Source: Nonlabens marinus S1-08 (GTDB lineage Bacteria > Bacteroidota > Bacteroidia > Flavobacteriales > Flavobacteriaceae). From it: DNA of 64,000 nucleotides. Position numbers and translations under genes: made by a program. The stretch spans positions 2,285,779 through 2,349,778 of the forward strand of contig NZ_AP014548.1 in assembly GCF_000831385.1 (NCBI RefSeq), given 5' to 3'. How positions within the stretch are numbered: position 1 is the first letter of the stretch; every line of letters begins with the position of its first letter. This document shows positions 1 to 64,000 of the stretch, piece after piece. Under the pieces are notes generated by a model. It saw only the letters and a list, made by a program, of their open reading frames with translations. It had not been told where the DNA came from and searched no databases.

Positions 1-395
1 GTTTTCAAATGGCAATTTGATAAGTCCAATTTAGATTCATTTAGCTTTAGAAGTCTTTTAGCAATTCCTTGTATTCTGAATTTAGCCTCGTCGCTACGCC
101 ACCCTCTTAAATCATCCAATTCTTCCTTATATCTTTCAACGTCATTTTCAATCTTAGTTCTTTCCCTTTGTCTGCTATCCTTCCGGTCTTTATAAGCATC
201 GTATAAAGTTATTAAAATACCAAAGACAAACAAGTCAAAAACTAAACCGTGGAATTCTACAAGAATGTCGTGATAGCTAAAATGTGAATCCAATGAATTC
301 AATATTAGGAGCGTAATAACGCCAGTAAAAGCAAGAGCAGTAAATATTATAATTTTGGTATTATCTTTCAACAGTGTTTTTTTTAACTTACACAC
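1..395 (-). CDS. Pentapeptide-repeat membrane protein, partial (C-terminus outside window)
   Basis: An uninterrupted frame of about 131 codons runs off the left edge. It starts at a GTG (393-395) just inside an upstream in-frame TAA (402-404). Two hydrophobic segments lie near residues 14-30 and 47-65, followed by a charged, probably coiled region rich in K, R and E (about 66-105). The last visible residues, LNESKLDLSNCHLK, have the spacing with which pentapeptide repeats (A/S-x-L-x-x) begin, so the missing part is probably a right-handed beta-helix. No ATG is available, and a TTG a few codons in is an alternative start. A -7 box lies 18 bp upstream. The function is unknown. The frame and membrane segments are seen directly; the family is inferred from a short tail. 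Confidence 0.55.
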   Translation of the reverse strand, partial: MCKLKKTLLKDNTKIIIFTALAFTGVITLLILNSLDSHFSYHDILVEFHGLVFDLFVFGILITLYDAYKDRKDSRQRERTKIENDVERYKEELDDLRGWRSDEAKFRIQGIAKRLLKLNESKLDLSNCHLK

Positions 396-412
396 AACTC
401 GTTATATAAACT

Positions 413-420
413 CAAAACTA
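413..420 (-). promoter_or_regulatory. Bacteroidota -7 box for the pentapeptide-repeat gene
   Basis: TAGTTTTG on the minus strand matches TAnnTTTG exactly. The predicted transcript would start about 13 nt before the GTG at 395. No clear -33 TTG was seen. Confidence 0.4.
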
Positions 421-499
421 CTTTTTATCCGGAGATTTTCATAGGTTAAGTGCAATTATACTGCTCCTATAACAGCTGCAAAATCTTGTCGCGAGCACT

Positions 500-511
500 C
501 TTTCGCGAAAG
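500..511. repeat. Dispersed palindrome, copy 1 (12-bp core)
   Basis: CTTTCGCGAAAG lies 8 bp beyond the stop codon of the symporter gene. The right flank keeps the usual GCGAA and the left flank has diverged, so this is a half-decayed intergenic copy. Confidence 0.85.
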
Positions 512-519
512 CGAACCCA

Positions 520-2250
520 TTAAAATAACTTCTTGCGCAATCCTAAAATACCACCGGCGCATGCTAGAAAAAATCCTAATAAGGCGAGACCTATAATCGT
601 TTGACCGTACAGGAGCTTTCCAATGGAAAACAGCAAGCTGTAAACGCCTGCTACACCTAATAGAAAGGCAATGGTTTTAAATTGGAAATTATGAAATTTA
701 GATTCCTTGCCAAAGATGGCTTGGTTGAATTTTGCTAGGGTATCAGCACTAGTAGGTTGGGTCATAAAGGTCACTAAAAGCCAGGCAATGCTGGTCACCA
801 GTACGTTCAAACAAATTTTCTCATAGCCGGCAAGATCTGTAAATAAGGCGCCGTCCAGTCTGGCATTTACAAAAAAGGCAAGTGCCATTATAAAGGAAAC
901 TCCCATAGCCGTAATCTCTGACCACGGGTTGATGCGGTACCAGAACCAGCGCAGGATAAACAACAATCCAGAACCAGCACCTATTTGAATGACTAGGTCA
1001 AAAGCGTCTTTTGCTTCTTCCAGGACCAGTGCAAGCAAGCCGGCAAGAACCATCATGATCACGATGGAAACACGACCCACCACAATTTTGTTAGTTTCGG
1101 TAGCTGTAGGTTTTATAAAGCGGGCGTAAAAGTCGTTGACCACATAACTGGAACCCCAGTTCAAATGGGTGGAGATCGTACTCATAAATGCCGCTACTAA
1201 TGACGTGACCACCAGACCTAAAAGTCCTGCGGGTAAAAAGGTCAACATGGCGGGATAACTCAAGTCATTACGTATGAACTGGCTGCCCAGCCCAGGGAAT
1301 GCGGCGGCTAAGGAATCTAAATTAGGGTAAATAATCAAGGACGCCAGTCCAATAATGATCCATGGCCAAGGTCGCAACGCATAGTGCGCCAGATTAAAAA
1401 AAAGTACCGCCCATGTGGCATTTTTTTCATCTTTGGCCGCCAGCATGCGTTGTGCTACGTATCCGCCGCCGCCTGGCTCTGCTCCCGGATACCAGGTACT
1501 CCACCATTGTACAGCAATTGGAATAATAAAAATCGCCATGAGTAGGTCTGTATTAGAAAAGTCGGGCATCAAGTTGATTTTAGAAATCACGTTAGGGTGG
1601 GAGATCAGGTTTTGCATGCCGCCTATTTCTGGTAGATCCAGAATGTACCAAGTCGCCCAGATGGAACCTACCATCGCAATGATGAACTGTATAAAGTCAG
1701 TAATCAATACGCCTTTCAATCCACCAAGAAGTGAATAGGCCACTGTAACTATACTGGCAATAATTAGAGTCCTACCTGCGGTAAAGCCAAACATCACATG
1801 ACCAATTTTAATGGCCGCAAGACAAACGGTTCCCATGATAATGACATTGAATACCACGCCCAGGTAAACTGCTCTAAAACCTCTTAAAAAGGCGGCGCTT
1901 TTACCGTCATACCTCAATTCATAAAACTCTAGGTCTGTAGTGATCCCGCTACGGCGCCACAAGCGCGCATAAAAAAAAACGGTCAGCATGCCTGTCAATA
2001 GAAACGCCCACCATTCCCAGTTTCCAGCCACTCCAGTAGTCCTTACAATACCAGCCACAAGGTTAGGCGTGTCTGCAGCAAAGGTGGTAGCGACCATAGA
2101 TACCCCTAACAACCACCAGGGCATGTTGCGACCAGAAAGGAAAAAGGAATCGGCACTTTGAGAGCTTTTACGGGAGACGATAATTCCTACTACTAGGGAA
2201 ATCACAAAAAAGGCGATAATAATCGCAAAATCAATAAATTCTAAAGCCAT
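520..2250 (-). CDS. Sodium:solute symporter (SSS family)
   Basis: A 576-residue inner-membrane protein with about 13-14 hydrophobic segments, the usual size for Na+-coupled sugar, amino acid or carboxylate uptake. The N-terminus has the SSS-type run S-A-D-S-F-F-L-S-G-R (about residues 31-40) followed by MPWWLLGVSMVATTFAADTP, a typical TM2 region with the Ser/Thr/Ala pattern used in sodium binding. The family signature around AQRMLAAKDEKNA is near residue 270. It is divergent from pfkA and alone in its unit, so the substrate cannot be read from context; sugar is a guess from the neighbouring glycolytic genes and a LacI-like site upstream. The ATG at 2250 fits the start of the first membrane segment. 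A decayed palindrome copy follows the stop codon. Confidence 0.85.
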   Translation of the reverse strand: MALEFIDFAIIIAFFVISLVVGIIVSRKSSQSADSFFLSGRNMPWWLLGVSMVATTFAADTPNLVAGIVRTTGVAGNWEWWAFLLTGMLTVFFYARLWRRSGITTDLEFYELRYDGKSAAFLRGFRAVYLGVVFNVIIMGTVCLAAIKIGHVMFGFTAGRTLIIASIVTVAYSLLGGLKGVLITDFIQFIIAMVGSIWATWYILDLPEIGGMQNLISHPNVISKINLMPDFSNTDLLMAIFIIPIAVQWWSTWYPGAEPGGGGYVAQRMLAAKDEKNATWAVLFFNLAHYALRPWPWIIIGLASLIIYPNLDSLAAAFPGLGSQFIRNDLSYPAMLTFLPAGLLGLVVTSLVAAFMSTISTHLNWGSSYVVNDFYARFIKPTATETNKIVVGRVSIVIMMVLAGLLALVLEEAKDAFDLVIQIGAGSGLLFILRWFWYRINPWSEITAMGVSFIMALAFFVNARLDGALFTDLAGYEKICLNVLVTSIAWLLVTFMTQPTSADTLAKFNQAIFGKESKFHNFQFKTIAFLLGVAGVYSLLFSIGKLLYGQTIIGLALLGFFLACAGGILGLRKKLF

Positions 2251-2268
2251 GCACTGAAAAGTTATTAA

Positions 2269-2282
2269 CGAAAACGTTTGAA
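2269..2282. promoter_or_regulatory. Possible LacI-family operator
   Basis: CGAAAACGTTTGAA contains the 8-bp palindrome AAACGTTT. It resembles LacI/GalR operators, which have a central CG and A/T-rich arms. It lies 19 bp upstream of the symporter ATG, between the symporter and pfkA. It is a single short site and could be chance. Confidence 0.22.
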
Positions 2283-2370
2283 TTTTTATAGAATGCTAAA
2301 TATAAACGAATTCGTAACTTACAATGACGATTCTTTAATAGATTAGCTAGCAGATTGTCAAAAAGAGTGA

Positions 2371-3354
2371 ATGAATAAAATGCAAAAAATAGGTGTGATG
2401 ACCTCTGGTGGTGACTCTCCAGGGATGAATGCCGCGATACGTTCTGTAGTTCGTACTTGTGCCTATCATGAATTGGAATGCATCGGTATCTACCGTGGTT
2501 TTCAAGGATTGATAGAGGGTGATTTTAAGTCTATGGATGCCCGTAGCGTCAATAATATTGTCAATAAAGGCGGTACTATTTTGAAGAGCGCTCGATCTAA
2601 GGAGTTTATGACGAGAAAGGGACGTGATACCGCTTTCGCGAAAGCAAAAGAACAAGGACTTGATGCATTAGTCGTTATAGGTGGTGATGGAAGTTTCACT
2701 GGAGCCATGATTTTCTCTGACGAAAATGATTTTCCAGTCATGGGAATCCCAGGAACTATTGATAATGACATTTACGGTACCAGCTCGACTTTAGGATACG
2801 ATACCGCATTGAATACGGTAGTGGATGCAATTGATAAAATACGCGATACCGCTAGTTCCCATAACCGACTCTTTTTTGTCGAAGTAATGGGGCGTGATGT
2901 AGGTAACATTGCACTGAACGCAGGCGTTGGAGCAGGAGCAGAAGAAATTTTGATTCCTGAAGAAAATTTAGGTAAAGACCGTTTGTTAGAGAGTTTGAAA
3001 CGCAGTCGTGCTTCCGGTAAGTCTTCTAGTATCGTTGTGGTAGCAGAAGGTGATAAAACTGGTGATAATGTTTTTGAATTGAAGGATTATGTAGAAGCAA
3101 ATTTACCAGAATACGAAGTTCGAGTATCAGTTTTAGGTCACATGCAACGCGGTGGCTCACCATCCTGTTGGGATCGAGTCCTAGCGAGCCGTATGGGAGT
3201 TAAAGCAGTAGAAAGCTTGATGGAAGGCAAATCTAACTATATGGTGGGTATACAGGATACTAAAATTGTACTCTGCCCGCTGGATCAAGCTGTCAAAGGA
3301 AAAACAGATATTGATAAGGAATTGATACGTGTGAGTGATATCATGACGACTTAA
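2371..3354 (+). CDS. pfkA: ATP-dependent 6-phosphofructokinase
   Basis: Phosphorylates fructose 6-phosphate to fructose 1,6-bisphosphate, the committed cytosolic step of glycolysis. The protein is 327 residues, the bacterial PfkA length (about 320). Motifs seen: GGDSPGMNAAIR (about 14-25), GGDGS (about 103-107, Gly-Asp-Gly as in ATP-using rather than PPi-using enzymes), PGTIDNDIYG (about 127-136, with the catalytic Asp), and the substrate segment EVMGRDVG (about 170-177). ATG 2371 was chosen; a second in-frame ATG is at 2380. gapA follows on the same strand after a repeat-filled gap of 249 bp. A copy of the dispersed palindrome at 2632-2645 is read in frame as AFAKAK (about residues 87-92), between conserved blocks and apparently tolerated. 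Confidence 0.97.
   Translation: MNKMQKIGVMTSGGDSPGMNAAIRSVVRTCAYHELECIGIYRGFQGLIEGDFKSMDARSVNNIVNKGGTILKSARSKEFMTRKGRDTAFAKAKEQGLDALVVIGGDGSFTGAMIFSDENDFPVMGIPGTIDNDIYGTSSTLGYDTALNTVVDAIDKIRDTASSHNRLFFVEVMGRDVGNIALNAGVGAGAEEILIPEENLGKDRLLESLKRSRASGKSSSIVVVAEGDKTGDNVFELKDYVEANLPEYEVRVSVLGHMQRGGSPSCWDRVLASRMGVKAVESLMEGKSNYMVGIQDTKIVLCPLDQAVKGKTDIDKELIRVSDIMTT
2632..2645. repeat. Dispersed palindrome inside pfkA (exact 14-mer)
   Basis: Exact GCTTTCGCGAAAGC read as A-F-A-K-A in the pfkA frame. Confidence 0.95.
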
Positions 3355-3358
3355 AAGT

Positions 3359-3477
3359 GAAAAACGAAAAGTGAAGAGTGAAGAGTGAAGAGTGAAGAGT
3401 GAAGAGTGAAGAGTGAAGAGTGAAAAATGAAAAGTGAAAAGTGAAAAGTGAAAAGTGAAAAGTGAAAAACGAAAAGT
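3359..3477. repeat. Tandem heptamer array, 17 units
   Basis: Exactly 17 seven-base units fill 119 bp between pfkA and gapA, starting 4 bp after the pfkA stop. Their order is GAAAAAC, GAAAAGT, seven GAAGAGT, GAAAAAT, five GAAAAGT, GAAAAAC, GAAAAGT. Two unit types lie in homogeneous blocks, which points to slippage expansion of each block. The strand is purine-only apart from the T or C closing each unit. Translated on the minus strand it gives a spurious FTFHFSLF-type peptide, which is not a gene. Confidence 0.95.
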
Positions 3478-3603
3478 AAAAACTGCCATTTTGATTTTGC
3501 GTTTTAGTTAGAAAAAAGATTTTAAGAAGAGCGATAGTCTCTTATAAGTACATTAAAAAAATCGACTGTTGGAAAACAGCCATTAATAGTTAAAAAAAAC
3601 ATC

Positions 3604-4608
3604 ATGAGTAAGAAATTGAAATTAGGAATTAACGGATTTGGACGCATAGGTCGTATTGTTTTTAGAGCGACTTTGGAACGTGATAATGTAGAAGTAGTTG
3701 CGATCAACGACTTAGTAGATATAGAGCAATTGGCGTATTTACTCAAGTACGATTCCGTTCACGGTCGTTACGGCGGGACGATTGAAATTAAAGACGGGAA
3801 CTTGATTGTTGATGGAGTGCATGTAAGAGTAACCGCAGAGCGCGATCCAAAAAACTTGAAGTGGGATGAAGCAGGAGTAGATGTAGTAGCAGATTGTACA
3901 GGAATTTTTACAGATTTAGACAATGCACAAGCGCATATCGACGCGGGAGCTAAGAAAGTAGTGATTTCTGCACCTTCTAAAACGGCGCCTATGTTTGTAA
4001 TGGGTGTGAATGATAATGAACTCACAGCAGACCACAAGATTGTATCTAATGCATCTTGTACCACCAACTGTCTGGCTCCTATGGCCAAAATATTGAATGA
4101 CACCTTTGGGATTGAAGAAGCGTTGATGACTACAATTCACGCTACTACAGCAACTCAAACAACGGTTGATGGACCTAGTAAAAAGGACTTTAGATCTGGA
4201 CGTAGCTCTATGGTAAATATTATCCCTGCTTCTACAGGGGCAGCAGTAGCTGTGACTAAGGTAATTCCAGCGTTGAAAGGAAAACTCACAGGAATGGCGT
4301 TCCGTGTACCAACGGTAGACGTTTCCGTAGTGGACTTGACGGTAAAGTTGAGTAAAGAAACAAGCCTAGAAGAAATTCACGCTGCATTTAAGAAAGCATC
4401 AGAAGGTTCTATGAAAGGTGTGGTAGGTTACACGGATGAGCCTGTAGTATCTCAGGACTTTGTAAGCGATCCACGCACCAGTATTTATGATGCTGAAGCT
4501 GCAATTGAATTGAATCCATCTTTCTACAAGTTGGTAAGCTGGTATGATAATGAATTTGGGTATTCCAACAAGTTAGTTGACCTAGCTGAGAAAATTAATT
4601 CTCTATAA
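3604..4608 (+). CDS. gapA: Glyceraldehyde-3-phosphate dehydrogenase, type I
   Basis: Oxidises and phosphorylates glyceraldehyde 3-phosphate with NAD in glycolysis, or runs in reverse in gluconeogenesis. 334 residues, full length. The N-terminal Rossmann motif [10 protein letters not shown] is at about residues 8-17, the catalytic Cys sits in [15 protein letters not shown] (about 148-162), and the C-terminal [11 protein letters not shown] is typical. The start follows an A-rich leader (TTAAAAAAAACATC), the usual strong start context in Bacteroidota, with no Shine-Dalgarno. It is the second glycolytic gene after pfkA and is closed by a strong terminator at 4621-4652, so the GlcNAc-kinase-like gene downstream is probably a separate unit. 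The cofactor choice (NAD rather than NADP) is inferred from the type I family. Confidence 0.97.
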
Positions 4609-4620
4609 TTTCCTACCTAC

Positions 4621-4652
4621 AAAAAAGCTGCTGGATTTCCAGCAGCTTTTTT
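4621..4652 (+). terminator. Rho-independent terminator of gapA
   Basis: A 14-bp stem (AAAAAAGCTGCTGG / CCAGCAGCTTTTTT) with a 4-nt loop ends in a U run 13 bp after the gapA stop. Confidence 0.9.
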
Positions 4653-4677
4653 ATTTATTAACTTCAAAATTCCTACC

Positions 4678-5535
4678 ATGATAGTAATTACTGACGGTGG
4701 CTCTACGAAATGCGATTGGATTGCGCTAAATGATCAAGGAGAACAGCTTTTCAAATCTAGAACACGCGGCTTAAATCCGGCAATACTTTCTAGCGACGAC
4801 CTACAATCTAGAATTTTTGAATCGGAGGAATTGGTGAAGCATAAGAATGAAATTAAAACCATTCATTTTTATGGTGCTGGTTGTGGAACAGAGAAGCCCA
4901 GACTAGCGCTAGAAGTGATTCTTCAAACCTATTTCTCAAATGCTGATGTGGTGGTTAAAGAAGACACCGCTGCCGCAGTGTATGCCGCAGTAGGAGATGA
5001 GCCAGGTGTGGTCTGTATTTTAGGAACGGGTTCCAATTGTTGCTATTCTGATGGGGAGGAAATTCACCAACGTGTTAAATCCTTAGGTTATACTTTAATG
5101 GATGAGGCCAGTGGAAACTGGTATGGGAAGCAATTGATACGTGATTATTATTTTAAAAACATGCCAGAGCCTTTAATGGAAGAGTTTGCGAATTCCTACG
5201 ATATGAATGATGATTTTATCAAGTTCAATTTATATAAGCAACCTAATCCAAACGCTTACCTCGCCAGTCATGCGGAATTCATCTTCCAACATTTAGAAGA
5301 AAATTATATCAAGAAACTATTAAGACGAGGATTGAGAAAATTCTCTAGAAATATGATCCTTCAATTTAGAGAAGAGATCAAGTCCCACCAGGTACACTTT
5401 GTAGGTAGCATCGCTCATTTTGCAGAGCACCGCATAAAGCAGGTAGCTATTGAGTATGATTACGAAGTAGGAAATATTGTAAGAAGACCTATTGAAGGAT
5501 TGGTGGAGTACCACAAGAACAAGCTGAAGGCTTAA
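4678..5535 (+). CDS. N-acetylglucosamine kinase-like BadF/BadG/BcrA/BcrD ATPase
   Basis: A 285-residue protein of the ASKHA (actin-like) sugar kinase fold. Phosphate-1 motif ITDGGSTKCDWIA is at about residues 3-15, and the second phosphate and adenosine motif CILGTGSNCCYSD at about 117-129. A catalytic Asp is probable in VVVKEDTAAAVYAA (about 92-105). The length and motifs fit the NagK-like kinases that phosphorylate GlcNAc released from wall turnover or chitin; the sugar itself cannot be read from sequence. The CDS lies just after the gapA terminator and overlaps the stop codon of the convergent CIA30-like gene by 4 bp (TTAA shared). Confidence 0.8.
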   Translation: MIVITDGGSTKCDWIALNDQGEQLFKSRTRGLNPAILSSDDLQSRIFESEELVKHKNEIKTIHFYGAGCGTEKPRLALEVILQTYFSNADVVVKEDTAAAVYAAVGDEPGVVCILGTGSNCCYSDGEEIHQRVKSLGYTLMDEASGNWYGKQLIRDYYFKNMPEPLMEEFANSYDMNDDFIKFNLYKQPNPNAYLASHAEFIFQHLEENYIKKLLRRGLRKFSRNMILQFREEIKSHQVHFVGSIAHFAEHRIKQVAIEYDYEVGNIVRRPIEGLVEYHKNKLKA

Positions 5536-6041
5536 TGAAATTTTAAATATTCTATTTTAAAATTAAATTCTTTGGTTACCTCTCTTGAGGCTAGAATGTT
5601 GAATCTATAAATACAGGATAATAATTCCAATTTAGGTTTCCGCTCGATGATGCCATTTGGGGTATTAAATATCTTAAAGTCTGCCATCTCTAAGTGCATG
5701 ATCTTCCATTGATTAGCCACAATATCTATGGTCAGGCTAAGCTTGTCGCGTTGCCAGGCTAGATCATGTTCCAATTGAAATTGATAAGGAAAACCATCCG
5801 TCATGATTTTAAGTTCTATAAACTTATAATCACTTAAATCTTGAGCTTGTTTCTTAGATCGCAACCCTGCCCATCCTGTTTTTAGATCCTTGCGTACACG
5901 ACCTTTAAATTCAATAAAATCTTCATGCTGAACAACTTCAGCACTTGAATTGCCACCTACTACTTGATCAGTAAAAGGGATCCAAGAAAGACTTTTAACA
6001 GACTCACCAAAGTAAATTTCTTTTGGTTTGACAATATGCAT
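5532..6041 (-). CDS. CIA30 / NDUFAF1-like domain protein
   Basis: A 169-residue protein without signal peptide or membrane segment. The pattern WIPFTDQVVGGNSSAEV (about 20-36), then FKGRV and GWAGLRSK (about 46-63), is the layout of the CIA30 galactose-binding-like jelly roll. That domain is known from the mitochondrial complex I assembly factor NDUFAF1 and from bacterial proteins of unknown role. The rest alternates beta-strand-like segments, ending in FKIEYLKFH. The bacterial function is unknown, and a link to NADH dehydrogenase assembly is not supported by any neighbour. The next gene upstream is an unknown whose stop lies 53 bp from this ATG. Confidence 0.55.
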   Translation of the reverse strand: MHIVKPKEIYFGESVKSLSWIPFTDQVVGGNSSAEVVQHEDFIEFKGRVRKDLKTGWAGLRSKKQAQDLSDYKFIELKIMTDGFPYQFQLEHDLAWQRDKLSLTIDIVANQWKIMHLEMADFKIFNTPNGIIERKPKLELLSCIYRFNILASREVTKEFNFKIEYLKFH

Positions 6042-6093
6042 ACTAAGATGGAAGGGTTATTTGATACGAAAGGTACCAAAGGAAAAGTTTAAA

Positions 6094-6750
6094 TTACAAC
6101 TTTTGAACGTAGAAATCTGTCGCTGCCCTAGTCGAGTTTGTGAATAAATAGATGACCTGCTCGCTATCAGTCAACTCCATTTGAAAAAGAAATTCTTGGG
6201 AAGCAATTTTCCTGAAATCTATATCGTTGACCAACCATTGAGGGTAGCCGGCGACCTGATTCTTTTTAGTGCTTCCTATGAGTTCTTCTTTAGCAGCACG
6301 GTAAAGGCTCCATGGGTTTTTAGGTGATGTATCTACGATCTGATGGTGTATGGTAGCATCGTGATGTATGACTTCTTCCCAAATGGGGAGTGATTTTATT
6401 TTTACAAGTTCTGATGCAGCATCTAGTTTTTCTGTGAGTATCAATTGCACGTTAGAAGGATCTTGAAACATTTTGTCCTTATTTAAAAATAAATGCAACT
6501 CATAAGTCGGATGTGTTATAGTTCCATAATAGGGAACCGCTTGATTTTTACTATTTTTTGGAGGAGGCAATTCTAAGTTAGAAGCTTTGCCCATCTCAAA
6601 CTCATATGCCGGTAGCAGTAGAGGTTGTAACAGCGAGGTAGCAGTCATCAATTGATTTGCTGTGATTGCAGCCCCTGCATCTCTCGAGCGCATCAGACTT
6701 TCATAATATCTAGAGGACTTCCCAAACAATCGTTCCAAATAATTCCACAT
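6094..6750 (-). CDS. Uncharacterised protein, weak DUF1963 (YwqG)-like C-terminus
   Basis: A 218-residue soluble protein of unknown function. The N-terminus (MWNYLERLFGKSSRYYESL) is helical and amphipathic. The C-terminal part contains VAGYPQWLVND (about 165-175) followed by FLFQMEL and VIYLFTN. This order (G-G/A-x-P-x-W, F-x-x-Q, then a YxF strand) recalls the end of DUF1963/YwqG proteins, but the N-terminal half does not match what I remember of that family. It lies between the DUF349 terminator and the CIA30-like gene, probably with its own promoter. The family call is tentative and no function is offered. Confidence 0.6.
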   Translation of the reverse strand: MWNYLERLFGKSSRYYESLMRSRDAGAAITANQLMTATSLLQPLLLPAYEFEMGKASNLELPPPKNSKNQAVPYYGTITHPTYELHLFLNKDKMFQDPSNVQLILTEKLDAASELVKIKSLPIWEEVIHHDATIHHQIVDTSPKNPWSLYRAAKEELIGSTKKNQVAGYPQWLVNDIDFRKIASQEFLFQMELTDSEQVIYLFTNSTRAATDFYVQKL

Positions 6751-6770
6751 AGTAAAAAACGTTTTTAACT

Positions 6771-6803
6771 AAAAAAGAGCGCTAGGAAGGTAGCGCTCTT
6801 TTT
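6771..6803 (-). terminator. Rho-independent terminator of the DUF349 gene
   Basis: A 14-bp stem (AAAAAAGAGCGCTA / TAGCGCTCTTTTT) with a 6-nt loop lies 18 bp beyond the stop at 6821. A-rich and T-rich arms make it usable on both strands. Confidence 0.85.
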
Positions 6804-6820
6804 AATAAAGTTTAGACTGT

Positions 6821-8950
6821 CTAAGATTCTTCTCCAGAATTTTCCTCTTCCGTAGCCTCTTCTTCTTTAACTAATTGACGTTGAAGAATATTCAATTGCT
6901 TCTGTTTCTCTTTAATCACGTCCAATTCCTTTTTCAAATTCGCAATATTTTTACGTTGCTGCACTAAAAAAGGGTTTTTGTCATCTTTTGCGTTGATAAA
7001 CTGAAGATTGTTTTCTAATTGTCGGGTTTCATCTTGTATTTCATCTCTGCGCTTGCGCAAATAAAACCGTTCATTCTTGAAATCGCGATCATCACCTTCC
7101 TTAAGGCTTTCTAATTTGTTGTTGTATTTCAACATTTCCGCATCTACAGCGCTCATTCCAGCTGCTGTCAATTTAGATTTGACAAGCTTTTCAAACTTCT
7201 CCTGTAAGTGTCTTTTGGAATAAGGGATACGACCTAGAGCGTTCCATTCTTCCATAATTGACTCAACCTCCTTCATTATGGTCTCCTTATCATCTTGAGG
7301 AACCAGTTCTTTCAACTTGTCATAAACTTCTACCTTCAAAACAAAATTGGCTAGCTCTTCTTTGCTTTCAGCTTTTTTCTGAGCGTTTTGCTGATCAAAA
7401 AAGGCGTTACACGCTTTTTGGAAGCGTTTCCAAATCTTATCACTGTCTTTGCGAGGTACATGACCTATTTTCTTCCAATCGGCTTGAATGCGCTTCATGG
7501 TGTCTAGAGATTCTTTGAAATTCCCAGCTTCAGAATGCTCTTCAGCAATTTTTACTAACTCTAACTTCTTAGCTAGATTTTCCTGCTGTTCATTTTTCAA
7601 GCCTTTATAAAACTCATTCTTTGCTTTATTGAAGTCTCTTGTAACGCTGCGGTATTGGCTCCAGAGTTCGTTATTTACTGCTTTTGGTGCTGGGCCGGTT
7701 TGTGTAAAGAGTTCTCTTAACGCATTTATTTCCTTAAGACGTTCCTGCCAGTCGCGGTGGCTGCTAGGTTTACTGTCTATAATATTACGCACTTCTTGAA
7801 TGATGTTTTCTTTAATAGTCTGGTGTTTACCTGCCATTTTATCACGCTCCTCATAATACGCCTGGCGACGCTCATGAATCACATCTGACGCTGCTTTAAA
7901 CTCTTCCCAGATAGGATCTCTCAATTCCTTCTCTACTGGGCCAGTATCTTCTTTCCACATGCGGTGCAACTCTTGAAGCTCCCGCAACGCATTATGAACA
8001 TTAGGCTCGTCACCTAACTCCACCGCTCTAGCAATAATCTTTCTACGGAATTCTAGGTTGCGTTCAAAATCTTTGTCTCGCAACTCCTTACTCAAGGAAA
8101 TATAGTCGTAGAAGTTCTGCACGTGCAAGCGGTAATCTTCCCATATGATATTGTAGGCATCGTGTGGTATGCTTCCCGTGTTTTTCCAGTCGTCTTGAAG
8201 TTGATTGAACTTCTTAAAAGTAGATCCTATATTTTCTTCTTCAGTAATCAGGTTTTTGATCCCTTCAATGATGGCTCGTCGCTTTTCAAGGTTCTGTTCT
8301 TTCTCTTTGCGCACCTGACGCTGGAATTCTCCGCGTTGTTTGCGGTAGAGTGCGTGTAGCTCTCTGAATGCTTTACTTTCTGTATTCTTATATTCAAAAT
8401 CAGCAGAACGTTCTTCTTCTGCCAGTTCTAATTGGGCTTTTCTAAAAGCTTCTTGTTGCTCCAGTTGAGTTTCTTTATCGACCGTTTCAAAAGCTTTTTC
8501 AATATCACCTGCTTGTGATTTAATTTTGTTGATAGGGAATTCTTGCATCAAGTGACGCAACTCATCTGTCAACGCCACTATACTCATCTCACTGTAATCC
8601 TTTGGTTCTGGATCACTGGCAGTGGCATCAAATTCCTGATCTGATTCTTCATCATCCTCATCTTCATCCACATCAACGATAGGGTCTTCCGTACTTTCTA
8701 CTTTGTCCTTTTCTTCAACGATAGCATCCTCATGAGTGGAGTCTTGATCATCTTGCTTGGTTGTAGTTTTTACTCCTGTCTTTTTAGCTGTTTCAGGTGA
8801 TTCTTTCTCTACCTCAATATGCTCTTCCGGCTTTGATTTTTGGGATTCGTCTACCATTGCATTTTCAAGGGTATCTTCTTGCAAGTGATCTTTTTGATCC
8901 TTGTTTAGCTGTCCGTCTGCATCTTTAGGCAGGTTATCTTTCGTGTCCAT
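6821..8950 (-). CDS. DUF349 domain-containing coiled-coil protein
   Basis: A 709-residue, highly charged cytosolic protein. Residues 1-125 are very acidic and low in complexity (runs of D and E). From about 140 to 640 there are several DUF349 units of roughly 70 residues, recognised by the recurring W-K-x-x-G-x-V/I-P element, for example WKNTGSIPHDAYNIIWEDYR, WKKIGHVPRKDSDKIWKRFQ and WNALGRIPYSKRHLQEKF. The C-terminus is a long coiled coil (RKRRDEIQDETRQLENNLQF onwards). The family is common in Bacteroidota and of unknown role; some DUF349 proteins elsewhere have been linked to DNA or RNA metabolism. It lies 64 bp after aroE on the same strand and is closed by a strong terminator. Confidence 0.85.
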   Translation of the reverse strand: MDTKDNLPKDADGQLNKDQKDHLQEDTLENAMVDESQKSKPEEHIEVEKESPETAKKTGVKTTTKQDDQDSTHEDAIVEEKDKVESTEDPIVDVDEDEDDEESDQEFDATASDPEPKDYSEMSIVALTDELRHLMQEFPINKIKSQAGDIEKAFETVDKETQLEQQEAFRKAQLELAEEERSADFEYKNTESKAFRELHALYRKQRGEFQRQVRKEKEQNLEKRRAIIEGIKNLITEEENIGSTFKKFNQLQDDWKNTGSIPHDAYNIIWEDYRLHVQNFYDYISLSKELRDKDFERNLEFRRKIIARAVELGDEPNVHNALRELQELHRMWKEDTGPVEKELRDPIWEEFKAASDVIHERRQAYYEERDKMAGKHQTIKENIIQEVRNIIDSKPSSHRDWQERLKEINALRELFTQTGPAPKAVNNELWSQYRSVTRDFNKAKNEFYKGLKNEQQENLAKKLELVKIAEEHSEAGNFKESLDTMKRIQADWKKIGHVPRKDSDKIWKRFQKACNAFFDQQNAQKKAESKEELANFVLKVEVYDKLKELVPQDDKETIMKEVESIMEEWNALGRIPYSKRHLQEKFEKLVKSKLTAAGMSAVDAEMLKYNNKLESLKEGDDRDFKNERFYLRKRRDEIQDETRQLENNLQFINAKDDKNPFLVQQRKNIANLKKELDVIKEKQKQLNILQRQLVKEEEATEEENSGEES

Positions 8951-9014
8951 GATATGGGTTTAATTAAGACGGCAAGATAAATAGAATCTCCCGCTATCAC
9001 AATCTTGTAGAGAA

Positions 9015-9809
9015 TTACCTATTCCAAAGTTCCCAAGCTCGCTCTGCTTGATGCACAAGCATTTGATATCCATTCACTGCCTTAGCACCTTGTTGCAATC
9101 CTTTTTTCATGAAAAGTGTCTGGCTAGGATTGTAGACCAGGTCGTAAAGAATGTGCTGTTTTCCTAGATGTTCATAAGGGATTAATGGACATTGATGAAT
9201 ATCTGGATGGGTGCCTAAAGGTGTGGTGTTGATGATCAATTTTACTTGAGAAAGTACATCCTTATTCAGCACTTTGTAATCGATGGTATGTTCGTCATCA
9301 CCTGGCGATCGACTTACTTTGAGAAAGGGGATTTGTAAGGATTCTAGCGTATAGGCAACTGCTTTAGAAGCACCTCCAGTTCCTAAAATAAGAGCATTGC
9401 CGTCAATAGGTAAAAAGGGCTCCAGGCTCTTAGCAAAACCGTAGGCATCGGTATTGTGACCCGTCCAGATGTTATCCTCAATGACCACTGTATTTATCGC
9501 GCCTATGATTTCAGCCTCTTCACTCACACGATCTACCACTTTCAACATGCTTTCCTTATAGGGAATTGTCACATTAAGACCTCTCAATATTTCTGATTTT
9601 CCTAGCGTGGTGCGTTGAGATGGGTTGTAAAGTACGCTTTCGCGAAAGCGAACTAGATCTTCCTCACTGCCCAATTCAAAATTGCGGTACTCATGATCCT
9701 TGAGTTTCAACTCTTCGAACTTTTGTGAAAAATAGGCACGGGAAAAACTGTAATCCAGTCGCGCACCGATCAATCCAAAAATGCTAGACGGGATCTTTTT
9801 GGTTTCCAT
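9015..9809 (-). CDS. aroE: Shikimate 5-dehydrogenase
   Basis: Reduces 3-dehydroshikimate to shikimate with NADPH in chorismate synthesis. 264 residues, normal for AroE. Signatures: FGLIGARLDYSFSRAYFSQKF (shikimate-site Ser pair, about 11-31), LNVTIPYKESML with the catalytic Lys (about 79-90), GAINTVV and HNTDAYGF with the catalytic Asp (about 104-125), the glycine-rich NADP loop GTGGASKAVA (about 143-152), and INTTPLGTHP. The ATG at 9809 overlaps the end of the upstream DUF368 gene by 26 bp, which implies translational coupling. A palindrome copy at 9635-9650 is read as RFRES (about 55-59) in the N-terminal domain. aroB is at 39749, so the pathway genes are scattered. Confidence 0.95.
   Translation of the reverse strand: METKKIPSSIFGLIGARLDYSFSRAYFSQKFEELKLKDHEYRNFELGSEEDLVRFRESVLYNPSQRTTLGKSEILRGLNVTIPYKESMLKVVDRVSEEAEIIGAINTVVIEDNIWTGHNTDAYGFAKSLEPFLPIDGNALILGTGGASKAVAYTLESLQIPFLKVSRSPGDDEHTIDYKVLNKDVLSQVKLIINTTPLGTHPDIHQCPLIPYEHLGKQHILYDLVYNPSQTLFMKKGLQQGAKAVNGYQMLVHQAERAWELWNR
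9635..9650. repeat. Dispersed palindrome inside aroE (16 bp)
   Basis: Perfect palindrome CGCTTTCGCGAAAGCG, read as R-F-R-E-S in the aroE frame. Confidence 0.95.
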
Positions 9810-10803
9810 AATGGTCTAATAAATACACGATTCCAAAGCCAATTCCTATCATCACGATGGCGATCCAGGTTTGTGGATCTGCCATGGATGGCCAGTAACG
9901 TTCATAGTTTTCAACAATGCGGTTGCCCGTTACATCAAAGGCAAGGTCGCCAAGATTATTTAATTTATAGGTTTCTTCTTTCCAAGGCCACACTACCCCT
10001 AAAGAACCGGTTATGAAACCGATGATGGTAGCATTCGTCTCGTCTCGATAATGTTTAAGTGTCCAACCTAATAAATGCGATAAGCTGATCAAGCCCGCTA
10101 GTGAGCCAAAAACAAAAACTACCAGTATCACTAATAAATCCATATGAAGTGGGTCGTTCCACCAGGTAAAATCCCCTTGAAGCGATAGAATTACTGTCTT
10201 CAAGAAGGTATTGATACTATCGACCAGTAAGAGCACGTAATTTCCTAGCAAAATCAAAATATAACTACCGCTCAATCCTGGCAAGGTCATCCCAGTAACG
10301 CTCACCATACCACAAAAAAACACAAAAAATAAATTTGTGTTGTCTTGAGCAGGATCGAGTAGGGAAGTGCCTATGCCTATAGCCGCTCCCAGACATAACA
10401 AGCCTATATTTAGCCGGCTCCAGTTATCATAGTTGCGGGACAGGTAGTAAATAGACCCTAGAATCATACCAAAAAAGGCCGCCCAAACTAAAATAGGATA
10501 GTATGAAATGAGAACATCAAAACCTAAACTAACTGTGAAATAACTGATAAGCTCACCCAACAACAATAGACCTAAAAACCGACCATTAATATAATACCCA
10601 AAACTGCGGAAGCGTCCTGCTGCGAGCAGTTTCAGTGCTTTGAGATTCAGTTTTTGAAAGCTGTATATAAATTCTTCATAGAATCCAGCCACGTAAGCTA
10701 CAACACCACCGCTGATCCCAGGAACTTTATTAGCCGTACCCATAGCCATACCTTTAAGAACCAGGAAAAACTTATCGCTAAGACTGCGGGTAGGTTGACG
10801 CAC
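9784..10803 (-). CDS. DUF368 membrane protein, PopT-like (second of tandem pair)
   Basis: A 339-residue polytopic membrane protein. The two DUF368 signatures are present: GMAMGTANKVPGISGGVVAY near residues 14-33 and a second, inverted-repeat-like MTLPGLSGSYILILLGNY in the middle. DUF368 proteins (PopT) have been identified as undecaprenyl-phosphate transporters that recycle the lipid carrier of wall and O-antigen synthesis; assignment here is by family. Translation starts at GTG (10801-10803), whose G is shared with the TAG stop of the first DUF368 gene, so the two are translationally coupled. An ATG 16 codons in is the alternative. The 3' end overlaps aroE. Confidence 0.88.
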   Translation of the reverse strand: MRQPTRSLSDKFFLVLKGMAMGTANKVPGISGGVVAYVAGFYEEFIYSFQKLNLKALKLLAAGRFRSFGYYINGRFLGLLLLGELISYFTVSLGFDVLISYYPILVWAAFFGMILGSIYYLSRNYDNWSRLNIGLLCLGAAIGIGTSLLDPAQDNTNLFFVFFCGMVSVTGMTLPGLSGSYILILLGNYVLLLVDSINTFLKTVILSLQGDFTWWNDPLHMDLLVILVVFVFGSLAGLISLSHLLGWTLKHYRDETNATIIGFITGSLGVVWPWKEETYKLNNLGDLAFDVTGNRIVENYERYWPSMADPQTWIAIVMIGIGFGIVYLLDHYGNQKDPV

Positions 10804-11777
10804 TATTCAGGTTTTTTTATAGCAAAACGTTCTAAGATAAGAATAAGTAAAAAGCCTATAACTATTAAAGCTATTACCCAAAGCAATTGGGGATCGCCAT
10901 CATACTGCGAGGGCAAAATACTCTGCTCAAGAAAAGGAACTTCCAGACCTTCACTATTTGTTCTGGTACTCAAGACCTTTTTCCAGGGCCACAATTTGTT
11001 TAATGATCCTATCATGAAACCAGTAAGCAGTGCTAGAGTTAGATTTTTTTTGTGTTCAAATAACCATGTTAATGCTCTTGAAAACAACTTAAGTCCTAGG
11101 ATCGCACCTACACCTACTAAGGCAAGATTACCTAGGCTACGCAATGCTTCCGTCCAATTTCCTTTAATCACTCCTTCTACTAATCCTGTAATAGAACTTA
11201 GTACGGTGGTGTAGCTGCCTAATAGCAATAATAAAAAAGCTCCTGATATTCCAGGTAAAATCATGGCGATAATGGCAATGAAACCCGAGAAAATCAGATA
11301 CCACCAGCTGCCTGGTGCTCCTAATGGTTCTGCAATAGTTATAAAGTAGGAAACTAAGGAACCTACTATAATTGCCACGACAGCTAATAAATTCCACTGC
11401 GTAATCTGTTTGCCGATGTACCAAACACTCGCGAGTACTAATCCAAAGAAAAAGGACCACACTAGAACAGGGAAATGCTCTAGGAGATACGTAATTAACT
11501 TTGCCAGACTCAATACGCTGATGGCAATACCTAACAACAAGGAAAACAAAAAGCCCAAGTTATATTTGACAACAGTAGCTTTCCAACCTATTCGGTTAAA
11601 ATCTGTCACCATACTAAAATCTAAGTTGTCAATGGTTTTGATCAACTCTTCATAGATTCCAGTAATAAAAGCAATAGTACCACCAGATACTCCAGGAACA
11701 ACATCTGCCGCGCCCATCATCATTCCTTTAAGAACTACAGCTCCTTTTGTTTTAAATGACATAAATTGAAACTTCAA
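10803..11777 (-). CDS. DUF368 membrane protein, PopT-like (first of tandem pair)
   Basis: A 324-residue paralogue of the gene just downstream, with GMMMGAADVVPGVSGGTIAF near residues 18-37, the mid-protein repeat MILPGISGAFLLLLLGSY, and eight or more hydrophobic segments. It probably moves undecaprenyl phosphate back across the inner membrane, by family knowledge of PopT. It lies 46 bp after purA on the same strand. Two unlike copies in one transcript could be redundant carriers with different ion or pH optima, or could form a heteromer; the sequence does not decide. The ATG at 11777 precedes the first segment directly. Confidence 0.88.
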   Translation of the reverse strand: MKFQFMSFKTKGAVVLKGMMMGAADVVPGVSGGTIAFITGIYEELIKTIDNLDFSMVTDFNRIGWKATVVKYNLGFLFSLLLGIAISVLSLAKLITYLLEHFPVLVWSFFFGLVLASVWYIGKQITQWNLLAVVAIIVGSLVSYFITIAEPLGAPGSWWYLIFSGFIAIIAMILPGISGAFLLLLLGSYTTVLSSITGLVEGVIKGNWTEALRSLGNLALVGVGAILGLKLFSRALTWLFEHKKNLTLALLTGFMIGSLNKLWPWKKVLSTRTNSEGLEVPFLEQSILPSQYDGDPQLLWVIALIVIGFLLILILERFAIKKPE

Positions 11778-11823
11778 ATATGAAGTGGTAAACTGTTGTA
11801 ATACAGCTCTATAACTTTTATTT

Positions 11824-13095
11824 TTACCTATGAATAGTTTGCTTACGATCTGGACCTACACTAACTATTTTAATAGGAATGTTCAATTCTTTTTCTAAGA
11901 AATGGATGTAGTCAGTTAGTTCCTTTGGGAACTCTTTCTCGTCTCTTAGCTTAGTCAAATCCTCTTTCCAGCCTGGCATTTCTGTATAGACTGGTTCTAC
12001 GTTTTCTGGCTCGATATTATAAGGCAGGTGTTTGATCTCTTTACCACGGTACTTGTAAGCAGTAGCGACTTGGATTTTGTCAAACCCACTCATGACATCA
12101 CCTTTCATCATCATTAGTTGAGTCACACCATTGATTTCACAAGCATATCTCAAGGCCACAAGATCTAACCATCCACAACGTCTCGCTCTACCAGTAGTAG
12201 CACCAAATTCGTTTCCAACCCGTGCCATAATCTCGCCATACTCATCGTCTAATTCCGTTGGGAATGGTCCGCTACCCACACGAGTTGTGTATGCTTTGAA
12301 GATTCCATAAACTTCACCTATTTGTGTAGGTGCTACTCCCAGTCCTGTACAAGCTCCAGCTGCTGTAGTGTTAGAAGAGGTTACAAATGGATAGGTTCCA
12401 AAATCTATATCTAGTAAGGATCCTTGTGCACCTTCAGCCAGGATGGTTTTTCCATCTCGTTGTGCTTGCTGTAGATATTCTTCAGAATCGATAAAGGTCA
12501 ATTCTTTCAACGCTTTCACTGCTGCGAAAAATTCTTTTTCTAGTTCCTCAAGGTTGTATTCAATATCCACATTGTGGAAACCGATCATCGCCTCATGCTT
12601 GTCAGCCAGATTGCGGTATTTTTCTTTCCATGTAGGCAATTCCAGATCTCCTAAACGTATGCCGTTTCGGCCAGTCTTGTCCATGTAAGTAGGTCCGATA
12701 CCCTTCAGCGTACTTCCAATTTTTGCTTTCCCTTTTGATGCCTCACTTGCCGCATCTAGCAAACGGTGCGTAGGTAGGATCAAGTGCGCCTTTCGCGAAA
12801 GCAATAATACCTTTTTAATGTCTAGATCGAATTGCTTTAAATTATCCAATTCTTTCTTGAAAATCACTGGGTCGATTACGACTCCATTTCCCACGATGTT
12901 GATCGCTTCCTTGTGGAAGATCCCGCTAGGAATGGTGTGTAATACATGTTTGATACCATCAAATTCTAGAGTGTGCCCTGCGTTAGGTCCTCCTTGAAAT
13001 CTTGCTATGATATCGTATTTTGAAGTAAGTACGTCTACGATCTTACCTTTTCCCTCGTCGCCCCATTGAAGACCGAGCAATAAATCTACTGCCAT
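11824..13095 (-). CDS. purA: Adenylosuccinate synthetase
   Basis: Makes adenylosuccinate from IMP, aspartate and GTP, the first step from IMP to AMP. 423 residues, full length. It opens with LLLGLQWGDEGKGKIVDVL (about 5-23), the signature GTP loop with catalytic Asp. GGPNAGHTL with the catalytic His follows at about 35-43, then GIGPTYMDK (about 132-140) and TTGRARRCGWLDL (about 300-312, IMP/Asp site). The ATG overlaps the fur stop codon (TAATG), so it is the third gene of a rel-fur-purA unit. A 12-bp palindrome core at 12790-12801 is read as LSRKA (about 98-102). Confidence 0.97.
   Translation of the reverse strand: MAVDLLLGLQWGDEGKGKIVDVLTSKYDIIARFQGGPNAGHTLEFDGIKHVLHTIPSGIFHKEAINIVGNGVVIDPVIFKKELDNLKQFDLDIKKVLLLSRKAHLILPTHRLLDAASEASKGKAKIGSTLKGIGPTYMDKTGRNGIRLGDLELPTWKEKYRNLADKHEAMIGFHNVDIEYNLEELEKEFFAAVKALKELTFIDSEEYLQQAQRDGKTILAEGAQGSLLDIDFGTYPFVTSSNTTAAGACTGLGVAPTQIGEVYGIFKAYTTRVGSGPFPTELDDEYGEIMARVGNEFGATTGRARRCGWLDLVALRYACEINGVTQLMMMKGDVMSGFDKIQVATAYKYRGKEIKHLPYNIEPENVEPVYTEMPGWKEDLTKLRDEKEFPKELTDYIHFLEKELNIPIKIVSVGPDRKQTIHR
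12790..12801. repeat. Dispersed palindrome inside purA (12-bp core)
   Basis: CTTTCGCGAAAG core with diverged outer bases, read as L-S-R-K-A in the purA frame. Confidence 0.85.
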
Positions 13096-13562
13096 TATGT
13101 GTTGTTTTCGGTTGTGTTTTTGACGCCGTAAAAATATAAAGAATGGTTGGTTATCTTGACATCAAAGACCTCCTCAATAGTCTTTTTTATTGACTCAATT
13201 CTAGGGTCACAAAACTCGATTACTTCATTAGTATCTTGAATAATCAAATGGTCGTGCTGACGGTCAAAATAGGACTTTTCATAATGCGATTGATTTTGTC
13301 CAAATTGATGCCTGCGCACCAGCCCGCAATCCAGTAATATTTCGATCGTATTATAAAGAGTAGCGCGACTTACCCTGTAATTCTGCTCCTTCATTTTTAC
13401 GTACAAAGACTCGACGTCAAAATGCTCTTCACTAGCATAAATCTCGTCTAAAATAGCATAACGCTCTGGAGTTTTACGATGCTTCTTATCGCTTAAAAAT
13501 TGGGTGAATACACCACGTACGATTTCCTGCTCTCTTTCTAAATTGTTGATAATTTCACTCAT
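13095..13562 (-). CDS. Fur/PerR-family transcriptional regulator
   Basis: A 155-residue ferric-uptake-regulator protein. The winged helix is at about 20-90, with the recognition helix in [15 protein letters not shown]. The dimerisation and metal region contains [18 protein letters not shown] and FCDPRIE (about 93-125), with His and Asp ligands. The C-x-x-C pairs of the structural zinc site in many Fur/PerR proteins are absent: only isolated Cys residues are seen. Iron versus peroxide sensing therefore cannot be decided from sequence; katG 3 kb away is a plausible target if it is PerR-like. It lies 3 bp after rel and overlaps the purA start. Confidence 0.88.
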
Positions 13563-13565
13563 GAT

Positions 13566-15767
13566 TTAAGATCTAGTGACTTTGTCGATGCCGTTAATCT
13601 TATTAAGATTTTGCATCAACTTTGTCAACATAGTTATGTTAGGTACAACGACTGTAATATTACCTATAAACACGCCGTCATCACTTGAAAAACTAATGTT
13701 TCTAATGTTCACGTGCATATTTTGGGAGATCAACTGGGTGATTTCTTGAACCAGTCCCATCCGGTCAATACCGGTAAGTGTGATATCTCCACGATGTTCT
13801 TTCTGGGAGGAATCAATCCATTTTGCTGAAATGATTCGGTACGCATATTTACTTTGTAAACTGATGGCGTTTGGGCAATTGTTTTTGTGCACTTTTATTC
13901 CTTCACTCACGGTCGTAAACCCAAAAACCGAATCTCCTGGTATAGGATTACAACATTGTGATAAGGTATAATCTAACTGTGCTTGCTCTTTACCAAAAAC
14001 CAGCTCATCATATTTTTGTGTGACCTCTTCTTTATGCAACTCGGTATTCTCCGGAGCCTTGCGCATCTTGCTTTTAAAGAAGTTGTATAAGGCGTTGCTG
14101 CGACTGCTTGCATACTCCTTGATCATTTTGTTATCGATACTGCCTATTCCCACGCGGTAGAACAGGTCCTGACTGGTCTTCATTTTAAAATACGTCACCA
14201 TTTCATTGACGGTATTTTCATCCAGTTTGATCTTTTGAGATCTTAACTTTCTGGCAAGAATAACTTTACCTTCATCAGCAACTTCTTTTTGATCGTCCTT
14301 AAGAGCACTTTTAATTTTTGACCTGGCTCTAGCTGTGGTAGCATAATCCAGCCAATTTTTGGTCGGCTTTTGATTTTCACTAGTAATTATATCAACCTGA
14401 TCACCGCTATTAAGTGTGTGAGATAAGGGAACTAATTTACCATTCACTCTGGCACCACGGGTATGTAAACCTACTTCCGTATGTATGGCAAATGCAAAAT
14501 CGAGTGGCGTAGCACCTTTAGGCAGGGACTTTAGTTCACCTTTAGGCGTAAACACAAAAATTTCTTTGCTGTATAAGTTCAGCTTGAACTGCTCAACAAA
14601 ATCTATAGCACTGGCCTCTGGATTTTCTAGGGCTTCTTGCAATCGATTAAGCCATTCATCTAGGCCGTCTTCTTCACTGCCTTGCTTGTATTTGTAATGC
14701 GCTGCATAGCCTTTTTCAGCTATTTCATGCATGCGCTCACTGCGTATTTGCACCTCTACCCAGCGTCCATCTGGTCCCATCACTGTAATGTGCAGGGCTT
14801 CATAACCGGTGGACTTAGGGGAGCTGATCCAATCGCGCAGGCGTACTGGATTTGGTCTAAAATGGTCGGTAACTACACTGTAGATTTTCCAAGCGAGAAA
14901 CTTCTCATTTGCCCTGTCACTGCGAAATATAATGCGTACCGCAAATTTATCATAGACCTCGTCAAAGCTTACATTTTGCTTTAACATCTTACGGCGTATG
15001 GAGAAAACCGATTTAGGTCTTCCTTGAATGCGGTATTCTAAACCTTCCTTATTCAGGCTGTCATCAATAATCCCGCTGAATTGTTTGATGTAATCGTCTT
15101 GTTGTTCCTTACTTTCTTTTATGGACTTTTGGATATCGTCAAACACATCAGGCTCCGTGTATTTTAACCCTAGATCTTCTAATTCTGTCTTGATGTTGTA
15201 CAATCCTAAACGGTGCGCAATAGGAGCGTAGATGTATAGGGTTTCACTAGCGATTTTCACCTGCTTGCTAGGTGGCATACTGTCCATTGTTTGCATATTA
15301 TGCAAACGATCAGCAATCTTGATAATGATTACTCGCACGTCATCATTGAGGGTCAATAGCATCTTCCGGAAATTCTCTGCTTGAGAAGAGATGTCCGCAT
15401 CATTTTTGAGGTGCATGATCTTAGTCAATCCATCCACGATCAATGCAACCGTAGGATTGAAAAGTTTTTCAATATCAGCCAGCGTGTATTTGGTATCCTC
15501 AACCACGTCGTGAAGCAATGCAGCTGCAATCGCTGTAGCGTCTAGACCTATTTGCTTTGCAACAATTTTTGCAACAGCAATGGGGTGAAAGATGTAGGCT
15601 TCTCCAGACTTGCGGCGCTGCGGAGCATGAGCCTCAACGGCTAGATCAAAAGCCTGGCGTATCAATTTCTTGTCATCGCGGGACAAGGCTTGATAGCTGA
15701 TCTTCAGCAATTCCTTGTATTCCTTGGCAATACGTTTGTTTTCTTCTTTAACCGCAACTTCTGTCAT
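13566..15767 (-). CDS. rel: Bifunctional (p)ppGpp synthetase/hydrolase (Rel/SpoT)
   Basis: 733 residues with the full long-RSH layout. The HD hydrolase domain (about 40-195) keeps the metal motif LLHDVVEDT. The synthetase domain (about 240-370) has GRPKSVFSIRRKM, the substrate loop RDWISSPKSTGYEALH, and EVQIRSERMHEIAEKGYAAH. A TGS domain (about 400-465) includes FTPKGELKSLPKGATPLDFAF. A Cys-containing segment QCCNPIPGDSVFGF (about 605-618) and a C-terminal ACT domain (about 660-733) follow. It controls the stringent response by making and degrading ppGpp. Intact motifs suggest both activities. It heads the rel-fur-purA unit, and a 28-bp palindrome sits 63 bp upstream of its ATG. Confidence 0.95.
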   Translation of the reverse strand: MTEVAVKEENKRIAKEYKELLKISYQALSRDDKKLIRQAFDLAVEAHAPQRRKSGEAYIFHPIAVAKIVAKQIGLDATAIAAALLHDVVEDTKYTLADIEKLFNPTVALIVDGLTKIMHLKNDADISSQAENFRKMLLTLNDDVRVIIIKIADRLHNMQTMDSMPPSKQVKIASETLYIYAPIAHRLGLYNIKTELEDLGLKYTEPDVFDDIQKSIKESKEQQDDYIKQFSGIIDDSLNKEGLEYRIQGRPKSVFSIRRKMLKQNVSFDEVYDKFAVRIIFRSDRANEKFLAWKIYSVVTDHFRPNPVRLRDWISSPKSTGYEALHITVMGPDGRWVEVQIRSERMHEIAEKGYAAHYKYKQGSEEDGLDEWLNRLQEALENPEASAIDFVEQFKLNLYSKEIFVFTPKGELKSLPKGATPLDFAFAIHTEVGLHTRGARVNGKLVPLSHTLNSGDQVDIITSENQKPTKNWLDYATTARARSKIKSALKDDQKEVADEGKVILARKLRSQKIKLDENTVNEMVTYFKMKTSQDLFYRVGIGSIDNKMIKEYASSRSNALYNFFKSKMRKAPENTELHKEEVTQKYDELVFGKEQAQLDYTLSQCCNPIPGDSVFGFTTVSEGIKVHKNNCPNAISLQSKYAYRIISAKWIDSSQKEHRGDITLTGIDRMGLVQEITQLISQNMHVNIRNISFSSDDGVFIGNITVVVPNITMLTKLMQNLNKINGIDKVTRS

Positions 15768-15829
15768 AACAGTAAAAATACATTAGTTTGTACGATTAAT
15801 CAATATAGAAAGGAGCCATATGTGTGTGG

Positions 15830-15857
15830 TTTTTTCGCTTTCGCGAAAGCGAAAAAA
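15830..15857. repeat. Dispersed palindrome, longest copy (28 bp, perfect)
   Basis: TTTTTTCGCTTTCG followed by its exact complement gives a 28-bp perfect palindrome with the common core. It lies between the rel start and the end of the NTF2-like gene. No U tract follows on either strand, so it is not a standard terminator. Confidence 0.95.
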
Positions 15858-15901
15858 TCAAAAATCATAAGGTGTGAAATAGCAGGTAACCCAATTGGGA
15901 T

Positions 15902-16372
15902 TTAAAGACTGTTTTCTATATAAGTGTCAAGAAGGGCTCTCGTTTTATTCTGGATTTTACGTTCCATAATATTTGTCCATCCTATCAAAAAACCGCTGAT
16001 TCCAAGTGCCTGTCGAGACCAATTCCAAAGGTTGAAATTATCCCGATGATGCACTATAAGTCCATCCTTGAAGTCAAAACTAGCGAGGACCTGATTGACG
16101 ACCTTGCGATCGCTTTTTCCATAAAAATAAGTTGCCGTCCAGGCTACTTGTGCAGTATCCGCCCCATAAATGAGAACTCTATAGGATATTTGAGGTTTAC
16201 GTTTTTTGTTTTCTAGTAGCATTTGCCACATGCATTCCGCTCGCTTTCCATGCAGTTGCCCAAAGACTGGGTCTTCAAAAACTATTTGCGGAGCATAACA
16301 TTCTATCATGCCATGCGCATCGCCGTGAGCGAAGGAGTCGTAGAATTTATTAAGCAGCTGCCGCGTTTCCAT
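15902..16372 (-). CDS. NTF2/SnoaL-fold protein
   Basis: A 156-residue soluble protein. The N-terminal helix-turn pattern LLNKFYDSFAHGDAHGMIECYAPQIVFEDPVFG (split here for reading at about residues 6-38) is the standard opening of SnoaL-like NTF2 folds. Later strands include VAWTATYFYG and a run ending HHRDNFNLWNWSRQA, which closes the cone and contributes the His/Asp/Trp lining of the pocket. Such proteins bind small molecules or catalyse isomerisations; the substrate is unknown. It stands alone, divergent from katG across about 200 bp and separated from rel by the 28-bp palindrome. Confidence 0.75.
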   Translation of the reverse strand: METRQLLNKFYDSFAHGDAHGMIECYAPQIVFEDPVFGQLHGKRAECMWQMLLENKKRKPQISYRVLIYGADTAQVAWTATYFYGKSDRKVVNQVLASFDFKDGLIVHHRDNFNLWNWSRQALGISGFLIGWTNIMERKIQNKTRALLDTYIENSL

Positions 16373-16472
16373 GAGAAGATTTGAAGTGAATATAAGAAAA
16401 TTAACCCAAGGGTTTTCATTTGCTTTTAGTCATTACAATTAGTTTAAACTGTTGCTTTATTTATCGGTATAA

Positions 16473-18833
<2,361 letters not shown>

Positions 18834-18854
18834 AATCAGTTCGCTTTAAATTTT

Positions 18855-18885
18855 AAACGGCTCCTATTCGGAGCCGTTTTTTTTT
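18855..18885 (+). terminator. Rho-independent terminator of katG
   Basis: A 10-bp stem AAACGGCTCC / GGAGCCGTTT with a 5-nt loop and a long T run, 21 bp after the katG stop. Confidence 0.92.
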
Positions 18886-18928
18886 GAACTACATTGATTT
18901 TTTATAATCTATCCCTATAGAAATAGGC

Positions 18929-19036
18929 CTATCTACTTTGATTAGACTTTTTAGCCTTCTTTTCAGCTTTCTTTTCTTTCACCGTCTTAGCCGGTTCTTT
19001 TTTCATATTTTTCTTTGCGTCTTTACTTTTAGCCAT
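18929..19036 (-). CDS. Small Lys-rich conserved protein (35 aa)
   Basis: A 35-codon frame starts at ATG 19036 and ends at TAG 18929. The product begins MAKSKDAKKNMKKEPAK and ends KKAKKSNQSR: about half Lys or Arg, no hydrophobic core, predicted helical with strong positive charge. From memory, very similar 35-45-residue proteins occur in many Flavobacteriaceae, which supports a real gene. The role is unknown; nucleic-acid or ribosome binding would fit the charge. The gene has its own space between the katG terminator and the CPBP gene. Confidence 0.65.
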   Translation of the reverse strand: MAKSKDAKKNMKKEPAKTVKEKKAEKKAKKSNQSR

Positions 19037-19113
19037 GATAACATTATTTTAAAGTTAGGCTAATCTAGTCATTTATAATTGAGCAATGTATAGTGTCAAT
19101 CCCATAACGAATA

Positions 19114-19788
19114 TTAAAAATATTCTAAATAGAGCATCGTAATAGCGATGGTATCAAAAACGGCATGAAAGAAAATACCGTACCATAGATTCCTTTTAAA
19201 ATACAAGATCAAACCGTGATAGGCCATTCCTGCTAGGCAAGCGTTGATAGCACCGGCCCAACCCAGTTGAACATGATACAACCCAAAAAGTAGTCCAGTA
19301 ATCACAAAACTTGCAGGAGCCGCAATTTGGTTAGGAAACAGCTTTTCAATATGGGTAAAGATGAAACCATGAAATACAATTTCTTCATACAATCCACCGA
19401 TGATCCAACCCATCAATAAAATGAAAAGGTAGTATCCTAGGTTTCCTCTTATTTGATCATACAAGGGCACTTCCACATCTTCAAAAACAATAAAGCTCTC
19501 CAAGAGCGGAAAGAAAATATATTGAAGAAAACAAAAAAGTATAATCGCCGCAATGGTACCAATCAACAATGGTTTGAGGCTCAATCCCTTTAAGGTTAGA
19601 CCTACGTAGGCAAAGTTTTCTCCTTCATACCTCAAATAGAGCCCTATCAATAATAGAATGGGTAGGCCATAGAAAAAGGGGAAGGGCACTAGACCAGAGT
19701 GCGGTAAGATCAAAGCTGTTGCAACGATCAACAAGATGATGACACTTTCTTTAAGACCAGCTCGTTTTACTTTAACTCCCATTTGCAA
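19114..19788 (-). CDS. CPBP family intramembrane metalloprotease
   Basis: A 224-residue membrane protein with six or seven hydrophobic segments and the CPBP (CAAX prenyl protease-like, Abi) domain at about 105-215. The first motif reads LYEEIVFHGFIF (Glu-Glu pair, with His where most members have Arg). The second motif is in FGLYHVQLGWAGAINACLAG, with His and Asn in catalytic position. The Arg-to-His change in motif 1 is worth noting; activity cannot be judged. The gene is followed upstream on the same strand by a DoxX-like gene at 22 bp spacing, so the two are probably cotranscribed. The substrate is unknown. Confidence 0.82.
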   Translation of the reverse strand: MQMGVKVKRAGLKESVIILLIVATALILPHSGLVPFPFFYGLPILLLIGLYLRYEGENFAYVGLTLKGLSLKPLLIGTIAAIILFCFLQYIFFPLLESFIVFEDVEVPLYDQIRGNLGYYLFILLMGWIIGGLYEEIVFHGFIFTHIEKLFPNQIAAPASFVITGLLFGLYHVQLGWAGAINACLAGMAYHGLILYFKRNLWYGIFFHAVFDTIAITMLYLEYF

Positions 19789-19809
19789 TAGTTTTATTTG
19801 CTGCTAGCA

Positions 19810-20526
19810 TCAAATAGCCTTGACTTCATAGGCTTTCAGGCAATTTTCTAGAGACTCCCCTTCAGAATGTATGCATTCACAGAACTCAAATCCAGCGACT
19901 TCATTCTCTGTTCCTTCAAATTGTTGTTGACAATCGCCTACAGAGTTCCTAGGCATTACATCAAAGCCGAACTCTGATATTACAACAGTCAATACCATAA
20001 CAGCCACCACTCCTGCGAAGAAAGCAAATGGGAATTTATTATTGTACTTCTTTGGCTTTTGGAAAAAAGCAGTCGGCTGGATGTTTTTGAGAGGTAACAA
20101 ATATTTCAATCGGTCGTAATTCCATACGATCAAGAACAGATTTGCAAACACCATCAATGGAGAGGTAACTAAAGAACCTTCAAATCTAACAGCAATGGAA
20201 AGGATGCAAATATTTACAATGATAGGTAGGTACAAAACAGCACCCAATGCAACGGTTCTAGGAATCAAAAGTAATAGTGCAGCGAGAACTTGTGCTACAC
20301 CTAGAAACGTATAATAATATCCAGTGTGATGCAATGCCTCGAGATAGGCTCCCATAGGATGCAAAGCAGATAAACCACTAGCAAATCGCTCACCAAATAT
20401 TTTTACAAGACCTGCTACTATAAATGCGTACGCCAGACTAAACCTACAGAAAAGGGAAAAGAGCCAATACCATCTATTCTGCTTGATGCTGAGGTAATGG
20501 TTTTCAAACTTAGATAAACGTCCCAC
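19810..20526 (-). CDS. DoxX/MauE-like membrane protein
   Basis: A 238-residue protein with four central hydrophobic segments (about 22-150). The opening FCRFSLAYAFIVAGLVKIFG (about 27-46) is typical of DoxX/MauE-like helical bundles, and a later segment carries PRTVALGAVLYLPIIVNICI. A fifth segment near 172-190 precedes a short periplasmic or cytosolic tail with three Cys (CQQQFEG, FCECIHS, NCLKAYE), which may form disulfides or bind metal. DoxX-type proteins take part in thiol and quinone redox. It lies 22 bp before the CPBP gene in one unit. Confidence 0.7.
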   Translation of the reverse strand: MGRLSKFENHYLSIKQNRWYWLFSLFCRFSLAYAFIVAGLVKIFGERFASGLSALHPMGAYLEALHHTGYYYTFLGVAQVLAALLLLIPRTVALGAVLYLPIIVNICILSIAVRFEGSLVTSPLMVFANLFLIVWNYDRLKYLLPLKNIQPTAFFQKPKKYNNKFPFAFFAGVVAVMVLTVVISEFGFDVMPRNSVGDCQQQFEGTENEVAGFEFCECIHSEGESLENCLKAYEVKAI

Positions 20527-20659
20527 GATCGACTTTTTAAAAACTCCTTACGGAATTAGATTATCCATAGGACGTTATCGACACTTATATTGTTACAAGT
20601 AGCTCTTTAAAACTAAATTTATCTGTGAATAAAGAAATCATAGGTAGCAGAAATACAAA

Positions 20660-22504
20660 CTAGAGCGTGCCCACAAAATCTGCAAAAACCTCCTTATGTT
20701 TTTCCAGATTTAAATCTGGAGATAAGGACGCCCTTACAATGTAATCTTTATCACCTTCCTTAGTTGTTCCCTGGGTGCTTGTTGCAGGAATGGTCCAGTA
20801 GCAGCCTTTTAATTGGCCATAGCTCACACAAAATTTACTCTCCGTTGGAATTTCAGAAATCATCATGTTGATGAGTTTCAAATTCAGCTTTCGTTTGTAA
20901 GATTCTCGTTCTTCATCGGTCGTACCTTTTGTGGGAAGGTCTAGTGAAAAGACAGAAGGGGTGAAGCCTTGGGCAGCAAGCTCTTCACTTACAAAGTTCA
21001 TTTTAGCCTCTGGCAATGATTTTTTAATAAAGTTTACGAATTCTCTCGTATTCTCATAAGCATCAGCTATCCTTTGGTTCATGGAGGGCAATTGCTGTGC
21101 TAATATTTCAAATTGAAAGCTAGTTGCCTCATTGTCACAAAGTTCTAGATGAAGGCCTATTTTCTCCATTAAACCTGTCGTTTTGTTGTTTCCAACCACA
21201 TATCCTGCAGTACACTTACCGCCGCTAGGAAATTTTGAGCCACTGGCATAGGAGATCGTTCTCACAGTTGATAGAATTTCTCCTTCTCCTAAAAACTGGT
21301 AATTAGGACAAAATGTTTGATCTAATATAAAAACTGGGTCTATAGCAGGAGTGCCGCTAGGCGTAGTTCGCTTTCGCGAAAGCGTACTTTTTAAAGCTTC
21401 CAAAACTGGCACTTCCACTCGAGGATTGGTCGGGATTTCTGCAATGATATAAGGAACAGCATCTTGTGCGGCAATTTCTTCTAACACGCGATCGATGCTT
21501 CTTACCATATCGTTATCGCCATCTACCGGTAAATCAACCACTTCTACAGTGTCAAGGGTAGCGGCAACCCGTCTTGCTTGATCATTTGTACCTCCATAAC
21601 AATTAGGTGGGACGATAAACTTGATGGCTTTGCCTTTATGATTTTCAATGGCATCATGAATCAAACCCATCATGATGGCATATTGTATGGATAATCCACT
21701 GGATCCTACATGAGGAGTTAAATCAGTACCAGTGACTTTTTTAATAGAGCTTAAAACACTCGCCTTATCGGCTTCCAGATTAGTTTCAATTCTTTCAATT
21801 TCAGATTGATTGACAAATGAATGTAAAGCTGTCAAAGAATTTGCTGGAGTCATTGCAATGGTTTCCCTGCGACGCACATGCTGGATATCAGATATGTATT
21901 TATTGTTAGCTTTTCCATTGACTGTCAATACACTTCCTAAGTCTCCATGCAGCTGAATGTGAAAATCAATCGAATCAGCTATCGACATTGTGCCTATAGA
22001 GGCATCGCTAGAGATAAGTACAGTGCTACCATCAAATACCGCTACCTCACTCATGGAGCTTATTTGTTTCAGCTCAAAAGTATAACCGTAAACTTCCTTA
22101 ATTAAAGGAGTATCAAAATGTTTTGGGAGCTCGCCAGTATAGAAAACTTGAGTTGTTTTGTTCTGTAGAAGGTTGGTTCTCAAAATAGACAAAAGCGGAA
22201 TGGACTGAGAGGAAAAACTAATCACATTTTCTGAATCTAAATGATGAATTTTGGCAATTCCCCATTCCAAGATGCAAGAGAGCGGATGTCCTAACCGGAT
22301 GTAGTCATAAGCCGTGGGCAACTCAAGGAGAACAGATGTATCTGAATTACTTGCCTGATACAATTCCTCAAACTTTTCTAAGAATTGAACCTTAGCAAAT
22401 TGCTCCTCATAAATATCTAAGCGATGCGTTGTCAATCCTAACCAATCTGTTGGCCTATTTTCTAAAACTTCTTTTATATAATTTAATACTTTATTGTCTT
22501 TCAT
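20660..22504 (-). CDS. Cys/Met-metabolism PLP-dependent enzyme, long form
   Basis: A 614-residue protein whose C-terminal two thirds (about 225-600) is a fold-type I PLP enzyme of the cystathionine gamma-synthase/beta-lyase group. Signs are IPTNPRVEVPVLEAL, the cofactor Asp in FILDQTFCPNY, and the probable Schiff-base Lys in YASGSKFPSGGK. The family is usually about 390-400 residues, so some 200 N-terminal residues are extra. They contain a beta-rich stretch with no recognised domain. A transsulfuration or sulfhydrylase role is inferred only. The leader is structured (22526-22590) behind a -7 box. A palindrome copy at 21369-21384 is read as TLSRKR, between LEALKS and TTPSG. Confidence 0.8.
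   Translation of the reverse strand: MKDNKVLNYIKEVLENRPTDWLGLTTHRLDIYEEQFAKVQFLEKFEELYQASNSDTSVLLELPTAYDYIRLGHPLSCILEWGIAKIHHLDSENVISFSSQSIPLLSILRTNLLQNKTTQVFYTGELPKHFDTPLIKEVYGYTFELKQISSMSEVAVFDGSTVLISSDASIGTMSIADSIDFHIQLHGDLGSVLTVNGKANNKYISDIQHVRRRETIAMTPANSLTALHSFVNQSEIERIETNLEADKASVLSSIKKVTGTDLTPHVGSSGLSIQYAIMMGLIHDAIENHKGKAIKFIVPPNCYGGTNDQARRVAATLDTVEVVDLPVDGDNDMVRSIDRVLEEIAAQDAVPYIIAEIPTNPRVEVPVLEALKSTLSRKRTTPSGTPAIDPVFILDQTFCPNYQFLGEGEILSTVRTISYASGSKFPSGGKCTAGYVVGNNKTTGLMEKIGLHLELCDNEATSFQFEILAQQLPSMNQRIADAYENTREFVNFIKKSLPEAKMNFVSEELAAQGFTPSVFSLDLPTKGTTDEERESYKRKLNLKLINMMISEIPTESKFCVSYGQLKGCYWTIPATSTQGTTKEGDKDYIVRASLSPDLNLEKHKEVFADFVGTL
21369..21384. repeat. Dispersed palindrome inside the PLP-enzyme gene (16 bp)
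   Basis: Perfect CGCTTTCGCGAAAGCG, read in the third phase as L-S-R-K-R. Confidence 0.95.
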
Positions 22505-22525
22505 TCTGCAGCTATAATTCGTTTG

Positions 22526-22590
22526 CTTTCAAGTAGGAGGCTAAAACTTTACCTGGTTTTAATTTCTAGATTACCTACTAATTTTGAAAG
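22526..22590 (-). promoter_or_regulatory. Structured leader of the PLP-enzyme gene (possible cis-regulatory RNA)
   Basis: On the minus strand CTTTCA-AAATT-AGTAGG (22590-22574) pairs with CCTACT-TGAAAG (22537-22526). This gives 12 base pairs with a 5-nt bulge on one side, enclosing a second hairpin TAAAAC / GTTTTA (22561-22542). The stem ends 22 nt before the start codon. No U run follows. It matches no riboswitch I can name; an operator is the alternative. Confidence 0.4.
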
Positions 22591-22591
22591 T

Positions 22592-22599
22592 CAAAGGTA
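22592..22599 (-). promoter_or_regulatory. -7 box of the PLP-enzyme gene
   Basis: TACCTTTG on the minus strand matches TAnnTTTG. The transcript would start near 22587, at the foot of the structured leader. Confidence 0.5.
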
Positions 22600-22725
22600 C
22601 AAACCACATATGTCCTTAACTGCATTTGATAAGGTCTTTGCTTAAGTTTATGACTGTGCCTGAGTACAAGATTTAAAAGAACCAACTGGGTCTTTGTAAA
22701 AATTGAATCAATATTTTATAACTTT

Positions 22726-23409
22726 CTAAATAGCACAGAAGAATTCCCCATTAGGACCATCATTCTCCACTAGAGCAGGAGTTAAGGCACCTGGTAAAAC
22801 TGCCTCTACAGGGTTGTCTGCATGTTCTCCACCTAGATCTGTTTTGAGCCAGGTAGGATCCAGATAATTGATACGTACATTAGTATCTTGAACGGCAATG
22901 GCAAGGTCCATGCTCAGCTTATCCACAGCCCACTTAGAAGCACCATATGGAGCTAATTGTGGTTGATCCATAATTCTCGAGGTCACATTGACCACCCGAC
23001 CAAAATCATTTTCAATCATCGCTGGCATGAAGGCACTACACAATTTGTACATCGCCACTACATTAACCTGGTACGTCTCCATCCAGTCTGTAGTAGAATG
23101 GCTCCAAATATCCTCGCGATACGGGCGCATGATTCCAGCATTGTTGTATAGAATGTCAATAGAAATCTGCAAAGCCTTTACTTGCTGGATCAATTTACTG
23201 ATCTGGTCATCATTGCTCAGATTTCCATAAACACTATAGGTTTTCACAGGATACGATTTTAAGAGATCCAGCGTTTGGCTCGTGCTTTCTTCAGTTCTAC
23301 CGTGAAGGATAATGTTGCAGCCTTTTTGAGCGAGGCCTAGCGCTATTTGTTGTCCCACGCCACGACTGGAACCAGTTATAAATGCATTTTTACCTTGTAC
23401 ATCAATCAT
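22726..23409 (-). CDS. Short-chain dehydrogenase/reductase
   Basis: A 227-residue classical SDR. The cofactor loop TGSSRGVGQQIALGLAQ is at about 12-28, the NNAG motif at about 90-93 (LYNNAGIMRP), and the active site is Ser in VVNVTSRIM with Tyr/Lys in YGASKWAVDKL (about 154-164). The Arg after TGSS and the HGR at the end of strand 2 suggest NADP preference. The substrate is unknown. The gene stands alone. A 22-bp palindrome copy lies 27 bp upstream of its ATG, in the promoter or leader. Confidence 0.88.
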   Translation of the reverse strand: MIDVQGKNAFITGSSRGVGQQIALGLAQKGCNIILHGRTEESTSQTLDLLKSYPVKTYSVYGNLSNDDQISKLIQQVKALQISIDILYNNAGIMRPYREDIWSHSTTDWMETYQVNVVAMYKLCSAFMPAMIENDFGRVVNVTSRIMDQPQLAPYGASKWAVDKLSMDLAIAVQDTNVRINYLDPTWLKTDLGGEHADNPVEAVLPGALTPALVENDGPNGEFFCAI

Positions 23410-23435
23410 GTGAATTCTTTTAATGTTTGTGATGT

Positions 23436-23457
23436 GTTCGCTTTCGCGAAAGCGAAC
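23436..23457. repeat. Dispersed palindrome upstream of the SDR gene (22 bp)
   Basis: Perfect palindrome extending GTTCG beyond the core on each side, located in the promoter/leader interval of the SDR gene at 23409. Confidence 0.95.
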
Positions 23458-23500
23458 TTGCTATTGCTCCACCTTTATAGCAATGAAGCGGAAGCATGAA

Positions 23501-24391
23501 TTATAGAGTACTGTCGTCTTTTTTCTTACCGAAGAATAAAAACTTAAACAATTTAAAACCTCCTAAAGCCAATATACCTACCACAATACCCGTGATCACC
23601 TCTGACAAAATGGTGGGTAGCGAGTGCAATAGCTCTTCTATAAAATGGACGTTATGCAAGAAAATGCCACCAGCTACTAATATGAGCGCAATCGTCCCGA
23701 TGACTGATAAACTCTTTACAATCTTAGGTAATGCAGCTACTAGAAAAGCTCCAACGGAATGCTTAAATCCCTTTTTCTCATTACTAGATTTGATCATCTT
23801 GAAACCTAAATCATCCATCCTAACAATGGCGGCAACGATACCATAAACGCCAATGGTAGCGATGATGGCCACCACAGAAACTACTAAAACCTGATTCAAA
23901 ATAGGCTCTTCAACCACTGAACTAAGGGCGATAATCACGATCTCTACAGACAGAATAAAGTCTGTTACAATTGCTGCTCTGATTTTTTCTTTTTCATGGG
24001 CGACAATTTCCTCTTCAGTCATTTCCAAAGGCGGTATGTCCGTTTCAGAAGCAGCATGCGGGAAAATCCATTCATAGATTTTTTCAGCACCTTCAAAGGC
24101 GAGATAAATTCCACCTAGTAGAAGGATTATAGTGATTGCCCAAGGCAAAAATGCACTGAGCAAAAACGCTACCGGTAGTATAATTAGTTTGTTTATGAAA
24201 GAGCCTTTGGTAATCGCCCACAATACAGGGATTTCTCTTGAGGAAACAAAACCTGAGGCTTTTTCTGCATTTACGGCAAGATCATCGCCTAGAATTCCAG
24301 CTGTCTTTTTTGTCGCTACTTTGCTCATCGCAGCCACATCGTCCATAAGAACACCTATATCATCTAGTAAAGCAAAAAATCCTGAGGCCAT
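23501..24391 (-). CDS. DUF808 (YedI-like) inner-membrane protein
   Basis: A 296-residue membrane protein starting MASGFFALLDDIGVLMDDVA and continuing with KTAGILGDDLAVNAEKASGF (about 28-47), the conserved DUF808 opening. About seven hydrophobic segments follow, with a charged loop EEEIVAHEKEKIRAA (about 126-140). The family includes E. coli YedI and has no established function. Length and start are standard. The near-consensus -7 sequence TACCTTTA lies at 24409-24416 on the same strand. It stands alone between the SDR gene and a decayed SDR. Confidence 0.88.
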   Translation of the reverse strand: MASGFFALLDDIGVLMDDVAAMSKVATKKTAGILGDDLAVNAEKASGFVSSREIPVLWAITKGSFINKLIILPVAFLLSAFLPWAITIILLLGGIYLAFEGAEKIYEWIFPHAASETDIPPLEMTEEEIVAHEKEKIRAAIVTDFILSVEIVIIALSSVVEEPILNQVLVVSVVAIIATIGVYGIVAAIVRMDDLGFKMIKSSNEKKGFKHSVGAFLVAALPKIVKSLSVIGTIALILVAGGIFLHNVHFIEELLHSLPTILSEVITGIVVGILALGGFKLFKFLFFGKKKDDSTL

Positions 24392-24634
24392 GTAATTTAA
24401 AATTTGTGTAAAGGTACAAAGCAGGTGGAAGTATTGTGTGAATAGCCATAAAGTAACCTACTATTTTGAGATTTATTGATGGGATTGGAATTTCGAAAAT
24501 CTTCTATGCTACTATAGAAGGATTAATACTCATCAAAGTAGTTCCCTCAAGTGATTTTGATTACACCGATAAAGAAATAATTATCTCTTCGCCTTGTCAA
24601 TAACATCAGTCGTTAACTCATATTGTCTGATCTG

Positions 24635-25055
24635 TTACTCTTGACATTTCTCTGGTAAATCAGCTGGATGTACTGTTCTAAAGTCGTGCTTATCCATCGG
24701 TATAATTTCCACCATTTTATCGATCATGCCCTGTGGGTCAAATTGGTTATCGGCCATCTGTTGCGCCGCTTTTTCAACATGCTTAACATCTGTAAAATGA
24801 TGATCATCGTTAAACCATTGTTTGTAAGTGTCATACATTCTATCATTGAATCCAGTATCAAATGGTCCTGGGTTGATTGTTGCGACTGTAATTCCTAAGG
24901 GCTTTAATTCATCCCTTAAACATTGAGCAATTACTTCGAGCGCATGTTTTGATGGTATGAACAGCACCGATATTGTGATGTCCTTTTTTTGCAAGTCCTA
25001 TGGCAGATCCTTTCCCCAGTCCAGATCCTGCGCCTGTAATTAAAATAGTTTTCAT
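24635..25055 (-). pseudogene. Short-chain dehydrogenase with internal deletion and frameshift
   Basis: From ATG 25055 the frame reads MKTILITGAGSGLGKGSAIG and LAKKGHH, an intact SDR cofactor loop. It then runs straight, in another phase, into IPSKHALEVIAQCLRDELK (ORF 24994-24635), which is the active-site Lys helix and C-terminus of the same family. The 100 or more residues normally between (strands 2-5, NNAG, catalytic Ser and Tyr) are missing and the join changes the frame by one base. The C-terminal half continues cleanly with TVATINPGPFDTGFNDRMYD to the stop. A deletion of roughly 350-400 bp in an SDR gene explains both parts. The remnant cannot be an active dehydrogenase. Confidence 0.8.
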
Positions 25056-25295
25056 GTGTTGTGATAGTTTAGAAAAAGGTACCTCTATGTTGACGTGTAT
25101 CTACCACAGTTGGCTAAACCTTAAATTATAAAAAGCTAAACTATTATTACTTAATAGGTTTACTATCAATAATTTACTAATGTACAAGTTCAAATTATTA
25201 TGGACACTTCTCCAATTAGGAAGGATAAATGGTAAAATCAATAGTGACAGGCATGGCTGCGGATTACCGTTAACAACAATGAACCAGTCAGAACA

Positions 25296-25691
25296 TCAAG
25301 TTAAGTACCGCTCGCTAACTATCGCTTTGATATTTTCCATACTTAGAGGTTTATGGAAAAAGCCTTTTACAGATTTATATTGACCTGCTTTAGATAGATC
25401 GCTTTTATCAGTAGAAGATGAAACAATGTAGATATGAAGATTAGGAAACTCATTGACCTTTTTTTTCTCAACCTTATCTAGAAATCCCCAACCATCTAAT
25501 ACAGGCATATTGATATCTAAAAGAATTGTGTAGGTCCCGTTGACATTCATTTCTTTTTGAAGGTAATCTAAAGCTAATTGACCATTTTCGAATTGATCAA
25601 TTTGTAGGGTAGTGTCTACGAGTCCTAATAGACGGGCCGCGATCAAACGATAAATAGCATCATCATCAACTAATACAATTTTTCTTTTCAT
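25296..25691 (-). CDS. Single-domain response regulator (receiver only)
   Basis: 131 residues from ATG 25691; a TTG three codons upstream (25700) is possible. The protein is only a receiver domain: the acidic pair in IVLVDDDAIYRL (about 4-15), the phosphoacceptor Asp in ILLDINMPVLDGWGF (about 57-71), Ser in IVSSSTD and Lys in FFHKPLS. No output domain follows. It starts 13 bp after the stop of the giant PAS sensor, which itself lacks an ATPase domain, so the pair probably works together or in a relay with other proteins. The substitution pattern resembles CheY-like or Rcp-type receivers. Confidence 0.88.
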   Translation of the reverse strand: MKRKIVLVDDDAIYRLIAARLLGLVDTTLQIDQFENGQLALDYLQKEMNVNGTYTILLDINMPVLDGWGFLDKVEKKKVNEFPNLHIYIVSSSTDKSDLSKAGQYKSVKGFFHKPLSMENIKAIVSERYLT

Positions 25692-25704
25692 TGGGGCCAA
25701 TTTA

Positions 25705-28700
25705 CTAATTTATCAGTTCATTTGTTTCACTAACAATGTCCTTGACTATTTGATCCATTTCCATCGTAGAAGTACGTAACTGCTCCATCCAAAAGTTTAA
25801 ATCATCTGATAAATTAGATTGCTCCTCCAAGAGGTTTATGATGCCCAACACTCTAGAAAGTGGTGCACGTACAACATGTGATTGCGTCCACGCAATATCT
25901 CTAAGGGTTTCATTTTGTCGCTCTATTATTTTCATGCGCTGCACAGATTCCGTAATATCCGTCATGGCTCCAACCATGCGAACTGCAACCCCTTTGTCAT
26001 CCCTAATTATTAAACCTTTGTCTTTTACATACAAGGTTTCACCATTTTCGTTAACTACTCGGTATTCCAGTTCCCATCGGGTTACTGTTGGATCAGCTAT
26101 TGCTTTGTGAACACTGTTTTGAACTTTTTCAAGGTCTTCGGGATGAAAGTTATCTTGCCAGAATCCAGAAATATTTTTCAAGTTGGAAGCCTTCTTACCG
26201 AAAAATCGTTCTACGACTTTATCACGCTCATTGGTACCATTTATTAGGTCCCAATCCCAGATAGAGTCATTAGTAGCCTCAATAACTTTTTCAAAACGTT
26301 CTTTCGACTCTAGGATTTTATTTTCAGCCTTTTTACGTTCTGTAATATCTAGAACTATGGCTAGGAATCGTTTTTTGTCGCCTTGGTTTACTAATTGTAA
26401 GTGGGCTTCTACAGGATAACTGCTTCCATCTTTCCTTTGATGAATGGTAAAAAAGATAATTTTCTCTTTTTCTCTTGTTTCTAGAGGGTTGATGAGTTCT
26501 TTAAACGAGGATATCGTAAAGTTTGGCTTCAAGTCTAACGGTGTTAAGGCTTCAATCTCTTTTGAAGAATATCCTAAATTGATGAGTGCACCTTTATTTA
26601 TATAGGTATATTGAAGGGTTTCAGCATCAAAAATGTAAATCTCGTTTAAACTGTTTTCAATTGTTTTTTGAAGATTACTTCTTTCTGTTTCAGATTTCTT
26701 AATTTCAGTAATATCAATATTAGTCCCTAGATAACCTACTAGTTCGTTGTTCTTATTGAATAGTTCTTTTGCGGTACCGTTCACCCAAACAACATCTCCA
26801 TTTTTGTGTTGAAATCGGTATTCATAAACCCACTTTCCATTAGATAAAACAGATTTATACCAGTTGTTTTTAACGTAATCCTCATCATCAGGATGTAAAG
26901 CGTTGGCCCAACCCTTGCCTAAGGCTTCCTCCATAGTCATACCAGCCAGATCGAGCCAGGTATTATTAGCATAAATGCAATCTCCTTCGACATTTGTCGT
27001 ATAGATGGCTATAGGTGACTGCTCTGTATATGCTTTAAATTTAGCATCACTTAGCTGTGCTATCTCTTTTGCTTTCAAGGCGTTTATCTCTGCTACTTTA
27101 CGTTCATGAATATCTTGGAAGCTTCCATAAATCTTTACTCGAACGTTATTTACTACTTCGCTTTTTCCAATAGCTCTATTCCAGCGTTCATTCCCTTTGG
27201 CAGTTATCAATAAGATCTCTTCATCAAACTCAATACCGTCACTAATTAAAAGTTCAAGAGCCTTTTGAATGCGCTCTTTACTCTCTCCTACATGGAACTC
27301 TATACCTCCAGTTAAAGTAGGATTGTAACTCTCATCCAGCTCTAAAATATCAAAGAGCATTGGTGACCAGTACATGTTATTCCCATCCTGATGAACCAAG
27401 TCCATTTCCCAGCTGCCCATTCGTGCTGTTCTAACTGTTTGCTCGAGTAATTTTTCGTTTTTGACCTCTTCGGTAACATCAAGGATAATCGCATTATAGA
27501 TAACGGAACCGTCCGCTAGAAATTCAGGTTCTCCAGTACCAAGGAAGGTTTTAAATTCACCAGAGGGCATCATATATCTAAAGCGACTATTCCATCTGGT
27601 TTTAGTTTCAATAGATCTAGAAACATCAGCTTGAACCTCTTCAAAGTCACCACCATTTTTAACGCCATTCCATATGAGGTCAAAATTTTCTTTGATCTCA
27701 GCTGCTGTATAGCCACATAATTGTTCTACTGAACCAGACACATAATTCAGAGCATCCGTTCCATCAGGAAAGATTTGATACTGATAAACCACTCCTGGTA
27801 AGTTATCTGCAAGTGATTGCAATCTGACCTCTGCTTCCTTACGGTCGTTGATGTCTTGAACACTACCGTACAAACGAGTACATTTACCATCTACCATTTC
27901 TGCAACTCCATTGGCGCGTACCCATATCTCAGTCTTATCAGTGGATACAATGACCGCTTCAAAATCAAACGGGTTTCCAGAGGTGATGGATTCCTGAATC
28001 GCCTCCTGCACCATGGGACGAAAATCCTTTCTGTAGAAGTTGATGGCTTCTTCTAAATTTGATTCATATGTGTTTGGGTCTGTTCCATGTATTTCGTGAA
28101 CCTTGTCAGACCAGAAAAGACTTTGATTTTCTATATCAATTTCCCAACTTCCAATTTTGGCAAGTCTGCTCGCTTGCTGATTCAATTCTCTTAATTTCTT
28201 CTCCTCCGTTACATCTCTCTCTACGGCAACCCAGTGTGTATACAATCCTTTTTCATTGGCAACTGGCGTCATTGTGAAGTTATTCCAAAACTCTTCTCCT
28301 GATTTTTTGTAATTGATGATAGTAGTTTCACAGGGTTCCAAATTTATAAGAGCTTTGTCTATTCTTGCCAGTTCTTCTGGATTTGTTTTGCGACCGTGAA
28401 GTATTCTAGGAGTCTTACCAATGACATCTTTAGCCTCATAACCTGTCATTTCAGTAAACGCTTGATTGACATAAATAATCTTAGGCCCAGGATACTCAAC
28501 AGGTTCTACTTTTGTCATTAAAATAGCATCTTTAGTATTTGTGATGACACTCTCTAGGAGCTTAAGCGTATGCTCTTTTTCAATTTTATAAGTGATATCC
28601 CTAGAGTTAGATACAATACCATTGACTGCCGGATTGTCTGTCATGTTAGTCAGTACCGTTTCTAGCCATCTCCATTCATCCTTATGATTTTTGAAACGAA

Positions 28701-29670
28701 AAGGTTCTAGAACTACCCTGTTTTGGGTAGTCAATTGATTCAATCCTTCTGAAGCTCTTTCTGCATCTTCTGGGTGGATAAATTCAAAGGCATTTCTGCC
28801 TATAAATTCATCGTGTGGGATGCCAAGAACAGATAGACTGGTTGGACTCGCATACTTATAGTTCGCTTCTGCATCTAGTATAGCAATCATATCAGCACCT
28901 TCCTGAACTAATGCTTTGAAGCGCTGTTCACTTTGTTGAATTTTAGTTTCTTGCTCAATGATTTCTTTGGCATCCCGTACGACACAATACATGAGTTGTG
29001 TAGTTTTATCCCAGTGTACCGACCATAAATTATAGGCAATACCTCCACATTTTTTCTTATATCTATTAATGAAAGATTTGATGTCTTGACCGTTAAGAAT
29101 GGCTGCTGCTGTTTCTTCAGTTTTAGGCAAATCCTCTTCTTTAATAAAATCAACGTAAGGTTTGCCCACCAACTCTTCAACGGTATACCCCCAATGGTCA
29201 ATACTAGCAGCGCTGACAAATACAAAATTGCCCTTCTCATTGATGGTACAAAAAACATCCAGGGATGCGTCAATTAATTGATTTGCTTCAGATTTTTGCT
29301 TAACAATACGGGTAATATCTCTTGATTTACAAGCTATTGCAAAAATCTCTTGATCGTCTCCTTTGAGTGGTGTTAAGGTGATTTGACCGTAATGTATTTC
29401 ATTACTTTCAGGATGAGAATAATGTTCTTCTAAATTAAAACACTCGCCTTGTAGCGCCCTACTATAATAATTTTTCCATTTTTCCATATAACCCTCGCCA
29501 AATCCTTTTACCAGTACAGGTTCGTAAAGGTTCAGTTCCTTTCCCGTCACTTCTTTTATGAGGTTAAAATATCTCTTGTTCGCATAAATCAATTGTAAGT
29601 CAAGATTGATTATCCAAAGAAGGTCCTCGCTTTGATCCAGAAAGATATTTGTCAATTGAGCTTGATCCAT
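25705..29670 (-). CDS. Ten-PAS-domain sensor ending in a histidine phosphotransfer/dimerisation domain, no ATPase
   Basis: A 1321-residue protein without membrane segments. About ten PAS/PAC units of roughly 125 residues fill 1-1245; each shows features such as Y-A-N-x-x-x, GY/GKxxxD and a DITE(R/K)K-type PAC end. The last 70 residues contain IAWTQSHVVRAPLSRVLGII, a His box (H-x-x-R-x-P-L) of a HisKA-type dimerisation domain, then a second helix MEMDQIVKDIVSE. The protein ends there. The N, G1 and G2 boxes of HATPase_c are missing, although the stop is clean and a receiver gene follows at 5-14 bp. It could be phosphorylated in trans by another kinase, or act as a scaffold. Long flavobacterial sensors of this shape are known to me from memory. 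Confidence 0.85.
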   Translation of the reverse strand: MDQAQLTNIFLDQSEDLLWIINLDLQLIYANKRYFNLIKEVTGKELNLYEPVLVKGFGEGYMEKWKNYYSRALQGECFNLEEHYSHPESNEIHYGQITLTPLKGDDQEIFAIACKSRDITRIVKQKSEANQLIDASLDVFCTINEKGNFVFVSAASIDHWGYTVEELVGKPYVDFIKEEDLPKTEETAAAILNGQDIKSFINRYKKKCGGIAYNLWSVHWDKTTQLMYCVVRDAKEIIEQETKIQQSEQRFKALVQEGADMIAILDAEANYKYASPTSLSVLGIPHDEFIGRNAFEFIHPEDAERASEGLNQLTTQNRVVLEPFRFKNHKDEWRWLETVLTNMTDNPAVNGIVSNSRDITYKIEKEHTLKLLESVITNTKDAILMTKVEPVEYPGPKIIYVNQAFTEMTGYEAKDVIGKTPRILHGRKTNPEELARIDKALINLEPCETTIINYKKSGEEFWNNFTMTPVANEKGLYTHWVAVERDVTEEKKLRELNQQASRLAKIGSWEIDIENQSLFWSDKVHEIHGTDPNTYESNLEEAINFYRKDFRPMVQEAIQESITSGNPFDFEAVIVSTDKTEIWVRANGVAEMVDGKCTRLYGSVQDINDRKEAEVRLQSLADNLPGVVYQYQIFPDGTDALNYVSGSVEQLCGYTAAEIKENFDLIWNGVKNGGDFEEVQADVSRSIETKTRWNSRFRYMMPSGEFKTFLGTGEPEFLADGSVIYNAIILDVTEEVKNEKLLEQTVRTARMGSWEMDLVHQDGNNMYWSPMLFDILELDESYNPTLTGGIEFHVGESKERIQKALELLISDGIEFDEEILLITAKGNERWNRAIGKSEVVNNVRVKIYGSFQDIHERKVAEINALKAKEIAQLSDAKFKAYTEQSPIAIYTTNVEGDCIYANNTWLDLAGMTMEEALGKGWANALHPDDEDYVKNNWYKSVLSNGKWVYEYRFQHKNGDVVWVNGTAKELFNKNNELVGYLGTNIDITEIKKSETERSNLQKTIENSLNEIYIFDAETLQYTYINKGALINLGYSSKEIEALTPLDLKPNFTISSFKELINPLETREKEKIIFFTIHQRKDGSSYPVEAHLQLVNQGDKKRFLAIVLDITERKKAENKILESKERFEKVIEATNDSIWDWDLINGTNERDKVVERFFGKKASNLKNISGFWQDNFHPEDLEKVQNSVHKAIADPTVTRWELEYRVVNENGETLYVKDKGLIIRDDKGVAVRMVGAMTDITESVQRMKIIERQNETLRDIAWTQSHVVRAPLSRVLGIINLLEEQSNLSDDLNFWMEQLRTSTMEMDQIVKDIVSETNELIN

Positions 29671-30286
29671 TTGAGGGAGGGTTATAATTACATCGAGAAT
29701 TTAATAAAATTTGACCAAAATTTAACTTTTAGGGTTCTGATTATTTGATCTAAAAACGAAATGTTAAATAGTTTGAAACCAGATAATAAACAATTTTTTA
29801 GTAGTCCATTACTTACACAAAAAACCTTGTAGCAACAACGAATATTCCTTTATTTGTGCGTCAAAGCACCAATTTTGGCTGCATTTATAAAAAAAATGAA
29901 CAAATGTTATCAATATAATCCTACAGGTTTTTTTTGATATGATTTCTTATAGAAATAATTGAGAAGGAACATGAAGTTTAATGATGATAATTTTTAAGCT
30001 ATATGTGAATGGCTCGAGAATCGGTAAATCCGGTAATAGAATAATTTTTCTACTACTTTATGAAATTATTTTCTTACTCGATGCTTTAGAGAATTTGTTC
30101 TAAGAAAAAGAAACCATCATCACCATGATTCGTTTTACTAAGTTAAACTAACTATCAAAAGTCTGTAAATTGTTATTCCACTACAGTGATGATAGATATT
30201 TCAAAGTTAGAATGGGGCGCTAGGGAAGTATAGCTTGACTTTTCAGTTATATCTAGTGATTCCGTTTCTGAATCAGGCAACCCTAG
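29671..30286. other. AT-rich gap of 616 bp without a gene
   Basis: Between the divergently read start of the PAS sensor and the end of the epimerase-like gene. No frame with coding character, tRNA or terminator hairpin was seen. The 3' part (about 30180-30286) is the downstream region of the epimerase-like gene. Confidence 0.5.
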
Positions 30287-31048
30287 CTATGGTTCAATAC
30301 AAACAAAATCAGCGGCAGGTTTTGACCAAAGTGCGAGATTGGAAAAGCCTTCAAACTTTACGAGAATACCTTTGTTTTTTCCGCTTTCGCGAAAGCGAAC
30401 CCAATCAAAATCTACGTCTGCAAGTATCAAAGCATCGCGATCAAACAAGGTCTTTGAAAGTGATAACGCAGAATTTACCAAAGGGATTTCGCGAGTTTCA
30501 TTGGAAAGTAAACCTGATGAGCCCAAGGTACGAGCCTTTAATGATTTGGTAGTAGGGAACTCGATCACGTAATGCCCTAATTGCTTGCCATCATTGAGCA
30601 GACAGGCATAAGCTGTATGACCACCACAGGCAAAATGCATGGGAACCTTGTCTTTATTCTCAACGTAGTAGGTCATCTTCAATTCATTTTCAACCAACTC
30701 ATAAACCACTGAAAATGAAAACCTAAACGGATACTGTTTCAAGGTTTCTGGAGAGCTGTGTAGTGTAAACGAACATTTTGAATCGGTATGCTGCTTAAAA
30801 ATAAGATCCTCAGTATGCCTGATGATACCGTGTCTGGGCATCAAATAATCCTGACCTTGATATGTGATCTTGTTGCCTTTAATCTTCCCGATAGCAGGAA
30901 ACAACACTGGCGAACTGCTGCCCCAAACAGATTCCTCAATCTGCCAAATATATTCTTTACCAGTTGCCTTATGCTTTAAGGATCTAATTTCCGCGCCTGT
31001 AGAACTTATGGTACAAATGAGTTGATCGTTCTGTATGGTATAGAGCAT
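30287..31048 (-). CDS. Aldose 1-epimerase family protein (LacX-like)
   Basis: 253 residues from ATG 31048; a TTG four codons upstream extends the frame. The beta-sandwich pattern of the galactose-mutarotase superfamily is visible: the opening LICTISSTGAEIRSLKHKAT (about 9-28), then LFPAIGKI, a motif with likely catalytic His YLMPRHGIIRH (about 69-79), HFACGGHTAYAC (second His), and the end LALWSKPAADFVCIEP. The length (about 255-290 in the LacX branch) is shorter than GalM. It interconverts anomers of some hexose or hexose phosphate; the sugar is unknown. A palindrome copy is read as RFRES (about 217-221) near the C-terminus. It follows the secreted-protein gene by 26 bp. Confidence 0.85.
   Translation of the reverse strand: MLYTIQNDQLICTISSTGAEIRSLKHKATGKEYIWQIEESVWGSSSPVLFPAIGKIKGNKITYQGQDYLMPRHGIIRHTEDLIFKQHTDSKCSFTLHSSPETLKQYPFRFSFSVVYELVENELKMTYYVENKDKVPMHFACGGHTAYACLLNDGKQLGHYVIEFPTTKSLKARTLGSSGLLSNETREIPLVNSALSLSKTLFDRDALILADVDFDWVRFRESGKNKGILVKFEGFSNLALWSKPAADFVCIEP
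30382..30397. repeat. Dispersed palindrome inside the epimerase-like gene (16 bp)
   Basis: Perfect CGCTTTCGCGAAAGCG, read as V-R-F-R-E-S on the minus strand. Confidence 0.95.
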
Positions 31049-31074
31049 GCTATTGTTCAATATGCATATGGGAC

Positions 31075-31782
31075 TTACTCTCTAAGACTCCAAATCTCAT
31101 AAATGGGATCACCTTTGCTGGATAATCCTGAATGATGCCAGTCACCATTCTTTAGATCATAGTCGAACTCAAGACTTGCACCGACTCTGGAATCGTCCTT
31201 AGAAAAGAACTCGATATTCTCAGTATATTTTCCATCAACAGTGGAATAGCTGCCACCGCCAGTTCCTTTGAATTCTTTGCTTGTAGTGTCGTAAGCGATC
31301 CATTGAAAGCGCGTACCTGAAAGGATTTTCATGGTTTTTCTTGAGCCAGTAGTATCTCTCGATTGAGTCTCACCATCTCTCACACGCCCTGACATTAACC
31401 ACGCACCATTCAACGCACCTTCAGATCCATCGTCTATCCGACTGAAAGTCATTCCTAGTTCTGGTATTTGCATTGTATCATTATCTACGATAACTTGAAG
31501 CTGTTGTTCCTGTCCAACAAGACTTGGATCTTGTGTGTGAAACTCAATGGTTTCGGTTAATACGCCGTTGTTCATTAACCAAGATCCGCCCATAGTGCTC
31601 ATGAATTTACCTGTGGTTGCGTCATAAGTGGTAAGTACATTATGATCGTCTGTAACGATGGCGACTGTTTTTAGGGTATTTCCGTTGAGATCGGTAGATG
31701 TAGCTTCCCATGCACCAGTAATTTCCTGAGCAGTAGTAATGAGAGAAAAGCAGCCAACTAATAAAAGAAAAAGAGTTTTCAT
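31075..31782 (-). CDS. Secreted protein with two lipocalin-like repeats
   Basis: 235 residues with a Sec signal peptide (MKTLFLLLVGCFSLITTAQ, cleavage after TAQ). The mature part is an internal duplication. ITGAWEAT..., GGSWLMNNGVLTETIEFHTQD and SLVGQ in the first half align with LNGAWLMS, GGGSYSTVDGKYTENIEFFSKD and SRVGAS in the second. Each half looks like a small beta-barrel of the lipocalin-like, DUF4488-type proteins found in Bacteroidota. It is exported to the periplasm or beyond; the function is unknown. Its start lies 60 bp after the HAD gene stop on the same strand. Confidence 0.75.
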   Translation of the reverse strand: MKTLFLLLVGCFSLITTAQEITGAWEATSTDLNGNTLKTVAIVTDDHNVLTTYDATTGKFMSTMGGSWLMNNGVLTETIEFHTQDPSLVGQEQQLQVIVDNDTMQIPELGMTFSRIDDGSEGALNGAWLMSGRVRDGETQSRDTTGSRKTMKILSGTRFQWIAYDTTSKEFKGTGGGSYSTVDGKYTENIEFFSKDDSRVGASLEFDYDLKNGDWHHSGLSSKGDPIYEIWSLRE

Positions 31783-31842
31783 AGGTAGATCGTTTAGAGG
31801 TTCAAATTAATAAAGAATCAAACAGGATTCATTATTGAAATC

Positions 31843-32532
31843 TTAATTCTTGGAATAGGTAACTATTAGGTCTGCCACTTCTTGCAAATTAGTTGCAAAG
31901 ATTTCTGCTTTAGGAGCTAGCGGATATTGCTGCTGTCCAGGTCTAGCAATAAAAGCCGCGCGCCATCCTGCCCATTGAGCGCCAGCGACGTCCCAACCGT
32001 GAGCAGCAATCATCATGCATTCATCGGGCTGTACATTCATGTGTTGCGCTGCCCAATCATAGGCTTCTTTAAAAGGCTTGAATTTTCCAGCGCTTTCAAC
32101 GCTCAACAATTCATCAAACAAGTCAGTCAGTCCAGAATTTTTCATTTGTTGGTTGACTCCTTCGTTGGAGCCATTCGTAAACGCAACTAATTTATAATTG
32201 TCATTCTTCAACCGAGTAAGAGCATCTTTAACTTCTGGATGTGGTTTGAGATCGCGTAAAGAATCGATCACAAGACTTTCTGCTTTACGCTTTGAAAGTT
32301 CGATATCATTATTGGCCGCCACCATTTGCAAGGTCGCTGCACCAATCTTTGCAAAATCGGCATACTGACCGCCAGCGCTAGTCACTAGCGAATACTGCAA
32401 TAGAGTCGTAAACCACAATGGCAGCAAATCATCACGACCGTTTAAAAGTTCGCTCACATTTTCTTTCAAACTGGAAAGATCAAGCAAGGTTTCATTCACA
32501 TCAAAGAATAGGACTTTTGGTCTATGGTTCAT
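31843..32532 (-). CDS. Haloacid dehalogenase type II (HAD superfamily hydrolase)
   Basis: A 229-residue HAD hydrolase. Motif I is FFDVNETLLDL (about 9-19, nucleophile Asp); the D-x-N-E-T form is usual in the (S)-2-haloacid dehalogenase branch. Motif II is VAFTNGS (about 118-124), motif III Lys is in SVESAGKFKPFKEAYD (about 148-163), and motif IV in CMMIAAHGWDVAGA (about 175-188). The cap helices lie between motifs I and II. The activity could be dehalogenation or hydrolysis of another small acid; nothing nearby indicates a halogenated substrate. The stop of the DsbA-like gene is 11 bp upstream, so the two are cotranscribed. Confidence 0.85.
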   Translation of the reverse strand: MNHRPKVLFFDVNETLLDLSSLKENVSELLNGRDDLLPLWFTTLLQYSLVTSAGGQYADFAKIGAATLQMVAANNDIELSKRKAESLVIDSLRDLKPHPEVKDALTRLKNDNYKLVAFTNGSNEGVNQQMKNSGLTDLFDELLSVESAGKFKPFKEAYDWAAQHMNVQPDECMMIAAHGWDVAGAQWAGWRAAFIARPGQQQYPLAPKAEIFATNLQEVADLIVTYSKN

Positions 32533-32542
32533 TTATTCAGTT

Positions 32543-33214
32543 TTAAGATTTTGAAGACTCAGACGTCTCGTGCTCTTTTAGTATTTGAGTCAATACTTGT
32601 TTGAATACATCTACAGGCTGCGCACCAGTCACGGCACTTTTTCTATCAAATATGATTGTGGGAACGGAATTTACACCTAGTTCTTTCCAATAATTTTCTT
32701 GGGTTGTGATTGCTTTTCGCGCTTCTTCATTATTCAATCGTGCCATTCCTTCCTCAGCATTCAGGCCTACATCCAGTAAGGCTTGTTTCAAAACTTCCCG
32801 TTTGGAAACATCCTGACGCTCGCTGAAAAATGCTGTGGTTAGCCGCATTTTCAATTCCGTTTGTTTGTTGAATTCCTTGGCATATTCCAATAAGATATGC
32901 GAATCAAACGTATTGGCCATGCGCTGTTCTTCGTAATAATCAAAAACAAAATCAACACTATCGCCAGCGGCAGTCATTTGCTCCTGCATTTGTCGGTATT
33001 GCTCTAGACTAGAACCATACTTTTCTACAATATGCTCCTGTAAATTCTGACCTTCAGCAGGCATGTTGGGATTGAGCTGGAATGGTTGCCATTCGATTTC
33101 GATTTGGTCTTCAATCCCCAATTCATTGATTGCCTTTTCCAATCGTTTGTAACCTATGGTGCACCATGGGCAAACAACGTCTGATACAATGTCGATTTTT
33201 AGTTTTTCCTTCAT
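32543..33214 (-). CDS. DsbA family (FrnE-like) oxidoreductase
   Basis: A 223-residue cytosolic thioredoxin-fold protein with a helical insertion. The active site DVVCPWCTIG is at about residues 11-20, and the cis-Pro is in NSVPTIIFDRK (about 180-190). No signal peptide is present, as usual for the FrnE branch, which is linked to polyketide chemistry or oxidative stress rather than periplasmic disulfide formation. The downstream HAD gene starts 10 bp after its stop. A 20-bp copy of the palindrome ends 16 bp before this ATG and must lie in its leader or promoter. Confidence 0.88.
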   Translation of the reverse strand: MKEKLKIDIVSDVVCPWCTIGYKRLEKAINELGIEDQIEIEWQPFQLNPNMPAEGQNLQEHIVEKYGSSLEQYRQMQEQMTAAGDSVDFVFDYYEEQRMANTFDSHILLEYAKEFNKQTELKMRLTTAFFSERQDVSKREVLKQALLDVGLNAEEGMARLNNEEARKAITTQENYWKELGVNSVPTIIFDRKSAVTGAQPVDVFKQVLTQILKEHETSESSKS

Positions 33215-33229
33215 TATTATTTCATATAG

Positions 33230-33249
33230 TTCGCTTTCGCGAAAGCGAA
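33230..33249. repeat. Dispersed palindrome before the DsbA-like gene (20 bp)
   Basis: Perfect 20-bp palindrome TTCGCTTTCG plus complement, placed 16 bp upstream of the DsbA-like ATG and 8 bp... from the end of the CPBP gene region (stop at 33258). Confidence 0.95.
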
Positions 33250-33257
33250 ATACCCAT

Positions 33258-34073
33258 TTATCGCAATGGAAGATTAAGCCCTCTTTGATAAATTAAGTAT
33301 CCTGCAAAAATCCATACGCCAGCGGTGGATAACAAGTGTATGGTCTTAAAGTTTGGTCCTATTTCTGGAAAAAACAATAACAGGAGTCCGGCGTTAATAG
33401 ATAAGTGGAACAAGATGGCTATCCACACACTGCCTCTAGAATGTACTACCATCCATGTAATGATGATGGACAGTCCCACCAATAAAACCAGATAGGTAAG
33501 AATAGGGAAAAGGTGGAGGGATTTACCGCTTACTAAGGTTCCAAAAGGTGCCCAAAACAATGGGATGTGCCAGCAAAACCAGATAATTCCTATGACAATA
33601 GCACTTTTAAGATTGGAAAATTGAGTCTGAAATTCTGCCAACAAAAAGCCTCTCCAGCCTAACTCTTCTCCTAATGGGCCTGCATAAAATCCGGACCATA
33701 AAACGATAGGAATAAAAGCAACGGCAGCGAACTTAAAATCTCCAACGCTTCCAAAAAACCACTGATATAACAGTAACCCAATAGCAACAAATACCAGCGG
33801 AAGCACCAATATCAGTACATAAATCCACCAAGCTGCTTTGAACATAAAGAGTTTTTTGCACAACTTCCAGGTATTAGAGAACCCATCAAATAGAAGTGTT
33901 ATAATAATCGAACTTAGGCTCGGCCCGTAAACACCAGCAAAAAAATAGATCAAGAAGGTGTCGATGCTTTCTGCAGTGATTCCGTCTTCCAAATGCTGCA
34001 AACCCAGTATCCATAAGGTCCATGACCAGATGAATGTCAATGCTATAAAGGATGCTACTTTCTTAAAATTCAT
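33258..34073 (-). CDS. CPBP family intramembrane metalloprotease
   Basis: A 271-residue membrane protein with seven to eight hydrophobic segments. It has the full CPBP motifs: GEELGWRGFLLAEFQ (about 136-150, Glu-Glu and Arg), FCWHIPLFWAP (about 173-183, His) and LFHLSINAGLLLLF (about 222-235, His and Asn). Unlike the CPBP at 19114, motif 1 keeps Arg. Family members process prenylated or other membrane proteins or confer immunity; no partner such as a bacteriocin gene is seen here. The first segment directly follows MNFKKVASFIALTFIWSW, so the start is secure. Confidence 0.85.
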   Translation of the reverse strand: MNFKKVASFIALTFIWSWTLWILGLQHLEDGITAESIDTFLIYFFAGVYGPSLSSIIITLLFDGFSNTWKLCKKLFMFKAAWWIYVLILVLPLVFVAIGLLLYQWFFGSVGDFKFAAVAFIPIVLWSGFYAGPLGEELGWRGFLLAEFQTQFSNLKSAIVIGIIWFCWHIPLFWAPFGTLVSGKSLHLFPILTYLVLLVGLSIIITWMVVHSRGSVWIAILFHLSINAGLLLLFFPEIGPNFKTIHLLSTAGVWIFAGYLIYQRGLNLPLR

Positions 34074-34139
34074 GAACAGTGATGAAATCTTCCCTGCAAT
34101 TTGAGAAAAATTTGGAAATTAATCAATGAAGTTCTGGTC

Positions 34140-35087
34140 CTACGGTCGTGCGTTCAACGCATCCGTATACCTATAAATACCGAATCCCTTGATGTTGAGA
34201 AACTCCTTATTGGTGATAGCAGTGCTTGCCTGGTAATCATTGCTCCATTCCACAAAGGCTTCCTCGAACTCATGATCCGTGGCGGTTGTAGCAAAGTAAT
34301 CCCAAATTTCAGGCGCTAACGAACTCTGATTGACATTGAATAGAATAACAATGTTAACTTGTTGGTTGAGTTCCATTCCAGCTTGCGCTAGCAAATTCAA
34401 CTTATTGACGATGGAGTTTTCTTCAATCGAGCCAGATAAATTCCAGGCGTCTGTATGGTAGTTGGTTAAAAAGATCTCGTCGTGATGGAGAACTAATTCC
34501 TTCGCAATGAGTAGGCTAGGTGGCAGACCAGGATCTTTGATCTTTCCTATGTAAAATTGACGCGTCACGCCAGGATTCAATGGACCAGCCATTCCTGGTG
34601 GTGGCGTGAATTTCAGATCGTTCAATCTATCGATCCATGGCTCATAATTATCTAGATAATTCATGGTTCCATTCCAGAACTCAATTTCACTGACAATTCC
34701 ATCTGGCCTGCTGTCTTTGCGACCATCGTGATAGCCTTCAATCTCAGAGAATGAATCCCCAAACCCAGCAGATACAAAAGAAACCTTGACGAAAGGATCT
34801 TCGTTATGGGCTTTGTTTACAAAGGCTCTGAGATCATCATCCAGTCCATCGCCCAACGCATCACCAATATTATAGAGATAGATATCAGTAAAATCATTCA
34901 CATCTACCCATGCGAGCAAATCATCTTCCAAGGCATCATTGCCCAAGATTCCAGCCGTATAAAAGTCATTGATGTAGACACCGCGATGCTCGGCAAGCAG
35001 CCCTATGGAAATGGTGTCGTCATCTTCGTCGCAGGAAGAGAAAAGGAGTAGAGTTACTATAGCTAATGTTAAGGATCTTAATATCAT
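34140..35087 (-). CDS. Uncharacterised lipoprotein
   Basis: A 315-residue protein with a lipoprotein signal MILRSLTLAIVTLLLFSSC, Cys at about 19, followed by an acidic DEDDDT spacer. That is the usual surface-lipoprotein export context in Bacteroidota. The mature part starts RGVYINDFYTAGILGN and alternates strands and helices (DIYLYNIGD, VKVSFVSAGFG, QVNIVILFNV), which suggests a TIM-barrel or other alpha/beta fold. I recognise no catalytic motif. The segment FTPPPGMAGPLNPGV is a Pro-rich loop. The role is unknown and no SusCD pair is nearby. Confidence 0.65.
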   Translation of the reverse strand: MILRSLTLAIVTLLLFSSCDEDDDTISIGLLAEHRGVYINDFYTAGILGNDALEDDLLAWVDVNDFTDIYLYNIGDALGDGLDDDLRAFVNKAHNEDPFVKVSFVSAGFGDSFSEIEGYHDGRKDSRPDGIVSEIEFWNGTMNYLDNYEPWIDRLNDLKFTPPPGMAGPLNPGVTRQFYIGKIKDPGLPPSLLIAKELVLHHDEIFLTNYHTDAWNLSGSIEENSIVNKLNLLAQAGMELNQQVNIVILFNVNQSSLAPEIWDYFATTATDHEFEEAFVEWSNDYQASTAITNKEFLNIKGFGIYRYTDALNARP

Positions 35088-35278
35088 AACTCATATAATT
35101 ATCAGACTATAAACAAGATACGATAATTATTAGGGTTTTTGATTTAGGAGATTACTTAAGCCATTATCTTTCAATTAAGGCTCTTTCAAAAATACCTTTC
35201 CAATGAGGTGAAAAAAAAGAAAACTCCCAACCCAACAAAGGATCGAGAGTTCTATAATTATTCAGTTAAACGACTAGG

Positions 35279-35340
35279 AGATGCTGAAACAAGTTCAGCA
35301 TGACAGATATTGAAGATGCCGACCTACTTCAGCATGACAG
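35279..35340. repeat. Twofold interspersed motif TTCAGCATGACAG
   Basis: The 13-mer occurs at 35294-35306 and 35328-35340. The first copy is preceded by GATGCTGAAACAAG, which is partly complementary to it (GCTGAA / TTCAGC) and could form a hairpin. Similar units are common in flavobacterial intergenic DNA from memory. The 330-bp interval 35088-35417 holds this, the heptamer array below and no gene. Confidence 0.7.
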
Positions 35341-35370
35341 AAATCCAAAGATGTGGATCTGTCTCGACCA

Positions 35371-35397
35371 AATCAACAATCAACAATCAACAATCGT
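35371..35397. repeat. Short heptamer array AATCAAC x3
   Basis: Three exact AATCAAC units plus a decayed fourth, downstream of lysA. Confidence 0.75.
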
Positions 35398-35417
35398 CAA
35401 TCTCAAATCGCCAATCC

Positions 35418-36650
35418 CTAAGCTTCCACAGCTTCAGCACCAATCTCCAATTCTACATCTACTTGATTACGCAAGATATCATCCATGGTTTCACGTTCAC
35501 GTATCAAGTGTGACTTGCCATTATGCCAAAGCACTTCTGCAGGACGATAACGCGAATTGTAGTTGCTCGCCATGGAGTAGCAATAGGCACCAGCGTTGGA
35601 AAAGGCAAGAATATCGCCTTCGGCGATTTCGCTTATTTGTCGGTTTTGTGCAAAAGTGTCCGTTTCACAGATGTAACCTACGACGCTGTAAAAGCGGTTT
35701 TTGCCATCTGGATTGGAAATATTCTTGATACCGTGGTAAGACCCATAAAGCATTGGTCTGATCAAGTGATTAAAACCAGAATCCACACCAGCGAAAACCG
35801 TGCTGGTCGTTTGCTTGATCACATTGACTTTAGCCAAAAAGTGTCCAGCCTGAGAAACCAAAAACTTACCTGGCTCAAAAGCCAGCGCAATGTCTTTACC
35901 GTAACTCTTGCAAAACTCATTAAAACGATCGCTCAGTTGATCGCCCAGTTCTTCAATATCTGTTGATACATCACCTTCTTTGTAAGGTACTTTAAATCCA
36001 GAGCCAAAATCGATGAACTCTAGATCTTTAAATTTCGCCGCGGTTTCAAAAAGGATTTCGGTCGCATACAAGAATACGCCTATGTCCAGAATGTCACTAC
36101 CGGTATGCATGTGCACACCATTCACGGTCATTCCCGTATTTTCTACGATACGCAACAAATGCGGAATCTGATGTATGGAAATACCAAATTTGGAGTCAAT
36201 GTGACCAACGCTAATGTTAGCATTACCACCAGCCATCACATGCGGATTGATACGCACACAAACAGGAACCGTAGGATGCTTAGCACCAAATTGCTCCAGT
36301 ATCGACAGGTTGTCAATATTGATCTGCACGCCCATACCGGCCACCTTCTCAATTTCCTCAAGGGAAACGCCATTCGGCGTGTAGATGATTTTGGATGGAT
36401 CCACGCCAGCAGCTAGGCCCAACTGTACTTCCTGTGAACTCACGGTATCGAGTCCGGCGCCTAACTGTTTAAAAAGCTTCAAGATCGAGATGTTTGACAA
36501 TGCCTTTACGGCGTAATGGATTCTAAGGTTTTTCGCTTTCGCGAAAGCGGACGTCAAACGTTCATACTGCGAGACAATAGCCTCTGCATCATAGACATAG
36601 ACAGGACTACCGTGTTCCTGGGCTACGCTCAAAAGATCTTGTGCATTCAT
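35418..36650 (-). CDS. lysA: Diaminopimelate decarboxylase
   Basis: Removes CO2 from meso-diaminopimelate, the last step of lysine synthesis. 410 residues, normal for LysA. The PLP Lys is in IHYAVKALSN (about 44-53). GVHMHTGSDI (about 180-189) binds cofactor and FEPGKFLV the substrate. The catalytic Cys from the partner subunit is in GYICETDTFA, and the end segment NAGAYCYSMASNYNSR is typical. A -7 box lies 26 bp upstream. A palindrome copy is read as SAFAKAK (about 35-41), inside the N-terminal helix just before the PLP Lys strand. The gene stands alone. Confidence 0.95.
   Translation of the reverse strand: MNAQDLLSVAQEHGSPVYVYDAEAIVSQYERLTSAFAKAKNLRIHYAVKALSNISILKLFKQLGAGLDTVSSQEVQLGLAAGVDPSKIIYTPNGVSLEEIEKVAGMGVQINIDNLSILEQFGAKHPTVPVCVRINPHVMAGGNANISVGHIDSKFGISIHQIPHLLRIVENTGMTVNGVHMHTGSDILDIGVFLYATEILFETAAKFKDLEFIDFGSGFKVPYKEGDVSTDIEELGDQLSDRFNEFCKSYGKDIALAFEPGKFLVSQAGHFLAKVNVIKQTTSTVFAGVDSGFNHLIRPMLYGSYHGIKNISNPDGKNRFYSVVGYICETDTFAQNRQISEIAEGDILAFSNAGAYCYSMASNYNSRYRPAEVLWHNGKSHLIRERETMDDILRNQVDVELEIGAEAVEA
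36534..36549. repeat. Dispersed palindrome inside lysA (16 bp)
   Basis: Perfect CGCTTTCGCGAAAGCG, read as S-A-F-A-K-A on the minus strand. Confidence 0.95.
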
Positions 36651-36675
36651 TTTATTATGCGTTAAGTTAAGCGTA

Positions 36676-36683
36676 CAAAAATA
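36676..36683 (-). promoter_or_regulatory. -7 box of lysA
   Basis: TATTTTTG on the minus strand, 25 nt before the lysA ATG, exact match to TAnnTTTG. Confidence 0.55.
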
Positions 36684-37304
36684 ATAGGAGAGAGGCGGAT
36701 AACAGCGATAATCCCAAAAAGTTTGTAGTACTTGATTTACATTTTAATTTTAGCTTTTCATTTCGTTTTTATTAGGACGTTCCCTTCGCTACCGCTCAGG
36801 TTGGGCTTTGCGTTGCAAGTCCTCGATCGTGCCTCGCTGTGGGCTTTCCACTTCAATCCCTAACGCAAACAGGATTAACGATATGAGATTGGAGATTTTT
36901 GATTTCCGATTGAGAAAATGCTTGGTCCAGCGTAGTAGAGACCTTTTTTGGAAGTCAAAATCTTATGATTTCTGTTTTGAGTGTCAGCACTGTATTGAGT
37001 TTATCGAGTTGTCGAGAAAAGGAATTTGCAGTAAACTTGCCTTGGAACAAGAACCATATCTTCTCTGTCGCTCGATACTGGTTTACTGGATGGTTGTCAG
37101 ATGCAGGTTAAACTTCATTGAATAAAATAGAAATGTTCATGAAATTTTTCCCCTTTGGGGAAATGTCCGCCAGGGGGTGGACAATGGGGCCTGCGCAGGA
37201 GTAAATACCCACAAACTCAAGGTCTCAGAATCCTCATAACTCTGAACTCGTAAGTCATAACTTTTTATTAGTACCAATAATTTCCATTAACCCGCCTGCT
37301 TTCC
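36684..37304. other. Non-coding interval with GC-rich relic
   Basis: A 620-bp gap between lysA and sucC promoters. Around 36776-36880 it contains a GC-rich block (CGCTACCGCTCAGGTTGGGC and TGTGGGCTTTCCACTTCAAT) unlike the AT-rich surroundings. From memory it resembles extragenic elements repeated in flavobacterial genomes. A second unusual block, 37145-37200, is G-rich (CCCCTTTGGGGAAATG). No coding frame with family similarity was found. Confidence 0.5.
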
Positions 37305-37312
37305 TATTTTTG
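37305..37312 (+). promoter_or_regulatory. -7 box of sucC
   Basis: TATTTTTG, exact TAnnTTTG, 31 nt before the sucC ATG. Confidence 0.55.
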
Positions 37313-37343
37313 CTAGACGAATCGAAAGAATTAAAAAACACAT

Positions 37344-38537
37344 ATGAACCTTCACGAATATCAAGGAAAAGAAATTTTAGCCAGTTATGGTGTTACCATT
37401 CAACGTGGTAAAATCGCAACTACTCCAGAAGAAGCCGTTAAAGCTGCCAAGGAATTGACCGAGGAAACTGGAACTGGATGGCACGTCATCAAAGCACAGG
37501 TACACGCAGGTGGCCGTGGTAAAGGTGGCGGAGTAAAACTTGCCAAAAGTCTTGACGATGTGAAGAAGATCTCTGGTGAGATTATAGGAATGGACCTAGT
37601 AACGCCACAAACTTCTGCAGAAGGTAAGCGTGTACACCAAGTATTGATTGCAGAGGATGTTTACGAACCAGGCGAGGTTGAAGTAGAAGAATTCTACATG
37701 TCCGTATTATTAGACCGTGCACAAGGGAAAAACATGATTATGTATTCTACCGAAGGTGGAATGGATATCGAGACGGTTGCAGAGGAAACTCCGCATTTGA
37801 TCTTCACTGAAGTTATTGATCCAGCACACGGATTGCAAGGATTCCAAGCGAGACGTATCGCATTTAACCTAGGTTTGAGCGGTAAGGCATTTAAAGAAAT
37901 GACCAAATTCGTTTCCAAATTATACAATGCGTACGTAGGATCAGACAGCGCACTATTTGAGATCAATCCAGTATTGAAAGCAAGTGATGAGCGTATCATT
38001 GCTGTGGATTGTAAGATTACTTTGGACGAGAATGCATTGTTCCGTCACAAGGATCTTGAGGCGATGCGCGATATAAGAGAAGAAAACCCAACAGAGGTTG
38101 AAGCTCGTGCGGTAGGATTGAACTATGTAGATCTTGATGGTAATGTAGGATGTATGGTAAACGGTGCAGGACTTGCGATGGCAACGATGGACTTGATCAA
38201 GCAATCTGGTGGTGAACCAGCTAACTTCCTTGACGTGGGTGGTACAGCAGATGCCAAGAGAGTAGAAGAAGCATTCAAAATTATCTTGAAGGATAAAGGA
38301 GTGAAAGCTATTCTTGTAAATATCTTTGGTGGTATCGTACGTTGTGACCGTGTGGCACAAGGAATTATCGATGCTAAGAAAAGCATGGGTGACGCGATGA
38401 ATGTACCATTGATTGTACGTCTCCAAGGAACTAATGCAGAGATCGCAAAAGAATTGATTGACAACTCTGGAATGGATGTACAAAGTGCTATTGAATTTCA
38501 GGAAGCAGCAGACAAAGTACAAGCGGTGCTTGCTTAG
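37344..38537 (+). CDS. sucC: Succinyl-CoA synthetase, beta subunit (ADP/GDP-forming)
   Basis: With SucD it makes ATP or GTP from succinyl-CoA in the TCA cycle. 397 residues, standard. MNLHEYQGKEILASYGV opens the ATP-grasp domain (1-240). HAGGRGKGGGVKLAKS (about 51-66) binds nucleotide, and the acidic metal site is in ALFEINPVLKA. The C-terminal ligase domain carries MVNGAGLAMATMD and FLDVGGTADAKRV, and NIFGGIVRCDRVA near 330. sucD is 14 kb away at 52861 rather than adjacent, which is common in Bacteroidota. It has its own -7 box and a strong terminator, so it is monocistronic. Confidence 0.97.
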   Translation: MNLHEYQGKEILASYGVTIQRGKIATTPEEAVKAAKELTEETGTGWHVIKAQVHAGGRGKGGGVKLAKSLDDVKKISGEIIGMDLVTPQTSAEGKRVHQVLIAEDVYEPGEVEVEEFYMSVLLDRAQGKNMIMYSTEGGMDIETVAEETPHLIFTEVIDPAHGLQGFQARRIAFNLGLSGKAFKEMTKFVSKLYNAYVGSDSALFEINPVLKASDERIIAVDCKITLDENALFRHKDLEAMRDIREENPTEVEARAVGLNYVDLDGNVGCMVNGAGLAMATMDLIKQSGGEPANFLDVGGTADAKRVEEAFKIILKDKGVKAILVNIFGGIVRCDRVAQGIIDAKKSMGDAMNVPLIVRLQGTNAEIAKELIDNSGMDVQSAIEFQEAADKVQAVLA

Positions 38538-38567
38538 TCTTCAATACTATTTTTAATTAAACTATTG

Positions 38568-38595
38568 AAAGCCACGCAACTTGCGTGGCTTTTTT
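38568..38595 (+). terminator. Rho-independent terminator of sucC
   Basis: AAAGCCACGCAA / TTGCGTGGCTTT hairpin with T run, 31 bp after the sucC stop. It covers the first codons of a longer frame of the next gene and argues for the later start of that gene. Confidence 0.9.
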
Positions 38596-38624
38596 GCATC
38601 TTAGCTTCATATCAACATAATACT

Positions 38625-39191
38625 ATGGTTTCCTCAAGATTGGTTTTTCTCGCTATTCCGCTGTTGATCCTATTGAACTCTTGCGATTCAGATAGTGATA
38701 TTACTGAAGGGAATGAAGTGCTGGAGGTTTTGCATTATAAAAATGTAGCCTATGGATTCGAACCAATCTTGACCACCCAAATTAAAGTCAATCAAACTTC
38801 TACAGGCGTAGAAAATTTCTACGGCTACATAGATGGATTCAATTATGAATATGGTTACAATTACCTACTATCTGTAAATGTATTTGAGGTTCAAAACCCA
38901 TCGGCGGATGGCTCTTCACTTAGATATGAATTAGCTAGGGTGATTTCAAAAACTAAGGTTCCCCCAAATACCACATTCAAAATAGATCTTAAAAAACAAT
39001 TTGACAATGGTGCGGATTTATATGTTTCAGGTTCATCTGCAACGAGTTTTCAAATTTTAAATCAGCTGGATATCGATTGCTCTGATAGTTGCACAGAGTT
39101 GGAAGCGGCACTAAATGAACCTAATGATGTCGTTGGAATTTTCCAACACAATTTTGACGGTACTATTAAGCTGGTTGGATTAGAACGATAG
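38625..39191 (+). CDS. DUF4377-like lipoprotein
   Basis: 188 residues from ATG 38625; an in-frame ATG at 38565 lies under the sucC terminator and is rejected. The signal MVSSRLVFLAIPLLILLNSC ends in a lipobox with Cys at about 20, then DSDSD. The mature domain includes YGYIDGFNYEYGYNYLLSVN and SADGSSLRYELARVISKT (about 72-120). This is the G-F-x-Y-x-x-G-Y-x-Y-x-L pattern of DUF4377, a beta-barrel domain of unknown function often found with META-type proteins. A short second part, NQLDIDCSDSCTELE, has a Cys pair. It is a separate unit closed by its own terminator. Confidence 0.75.
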   Translation: MVSSRLVFLAIPLLILLNSCDSDSDITEGNEVLEVLHYKNVAYGFEPILTTQIKVNQTSTGVENFYGYIDGFNYEYGYNYLLSVNVFEVQNPSADGSSLRYELARVISKTKVPPNTTFKIDLKKQFDNGADLYVSGSSATSFQILNQLDIDCSDSCTELEAALNEPNDVVGIFQHNFDGTIKLVGLER

Positions 39192-39210
39192 AAGAAAAAA
39201 ACGCGGAACA

Positions 39211-39245
39211 AAAAAAAACCGTCCCAAATTCGGGACGGTTTTTTT
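39211..39245 (+). terminator. Rho-independent terminator of the DUF4377-like gene
   Basis: AACCGTCCC / GGGACGGTT stem flanked by A and T runs, 20 bp after the stop. Confidence 0.9.
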
Positions 39246-39350
39246 ATGAACTTCTGTAAAAATAAATTCTAAACAAGGGAACTGTTCTCGACACTTCGAC
39301 CAGCTCAGTGAGACGCTGCCGCTGGAACTGATCTTTGTTTTTACTTCGTA

Positions 39351-39677
39351 TTAATCCTCATCCTCATCAGATTCCTCATCTGCAATCTCAGCAGCTTCTG
39401 CATTTGGATCCATTTCTGGTAGTGCGTCTGGGTCTGCCATGTCAGCATCGTCATAGTCATCCACGTCAAATGCTTCCATTTGCATCTCTAATTTCTGGGA
39501 GATTTTCACAAGGTATTTCACGTCTTCCGTTTTTACCTCGACCGCATGAATCGTTTCATTCTTGTGATTTTTGAAGGTAATCACGTCGTCATCTCCATAG
39601 CCATCAGGATAACGAGCGACCAATAGCTGTAACACATCAGGCGTTAGCTTCTTATAATCAACGATTACATTTCTCAT
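39351..39677 (-). CDS. Conserved small acidic protein
   Basis: 108 residues, no signal or membrane segment. The N-terminal half MRNVIVDYKKLTPDVLQLLV and ARYPDGYGDDDVITFKN is compact and well ordered, and VEVKTEDVKYLVKIS follows. The last 40 residues are almost only D, E and A. Similar proteins are common in Flavobacteriaceae next to aroB, from memory, and are sometimes mislabelled DNA primase. The acidic tail suggests binding to a basic partner such as a DNA-binding protein, but the function is unknown. It starts 72 bp after the aroB stop on the same strand. Confidence 0.75.
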   Translation of the reverse strand: MRNVIVDYKKLTPDVLQLLVARYPDGYGDDDVITFKNHKNETIHAVEVKTEDVKYLVKISQKLEMQMEAFDVDDYDDADMADPDALPEMDPNAEAAEIADEESDEDED

Positions 39678-39748
39678 AAATAGGATTTCAATTTTGGGGT
39701 AAAATATAAAAATAAGTAAACACCAACAATTATTTCAAAAGAGTTTCT

Positions 39749-40822
39749 CTAGCTTAAGTATAATTTAAAACCATTCCGAATTTCTTGTACATCAACTACA
39801 CAATCCGTTTGGTAGGAACCTATGGCATTTAATAGAACAAAACGTACCTCACCGTTGACATTCTTTTTATCGTGAGCCATAAACCCAATGATCTGCTCTA
39901 CATCTGACGCACTGAATTTAAGACCTAATTCTAAGGCCTCATAAAACTCTTCAATCTGTTTTAAATCCTTTTTACTTAGGCCTGTATTGAGTTGGCTCAA
40001 ATAGCTTTCAATAATGATCCCTGCGGCAACAGCTTCTCCATGAAGTAACTCCTCTTGCTGTTTAGGATTTGACATGCAGTACGATTCAATAGCATGACCC
40101 ACGGTATGTCCATAATTTAAGGATTTCCGGGCATCTTTTTCAAATGGATCGCTCAAGACCACGTCATTTTTAATGATGATGGATTGATAAATTAAGGATT
40201 CAAAAGTGTCGCTAGAAAAATCAAAGTCCAACTCTAACATATTTTCCCAGTAAGCACGATCGGCAATCAAGCCGTGTTTGAACATCTCAATACTGCCGTT
40301 GCGCAATTGCTGCTCTGGTAAGGTGGAAAGGAATTTTGGATCCACAAGAGTCATTACAGGTGGCTGTATGACACCTACCTGATTTTTTAAGGGCCCTAAA
40401 TCCACACCATTTTTTCCACCTATAGAGGCGTCCACCATCGCTAGCAAACTAGTTGGAACATGAATAAAATCAATACCACGTTTGATAGTGGCAGCTACAA
40501 AACCGCCTAAATCTGTGACTACACCACCACCCAAGCTTATAAAAAGACTGTTACGATCACAATTGAGCTCAATCAACGCGTTCCAAACACCGCTGCAAGT
40601 ATCAATGTTTTTAAATTCCTCACCAGCATCTATTTCAATCACTTCTATTGGAGCCACCGTTTCCAGCTTTGCTGCAAATGGGGCATAACAATGTTCCATG
40701 GTATTTTCATCAACAAGGACAAAAACAGTACTCGGTTTTTTAACTGCAATAAACTCATTCAGAGCACGGTAACATTCGTCGCCAAAATGAATGGCATAAT
40801 TTTCATTGATAATTGAAGTCAT
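39749..40822 (-). CDS. aroB: 3-dehydroquinate synthase
   Basis: Converts DAHP to 3-dehydroquinate, the second step of the shikimate pathway, using NAD and a metal. 357 residues, normal. NAD site LGGGVVTDLGGFVAATIKRG (about 96-115), then PTSLLAMVDASIGGKNGVD (about 120-138), and metal ligand His in SLNYGHTVGHAIES and GEAVAAG. The start ATG 40822 is divergent from proline dehydrogenase across 140 bp that contain one palindrome copy. The acidic-protein gene follows. Confidence 0.96.
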   Translation of the reverse strand: MTSIINENYAIHFGDECYRALNEFIAVKKPSTVFVLVDENTMEHCYAPFAAKLETVAPIEVIEIDAGEEFKNIDTCSGVWNALIELNCDRNSLFISLGGGVVTDLGGFVAATIKRGIDFIHVPTSLLAMVDASIGGKNGVDLGPLKNQVGVIQPPVMTLVDPKFLSTLPEQQLRNGSIEMFKHGLIADRAYWENMLELDFDFSSDTFESLIYQSIIIKNDVVLSDPFEKDARKSLNYGHTVGHAIESYCMSNPKQQEELLHGEAVAAGIIIESYLSQLNTGLSKKDLKQIEEFYEALELGLKFSASDVEQIIGFMAHDKKNVNGEVRFVLLNAIGSYQTDCVVDVQEIRNGFKLYLS

Positions 40823-40852
40823 TGCTAGAAATACTTGATGTTTGATGGAAAT

Positions 40853-40872
40853 TTCGCTTTCGCGAAAGCGAA
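40853..40872. repeat. Dispersed palindrome between aroB and proline dehydrogenase (20 bp)
   Basis: Perfect 20-bp palindrome, 31 bp upstream of the aroB ATG and 80 bp upstream of the proline dehydrogenase -7 box. Confidence 0.95.
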
Positions 40873-40950
40873 CTCTCCATTCTCATTACCACTATCGATA
40901 ATCGCTGTCAAAAGTACCAACTCTATGCTAAAAGACAACTCTTTCCAATT

Positions 40951-40958
40951 TATATTTG
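40951..40958 (+). promoter_or_regulatory. -7 box of proline dehydrogenase, leaderless geometry
   Basis: TATATTTG, exact TAnnTTTG, ends 4 nt before the ATG at 40963. With the usual spacing the transcript starts at or next to the ATG. Confidence 0.5.
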
Positions 40959-40962
40959 CTAG

Positions 40963-42132
40963 ATGAATCATGATATTTTTGAGAATACCGCAACGGCTTT
41001 TGCTTTGAAAACGGACGCTGAGCTGAAGAAATCCCGCTTTATATTTTCTATGATGGGCCGCCAGTGGCTGGTCGATTTAGGGTCTAAAGCTACCATGATG
41101 GGTTTAAAAATGGGACTGCCCATTAAAGGATTGGTGCGACATACCATATTTGATCAATTCTGTGGCGGTACGACTGAAGATGAATGCATGCCACTGGTAG
41201 AAAAGATGTACAGCAAGGGCGTAAGTTCTATTCTAGATTATTCCGTAGAAGGAAAGTCTAATGAAGCCGATTTTGATAATGTGGTAGGAAAGAAGTTGAC
41301 CTTAATACATGCTGCTTCAGAAAATGAAGCTCTACCTTTTGAGGTGGTAAAGCCTACCGGTATCGGTCGTTTTTACATATGGCAAAAACTTACGGAGGGA
41401 AAAGAACTCACAGCACCAGAGCAACTGGAATGGGAGCGTATCGTGAATCGTGTAGATCTCTTATGTAAAACTGCGGTAGATAGTGATGTTGCCCTCTTAT
41501 TTGACGGTGAGGAAACCTGGATGCAAGATGCTGCAGATCGACTGATACGTGACATGATGTTGAAATACAATCAGGGAAAAGCTTACATCTATAATACTGT
41601 TCAATGCTACCGGCACGATCGCATGGATTACATTAAAGAATTGTATAATGATGCGGTCGCAAACAACTTTATCGTTGGAGCTAAAATTGTACGAGGGGCT
41701 TACATGGAGAAAGAGCGTAATCGCGCTGCTCAAATGAATTATCCATCGCCTATTTGTGCTTCAAAAGATGCTACTGATGCAATGTTTAATGGAGTGATGA
41801 ACTTTATACTGGATCGACTGGATGTGATTAAACTGTGTGTGGGAACTCATAATGAGCAGAGCACGCTGGAAGCCATGCAGATTCTAGAGAATAAAGGTGT
41901 ACCTGCAGGAACGGAGGATGTGTGGTTTGGTCAGCTTTATGGAATGAGCGATAATTTGACATTTAATCTCGCTAAAGAAAATTATAATGTTTTCAAGATC
42001 GTCCCATTTGGTCCGATCAAAGATGTGATGCCTTATTTAATACGTCGTGCACAAGAGAATACCTCAGTTGCAGGACAAGTGGGTAGGGAATTGACCTTGG
42101 TCAATGAAGAACTGGAGCGTCGCGACGTTTAA
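40963..42132 (+). CDS. Proline dehydrogenase
   Basis: Oxidises L-proline to pyrroline-5-carboxylate with FAD and passes electrons to the quinone pool. 389 residues, the monofunctional Bacteroidota form. Barrel strands carry VSSILDYSVEGK (about 86-97), KIVRGAYMEKERNRA (about 243-257) and CVGTHNEQST (about 286-295). The C-terminal substrate motif is YLIRRAQENTSV (about 364-375), with the paired Arg that bind the proline carboxylate. The stop abuts the convergent hypothetical gene (42133). The partner P5C dehydrogenase is not in the window. A -7 box immediately before the ATG implies a leaderless message. Confidence 0.93.
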   Translation: MNHDIFENTATAFALKTDAELKKSRFIFSMMGRQWLVDLGSKATMMGLKMGLPIKGLVRHTIFDQFCGGTTEDECMPLVEKMYSKGVSSILDYSVEGKSNEADFDNVVGKKLTLIHAASENEALPFEVVKPTGIGRFYIWQKLTEGKELTAPEQLEWERIVNRVDLLCKTAVDSDVALLFDGEETWMQDAADRLIRDMMLKYNQGKAYIYNTVQCYRHDRMDYIKELYNDAVANNFIVGAKIVRGAYMEKERNRAAQMNYPSPICASKDATDAMFNGVMNFILDRLDVIKLCVGTHNEQSTLEAMQILENKGVPAGTEDVWFGQLYGMSDNLTFNLAKENYNVFKIVPFGPIKDVMPYLIRRAQENTSVAGQVGRELTLVNEELERRDV

Positions 42133-42504
42133 TTATTCTATAACCATTTTTTCTACTCGAGCATAGCGCTCACAGTTCGTCACTATTAAAGCAGTCTTGG
42201 CCAATTCCTGTCTACCATTAATATAATAACGGTTGCAAGGAACGGTGTCTGTATTTGATTTAGCGAAATCAACATCGCCGTATTTTAGAATCATTTGAAT
42301 ACTCAACGTATCTAATTCTCTATTTTTGAGATTTTCACGCACTTCAGGAGAAAGCCGGATTGACTTTTTACCGATGTCTGCAATCACGCGATCTTCAGGA
42401 AACCAGTTGCATTGAGCGCGTTTACCGCTTAAAAAAAAGATGAGAAACACAAGCCCAATAGCGAAACCGCCCATATAAAAGCCCAAGCGTTTGATAAAAT
42501 CCAT
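42133..42504 (-). CDS. Conserved membrane-anchored hypothetical protein
   Basis: 123 residues with one N-terminal membrane anchor (LGFYMGGFAIGLVFLIFFLSG, about 7-27). A short extracytoplasmic domain includes CNWFPEDRVIADIG, LDTLSIQMILKYGDVDFAKS (about 65-84) and a Cys pair PCNRYYING ... TNCERYA. I recall orthologues next to alanine dehydrogenase in other flavobacteria, some labelled DUF4258; I do not rely on that. It starts 9 bp after the ald stop, so it is cotranscribed with ald. The function is unknown. Confidence 0.7.
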   Translation of the reverse strand: MDFIKRLGFYMGGFAIGLVFLIFFLSGKRAQCNWFPEDRVIADIGKKSIRLSPEVRENLKNRELDTLSIQMILKYGDVDFAKSNTDTVPCNRYYINGRQELAKTALIVTNCERYARVEKMVIE

Positions 42505-42513
42505 GGAGTCGTC

Positions 42514-43713
42514 TTAAAAGATCAACAAATTTACGTCGCTACACGGCAAGTTATACCACTCCCCAACGGATTTATTGGTAAGAATTCCATGATACATATA
42601 AATCCCATTCTTAAGACCCTTGTCCATCCGGATGGAATGCTCAATCCCACCATCATCAGCAATGTTCAAGATGTAAGGGGTGAAGATGTTGCTTAATGAT
42701 ATGGATGCTGTTTTAGAATACCTAGAAGGTAAATTGGGTACACAATAATGCGTAATACCAAATTTTACAAAAGTCGGATTCTCGTGAGTTGTCAATTCGC
42801 TAGTTTCAAAACAACCGCCCATATCAATACTTACGTCAATGATCACGGCACCAGGTTTCATGTTCTCTACCATAGTTTGAGAAACGACAACAGGAGCACG
42901 GTTTTTACCACTCAAAGCGGCGATGACTACATCGCAACGCCTTAATGCTTTAGATAAATATTTAGGTTGAAGGGTAGAGGTGTATACCGTTTGACTGACA
43001 TTGTCTTTGATCCTGCGCAAATTTGAAATAGAATTATCAAAAACTTTGACTTGAGCGCCTAGTCCTATAGCGGTGCGTGCAGCGAACTCACCAACAGTGC
43101 CAGCACCCATGATGACCACATCAACAGGCGGAACGCCTGTTATATTTCCAAACAATTGACCCGTACGATTGGTGCCACTGCTTAACAATTCTGAAGCGAT
43201 TAGAATAGCTGCTACTCCAGAGATTTCGCTCAAGGCAGTAGTAGCCACATGATTCCCGTCATCATCTTGAATGAATTCGAAGGCAAGAGCGGTTATTTTC
43301 TTAGCGGCTAACTTTTCAAAATAAGATTTATCGCGAGTCTTTAATTGTAAAGCACTGATAAGGACCGTTTGTGGTTTGATCAAGGCAATTTCCTCATCAC
43401 TGGGAGGTGCTACTTTAAGAACAGTAGGACAAGAGAACACTTTTTTAGTATCTGAAGTTAATTCTGCTCCAGAATTTAGATAGTCATTATCCGTAAAACT
43501 ACTTCCTAGACCGGCTCCTTTCTCCATCAGAATACGGTGCCCGTGAGCAGTCAAGGCTGCTACTGCATCAGGTGTCAAACAAATGCGCTTTTCTACTTGT
43601 TGGTTTTCTTTAGGGATACCAATGAATAATTCCTGCTTGTTGCGCTGAATTTCCAGTCGCTCCTCTTGAGGAATCAATTGGTCTTTAGTAAAAGGTGAGA
43701 GGATATGACTCAT
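42514..43713 (-). CDS. ald: Alanine dehydrogenase
   Basis: Interconverts L-alanine and pyruvate plus ammonia with NAD. 399 residues with the N-terminal extension usual in Bacteroidota (about 30 residues longer than the Bacillus enzyme). Substrate-domain signs are IGIPKENQQVEKRICLTPDA (about 32-51) and HRILMEKGAGLGSSF. The Rossmann loop is VVIMGAGTVGEFAARTAIGL (about 193-212), and the later segment GAVIIDVSIDMGGCFETSEL matches the family's G-x-V-x-V-D-V-A-x-D-Q-G-G. An NAD(P) transhydrogenase alpha subunit shares this fold but is paired with a beta gene, which is absent. It is cotranscribed with the small membrane gene downstream. Confidence 0.9.
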   Translation of the reverse strand: MSHILSPFTKDQLIPQEERLEIQRNKQELFIGIPKENQQVEKRICLTPDAVAALTAHGHRILMEKGAGLGSSFTDNDYLNSGAELTSDTKKVFSCPTVLKVAPPSDEEIALIKPQTVLISALQLKTRDKSYFEKLAAKKITALAFEFIQDDDGNHVATTALSEISGVAAILIASELLSSGTNRTGQLFGNITGVPPVDVVIMGAGTVGEFAARTAIGLGAQVKVFDNSISNLRRIKDNVSQTVYTSTLQPKYLSKALRRCDVVIAALSGKNRAPVVVSQTMVENMKPGAVIIDVSIDMGGCFETSELTTHENPTFVKFGITHYCVPNLPSRYSKTASISLSNIFTPYILNIADDGGIEHSIRMDKGLKNGIYMYHGILTNKSVGEWYNLPCSDVNLLIF

Positions 43714-43745
43714 AAAAGAATTTGAAGAGTCTGTAAGTTAAGAAA

Positions 43746-44237
43746 TTACTTAAAGAATTTATCGCTAGGTTTCTTAACGAAGTTTTCAATCTCAGAAATA
43801 TCGATATTGTTGATTTTGTCGAAAACTTTGGTTCTAGCTAAATAGGACATAGAAAGGGATGCTACGACTACTGGTACTATATACCCGAGCTCATCTCCTT
43901 CATCCATAAATTTAAGATCGTCATTGATAGAGCTGTACAGTTGAAAACCATACATAGCCATTGGAATAATAATACAATGATACCACCAATGCTTACAAGT
44001 AAGAAACCAAATAACCATGAGGTAGAAAGGAATAAACTTTCCCATAATAGTCCATGCAGATAACATTACGCTTTCATAATGCTGACTATCAAATGTAAAT
44101 AAAAAATTGTCCCAGGATTCAACATCCGGGACAACTTCATATGTGTAAAAAAAGTAAGGTGTTATGGCCAGAATGACCGCTACAAAACTACCCGCGAGAA
44201 GGTAACTTGATCCTTGCTTTGTCGATTTTTTTTGCAT
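43746..44237 (-). CDS. Hypothetical membrane protein
   Basis: 163 residues from ATG 44237; a TTG six codons upstream is possible. Four hydrophobic segments: LLAGSFVAVILAITPYFFYTY (about 13-33), MGKFIPFYLMVIWFLTC, IIIPMAMYGFQLYSS and GYIVPVVVASLSMSYLA. A cytosolic tail follows (KVFDKINNIDISEIENFVKK). I recognise no family. The first 50 bp overlap, in another phase, the end of a 48-codon signal-peptide frame (44188-44334). It lies 33 bp upstream of ald and may be in the same transcript. Confidence 0.65.
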   Translation of the reverse strand: MQKKSTKQGSSYLLAGSFVAVILAITPYFFYTYEVVPDVESWDNFLFTFDSQHYESVMLSAWTIMGKFIPFYLMVIWFLTCKHWWYHCIIIPMAMYGFQLYSSINDDLKFMDEGDELGYIVPVVVASLSMSYLARTKVFDKINNIDISEIENFVKKPSDKFFK

Positions 44238-44334
44238 TGGTTGTTTCAGGAGCAAACGATGTTGCTGCGGTTGCAGCTAAAGATACTGCAAAAAGGGAAA
44301 CTAGGGCAAATGCTTTGAGTGATTTGTTGTTCAT
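44188..44334 (-). CDS. Small secreted peptide, 48 aa, overlapping the next gene
   Basis: ATG 44334 to TAG 44188. The product begins MNNKSLKAFALVSLFAVSLA and continues ATAATSFAPETTNAKKIDKA: a clear Sec signal with a cleavage site near SFA, then a basic 20-residue tail (ending RIKLPSRG). The last 50 bp run out of phase through the start of the membrane gene at 44237, over an A8 run (44228-44235 region). Either this is a real peptide or the signal belongs to a longer ancestral protein. A run of frame-neutral codons and good signal character favour a real N-terminus. Confidence 0.5.
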   Translation of the reverse strand: MNNKSLKAFALVSLFAVSLAATAATSFAPETTNAKKIDKARIKLPSRG

Positions 44335-44512
44335 GATATTTGGTTTGAGTAATTAAAAAAATGGTTTAAGTAAATAAGTGATACTAAACTAGTACTCAAC
44401 CCTACTTTTTTTTAATAATTAGACCAATGATCGTTGAAAGAATCAAGTATTCGTTAAAAACACCATTAAGTATTTGCGTCTAACTTAAAAACGTAACAAC
44501 AGTTCATATATT

Positions 44513-44923
44513 TCATCGATGAACGACAGCACTTACTCGAATCTCCCTTTTTTGTTCTGTTAGGGTTACTATTTCAACGTGCTGGTAATCAGATAGTAAT
44601 GGTATTGATAAATCTGGCCATTCTATGAGTTTTAGTGCTGGGCTCTCTAGGTATTCTTCGGCTCCTATATCGTGCAGTTCGTCGATTGAGTTGAGTCTGT
44701 AGAGATCAAAATGGTATATAATGCCGTTTGAACCCTTGTATTCATTGACTATACTAAAAGTAGGTGAAGAAATGTCTTCAGTCACTCCTAACTTTTTACA
44801 GATCGCTGTAATCAATGTCGTCTTACCGCTACCCATAGGAGCATTAAATAAAAGGGTATTTACTTTCGCGGAAGCGATAACATATTCTGCCGCCTTATCT
44901 ATGTCCTTTATATGATACTCCAT
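44513..44923 (-). CDS. tsaE: tRNA t6A biosynthesis ATPase TsaE
   Basis: 136 residues. P-loop FNAPMGSGKTTLITAI (about 26-41), then DISSPTFSIVNEY (about 54-66) and YHFDLYRLNSIDELHDIG (about 75-92), the signature TsaE (YjeE) block, and LIEWPD. It is the ATPase that drives turnover of the TsaBD complex making N6-threonylcarbamoyladenosine in ANN-reading tRNAs. It starts directly after the porX stop (44924) with no intervening base, so translation is coupled. A decayed palindrome (ACTTTCGCGGAAGC, 44862-44875) lies in the segment read as IASAKVNT. Confidence 0.93.
   Translation of the reverse strand: MEYHIKDIDKAAEYVIASAKVNTLLFNAPMGSGKTTLITAICKKLGVTEDISSPTFSIVNEYKGSNGIIYHFDLYRLNSIDELHDIGAEEYLESPALKLIEWPDLSIPLLSDYQHVEIVTLTEQKREIRVSAVVHR
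44863..44876. repeat. Decayed palindrome inside tsaE
   Basis: CTTTCGCGGAAGCG differs from the core by one internal A-to-G change and an altered left flank; read as A-S-A-K on the minus strand. Confidence 0.6.
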
Positions 44924-46477
44924 CTATCTAGGGGTAAATACAGCAAACGGAATCAACATTTCTTCCATGGATACGCCACCATGCTGATATGTATTGCGAT
45001 AATAACTCACATAGTGATTGTAATTGTTAGGGTAAGCAAAGAATAAGTCGCCTTTAGCAAAAATGAAACTACTGCTCATATTGATTTTAGGTAACTTGAT
45101 CGTGGCTGGGTCTGTTGCTGCTAATACATCCTTGTCTTCATAGGATAAGCTCCTTCCGGTTTTATATCTCAAGTTTAAGCTGGTGTTTTTATCTCCTATT
45201 ACCTTACTAGGTGTTGTCACATTAATAGTACCGTGGTCTGTAGTCAACACTAACTTCATTCCCAACTCTTGTCCACGCTGTATCATTTCTAATAAGGGTG
45301 AATTTTTGAACCAACTGACGGCTAACGATCTATAGGATTTATCGGTACTTGCTAATTCTTTAATAACTTCCATTTCTGTCTTAGAATGGGATAGCATGTC
45401 CACAAAGTTGTAAACGATTACCGTCAGATCATTATCTTTTTGAGTTTTGAAACTCTCTTCCAGCTTGCGTCCACTATTTTCATTAGTAATTTTATGATAC
45501 TGATGTTTGATGGATAGTCCGAGTCTTTTGAGTTGTGCCTCTAGAAAATCGTTCTCATGCATATTCTTCCCGCCTTCTTCCGTATCGTTGAGCCAGTATT
45601 CTGGATGTCTTTTCTCCATATCTGCTGGCATTAATCCTGAGAAGATCGCATTACGGGCGTATTGTGTAGCGGTAGGTAAGATGGAGCAATAAGTTTCTTC
45701 TTGAATCTTTTTATAATGGGTGTTGATGATGTTTTCAAAAACCTTGAACTGGTCGTAACGCAAATTGTCTACCACCACTAATAATACTTGCTCCTTATTT
45801 TTTAAAAGAGGGGCGACTAGGTTTTTAAATAATTGATGGCTCAGTAATGGAGCATCCTCGTTTTTATCTTCAAACCAACTGGGGTAATTCTTATCAATGA
45901 ATTTGCAGAATTGATGATTGGCTTCGGTTTTTTGAGCGCTAAGTATTTCAAACATGCCAGAATCATCCACGTTTTCTAGCTCAAGTTCCCAGTACAATAG
46001 TTTTTGATACAACTGAGTCCATTCTTCATAAGTGTTAATCATGGACATATCCATGGCTATTTTACGAAACTCCCGTTGGTAATCAGATGTAGTTTTGGCA
46101 TTCACTAATCTAGAGTGGTCTAGATTTTTTTTGAGCGAAAGCAGAATTTGATTTGGATTTACTGGTTTGATCAAATAATCCGCGATTTTAGAACCAATGG
46201 CTTCCTCCATGATATATTCCTCCTCACTTTTAGTGATCATGATCACGGGAAGATTGGCTTGTTTTTCTTTGATCTCATGAAGGGTCTCTAATCCTGTAAG
46301 ACCAGGCATGTTTTCGTCTAAAAGAACAATATCATATAACTCGGTTTCTATAGCTTCTAAAGCCTCAGTTCCAGACACTCGCGTGCTGACCTCATAGCCT
46401 TTTTGCTCTAAAAATATAATATGTGGTTTCAGTAGGTCCACTTCATCATCTACCCATAGTATTTTGATCGTTGTCAT
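44924..46477 (-). CDS. porX: PorX-type response regulator with PglZ domain
   Basis: 517 residues from ATG 46477 (MTTIKILWVDDEVDLL). A further upstream in-frame start was rejected because the receiver begins here and the divergent promoter lies in between. The receiver domain spans 1-120: phosphoacceptor Asp in IVLLDENMPGLTG, Thr/Ser in MITKSEE, Lys in LIKPVNP. A helical linker follows. The PglZ/alkaline-phosphatase-like domain (about 200-510) has metal sites in LLVVVDNLRYDQF, probable nucleophile Thr in ILPTATQYARNAIFSG, and TTDHGTI. In Porphyromonas and other Bacteroidota PorX with PorY controls type IX secretion genes and shows phosphodiesterase activity. No PorY is nearby. Confidence 0.93.
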   Translation of the reverse strand: MTTIKILWVDDEVDLLKPHIIFLEQKGYEVSTRVSGTEALEAIETELYDIVLLDENMPGLTGLETLHEIKEKQANLPVIMITKSEEEYIMEEAIGSKIADYLIKPVNPNQILLSLKKNLDHSRLVNAKTTSDYQREFRKIAMDMSMINTYEEWTQLYQKLLYWELELENVDDSGMFEILSAQKTEANHQFCKFIDKNYPSWFEDKNEDAPLLSHQLFKNLVAPLLKNKEQVLLVVVDNLRYDQFKVFENIINTHYKKIQEETYCSILPTATQYARNAIFSGLMPADMEKRHPEYWLNDTEEGGKNMHENDFLEAQLKRLGLSIKHQYHKITNENSGRKLEESFKTQKDNDLTVIVYNFVDMLSHSKTEMEVIKELASTDKSYRSLAVSWFKNSPLLEMIQRGQELGMKLVLTTDHGTINVTTPSKVIGDKNTSLNLRYKTGRSLSYEDKDVLAATDPATIKLPKINMSSSFIFAKGDLFFAYPNNYNHYVSYYRNTYQHGGVSMEEMLIPFAVFTPR

Positions 46478-46482
46478 ATCTG

Positions 46483-46490
46483 TATATTTG
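46483..46490 (+). promoter_or_regulatory. -7 box of the HD-domain gene
   Basis: TATATTTG, exact TAnnTTTG, 18 nt before the TTG at 46509 and downstream of an ATG at 46464. It decides the start of the HD gene. It lies only 6 bp from the porX ATG on the opposite strand. Confidence 0.55.
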
Positions 46491-46508
46491 TTGAAACGCT
46501 TGCATCTA

Positions 46509-47726
46509 TTGAAACAGCAGAACAAACTTAAAATATTAAACGATCCTATCTATGGATTTATTTCCATTCCTAATGATGCGATTTTTGAGTTAATTGAACA
46601 TCCTTACTTCCAGAGGTTAAGAAGGATTACCCAAATGGGGTTAAGTTATTTAGTTTATCCTGGAGCTCATCATACCAGATTCCATCATGCTATAGGTTGT
46701 CTCCATTTAATGCAGCGAGCCGTTCAAGTGCTTCGCTCTAAAGGGATTGTCATTGATGATGTAGAAGAAGATGCTTTATACAAAGCCATATTACTACACG
46801 ATTTAGGGCATGGTCCTTTTTCACATGCACTGGAAAATTTGATCATTCAGGGCATCAGTCATGAAGAAATTTCACTTCTTTTTATGCAGGATTTGAATGC
46901 CCAGTTTAACGGAAGTTTAACCCTTGCTATTAAAATCTTTCAAGGCAAGTACCATCGCCCATTTATGCTAGACTTAATATCAAGCCAGCTGGATATGGAT
47001 CGTTTAGATTATTTGAAACGCGATAGTTTTTATACAGGAGTAGCTGAAGGCAACATTAACAGCCAGCGCTTGATATCCATGCTCAATGTCGTTGACGACC
47101 GTCTAGTAGTAGAAGAAAAAGCACTGTACAGCGTGGAGAATTTCCTTTCAGGCAGGCGCTTGATGTACTGGCAAGTCTACCTACATAAGACTGGAATAGG
47201 AGCAGAGCACTTGTTACAAAGTGTGGTCCAAAGAGTTCATGAATTACTGGATAATGGGGTTACTGTAGACATTCCTACTACCTTGCAGTTTTTCTTGAGT
47301 AATAAAACCATCGATCGCTCTCAGTTACTGGAACGTTTTGCAGCAATAGATGATACGGATATTTTTACGTTGTTAAAAAGTAACCAGAGTCATAGCGATC
47401 TGGTACTGCGAGAATTATGTCAGATGATATTGAACCGACAGTTATTACGCATTAAGTTTTCAAATACACCCGTACCACAGAAAAAGCTAGATAAGAAAAT
47501 TGAGAAGCTAAAAAAATCCTACAAACTCAATGATAAGGAAGCAAGCTACTTCATTTTTCATGGGGAAATTAGTAATTCCGCTTACGCGAAAGCGAAACCC
47601 ATATTAATTCTCAACAAAAAAAATAAAGTAGTAGAATTGACAGATGCTGCCAAAGAGCCTAGTTTCAAAGCCTTGGCTAAAGTTGTGACTAAATATTACT
47701 ATTGTTACCCTAAGATTCAAGATTGA
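46509..47726 (+). CDS. HD-domain (dGTPase/SAMHD1-like) phosphohydrolase
   Basis: 405 residues from TTG 46509, giving MKQQNKLKILNDPIYGFISI, which matches how homologues begin. The ATG at 46464 would overlap the porX start and precede the -7 box. The HD site is assembled from HHTRFHHAIGCLHLM (about 57-71), ILLHDLGHGPFSHALE (about 97-112, His-Asp pair), ISHEE and SSQLDMDRLDYLKRD (distal Asp). These proteins hydrolyse dNTPs or related nucleotides; the substrate here is not known. A decayed palindrome is read as NSAYAKAKP near 357-365. It leads the + strand cluster that continues into lpxD, 23 bp on. Confidence 0.88.
   Translation: MKQQNKLKILNDPIYGFISIPNDAIFELIEHPYFQRLRRITQMGLSYLVYPGAHHTRFHHAIGCLHLMQRAVQVLRSKGIVIDDVEEDALYKAILLHDLGHGPFSHALENLIIQGISHEEISLLFMQDLNAQFNGSLTLAIKIFQGKYHRPFMLDLISSQLDMDRLDYLKRDSFYTGVAEGNINSQRLISMLNVVDDRLVVEEKALYSVENFLSGRRLMYWQVYLHKTGIGAEHLLQSVVQRVHELLDNGVTVDIPTTLQFFLSNKTIDRSQLLERFAAIDDTDIFTLLKSNQSHSDLVLRELCQMILNRQLLRIKFSNTPVPQKKLDKKIEKLKKSYKLNDKEASYFIFHGEISNSAYAKAKPILILNKKNKVVELTDAAKEPSFKALAKVVTKYYYCYPKIQD
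47579..47594. repeat. Decayed palindrome inside the HD gene
   Basis: CGCTTACGCGAAAGCG has one T-to-A change from the 16-bp perfect form; read as S-A-Y-A-K-A. Confidence 0.75.
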
Positions 47727-47736
47727 TTTAAATTAC

Positions 47737-47744
47737 TATTTTTG
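47737..47744 (+). promoter_or_regulatory. -7 box of lpxD, leaderless geometry
   Basis: TATTTTTG, exact TAnnTTTG, ends 5 nt before the lpxD ATG, so a transcript starting here would be leaderless or nearly so. Confidence 0.5.
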
Positions 47745-47749
47745 CTGTA

Positions 47750-48769
47750 ATGAAATTTAACGTGCAACAAATTGCAGATATACTGGAAGGAACCGTCAGC
47801 GGCGATCCCGATATTGAAGTAGATAAGCTATCCAAAATAGAGGAAGGGTCAGAGGGAAGTTTAAGCTTCCTTTCCAATCCCAAGTATACCTCATATATTT
47901 ATTCTACTAAGGCATCTGCAGTTATAGTCAATGATACTTTTGAACCAGAGCAAGAAGTAGACTGTACCTTAATTAAGGTAGCAGATTCCTACAAGGCTTT
48001 TTCTAAATTATTGGAATTTTATCAAGCTGCAAAGCTCAATAAGAATGGTATAGAAAATCCAAGTTTTATACATGAATCGGTATCTTATGGTGACGGTCTT
48101 TACTTGGGAGCTTTTTGTAGCGTGTCTAGCAATGTGAAAATAGGGGAGAACGTCAAGATATTTTCCAATGTCAGTATCGCCGAAAATGTAAGTATAGGTG
48201 ACAATTGCGTGATTTATTCAGGCGCTCACATTATGTCAGATACCGTTATTGGAAATCATGTGGTCATCAATTCAGGCTGTGTTATAGGTGCTGACGGGTT
48301 TGGGTTCTCACCTAATAGCGACGGGTCGTATTCTAAGATTCCACAAATAGGAAACGTCATCATTGAGGATAACGTGGATGTAGGCGCATTAACTACTATA
48401 GACAGAGCAACTTTAGGAAGTACCATTATCAGAAAGGGAGTGAAACTTGATAATCAAATTCAAGTGGCACATAATGTAGAAATAGGAGAAAATACGGTCA
48501 TTGCATCACAGACTGGTATTGCTGGTTCCAGTAAAATAGGTAAAAACTGCAGGATAGGTGGTCAGGTTGGAATTGCGGGACACCTTGTAATAGGTGATAA
48601 TGTAGGTATACAAGCACAATCAGGGATAGGGAAGAACATTAAGTCAAATTCTAATATCCAGGGTTCACCTGCGTTTGATTATGGCGATTGGAATAGGTCT
48701 TACGTAAACTTCAAGAACCTTCCTAAACTAGATAAAAGAGTTAGAGACTTAGAAAAAAATAAGGCATAA
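47750..48769 (+). CDS. lpxD: UDP-3-O-acylglucosamine N-acyltransferase
   Basis: Adds the second acyl chain in lipid A synthesis (UDP-3-O-acyl-GlcN to UDP-2,3-diacyl-GlcN). 339 residues, standard. The N-terminal uridine-binding domain has GSLSFLSNPKYTSYIY (about 35-50). From about 100 the left-handed beta-helix has repeated hexapeptides (IGENVKIFSNVSIAENVSIG). The catalytic His is in LDNQIQVAHNVEIGENT (about 234-250), preceded by IDRATLGST. lpxC/fabZ starts at the base after its stop. The lipid A genes therefore run lpxD, lpxC/fabZ, lpxA in order. Confidence 0.95.
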   Translation: MKFNVQQIADILEGTVSGDPDIEVDKLSKIEEGSEGSLSFLSNPKYTSYIYSTKASAVIVNDTFEPEQEVDCTLIKVADSYKAFSKLLEFYQAAKLNKNGIENPSFIHESVSYGDGLYLGAFCSVSSNVKIGENVKIFSNVSIAENVSIGDNCVIYSGAHIMSDTVIGNHVVINSGCVIGADGFGFSPNSDGSYSKIPQIGNVIIEDNVDVGALTTIDRATLGSTIIRKGVKLDNQIQVAHNVEIGENTVIASQTGIAGSSKIGKNCRIGGQVGIAGHLVIGDNVGIQAQSGIGKNIKSNSNIQGSPAFDYGDWNRSYVNFKNLPKLDKRVRDLEKNKA

Positions 48770-50170
48770 ATGACTGCTACAGAATTTAAGCAAACAACCA
48801 TTGAAAAGGAAGTTTCCCTAAACGGTGTGGGACTTCATACAGGAAAGAAGGTAACACTTAACTTTAAACCTGCTCCAGCGGATCACGGTTATGCTTTTCA
48901 GCGTATCGACCTAGAAGGCGAACCTGTAATTGAAGCGTTAGCCAACTATGTGACAGATACAAAAAGAGGAACAACATTAGATAAGAATGGTGTCCAGATC
49001 AATACTTGTGAGCATGTACTGGCTGCCTTAGTAGGGCTGGAGATCGATAACTGTATCATTGAAATTGACAGCAGCGAGCCTCCTATTATGGACGGTTCCT
49101 CTAAATATTTCGTAGAGGCTTTAGAAAAAGCTGGTAAAATAGAATTAGAACAAGTTCGCAAGGAATTTGTAGTGAAAGAAGTCATATCCTATAAGGACGA
49201 GGAAACGGGTAGCGAAATTTTATTGATGCCCTCTGATTCTTATCAAATCACCACGATGGTAGATTTCGGTACTAAGGTTTTAGGAACTCAAAATGCCACA
49301 CTTGATAAAATTTCTAATTTCAAGGAAGAGATAGCAAGCTCCAGAACTTTCAGTTTTTTACATGAGATTGAAATGCTTTTAGAGCAGGGTTTGATTCAAG
49401 GTGGGGATTTGAATAATGCTATCGTTTATGTAGATAAAGAATTGTCTGAAAAGACAATGACTAATTTGAAGAAGGCTTTTAAAAAGGACAATATTGCTGT
49501 AAAACCTAACGGGATTCTAGATAACTTGACCTTACATCACCCTAATGAAGCAGCTAGACATAAGTTACTGGATGTCATTGGTGATTTAGCTCTAGTAGGT
49601 TATAGAATTCGAGGTAAAGTGATTGCCACTAAACCTGGTCACTTTGTAAACACACAGTTCGCAAAAAAGCTTTCTAAGATCATCAAGAAAGAAATTCGAG
49701 ATAATGTTCCTCAAGTGGATATTCATCAAGAGCCTTTGATGGATACAGTGAAGATCATGAGCGTGTTGCCGCATCGACCTCCATTCTTGCTAGTGGACAA
49801 GATTTTCAAATTAACAGATACTGAAGTAATTGGTTTGAAGAATGTCACCATGAACGAGCCTTTTTTTACAGGTCACTTCCCAGGACAACCAGTAATGCCT
49901 GGAGTTCTTATTGTGGAGGCGATGGCTCAAAATGGTGGGATTTTAGTTCTCAGTACTGTTCCAGATCCAGAAAATTACTTGACTTTTTTCATGAAAATGG
50001 ACAACGTGAAGTTTAAAAGAAAAGTGTCTCCAGGAGATACACTTATCTTTAAGGCGGAATTGATTACACCTATACGCCGAGGAATTGCACACATGCAAGC
50101 CTATGCATATGCAAACGGCATTTTATGTGCCGAAGCAGAGCTGATGGCACAAATTTCAAAAGTAAAATAA
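48770..50170 (+). CDS. lpxC/fabZ: LpxC-FabZ fusion: UDP-3-O-acyl-GlcNAc deacetylase / 3-hydroxyacyl-ACP dehydratase
   Basis: 466 residues carrying two enzymes, a fusion typical of Bacteroidota. Residues 1-310 are LpxC, the committed zinc deacetylase of lipid A synthesis: GVGLHTGKKVTL (about 18-29), CEHVLAALVG with a zinc His (about 79-88), and HKLLDVIGDLALVG (about 264-277, zinc His and Asp). Residues 320-466 are FabZ, the dehydratase of fatty acid elongation: VLPHRPPFLLVDKI (about 329-342) and FFTGHFPGQPVMPGVLIVEA (about 362-381, active-site His). Fusing them couples use of the shared hydroxyacyl-ACP pool. It overlaps lpxA by one base (TAATG). Confidence 0.96.
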   Translation: MTATEFKQTTIEKEVSLNGVGLHTGKKVTLNFKPAPADHGYAFQRIDLEGEPVIEALANYVTDTKRGTTLDKNGVQINTCEHVLAALVGLEIDNCIIEIDSSEPPIMDGSSKYFVEALEKAGKIELEQVRKEFVVKEVISYKDEETGSEILLMPSDSYQITTMVDFGTKVLGTQNATLDKISNFKEEIASSRTFSFLHEIEMLLEQGLIQGGDLNNAIVYVDKELSEKTMTNLKKAFKKDNIAVKPNGILDNLTLHHPNEAARHKLLDVIGDLALVGYRIRGKVIATKPGHFVNTQFAKKLSKIIKKEIRDNVPQVDIHQEPLMDTVKIMSVLPHRPPFLLVDKIFKLTDTEVIGLKNVTMNEPFFTGHFPGQPVMPGVLIVEAMAQNGGILVLSTVPDPENYLTFFMKMDNVKFKRKVSPGDTLIFKAELITPIRRGIAHMQAYAYANGILCAEAELMAQISKVK

Positions 50171-50955
50171 TGAACCAACCATTAGCATACGTCCACCCAG
50201 GAGCAAAAATTGCCAAAAACGTGGTAATTGAACCCTTTACAACCATTCACAATGACGTAGTGATAGGTGAAGGATCTTGGATCGGGTCTAACGTTACTAT
50301 TATGGAAGGTGCTCGCATTGGAAAAAATGTAAGTATTTTTCCAGGTGCTGTGATATCAGCCGTGCCTCAAGATAAGAAGTTTGATGATGAGGATACCCAA
50401 ACCATCATAGGCGATGGAACAACTATTAGAGAATGTGTTACGATCAATAGAGGAACCTCTGATCGCATGAAAACTATTATAGGCAAGAACTGCTGGATAA
50501 TGGCGTATTGTCACATTGCACACGATTGCATTGTGGGTGACAACTGTATCTTTTCAAATAACAGTACCCTTGCTGGACACATTACGGTAGGAGACTACGT
50601 CGTGCTTGCAGGAATGTCAGCAGTGCAACAGTTTTGTCAAGTAGGTAGCCATGCATTTGTAACGGGAGGATCCTTAGTTCGTAAGGATGTACCACCATTT
50701 GTAAAAGCTGGTCGCGAACCATTGAGCTATGTTGGGATAAACTCAGTTGGGTTGAGAAGACGTGGTTTTGAATTGGAAAAAATCCGAGAGATACAGGATA
50801 TTTTCAGGATTCTTTACCAAAAGAACTACAACGTAACACAAGCGGTAGAGATAATAGAAGCAGAAATGAGCGCGACTACAGAGCGCGACGAGATATTAGA
50901 ATTCATCAAAAACTCCAAACGAGGTATCATGAGAGGATACCTAGGAAGCAATTAA
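50170..50955 (+). CDS. lpxA: UDP-N-acetylglucosamine acyltransferase
   Basis: First acyl transfer of lipid A synthesis. 261 residues from ATG 50170, which shares an A with the lpxC/fabZ stop; a start 15 codons upstream lies inside the previous gene and is not needed. Left-handed beta-helix with hexapeptide turns IAKNVVIEPFTTIHNDVVIG (about 11-30). The active-site region is MAYCHIAHDCIVGDNCIFSN (about 112-131, catalytic His), and the C-terminal helices include GLRRRGFELEKIREIQDIF. GGSLVRKDVPPFVKAGRE lies before the helix bundle. efp follows 3 bp later. Confidence 0.95.
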   Translation: MNQPLAYVHPGAKIAKNVVIEPFTTIHNDVVIGEGSWIGSNVTIMEGARIGKNVSIFPGAVISAVPQDKKFDDEDTQTIIGDGTTIRECVTINRGTSDRMKTIIGKNCWIMAYCHIAHDCIVGDNCIFSNNSTLAGHITVGDYVVLAGMSAVQQFCQVGSHAFVTGGSLVRKDVPPFVKAGREPLSYVGINSVGLRRRGFELEKIREIQDIFRILYQKNYNVTQAVEIIEAEMSATTERDEILEFIKNSKRGIMRGYLGSN

Positions 50956-50958
50956 ATT

Positions 50959-51525
50959 ATGGCATCAACTAGCGACATTAGAAAAGGATTGTGCATACGT
51001 TACAACCACGATATTTTTAAAATCATTGAATTTCTTCACGTTAAGCCTGGGAAAGGTCCAGCCTTTGTAAGAACTAAACTTAAAAGTGTCACCACTGGTA
51101 AGGTGTTAGACAACACTTTTTCCGCAGGGCATAAAATCGAAGACATACGAGTAGAGTCCCAAAAATTTCAATTCTTATACAAGGATGGGGAATGGTATCA
51201 CTTTATGAATGCAGAGGATTATACACAAATCCGCTTGCTTGAAAATTCATTAGATACTCCAGAATTGATGAAGGAAGGGGAGAATGTGACCATCCAAATC
51301 AATACTGAGGATAACACGCCTTTATCTGTTGATATGCCTCAATATGTAACTCTTGAAGTTACTGCTACAGAACCTGGATTGAAAGGAAATACTGCTACTA
51401 ATTCTACTAAGCCTGCGACTGTAGAAACAGGTGCAAGTGTGAACGTTCCATTATTTATCAATGAGGGCGATATCATCCGTATTGATACGGAAAAAGGCGC
51501 CTATCACGAGCGAATGAAACAATAA
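50959..51525 (+). CDS. efp: Elongation factor P
   Basis: Rescues ribosomes stalled on polyproline. 188 residues. The KOW domain has the tip loop HVKPGKGPAFVRTKLKS (about 28-44), whose Lys (KPGKGP) is where E. coli EF-P is beta-lysylated; no modification gene is present here. Two OB-type domains follow, with the C-terminal signature TNSTKPATVETGASVNVPLF (about 145-164) and IDTEKGAYHERM. It sits between lpxA and an lpxD-like gene, with a 1-bp gap on the downstream side. Confidence 0.97.
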   Translation: MASTSDIRKGLCIRYNHDIFKIIEFLHVKPGKGPAFVRTKLKSVTTGKVLDNTFSAGHKIEDIRVESQKFQFLYKDGEWYHFMNAEDYTQIRLLENSLDTPELMKEGENVTIQINTEDNTPLSVDMPQYVTLEVTATEPGLKGNTATNSTKPATVETGASVNVPLFINEGDIIRIDTEKGAYHERMKQ

Positions 51526-51526
51526 T

Positions 51527-52456
51527 TTGAAATTTTCCACCACATATAGATTATCTGAAATCGCTGAAATACTCAACTGTGAGTATGTAGGCGATGCTAA
51601 TTTTCCTGTGACTGGAATGAATGAAATCCATGTGGTGACACCTGGAGACATCGTTTTTGTTGACCATCCTAAGTATTACCACAAGGCACTGGAAAGTGCA
51701 GCGACCATTGTTTTAATCAATAAAAAGGTTGATTGTCCAGAGGGCAAAGCCTTATTACTGTCAGACGACCCATTTCGAGATTTTAATAAATTAACACAGC
51801 ATTACAATCCTTTTTCCGCTTTCGCGAAAGCGGAACAACCCACCTATAAATTAGGAAAAAACTGTATTATCCAGCCTAACGTATTCATTGCAAATGACGT
51901 CGTCATAGGAGACAACTGTGTGATTCATAGTAATGTTTCCATTAACAATGGTTGTGTCATAGGTAATAATGTAACCATACATTCAGGAACCGTTTTAGGA
52001 ACTGATGCGTTTTACTATAAACGCCGTGCAGATGGTTATGATAAATTGCTTAGCAATGGACGAGTGGTTATAGAAGACAATGTAGAAATAGGTGCCCTGT
52101 GTACCATTGATCGTGGTGTGAGCGGCGATACCACCATAGGTTACGGCTCTAAACTGGATAATCAGGTGCACATAGGACATGATACGGTTTTAGGAAAACA
52201 CGTTTTGATTGCTAGCCAGACGGGAATTTCTGGATGTGTGGTGATTGAAGATGAGGCAAAAATATGGGGACAGGTAGGAATACGTAGTGATGTGACTATA
52301 GGCAAAGGAGCAGAAGTATATGCTCAAAGTGGTATTTCTAAAAATGTACCAGCTGGAACCAGTGTATTCGGATCTCCAGCGTCAGATTCAAAAGAAAAGT
52401 TTAAAGAGTTGGCTGCTGTCCGTATGCTGCCTAACTTTATGAAAAATAATAAATAA
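51527..52456 (+). CDS. LpxD-like acyltransferase paralogue
   Basis: 309 residues from TTG 51527 (KFSTTYRLSEIAEILNCEY); the next ATG is 29 codons in and would cut the domain. The N-terminal domain (about 1-100) resembles that of LpxD (DIVFVDHPKYYHKALE). From about 110 a beta-helix has hexapeptides such as NVFIANDVVIGDNCVIHSNV. IDRGVSGDTTIG and DNQVHIGHDTVLGKHVLIAS (about 210-230) carry a His like that of LpxD. Whether it acts in lipid A synthesis or acylates another sugar nucleotide is open. A 22-bp palindrome copy is read as FSAFAKAEQ (about 97-105) at the domain linker. Confidence 0.82.
   Translation: MKFSTTYRLSEIAEILNCEYVGDANFPVTGMNEIHVVTPGDIVFVDHPKYYHKALESAATIVLINKKVDCPEGKALLLSDDPFRDFNKLTQHYNPFSAFAKAEQPTYKLGKNCIIQPNVFIANDVVIGDNCVIHSNVSINNGCVIGNNVTIHSGTVLGTDAFYYKRRADGYDKLLSNGRVVIEDNVEIGALCTIDRGVSGDTTIGYGSKLDNQVHIGHDTVLGKHVLIASQTGISGCVVIEDEAKIWGQVGIRSDVTIGKGAEVYAQSGISKNVPAGTSVFGSPASDSKEKFKELAAVRMLPNFMKNNK
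51814..51835. repeat. Dispersed palindrome inside the second lpxD-like gene (22 bp)
   Basis: Perfect 22-bp palindrome TTCCGCTTTCG plus complement, the longest genic copy, placed between the two domains of the protein. Confidence 0.95.
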
Positions 52457-52457
52457 C

Positions 52458-52829
52458 ATGTCATTAACGGCAAAAAAGAAGGTTCAAGCATTTTTTGAAT
52501 CAGATGCATTTAAAAATAAAGAGGTCTATGAAGAATTCCTTCATAAAGACCTTAAGATTTACTGGCATTCAAGTACAGGTTATAATGTTTACGATTTCAA
52601 TAGTTATTGGGAACTGATAGAATCAGCGTCTTTATCTTATGAAAGTTTAAGGTACGATGTTAGTCATATCTTAAGTGAAAAAGACGAGGTAGCCGTTAGA
52701 TATACCTTATATTCCAGAACCATCGAAAACCCAAATGAAGAAGTGCCTATAGGGTATTTTATCAGTATTTGGAAAATGGAGAATGGGAAGTTGGCAGAAT
52801 GCCATCAAACTAGCCATCCAGCAATTTAA
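52458..52829 (+). CDS. NTF2/SnoaL-fold protein
   Basis: A 123-residue soluble protein. KKKVQAFFESDAFKNKEVYE and EFLHKDLKIYWHSSTGYNVY give the helix-then-strand opening of SnoaL-like folds. The closing strands are VAVRYTLYSRTIENP and VPIGYFISIWKMENGKLAEC (about 78-118), ending HQTSHPAI, with His residues lining the pocket end. The ligand or activity is unknown. It lies 1 bp after the second lpxD-like gene and 31 bp before sucD. Confidence 0.75.
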   Translation: MSLTAKKKVQAFFESDAFKNKEVYEEFLHKDLKIYWHSSTGYNVYDFNSYWELIESASLSYESLRYDVSHILSEKDEVAVRYTLYSRTIENPNEEVPIGYFISIWKMENGKLAECHQTSHPAI

Positions 52830-52860
52830 TTTTAATAAAACTCAACTAAAAAATAAATAA

Positions 52861-53733
52861 ATGAGCGTTTTAGTCAATAAAGATTCTAAAATAATAGTGC
52901 AAGGTTTCACAGGTAGTGAAGGAACATTCCACGCAGGTCAAATGATCGAGTACGGAACAAATGTAGTAGGCGGTGTGACTCCAGGAAAAGGAGGACAAAC
53001 GCATTTAGACAAGCCCGTTTTTAATACCGTTCAAGAAGCGGTAGAGAAAGCAGGAGCTGATGTTACTATCATATTTGTACCGCCAGCATTTGCTGCAGAT
53101 GCGATAATGGAAGCGGCAGACGCAGGAATCAAAGTGATTATTGCGATTACAGAAGGTATCCCAGTAGCTGACATGGTGAAGGCTGCTGATTATATCAAAG
53201 ACAAAGACTGTCGATTAGTTGGTCCTAACTGTCCTGGTGTCATTACTCCTGAAGAAGCAAAAGTAGGTATCATGCCAGGTTTTGTATTCAAGAAAGGAAA
53301 AGTTGGAATTGTTTCAAAATCAGGAACATTGACTTATGAAGCATCTGACCAGGTGGTGAAGCAAGGCTACGGAATTTCTACAGCTATCGGTATAGGCGGT
53401 GATCCAATCATAGGAACAACAACTAAGGAGGCAGTAGAATTATTTATGAATGACCCAGAAACAGAAGCTATCGTTATGATAGGTGAGATAGGTGGTCAGT
53501 TAGAAGCAGATGCGGCACAATGGATTAAAGAAACTGGAAACAAAAAACCAGTTATTGGATTTATTGCAGGAGAAACTGCTCCAGCAGGAAGAACCATGGG
53601 TCATGCAGGTGCAATCGTAGGTGGCTCAGAAGACACTGCTCAAGCAAAGAAAAAAATAATGAAAGAATGTGGAATTCACGTTGTGGATTCTCCAGCCGAA
53701 ATTGGTAAAAAAGTCGCTGAAGTTCTAGGTTAG
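52861..53733 (+). CDS. sucD: Succinyl-CoA synthetase, alpha subunit
   Basis: 290 residues. The CoA-binding Rossmann part opens [20 protein letters not shown], with [13 protein letters not shown] (about 37-49). [18 protein letters not shown] (about 121-138) follows. The phospho-His is in [18 protein letters not shown] (about 241-258). It forms the alpha-beta complex with SucC (gene at 37344). An A-rich leader (CAACTAAAAAATAAATAA) precedes the ATG, the pattern of well-translated Bacteroidota genes. No gene boundary terminator precedes it, so it may be read from upstream and also from its own promoter. Confidence 0.97.
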
Positions 53734-53778
53734 AACTTTTTAAAGGCTTGGCTACCTTTATACTTAAATATCCCCCTT

Positions 53779-54312
53779 ATGGCAGATTACACAATCAACC
53801 AAGAAGCGGCAGTCAAAATGAAACTGCACTACCAACAGGAGTATTCACAAACGGTGAAAAAACTGGCAGAGATCAAATCCATACTGGATCAACTGAAAGA
53901 TGTTGATACTGGTGTGATAGAAGATTATACGCCAGAACAGACTGTGACAGTCTCCCCTCAAAATGATCGAGGAAGAGATACCGCAGCACCTAAACGTAAA
54001 TACAAGAAAAAGCCTGGACGTAAATCCATATGGGGAAAGTTTATTCTTTCGAGACTTAAATCGACTAGAGTTCCATTATCCTATGATGATATGGCAAATC
54101 ACGCCATTGCCATCAAGAATTTGGAACCTACAGATTTTGAAAAAATTCGTAAGAAAATCATTGCAGCTGCTTTTGTCTTGCGATCTAAGCAGGATAAGAT
54201 TGATAATTACGCAATCAAAGGCTCACGTACAAAGTATATGGGTTTGAAAGAATGGTTTGAGCGTGAAGGGCTATTAAAAGATGAATTCCGTAATAAAATT
54301 ATAACCAAATGA
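53779..54312 (+). CDS. Uncharacterised basic protein
   Basis: 177 residues. A coiled-coil N-terminus (EAAVKMKLHYQQEYSQTVKK, about 9-28) is followed by an unstructured linker. A basic patch KRKYKKKPGRKSIWGKFILS (about 73-92) leads into what looks like a three-helix domain (VPLSYDDMANHAIAIKNL and a long segment ending KDEFRNKIITK). The basic segment plus a small helical domain would suit nucleic-acid binding, but I recognise no family. It lies 45 bp after sucD and overlaps fabG by 4 bp (ATGA), hence translational coupling with fabG. Confidence 0.65.
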   Translation: MADYTINQEAAVKMKLHYQQEYSQTVKKLAEIKSILDQLKDVDTGVIEDYTPEQTVTVSPQNDRGRDTAAPKRKYKKKPGRKSIWGKFILSRLKSTRVPLSYDDMANHAIAIKNLEPTDFEKIRKKIIAAAFVLRSKQDKIDNYAIKGSRTKYMGLKEWFEREGLLKDEFRNKIITK

Positions 54313-55055
54313 AACTTTTGGAAGGAAAAAATGTGATCATCACTGGTGCCAGTAGAGGTATAGGTAGTGGAATCGCTAGAATGTTTGCACAACACGGCGC
54401 TAATGTCGCTTTTACTTACAGCAGCTCTGAAGCTCCTGCTCTAGAACTGGAAAAGGAATTGACTGACCTAGGCGTTAAGTCGAAAGCTTACAAGAGTAAC
54501 GCAGCAGACTTTAAGGAAGCACACGAACTCATTGATCAAATCACCAAAGATTTTGATTCCATTGACGTATTAATTAATAATGCTGGAATCACTAAAGACA
54601 ATCTTCTAATGCGCATCAGCGAGGAGGATTTTGATAAGGTCATTGAAGTGAATCTTAAATCAGTTTTCAACATGACTAAAGCTGTACAGCGTACCATGTT
54701 GAAACAACGTTCTGGAAGCATCATTAATATGAGCAGTGTGGTAGGTGTTAAAGGTAATGCAGGTCAAACCAACTATGCAGCGAGTAAAGCTGGTATTATC
54801 GGCTTTACAAAGTCAGTCGCTTTGGAATTAGGCTCTAGAAATATACGCTGTAACGCCATTGCTCCAGGATTTATTGAGACTGAAATGACCGGCAAGCTTA
54901 ATGAAGAAACTGTTCAAAGTTGGAGAGAAGCTATTCCTCTAAAGAGAGGTGGAACTCCTGAAGATGTAGCAAATGCTTGTGTGTTTTTAGCAAGTGATTT
55001 AAGTGCCTATGTGACGGGTCAGACTCTGCATGTAGATGGAGGAATGCTTACCTAA
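54309..55055 (+). CDS. fabG: 3-oxoacyl-ACP reductase
   Basis: Reduces 3-ketoacyl-ACP with NADPH in each fatty acid elongation round. 248 residues. Cofactor loop TGASRGIGSGIARMFAQ (about 12-28), NNAG (about 88-91), catalytic Ser in INMSSVVGVKGNAGQTNY, Tyr/Lys in YAASKAGIIGF (about 154-164), and C-terminal VTGQTLHVDGGML. The start overlaps the previous stop. It is 4 kb from the fabZ domain in the same strand cluster. Other SDRs share the motifs, but the match to FabG (GNAGQTNYAASK, IAPGFIETEMT) is strong. Confidence 0.94.
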   Translation: MKLLEGKNVIITGASRGIGSGIARMFAQHGANVAFTYSSSEAPALELEKELTDLGVKSKAYKSNAADFKEAHELIDQITKDFDSIDVLINNAGITKDNLLMRISEEDFDKVIEVNLKSVFNMTKAVQRTMLKQRSGSIINMSSVVGVKGNAGQTNYAASKAGIIGFTKSVALELGSRNIRCNAIAPGFIETEMTGKLNEETVQSWREAIPLKRGGTPEDVANACVFLASDLSAYVTGQTLHVDGGMLT

Positions 55056-55064
55056 ATAGAGTTT

Positions 55065-57083
55065 ATGATCTGGATCTGGTTGACGCTCGCAGCTTGCGCA
55101 GCTATCATTATTGCTTTGATCCAGTACAATTATTTGTTCTCTAGAGCAAGAGACAAAAGAAAACCGTGGTTTGCCGTTTTACGGGCGATCACGGTTTTTT
55201 CTATTTTGGTTTTATTCATTTCTCCTAAGTTTGAAAGTACCAGCTACCAAACCTTAAAGCCTCAGCTTGTGGTAATGGTGGATAATAGCATCTCCATAGA
55301 ACAGCTAGGAATGAGTGATGCCTTAAACACTGATGTATTGAACATTAAGAATGACAGCGAGCTCAATAAGAAATTTGAAGTACTTTTCTATAATTTTGAT
55401 GCGTCTGTTACCCCAAGTGATAGCCTTTCTTTCAATGGAAAATCTACCGATATTTCTAAAGCTATTTCAGAACCACAAGAGCTCTACAGGGACAGAAATA
55501 AATCAATTGTACTACTTACTGACGGGAATCAGACGGTGGGTAAGAGCTATCAATATGAAAAGCTAGATCGCAAAACGCATTTGTATCCTATTGTTTATGG
55601 TGATACCACAAACTATCCAGATTTAAAAATCAACCAACTTAATGTCAATCGTTTCAGCTATTTGAAGAATGAGTATCCAGTAGAGGTTTTTCTCAGTTAC
55701 TCAGGAACTGACGATGTAAGTACTACTTTCAAAATAGAAGAAGGCAATACGACCTTACATCAAGAATCGGTTCGGTTTAACTCAGCTCAAAAGTCGGCCG
55801 TTCTTAATTTCAATTTAACGAGTAATTCAGTAGGACTTCATAAGATGGTGGCACAAGTGGAGACCTTGCCTCAGGAAAAAAACACGAGTAATAATAAACG
55901 TGATTTTGCGGTCGAGGTAATCGATCAACAATCTAAAATTCTATTGCTCACCACAACAATTCATCCAGATATTGCTGCGATAAAGAATGCTATTGAAAGT
56001 AATCAGCAACGTAAGCTAACTATCAAGAACATCAACGATCCTGTCGATATCAATGAGTTCAATATGGTGATACTTTATGGGTATAATTCCGCTTTCGCGA
56101 AAGCGAACTCTACCATCAAAACTCTTAACAAGAACACCTGGATTGTTCTAGGAACTAAGCCGGATATTTCTTTTTTGAATCGAAATAACGAAGCTTTCCA
56201 GATTGAAAATTACCCTCAGTTTGATGATGTGCAACCTATTGTGAATGAGGCATACCCGAACTTTAATCTCGAGTCCTTCAATTTTGATGGGTACCCGCCA
56301 GTGCAATCACCCTTTGGCCAGATTACTGCGAGTACAACTTTACAACCTTTAATGTTTAAGCAAATAGGGAATGTGAAGACGCAACAGCCACTGTGGTTTA
56401 CTTACGACTTAGGGACCACAAGACATGCTGTTTTTGCAGGAAGCGGTTTATGGCGATGGCGCACTCAAAACTATCTTGACTCTAAGGATTTTAGGAATTT
56501 TGATGAGTTGATCAATTCTCAAATCCAATATTTATCCAGTAATAAAAAGCGGGATCGCTTGAGTATTGACTATAAGACCTTCTATTATGAGAATGACCGC
56601 ATCTTGATTTCAGCCCAATACTTAAATGACAATTATGAATTTAAAGATGATGGGATTCTTAATATTCAACTAACAAATGCAGATACTAAAGAGCATATCA
56701 TCAGGCCGTTAGTAATTTCAAATTATAATTATTTAGTTGATTTAAGCGGGTTGCCTGCTGGATCTTATGAGTTTTTAATAACCGCTTCAAATGAGAAACT
56801 AACACGTTCTGGCAACTTTAATATTTTAGAATTTGATATTGAAAACCAGTTTGTAAATGCAAATTACCAAGGATTACAAACTATCGCTACTGATAACAAT
56901 TTGTTCTTTCCACGACAAATACAAGAATTAAAAGAAGTATTGCTTAAGGATTCTTTAATGCAAGATGTGGAAAGGCAGGAAGTCTCTTACCAATCTTTGA
57001 TTGATTGGAAGTTATTGATGGGTATTATCCTTACCTTACTCGCGATAGAATGGTTCTTAAGAAAATACAACGGACTTATTTAA
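55065..57083 (+). CDS. Membrane protein with VWA-like region
   Basis: 672 residues. Two hydrophobic segments at the N-terminus (about 2-22 and 37-54) and one near the C-terminus (LLMGIILTLLAIEWFL, about 648-663). After the second segment LVVMVDNSISIEQLGM (about 68-83) gives a D-x-S-x-S metal-site motif, and SIVLLTDGNQTVGKSYQYEK (about 145-164) the second half of a von Willebrand A fold. The middle is extracytoplasmic. This layout matches BatA/BatB-like or glutamine-amidotransferase-like membrane proteins of Bacteroidota. A palindrome is read as NSAFAKANS (about 342-350). SPFH gene follows at 12 bp. Function unknown. Confidence 0.78.
   Translation: MIWIWLTLAACAAIIIALIQYNYLFSRARDKRKPWFAVLRAITVFSILVLFISPKFESTSYQTLKPQLVVMVDNSISIEQLGMSDALNTDVLNIKNDSELNKKFEVLFYNFDASVTPSDSLSFNGKSTDISKAISEPQELYRDRNKSIVLLTDGNQTVGKSYQYEKLDRKTHLYPIVYGDTTNYPDLKINQLNVNRFSYLKNEYPVEVFLSYSGTDDVSTTFKIEEGNTTLHQESVRFNSAQKSAVLNFNLTSNSVGLHKMVAQVETLPQEKNTSNNKRDFAVEVIDQQSKILLLTTTIHPDIAAIKNAIESNQQRKLTIKNINDPVDINEFNMVILYGYNSAFAKANSTIKTLNKNTWIVLGTKPDISFLNRNNEAFQIENYPQFDDVQPIVNEAYPNFNLESFNFDGYPPVQSPFGQITASTTLQPLMFKQIGNVKTQQPLWFTYDLGTTRHAVFAGSGLWRWRTQNYLDSKDFRNFDELINSQIQYLSSNKKRDRLSIDYKTFYYENDRILISAQYLNDNYEFKDDGILNIQLTNADTKEHIIRPLVISNYNYLVDLSGLPAGSYEFLITASNEKLTRSGNFNILEFDIENQFVNANYQGLQTIATDNNLFFPRQIQELKEVLLKDSLMQDVERQEVSYQSLIDWKLLMGIILTLLAIEWFLRKYNGLI
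56090..56105. repeat. Dispersed palindrome inside the VWA-like gene (16 bp)
   Basis: Perfect CGCTTTCGCGAAAGCG, read as S-A-F-A-K-A in frame. Confidence 0.95.
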
Positions 57084-57095
57084 CAAAAAACAATT

Positions 57096-57908
57096 ATGGA
57101 AAGATTATCTAGAGCTGCGATTTTTGCGATCGTAGGAGTTATTTTATTTATTATAGTCATTATTAAAAGTTCTGTGGTGGTAGAAGCAGGGCAAGCTGGA
57201 GTTCTGTTTAGACCGTTCAGTGATGGTATTGATACTGAAAACACCTATGGTGAGGGATTTCATATCATTGCTCCATGGAATGACATGATCATTTATCCTG
57301 TTAGACAGTTATCTATCAGTGATAAAATGAGAGTACTTTCAGTCAATGGTCTTGAAGTTTCAGTGGATGGAACCGTATGGTACCAACCAGAATATGACAA
57401 ACTGCCTTTTTTACATAAGGAGAAAGGGCGCAACTATGAAAGCGAAATCCTTGCACCAGCAATTAGTGCTGCAGCACGTAGTGTGGTAGGAAGATACACA
57501 CCAGAGCAACTGTATTCCAGTAAGCGTGATGTAATTCAAGCAGAGATATTAGACGAAGTGCGTAAAGAATTGAAAACTCAATATGTGCAGGTTAATCGCG
57601 TGCTTGTAGAAGACGTCACTTTACCGACTAAAATTAAAGAAGCAATTGAGCGTAAACTGCGTCAGGAACAAGAGTCATTAGAGTACGAATTCCGCCTTGC
57701 TAAAGCAACTAAAGAAGCAGAACGTCAAAAGATTGATGCAGAAGGTAAGGCTGTTGCTAATAAAATCTTAAGCGCATCGCTAACCGACAAGATCCTTACG
57801 GAAAAAGGTATTGAAGCTACCTTAAGACTAGCAGAATCTCCTAATTCTAAAGTAGTCGTGGTAGGATCAGGTGACAGTGGATTGCCCATCATCTTAGGCA
57901 ATCAATAG
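57096..57908 (+). CDS. Prohibitin/SPFH-domain membrane protein
   Basis: 270 residues. One N-terminal membrane segment (AAIFAIVGVILFIIVIIKSS, about 7-26) is followed by an SPFH/band-7 domain (about 27-190) with VVVEAGQAGVLFRPFSDG and ILAPAISAAARSVVGRYTPE. A coiled coil (QEQESLEYEFRLAKATKEAE, about 190-209) and the short C-terminus IVLGNQ-like tail close the protein. Its architecture is prohibitin-like; such proteins form ring assemblies in the membrane with proteases (FtsH) or in lipid microdomains. No FtsH is nearby. It is the last gene of the + strand cluster, followed by a bidirectional terminator. Confidence 0.9.
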   Translation: MERLSRAAIFAIVGVILFIIVIIKSSVVVEAGQAGVLFRPFSDGIDTENTYGEGFHIIAPWNDMIIYPVRQLSISDKMRVLSVNGLEVSVDGTVWYQPEYDKLPFLHKEKGRNYESEILAPAISAAARSVVGRYTPEQLYSSKRDVIQAEILDEVRKELKTQYVQVNRVLVEDVTLPTKIKEAIERKLRQEQESLEYEFRLAKATKEAERQKIDAEGKAVANKILSASLTDKILTEKGIEATLRLAESPNSKVVVVGSGDSGLPIILGNQ

Positions 57909-57923
57909 TCGATATGTCACTTA

Positions 57924-57958
57924 CTAAAAATCCGCGTGATGTGATCACGCGGATTTTT
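57924..57958. terminator. Bidirectional Rho-independent terminator
   Basis: ATCCGCGTGA / TCACGCGGAT stem, 5-nt loop, flanked by A and T runs. It serves the SPFH gene and the convergent HhH gene. Confidence 0.9.
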
Positions 57959-57989
57959 TTATAATTTGAAGTGCCATTAAAGCCAGCAC

Positions 57990-58559
57990 TTAGTTCTTTT
58001 CTTTCTTTTTTTCTATGAGTAAGGCAGCGGCTTGTCCTTTCCAATCGTCCCTATGAATTCTTCCAGGAAAGAAATCAATCAGTTGTGTAATTCCTAGCAT
58101 ATCTTGATCAGTCATGTTAGATAACTGGCTGTAATTATAAATACCGATTTCATTCAATTTTTCTTCAACGAAAGGTCCAATACCCACAATTTTCTGAAAA
58201 TCATCTTTGTTGTGTCGATCTCCACGGCCGAGAGTTGAAAAATCCAACTTCTCTTCAATAATGGTGGTTTTTGCATCGCTACTTAAAGATCCAGAACGCT
58301 CTCTGGTTTTCATGGCGCGTACAGGTCCTGGTCTAGATAGTTCATCAATATCTATTCGTTCTTGTGCCTTGCTTGCCTTCGGTTCGGATTTCTGATCCTC
58401 CGTTTGGGCATTAGGTGATAAAGGAACTTTGACCTGTTCTGTCTTTACCACGATAGTTTTCTGCGAGCGGCCTCCAAAAAAATAGCCTATTAAAAAAGCC
58501 CCAAGCAGCATCGCCGCAATAATCGCATAATAAGGCAGGTGTAAATTGAAATCTTCCAT
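57990..58559 (-). CDS. Membrane-anchored helix-hairpin-helix protein
   Basis: 189 residues. One N-terminal membrane segment (YYAIIAAMLLGAFLIGYFFGG, about 10-30), a charged linker, then a C-terminal domain KDDFQKIVGIGPFVEEKLNE (about 118-137). There IVGIGPFVEEKLNEIGIYNY is a helix-hairpin-helix of the type found in predicted 5' nuclease-like proteins, and FFPGRIHRDDWKGQAAAL (about 163-180) closes it. HhH suggests binding to DNA or to a protein; with the anchor it may tether DNA or act as a protein-interaction module. It starts 4 bp after the OmpA-like gene, so both are one operon. Confidence 0.78.
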   Translation of the reverse strand: MEDFNLHLPYYAIIAAMLLGAFLIGYFFGGRSQKTIVVKTEQVKVPLSPNAQTEDQKSEPKASKAQERIDIDELSRPGPVRAMKTRERSGSLSSDAKTTIIEEKLDFSTLGRGDRHNKDDFQKIVGIGPFVEEKLNEIGIYNYSQLSNMTDQDMLGITQLIDFFPGRIHRDDWKGQAAALLIEKKKEKN

Positions 58560-58563
58560 GATT

Positions 58564-59649
58564 TTATTTCACGATTAGGATAATAGAACGGTTCGCACCA
58601 GATGTTCCTGATTTTTTACCGCCTCGCGCTACAGACTGAATTTTATTAGCTGTAATTCCCGATTGTATCAATAACTTTCTCACAGTACTGGCATTATCAC
58701 GTGATATCGCAAAATTCTCCTCATTATCACCATCTGTAGTGGTATAACTATAAGCGTACACTTTGCTTCCTGGATTTTGATCCAATACTTTCTTGATTTC
58801 AGAGGTATAAGCGGTGAATTTTTGATCACCATAAAAGTAGCTGCCCTGAAAGCCAGTTGTGAACTTTTTACTGGCCAATACAGTATTAGAGCCACTGTTG
58901 GTTTCTTTATTTACCGGTGTCTTAACGCTAGGGCTTCCTGGAGTAGCAAAGCCTGCAGAGGCATTGGTAGCATTCCCTTTTATTTCCATATGAATGCCGC
59001 CGTCAACGTATCCCTTTTCTATATTAAGATTTTTAATGGCACCAGTAGTTATCATTCTATCTGCGACAATCCCAGTAGTACTCAACAAACGCTTTACATA
59101 TTCTGCTCTAAATTTTCCAATAGAGGCGGATTCTGAAGGATCAGCAAACCCTGTAATTTGTAAGGTAGTTCCTAAGTTTTCCTCTAGATATTTCTTAATT
59201 GAAAGACCATACTCTCTACATGCAAAAGGTATTTTCACTTTCTCTAACCCCTTATAGACCGTGGCGAACTCGTTACATTCGATTAATGAACGACCATTAG
59301 GTAATATAATGTTGAATTTAGTAGGAGCTGTATAATCAGAAGTTTGAACGACAGGTTCAGGATTAAAAACATCTGTACCTGTTTCTGAACCTACTATGGT
59401 AGAATCTGAAAGCATTGGTTCATTTTCAATCAATAAACTATCTTCTTTCTCATCGAGAACTGAGCCTTCGATATCTTCAAAGACTACATCATCCGTTTGA
59501 AAGGAATCCTTTAAAGAATTGTTAGTTTGATTTTCGTCGGTTGTAGCAAACAAGTCAGTGGATAAACTTGGTACTGCAAACTCAAGTATGGCAATGCATG
59601 CTACAGCATACATGAGAAAAACCAATAAACCACCAAAAAAACTTTTCAC
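58564..59649 (-). CDS. Membrane protein with two OmpA-like domains
   Basis: 361 residues. One N-terminal membrane segment (FFGGLLVFLMYAVACIAILEF, about 4-24), a long acidic low-complexity stretch, then two OmpA/MotB-like peptidoglycan-binding units. The first (about 115-225) contains LQITGFADPSESASIGKFRA. The second (about 280-361) contains VYAYSYTTTDGDNEENFAIS and RDNASTVRKLLIQSGI. The typical N-A-x-L-S-x-x-R-A pattern is weak in the second copy. Anchored in the inner membrane and binding wall, it would link the envelope layers. It pairs with the HhH gene downstream. Confidence 0.78.
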   Translation of the reverse strand: MKSFFGGLLVFLMYAVACIAILEFAVPSLSTDLFATTDENQTNNSLKDSFQTDDVVFEDIEGSVLDEKEDSLLIENEPMLSDSTIVGSETGTDVFNPEPVVQTSDYTAPTKFNIILPNGRSLIECNEFATVYKGLEKVKIPFACREYGLSIKKYLEENLGTTLQITGFADPSESASIGKFRAEYVKRLLSTTGIVADRMITTGAIKNLNIEKGYVDGGIHMEIKGNATNASAGFATPGSPSVKTPVNKETNSGSNTVLASKKFTTGFQGSYFYGDQKFTAYTSEIKKVLDQNPGSKVYAYSYTTTDGDNEENFAISRDNASTVRKLLIQSGITANKIQSVARGGKKSGTSGANRSIILIVK

Positions 59650-59715
59650 TCTATGTAATTTAGATAAATATACTAGTTGTTGTGTTTATCAAGGCAACAA
59701 CTTGAGTATTAGTTA

Positions 59716-60117
59716 TTAGTTGTCAAGGAATTTTGACTTCAATTCAGGTGTAGGAATCATACAGTTGTCTTTTTTTCCAAACCAATCGTATCTATTGCGA
59801 GCGATAAAATCGTAAACGGAATTGGTCAAAAACTTAGGTAAAACCACAAATGCATAAAGTAAAGGCCAGGCACCTGATAGGTTTTTGGCGATCCTTAAGG
59901 CAGCACTAGCTTTGATATGCACTTCATCATTCTCTAGTAAAACAATGCTGTCAATTTCCTGAGGATCAATTCCATGCTGATCTAATAATTTAACGCCTAC
60001 ATCGCTTTGTAACGCTGCAAATCTAAATTGATCTTTAGGATCATGATCAATAATGAAAGTGACTGCTTTATTGCAGAGGTTACATACACCATCAAAAAGG
60101 ATTGTTTTCTTTTCCAT
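59716..60117 (-). CDS. Thiol-disulfide oxidoreductase DCC family (DUF393)
   Basis: 133 residues. The eponymous DCC motif appears as DGVCNLCNKAVTFIIDHDPK (about 9-28), with Cys pair C-x-x-C, followed by FRFAALQSDVG. LLYAFVVLPKFLTNSVYDFI and RNRYDWFGKKDNCMIP (about 105-120) match the family's R-Y-x-W-F-G-K end. DCC proteins are small thioredoxin-like redox proteins of unknown substrate. It overlaps the MutS2 stop codon by one base (TAATG), so it is translated with mutS2. Confidence 0.9.
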   Translation of the reverse strand: MEKKTILFDGVCNLCNKAVTFIIDHDPKDQFRFAALQSDVGVKLLDQHGIDPQEIDSIVLLENDEVHIKASAALRIAKNLSGAWPLLYAFVVLPKFLTNSVYDFIARNRYDWFGKKDNCMIPTPELKSKFLDN

Positions 60118-62288
60118 TATTTCTTGACTGGTTCTAATTGCTCTAGACTTACTAAGGTAGTAAACATGCCATAATTAACTGTAGCTTTTCCTTTTTCAAT
60201 AGAATCAATGGTACCAATAGATTTTGAGTCGATTAAACGCACCCGTTCGTCAATTTTGAACTCGTGAACCGGCTTTTCAACCACCACTTCTTGTTTAGGA
60301 ACGGCTTTGCGTTGCTCTCGAATTTTAGTCACTTTTTGGATGACTTCATTTTCTACCTGCTTTTGTTTTCCCTGTGCTTTTTTGGCCTCTGCCTTTTTCT
60401 TAGCAAGCGGTTGCCTTTTTACATTTTCAGTGATCACCATTTTCATCAACTCATCTAATAAAAGTCGCTTCTTCTTATTGTTATGAAAATCCTTAGCTAG
60501 TTGATCAAACTTTTTACCAAGCTGTATTTGCCGCTGATTTTTATCATAGAGCTCTTGAAAATCTTCCAATTTTTGCTGTACGCGATCTTGAGTGTCTTCA
60601 AGTTTATTAGCCTTCTGAGTGGCTTGAACCTCTTTAGTCCTCAATGATTCATTATTACGCCTTAAATCAGAACGTTCCTTTTGCAACGCAGCAATCGATT
60701 TGTCAAAACGTATTTTACCTCGCTCTACCTTTTTCTTTGCCTTATTTATGAGTGAGTAGGGGATTCCATTTTTTTGTGCCACTTCAAATGTGAATGAACT
60801 CCCAGCTTCACCTAATTGCAGCTGATATATAGGTTCTAAGGAACGTGCATCAAACAACATATTAGCATTGGTCATTTCTGGCAATTCGTTGGCCAGCATT
60901 TTGAGGTTTGTGTAGTGCGTTGTTATAATTCCATAGGATTTGCGAGAATACATTTCTTCCAGCATACTCTCCGCTAAAGCACCTCCCAATTCAGGATCAG
61001 ACCCTGTACCGAATTCATCAATAAGGAATAAAGTTTTATCATCTGCTTTACGTAAAAAGCCGCGCATATTTTTTAAACGATAACTGTAGGTACTTAGATG
61101 ATTATCAATACTTTGATTATCTCCTATGTCTGTAAGTATATTATCAAAAAAACAAACCCTACTTTTTTCATGAACAGGAATGAGCATTCCTGCCTGGGTC
61201 ATAACCTGCAGTAACCCAATTGTCTTAAGAGTAATCGATTTACCTCCAGCATTAGGACCTGAGATGACGATAATGCGATTGTTAGGCGTCAACTGTATAC
61301 TTTGTGGGTATGTTTTTTCCCCACGCTCTTGATTTGCTACCCACAATAATGGGTGATAGGCATCTACTAGATCTAATTCTCGATTTTCAGTAATCATAGG
61401 CAGCACGCCATGAATCTTACGAGCATACTTGGCTTTGGCTGAAATTACATCGGTTGCCGACAGATACTCTCTATAGATTTCAAAATCCTCTTCAAAGTAC
61501 CTCATAAAATCAGTCAACTCTTTGAGAATGCGCTGTATTTCCTCGTGTTCTTCAATCTCGAGTTCAGACAGCTTTCGCGAAAGCGTTAACACGCGCTCTG
61601 GTTCTATATAAGTGATGCTACCGGTCTTGGAACTGCCCATGATCTTTCCCTTTACCTTGCGGCGGTGCATGGAACGAACGGCGAGGACGCGACGGTTTTC
61701 TACGACACTTTCTCGGATTTCATCGAGATACTCTAACTTAAGATAATGCGTTAAGGCTGCTCCAAAGCTCCCATTGAGCTGCCCACGAACGCTGTTCATT
61801 TCCCTACGCAGATCTTTCAATACAGGTGAGGCATCATCCTTAATTTCTCCAAACCGATCTAGCACCGCATCTACACGCTCTGGAATCTCAGTATTTAATG
61901 GGATTTCATTGGTTCTAGTGGCAAGCTTAGGGAAATGCTCTTCAGTTTTTTTGAAAAAACGTATGTGATCATTGACTGACCTAGGAAGGGTTACCAGCCT
62001 ACGAATGCTTTCTTTTTCTAAAATACTGTTCTCAATTCCTAGCAACTGTAACTCCCGATCTATGGGGTCAAATCCATGATTAGGTATGGAAAACTCAGTG
62101 GTATAAGAGGATAAATACTCGTGGGTTTGCGCTAGTGAATTTTTGATGTCACTGGTTTCTGGATAGGGAACCACATTTGCCATACGGTCTTTACCGTCTT
62201 CAGTACTGCAATAAACCGTGGCTTGTTTGATGACCTTGTCAAACTCAATATCCTGCAAGGTCTTTTTAGAAATTTTCCTCATGCGCAT
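60117..62288 (-). CDS. mutS2: MutS2-like ATPase without Smr domain
   Basis: 723 residues. The MutS core and clamp (about 1-320) are followed by the ATPase: Walker A SGPNAGGKSITLKTIGLL (about 342-359), Walker B FLIDEFGTGSDPELGGAL (about 418-435), and TTHYTNLKML. A coiled coil (about 520-650) and a KOW-like end (VRLIDSKSIGTIDSIEKGKA) follow. The Smr nuclease domain (about 80 residues) found at the C-terminus of Bacillus MutS2 is missing; the protein stops after the KOW-like part. It may act on ribosome collisions or recombination intermediates like other MutS2. A -7 box ends 2 nt before the ATG. A palindrome is read as LTLSRKLSE near 234-242. Confidence 0.9.
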   Translation of the reverse strand: MRMRKISKKTLQDIEFDKVIKQATVYCSTEDGKDRMANVVPYPETSDIKNSLAQTHEYLSSYTTEFSIPNHGFDPIDRELQLLGIENSILEKESIRRLVTLPRSVNDHIRFFKKTEEHFPKLATRTNEIPLNTEIPERVDAVLDRFGEIKDDASPVLKDLRREMNSVRGQLNGSFGAALTHYLKLEYLDEIRESVVENRRVLAVRSMHRRKVKGKIMGSSKTGSITYIEPERVLTLSRKLSELEIEEHEEIQRILKELTDFMRYFEEDFEIYREYLSATDVISAKAKYARKIHGVLPMITENRELDLVDAYHPLLWVANQERGEKTYPQSIQLTPNNRIIVISGPNAGGKSITLKTIGLLQVMTQAGMLIPVHEKSRVCFFDNILTDIGDNQSIDNHLSTYSYRLKNMRGFLRKADDKTLFLIDEFGTGSDPELGGALAESMLEEMYSRKSYGIITTHYTNLKMLANELPEMTNANMLFDARSLEPIYQLQLGEAGSSFTFEVAQKNGIPYSLINKAKKKVERGKIRFDKSIAALQKERSDLRRNNESLRTKEVQATQKANKLEDTQDRVQQKLEDFQELYDKNQRQIQLGKKFDQLAKDFHNNKKKRLLLDELMKMVITENVKRQPLAKKKAEAKKAQGKQKQVENEVIQKVTKIREQRKAVPKQEVVVEKPVHEFKIDERVRLIDSKSIGTIDSIEKGKATVNYGMFTTLVSLEQLEPVKK
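61571..61584. repeat. Dispersed palindrome inside mutS2 (exact 14-mer)
   Basis: Exact GCTTTCGCGAAAGC, read in the third phase as T-L-S-R-K-L. Confidence 0.95.
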
Positions 62289-62290
62289 TA

Positions 62291-62298
62291 CAAAAATA
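62291..62298 (-). promoter_or_regulatory. -7 box of mutS2, leaderless geometry
   Basis: TATTTTTG on the minus strand, exact TAnnTTTG, 2 nt before the first ATG (62288) and 8 nt before a second in-frame ATG (62282). The message is probably leaderless. Confidence 0.5.
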
Positions 62299-62434
62299 GG
62301 GTAGTAGTGGCAGTTGTTATGTGGGATTTTCGCTTTTTTAACGCCCTAAACCTCTTTCTTTATTGTGGACTACTTCATGGCTTTGACCTTGGAGTTTGCT
62401 AGTAGACTTATTTAAATTTACAAAAAACAAGTGC

Positions 62435-63100
62435 ATGCCCATAAAAATCGATGAGAGTTGGAAAGAACTATTGCGAGAAGAATTTAGCCAAGAGTATTTT
62501 GAGCAACTGATTGAATTCGTCACTGCGGAATATAAGCGTACCACCTGTTACCCGCCGGGTAGCAAGATATTTGCGGCATTTGATCGTACACCCTTTGAGC
62601 AAGTTAAAGTGGTCATTATAGGGCAAGATCCTTATCATGGTCCTGGACAAGCTAATGGTTTATGCTTCTCAGTTGCTGATGGGGTAGCGCATCCACCATC
62701 GTTGATGAATATTTTTAAAGAACAGCAAAAAGATCTTAATAATCAGTACCCTAATTCTGGAAACCTAGAAAGTTGGGCAGATCAAGGCGTATTATTACTG
62801 AATACCGTGCTCACCGTAGAACAGGGAAAGGCTGGAAGTCACCAGAATAAAGGCTGGGAGCGCTTTACTGATCAAGTCATCAAGACCTTGTCTAATGAGC
62901 GCGAACAATTGGTTTTCCTTTTATGGGGTGGCTTTGCCAAGGGTAAATTAAAATTAATTGATGAGAAAAAACACTTTGTATTGACCAGTGGCCATCCTTC
63001 ACCATTGAGTGCTAATCGCGGCTATTGGTTTGGAAATAAACATTTCTCTAGGACTAATCGATACTTGCAGGAAAAAGGCAAGGAGCCGATCAATTGGTAA
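62435..63100 (+). CDS. ung: Uracil-DNA glycosylase
   Basis: Removes uracil from DNA at the start of base-excision repair. 221 residues from ATG 62435 ([17 protein letters not shown]), the usual length; an in-frame ATG at 62396 adds 13 unlikely residues. Motif A is [21 protein letters not shown] (catalytic Asp, shown here in part as GQDPYHGPG, about 65-73), with [20 protein letters not shown] (about 125-144). The intercalation loop is [14 protein letters not shown] with the active-site His (about 189-202). It stands alone between mutS2 and the substrate-binding gene and ends one base before the convergent stop. Confidence 0.96.
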
Positions 63101-63973
63101 TTATTCCTCCTCGTCTGGAAATGGTAAGTCGTATATGAGTTTTTCAAGCGTGATTTCTTCTTTAGAAATTCCCACCGCTTGAAACTGTTTGTTAATTTTT
63201 GCAACGGTTTTTGCTTTCAGTTGTTGGTCTGTAAATTCAGTTCGTAGCAACCATTGTTGAACATCTCCTACCTGCAAATCGTAATGTGAAGCAATGGTTC
63301 GGTCGATACTTGGAATGTGTTTGAAATCAAGTGAGTAGGTGTTTATTATTTGAATCATTTTAATCAATGCTTCTTCCTTCTCAGCAATACAGTTATCCGT
63401 TGCAGCGATCACAAAACTAGGCCATGGAGTAGCAATGGTTTCTAGCCTTTTAAATATCCCTTGATCCACATAAGGCTGTGTCATATAGCGTTCCCATAGG
63501 AACAATTGCGCTTCTCCAGCACTTAGGGATTTTACAGCACCATCTAACGTATTTACCAACTCAAACTTTAAAGTTTTTGGGTTCCAGTCGTGCCTTCTTG
63601 CGAGAAGGTAGCTCATCAAATGAGAGCCACTACCATAGCGACTAATGGCAATTACTGGATCAATAAGCTGTGCGGTATCTTCTGCAATTAGACTTGCAGG
63701 CGCATGGACACCCCATAATAAAGGGGATTCAACATATACCTGCAAGATTTTGGATGGATTTCCAGCAATTATATCCTTGACAATCCCATCAGTTAAAATA
63801 CAGGCTACGTCTAGTTCTCCATCCCTTAAAGATTGGCACATGCGACCGGTACCTTCTGGTATGTCTTGCCACTGTAAGTCGATGTTCGCTTTCGCGAAAG
63901 CGTTATCCTCTAGAGCTAAGTGCCATGGAAGATTGAAGTGTTCAGGAACGCCGCCTATGGTAATGGTTGTCAT
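63101..63973 (-). CDS. Substrate-binding-like protein (NMT1/THI5 or SsuA fold)
   Basis: 290 residues with no signal peptide, unlike a periplasmic binding protein. The two-lobe fold is suggested by TTITIGGVPEHFNLPWHLAL (about 2-21), DGELDVACILTDGIVKDIIA and SRYGSGSHLMSYLLARRHDW, typical of NMT1/THI5 and SsuA-like solute binders, including the 'S/Y-G-x-G-S' loop. As no ABC genes follow in the window, it could be a cytosolic enzyme of the THI5 type or a sensor. A palindrome copy is read as NAFAKANI near residue 24-31. Stop abuts the ung stop. Family assignment is moderate. Confidence 0.75.
   Translation of the reverse strand: MTTITIGGVPEHFNLPWHLALEDNAFAKANIDLQWQDIPEGTGRMCQSLRDGELDVACILTDGIVKDIIAGNPSKILQVYVESPLLWGVHAPASLIAEDTAQLIDPVIAISRYGSGSHLMSYLLARRHDWNPKTLKFELVNTLDGAVKSLSAGEAQLFLWERYMTQPYVDQGIFKRLETIATPWPSFVIAATDNCIAEKEEALIKMIQIINTYSLDFKHIPSIDRTIASHYDLQVGDVQQWLLRTEFTDQQLKAKTVAKINKQFQAVGISKEEITLEKLIYDLPFPDEEE
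63887..63902. repeat. Dispersed palindrome inside the substrate-binding-like gene (16 bp)
   Basis: Perfect CGCTTTCGCGAAAGCG, read as N-A-F-A-K-A on the minus strand. Confidence 0.95.
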
Positions 63974-64000
63974 GATTATGAGTTATGCTTGTGTTTCTTT

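Follow-up and report, generated by a model that had tools for sequence, protein, structure and literature searches.

Since HIP1, it has been an open question why one palindrome is repeated identically, hundreds of times, in some bacterial genomes. HIP1 (GCGATCGC), described as a highly iterated palindrome (PMC4390886), occurs in excess in both the coding and non-coding DNA of a cyanobacterial lineage, and its function is unsettled. Other palindromic sites, namely matS, NBS and parS, are bound by the dimeric chromosome-organising proteins MatP, Noc and ParB, respectively; for matS, 23 copies are reported in an 800-kb terminus domain (PMC3330122). REP/BIME sequences and the Rickettsia palindromic elements are dispersed palindromic repeats. 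The uptake sequences of the Pasteurellaceae and Neisseriaceae (USS/DUS) occur in hundreds of copies, with an intergenic excess, lineage dialects and an extended flank signal. They are also described as evenly spaced (PMC1939737).

The element presented here shares the coding and non-coding excess with HIP1; the palindromic site and, putatively, the dimeric binder with matS, NBS and parS; the dispersed, palindromic nature with REP/BIME and the Rickettsia elements; and the copy number, placement, dialects, spacing and flank signal with USS/DUS. It is a second case of the HIP1 problem, with rules that are sharper: exactness, measurable selection at each site, a fixed extent of 52 bp and avoidance of close copies. 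These rules, together with relatives in the family that are nearly copy-free and two phages that lack copies, make the question testable.

Copies, lineage distribution and spacing

The palindrome, GCTTTCGCGAAAGC, occurs in 14 exact copies in the window, that is, the entire 64-kb stretch of Nonlabens marinus S1-08 DNA that was analysed. The number expected from base composition is 0.00011, close to the value of approximately 0.0002 in the first-pass annotation, whose count of 18 copies was also recovered: 14 are exact, two keep a 12-bp core and two are decayed, with one and two mismatches. When up to three mismatches are allowed, the window contains 20 matches, compared to 2.22 ± 1.66 in shuffles (maximum 7), and the two three-mismatch matches, at 42257 and 49118, are at the chance level set by these shuffles.

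Placement was determined relative to ORFs of 100 aa or more. Exact palindromes are located within ORFs at 2632..2645 (ORF 2371-3354, +), 9636..9649 (9015-9809, -), 21370..21383 (20660-22504, -), 30383..30396 (30287-31060, -), 36535..36548 (35418-36650, -), 51818..51831 (51527-52456, +), 56091..56104 (55065-57083, +) and 63888..63901 (63101-63973, -), as well as inside a catalase/peroxidase gene (17829..17842; gene 16506-18833) and mutS2 (61571..61584; gene 60117-62288). Four further exact copies lie between genes: at 15837..15850, upstream of relA/spoT, where 15818..15869 exemplifies the whole 52-bp element; at 23440..23453, in the gap between ORFs 22726-23409 and 23501-24391; at 33233..33246 (intergenic, 33214/33258); and at 40856..40869, with divergent ORFs on either side. 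The exact 12-bp cores are at 499..512 (first base T, not in any ORF of this size) and 12789..12802 (first base C, within ORF 11824-13095, -). The decayed copies are at 44862..44875 (two mismatches; ORF 44513-44923, -) and 47580..47593 (one internal mismatch; ORF 46464-47726, +).

Counting was extended to the complete genome and its relatives, as the first-pass annotation had asked, and copy numbers were far above random and not confined to the window. The 2.92-Mb genome to which the window belongs has 728 exact copies, or about one per 4 kb, and each of 22 further Nonlabens genomes has 288-857, so that the palindrome is present in all 23 examined. Four genomes labelled Dokdonia contain 570-905 copies. 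In a survey of 397 genomes of the family, only the Nonlabens genomes and two others stand out, and there are relatives that have almost no copies; RelA identity alone did not place genomes G226 and G242. The excess is genome-wide, both within and between genes of the lineage, as for HIP1, and the motif can be used as a fingerprint for DNA originating from these genera. Lineage dialects exist at position 9. In addition, copies are found on genomic islands and on seven viral contigs without a named host (contigs chosen because of their copies), while two related Nonlabens phages have none, with approximately nine expected in each at host density. A search of annotated plasmid and phage collections with a 30-base consensus returned no Flavobacteriaceae record (best E 2).

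Around the chromosome, 20 samples contained 3-9 copies per 20 kb, and density is flat from origin to terminus with no marked fork polarity. The densest sampled stretch, including its pair of sites 270 bp apart, is within histidine biosynthesis genes, and no candidate binder was seen there. Using a crude ORF caller, 75 of 113 sites fell within ORFs, and the other 38 were in non-ORF DNA, which accounts for only about 10% of the sequence, so that there is an intergenic excess. By gene orientation, 34 intergenic sites were divided into 22 co-directional, 7 divergent and 5 convergent, which matches the base count of each class. A transcription terminator or promoter element was rejected on this ground and because there is no Rfam match, models having been searched against the window at the gathering score.

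Spacing was tested on the first listed sites of each genome, which for the window genome are the first 100 of 728. Here, the coefficient of variation (CV) of the gaps is 0.62, compared to 0.99 for random placement, and only 4 of 99 gaps are shorter than 1 kb when 23 are expected; the earlier statement that copies are spread evenly therefore holds in this genome. Short gaps are similarly avoided in G004 (5 of 93, 18 expected), G242 (2 of 49, 10 expected) and G226 (0 of 99, 12 expected). In G004, long gaps keep the overall spacing from being regular (CV 0.92, P=0.25), although short ones are still avoided. Gaps of 16-30 kb occur, and some of these cover stretches that resemble rRNA or ribosomal-protein clusters.

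Anatomy and conservation of the 52-bp unit

The unit is longer than the palindrome, at approximately 52 bp: up to a distance of 26 bp from the centre in either direction, the outward-running strand is depleted of G. Five Nonlabens genomes contributed 247 sites to a base profile, in which orthologous sites were retained; the G fraction is 0.03-0.13 at positions 11-26 and rises to 0.19 at position 27; other 10-bp palindromes show no such depletion (G 0.192). The strand running toward the palindrome is correspondingly C-poor and G/T-rich. G occupies position 8 in 91% of the arms, and positions 9-11 are A-rich. The symmetric extension to 16-28 bp proposed in the first-pass annotation stands in part: the preferences at positions 8-11 are present in the arms, and left-right concordance clearly exceeds expectation at position 9 (0.52 versus 0.40), the only position where it does so, while farther out the two sides are palindromic to one another no more than composition gives. 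The half-sites GCGAAAGC and GCGAAAGCGAA occur outside palindromes near expectation (23 seen, 16 expected, and 2 seen, 2.7 expected, respectively), so the whole palindrome is needed. The inner TCGCGA, counted on both strands outside the palindrome, is likewise close to its expected number (102 observed versus 96).

Imperfect copies are rare. In 464 kb there are 114 exact, 7 one-mismatch and 4 two-mismatch copies, and a Markov model predicts 0.0, 0.0 and 0.7, respectively. Between two species at 95.0% identity (G004 and G008), all 43 sites that can be aligned are identical, and none of their 602 core bases has changed, compared to a background of 5.0% (P=9e-14). Positions 12-26 are also constrained (34 of 1290 bases changed, or 2.6%; P=5e-5), and at positions 27-40 constraint is not significant. 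A mutational signature in the flanks, resulting from deamination of an exposed strand, is disfavoured because positions 12-26 vary below, and not above, background.

At greater distance (G004 to G020, 78.6% identity), 13 of 15 sites are exact when 0.6 are expected, a figure for the alignable part, since 29 of 44 G004 sites are unaligned in G020. For the window genome, at 74-77% identity, each comparison left 10 of the 14 window sites without an alignment; 3 of 4 sites are exact in G022, and in G019, 2 of 4 are exact and 2 of 4 have one mismatch. The site at 2632..2645 has one mismatch in G019 and six in G022. The 12-bp core upstream of relA/spoT is exact in 15 of 21 Nonlabens loci, has one mismatch in 2 and is absent in 4. 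In a comparison of 21 loci at the coding site 12789, no indel appears in the alignment of relatives that lack the palindrome. One loss was a block change (G007 versus G014), with 9 substitutions in 18 bp next to a left flank identical for about 70 bp. As judged from these alignments, single sites are under strong purifying selection, which acts on core and flanks.

A putative chromosomal protein site and its rivals

Exactness, recurrence every 4 kb or so and avoidance of neighbours point to a putative protein by which the chromosome is read at intervals. The best reading, to which we assign about an even chance, is that the element is the site of a putative sequence-specific chromosomal DNA-binding protein, HIP1-like, with a new sequence and anatomy. 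The palindrome would be the core of a two-fold symmetric recognition element of about 52 bp for a dedicated protein, which most simply would bind double-stranded DNA as a homodimer. This protein would act on the chromosome as DNA rather than on transcripts. Each bound site would cover a few kilobases, and a second site close by would add little; we propose that one site is kept per stretch, resulting in the spacing of roughly 4 kb in Nonlabens, and that loss of a site is costly enough for point mutants to be removed by selection. Chromosome organisation or maintenance, such as condensing, anchoring or the formation of supercoil or repair domains, would be the most likely role, the exact role being speculative. 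Against this stand the failure to find a cognate protein and the strand-asymmetric, outwardly G-poor flank, which is unusual in a plain dimer site. The irregular overall spacing in G004 and the small share of sites that align between more distant genomes also count against it. The first-pass annotation had offered an abundant, lineage-specific protein that binds, methylates or recombines DNA: the limited distribution, lack of enriched half-sites and purifying selection agree with it, whereas the protein itself was not found. Of the two readings it gave, this is better supported than a spreading element.

A broader proposal, which we make tentatively and with less confidence, is a new chromosome-wide site system in the Flavobacteriaceae. 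Here, the palindrome would be read as duplex, the G-free outward strands would be tracked or opened by a bound machine, distances would be regulated and sites needed by long-resident DNA, making this a new organising or self-DNA mark in two separate clades. If the binder is a chromosome organiser, it would matter for the Bacteroidota, in which few are known. If the element marks self DNA, it would bear on the acceptance of mobile DNA.

An unlikely alternative is a DNA uptake sequence, where a surface receptor for transformation prefers element-bearing DNA, and biased uptake with recombination enriches the element. High abundance with avoidance of close copies, the intergenic excess, the position 9 dialects and the copies on islands are consistent with this, as is the preference of Riemerella columbina for its own DNA reported in PMC7965970. 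However, of 13 genomes with the motif, only 2 have the secretin PF00263, and the window's complete genome is not one of them, which speaks against uptake through a secretin specifically; and conservation of single sites is above what a drive model would seem to need. In addition, one-mismatch copies are few (7 to 114 exact for the 14-mer), in contrast to a known uptake 10-mer with 947 to 438 exact (PMC1939737).

We consider it improbable that the element is Chi-like, switching a helicase-nuclease to recombination and marking self DNA, with the palindrome working in either direction and RecA loading aided by the keto-rich inward strand. The density of one per 4 kb is similar to that of Chi in E. 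coli, the C-poor, G/T-rich strand toward the palindrome recalls the keto-rich strand on the RecA side of Chi, and the two copy-free phages would fit. Since recognition of Chi involves a single strand, a Chi-like element should show an excess of isolated half-sites, and no clear excess is seen. RecBCD-Chi itself was rejected on the absence of RecC (PF04257) in 28 of 28 genomes, and known Chi has many near-misses (8855 to 1008 exact; PMC1939737) where the element has few.

A HIP1-type methylation site, at which a mark set by an orphan methyltransferase on an inner palindrome such as TCGCGA would be read, has a similarly low probability. It would account for a highly iterated palindrome across coding and non-coding DNA, as described for HIP1 (PMC4390886), but lone TCGCGA is near expectation. 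Known methyltransferase sites are smaller than a 14-bp core with 26-bp arms. Less probable again is a defence self-mark, where a nuclease or silencer acts on DNA with several kilobases free of the element: chromosome, islands and the viral contigs selected for their copies carry it and the two phages do not, yet it is present in every Nonlabens genome examined when defence systems are usually patchy, and the 16-30 kb gaps exist, some over probable rRNA or ribosomal-protein clusters. A small mobile or copied element, propagated by insertion or templated rewriting and corresponding to the spreading element of the first-pass annotation, is very improbable, since the rarity of near-misses and the one block loss are outweighed by indel-free alignment at the single coding site compared, by sites that stay put between genomes, and by short-gap avoidance and constrained flanks that call for function.

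Comparison with known systems

Of the comparisons in the first-pass annotation, HIP1 is apt and the Rickettsia palindromic elements are not. The latter are much longer insertions, each an inserted block of about 100-150 bp, and no inserted block is present at 12789, the one site compared. Unlike REP/BIME, which are extragenic, two thirds of element sites are in ORFs by the crude caller. The element differs from USS/DUS in being palindromic, in its few imperfect copies, in the scarcity of secretin among the carriers tested and in strong single-site conservation.

Unlike matS, the element is spread uniformly in hundreds of copies and is not confined to the terminus. Copies of parS are few, and its TTTC and GAAA are 4 bp apart rather than the 2 bp found here. 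Canonical parS is retained alongside the element or without it in 26 of 26 genomes, each with one ParB of about 300 aa (PF17762); a 599-616-aa form of PF17762 occurs in 8 of the 26, three of which are motif-bearing. A third ParB/Noc specificity was rejected based on the different gap, the lack of a motif-linked extra PF17762 protein and the retention of parS.

HIP1 has a different core and a higher density, and the element has a 14-bp core set in 52 bp with G-poor outward strands. Near-misses are also fewer, with 114 exact copies to 7 for the 14-mer and 5648 to 1830 for the HIP1 10-mer (PMC1939737). Taken together, a chromosomal protein site fits the observations better than DNA uptake, Chi, REP, parS/Noc or a small mobile element.

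Abundance, exactness and anatomy of the palindrome

The palindrome GCTTTCGCGAAAGC occurs 14 times exactly in the window, which also has two copies exact only in the 12-bp core and two decayed ones, just as the first-pass annotation had counted. At up to three mismatches the window holds 20 matches, against 2.2 in shuffled sequence, and base composition predicts 0.00011 exact copies. That annotation had also proposed a count over the complete genome, and here the claim held: the genome of N. marinus S1-08 (G000; 2,915,920 bp in a single contig, with the window at G000:C1:2285779-2349778) carries 728 exact copies, which is far above chance and not confined to the window, and a reversed control of the 14-mer has 0. 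In 464 kb of this genome there are 114 exact, 7 one-mismatch and 4 two-mismatch copies, where a third-order Markov model predicts 0.0, 0.0 and 0.7, respectively. Half-sites outside the palindrome occur in close to the expected number.

The flanks were profiled at 247 sites, orthologous ones included, from five Nonlabens genomes (1.17 Mb), with positions counted outward from the palindrome centre. Position 8 is G in 91% of arms, positions 9–11 are A-rich and position 12 is T in 54%. The outward strand is then poor in G (0.03–0.13 at positions 11–26, against a background of 0.197), returns to 0.19 by position 27 and shows a second, weaker dip at positions 31–38; the profile is alike on both sides. 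The G-poor flank is not an artefact of anchoring on palindromes, because control 10-bp palindromes of the form TT......AA from the same genome (182 arms) have a G fraction of 0.192. The edge of the depletion is also present in G242 and, more weakly, in G226 (GC 0.45, 22 sites), two palindrome-rich Flavobacteriaceae genomes outside Nonlabens. Position 9 defines dialects, T being preferred in G242 (TACGC...GCGTA) and A in N. marinus (TTCGC...GCGAA). Past about 12 bp, complementarity between the two sides is no higher than composition gives, so the palindrome does not continue into a longer hairpin. Both of its strands contain GCGAAAGC, a sequence known as a highly stable DNA mini-hairpin.

Other genes in the window include an LpxC-FabZ fusion (48770-50170) and a PorX-type response regulator (44924-46525), both typical of Bacteroidota, and two long ORFs of 709 and 672 aa (6821-8950 and 55065-57083) that have no NCBIfam match at E 0.001.

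Retention and placement of single sites

Single sites are kept between related genomes, a sign of selection. The Nonlabens genomes G004 and G008 are 95.0% identical across 189 kb, and after removal of off-diagonal matches and those below 300 bp, all 43 alignable sites of G004 are exact in G008 (44 in total, 1 unaligned), as are all 42 in the reverse direction (44 in total, 2 unaligned). Changes number 0/602 in the core, 34/1290 (2.6%) at positions 12–26 and 1289/25800 (5.0%) in the background. At 78.6% identity, 13 of 15 aligned G004 sites are exact in G020, where 0.6 are expected (29 unaligned), and 13 of 14 in reverse (37 unaligned). In the 74–77% identity range sites are few: 3/4 and, reversed, 3/3 are exact between N. 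marinus and G022, and 2/4 and 2/3 between N. marinus and G019.

The spacer upstream of relA mostly aligns poorly, and the palindrome stands out against it, its 12-bp core being exact at 15 of 21 Nonlabens loci, with one mismatch at 2 and absent from 4. Within parB, a copy lies at the same place in 8/9 Nonlabens. At the coding copy at window position 12789, which has a 12-bp core, relatives lacking the site differ by substitutions, with no indel. In the relA spacers of G007 (L036) and G014 (L044), which are 91.8% identical, the site differs by 9 substitutions in 18 bp beside an unchanged left flank of about 70 bp, and G014 has another copy nearby. This unusual loss is a block change rather than stepwise decay.

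ORFs contain 75 of 113 sampled sites and the other 38 are intergenic; a crude ORF caller scores this DNA as about 90% ORF. The 34 intergenic sites flanked on both sides (22 co-directional, 7 divergent, 5 convergent) match the prediction from class base counts. Gaps below 1 kb are avoided in 4/4 genomes tested (first 50–100 listed sites each); overall spacing is regular in N. marinus, G226 and G242 and not in G004, with its long gaps. Within the first 100 N. marinus sites, the widest gap coincides with a series of small, co-directional ORFs which, by gene sizes, looks like the ribosomal-protein cluster, and two G004 gaps over stretches of GC 0.5 look like rRNA. Another N. marinus gap, of low GC (L213:6289-11005, ~68–73 kb), holds type I restriction-modification genes (methylase and specificity) and an AAA ATPase, with no palindrome. 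With the origin placed at parS, no change in density is visible from origin to terminus, and fork side has little effect on flank G (0.095 vs 0.080).

Taxonomic range, islands and phages

All 22 further Nonlabens genomes carry 288–857 copies of the 14-mer, and none of 16 other-genus genomes checked beside them has a copy. In a family survey with the inner 10-mer (397 genomes, 237 genera), counts are high in four Nonlabens genomes (595–774), G226 (559) and G242 (1107); the remaining genomes have 0–34, against 0–28 for the reversed control. Across 296 genomes of the phylum, the 14-mer occurs in 16 including N. marinus, with at most 4 copies in each of the 15 others. When named genomes were scanned using a 27-base version of the element, biased to the Nonlabens flank such that other dialects would escape, 26 stretches came up, all labelled Nonlabens, Dokdonia or 'Flavobacteria bacterium BBFL7'; four Dokdonia-labelled genomes hold 570, 610, 737 and 905 copies of the 14-mer. 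Exact 14-mers number 408 in G226, 857 in G242 and 9 in the motif-poor G180. These three form one clade (support 100), separate from Nonlabens, in a RelA + ParB tree of 26 genomes that leaves out the four Dokdonia-labelled ones, and the other 14 genomes without high counts fall outside both clades. The pattern across the two clades may reflect loss, transfer or separate origin.

In some motif-poor genomes the copies are clustered: 16/16 in one 78-kb stretch of G112 (G112:C3:32331-110029) and 18/19 in two stretches of G322 (C4, C5). A 933-bp spacing between sites is common to G112, G322 and G196, and the G196 copies (L208/L209) lie close to genes for an integrase, for RND efflux and for multicopper oxidase. 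The simplest reading is that these are islands from motif-bearing hosts, the palindrome marking the donor in genera otherwise without it. The sites of G180 (9 copies) and G364 (6 copies) are scattered. A viral scan gave at least 120 stretches with matches; among those listed, seven contigs selected for having copies carry 2–5 each in 12–40 kb, and one encodes a head protease and an endolysin. The Nonlabens phages P12024S and P12024L have 0 copies in 35.7 kb each, where about 9 are expected at host density; being closely related, they count as a single observation.

Candidate factors and comparison with known repeats

The exactness, flanks, spacing and orientation of the sites point to a factor that depends on the palindrome being complete and tolerates almost no mismatch. 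Such a factor would be sensitive to the sequence as far as 26 bp to either side, its preference differing between the strands, and would act locally across kilobases, indifferent to the direction of transcription and replication. The best-fitting predicted factor is a dimeric chromosome-organising protein, to which we give an even chance. The least explained part of the element, its G-poor outward strands, would suit a protein that moves away from the dyad while tracking or opening the DNA.

The ParB/Noc family was considered as the binder. Few residues change ParB/Noc specificity, according to PMC7383237; the box spacing of the palindrome does not fit this family, a search by PF17762 found no paralogue linked to the motif, and parS is kept in palindrome-bearing genomes. 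All of 26 genomes have two or more copies of canonical parS (GTTYCACGTGRAAC), usually some 1.9 kb apart. The variant favoured in Nonlabens is GTTTCACGTGAAAC and in many others GTTCCACGTGGAAC, a difference that accompanies S vs K/N in the ParB recognition helix. RecC was not found in the genomes searched, and a secretin is present in 2/13 carriers only.

Neither the 14-mer nor the 12-mer was found in the literature searched, which was largely without subscription papers; the inner 10-mer occurs there in ten papers, whose titles do not point to Flavobacteriaceae. Searches for Dokdonia or Nonlabens palindromes, iterated palindromes and Flavobacteriaceae repeats, mostly outside subscription papers, gave no name for the element in titles or abstract starts. 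According to PMC1939737, an uptake sequence has 438 exact and 947 one-mismatch copies, Chi has 1008 and 8855, and a HIP1 10-mer has 5648 and 1830. These ratios are unlike that of the Nonlabens palindrome, and the words, as given there, are shorter than the 14-mer. HIP1 is likewise a highly iterated palindrome, and the Nonlabens element differs from it in sequence, anatomy and exactness; it is new in these three respects and HIP1-like by kind.
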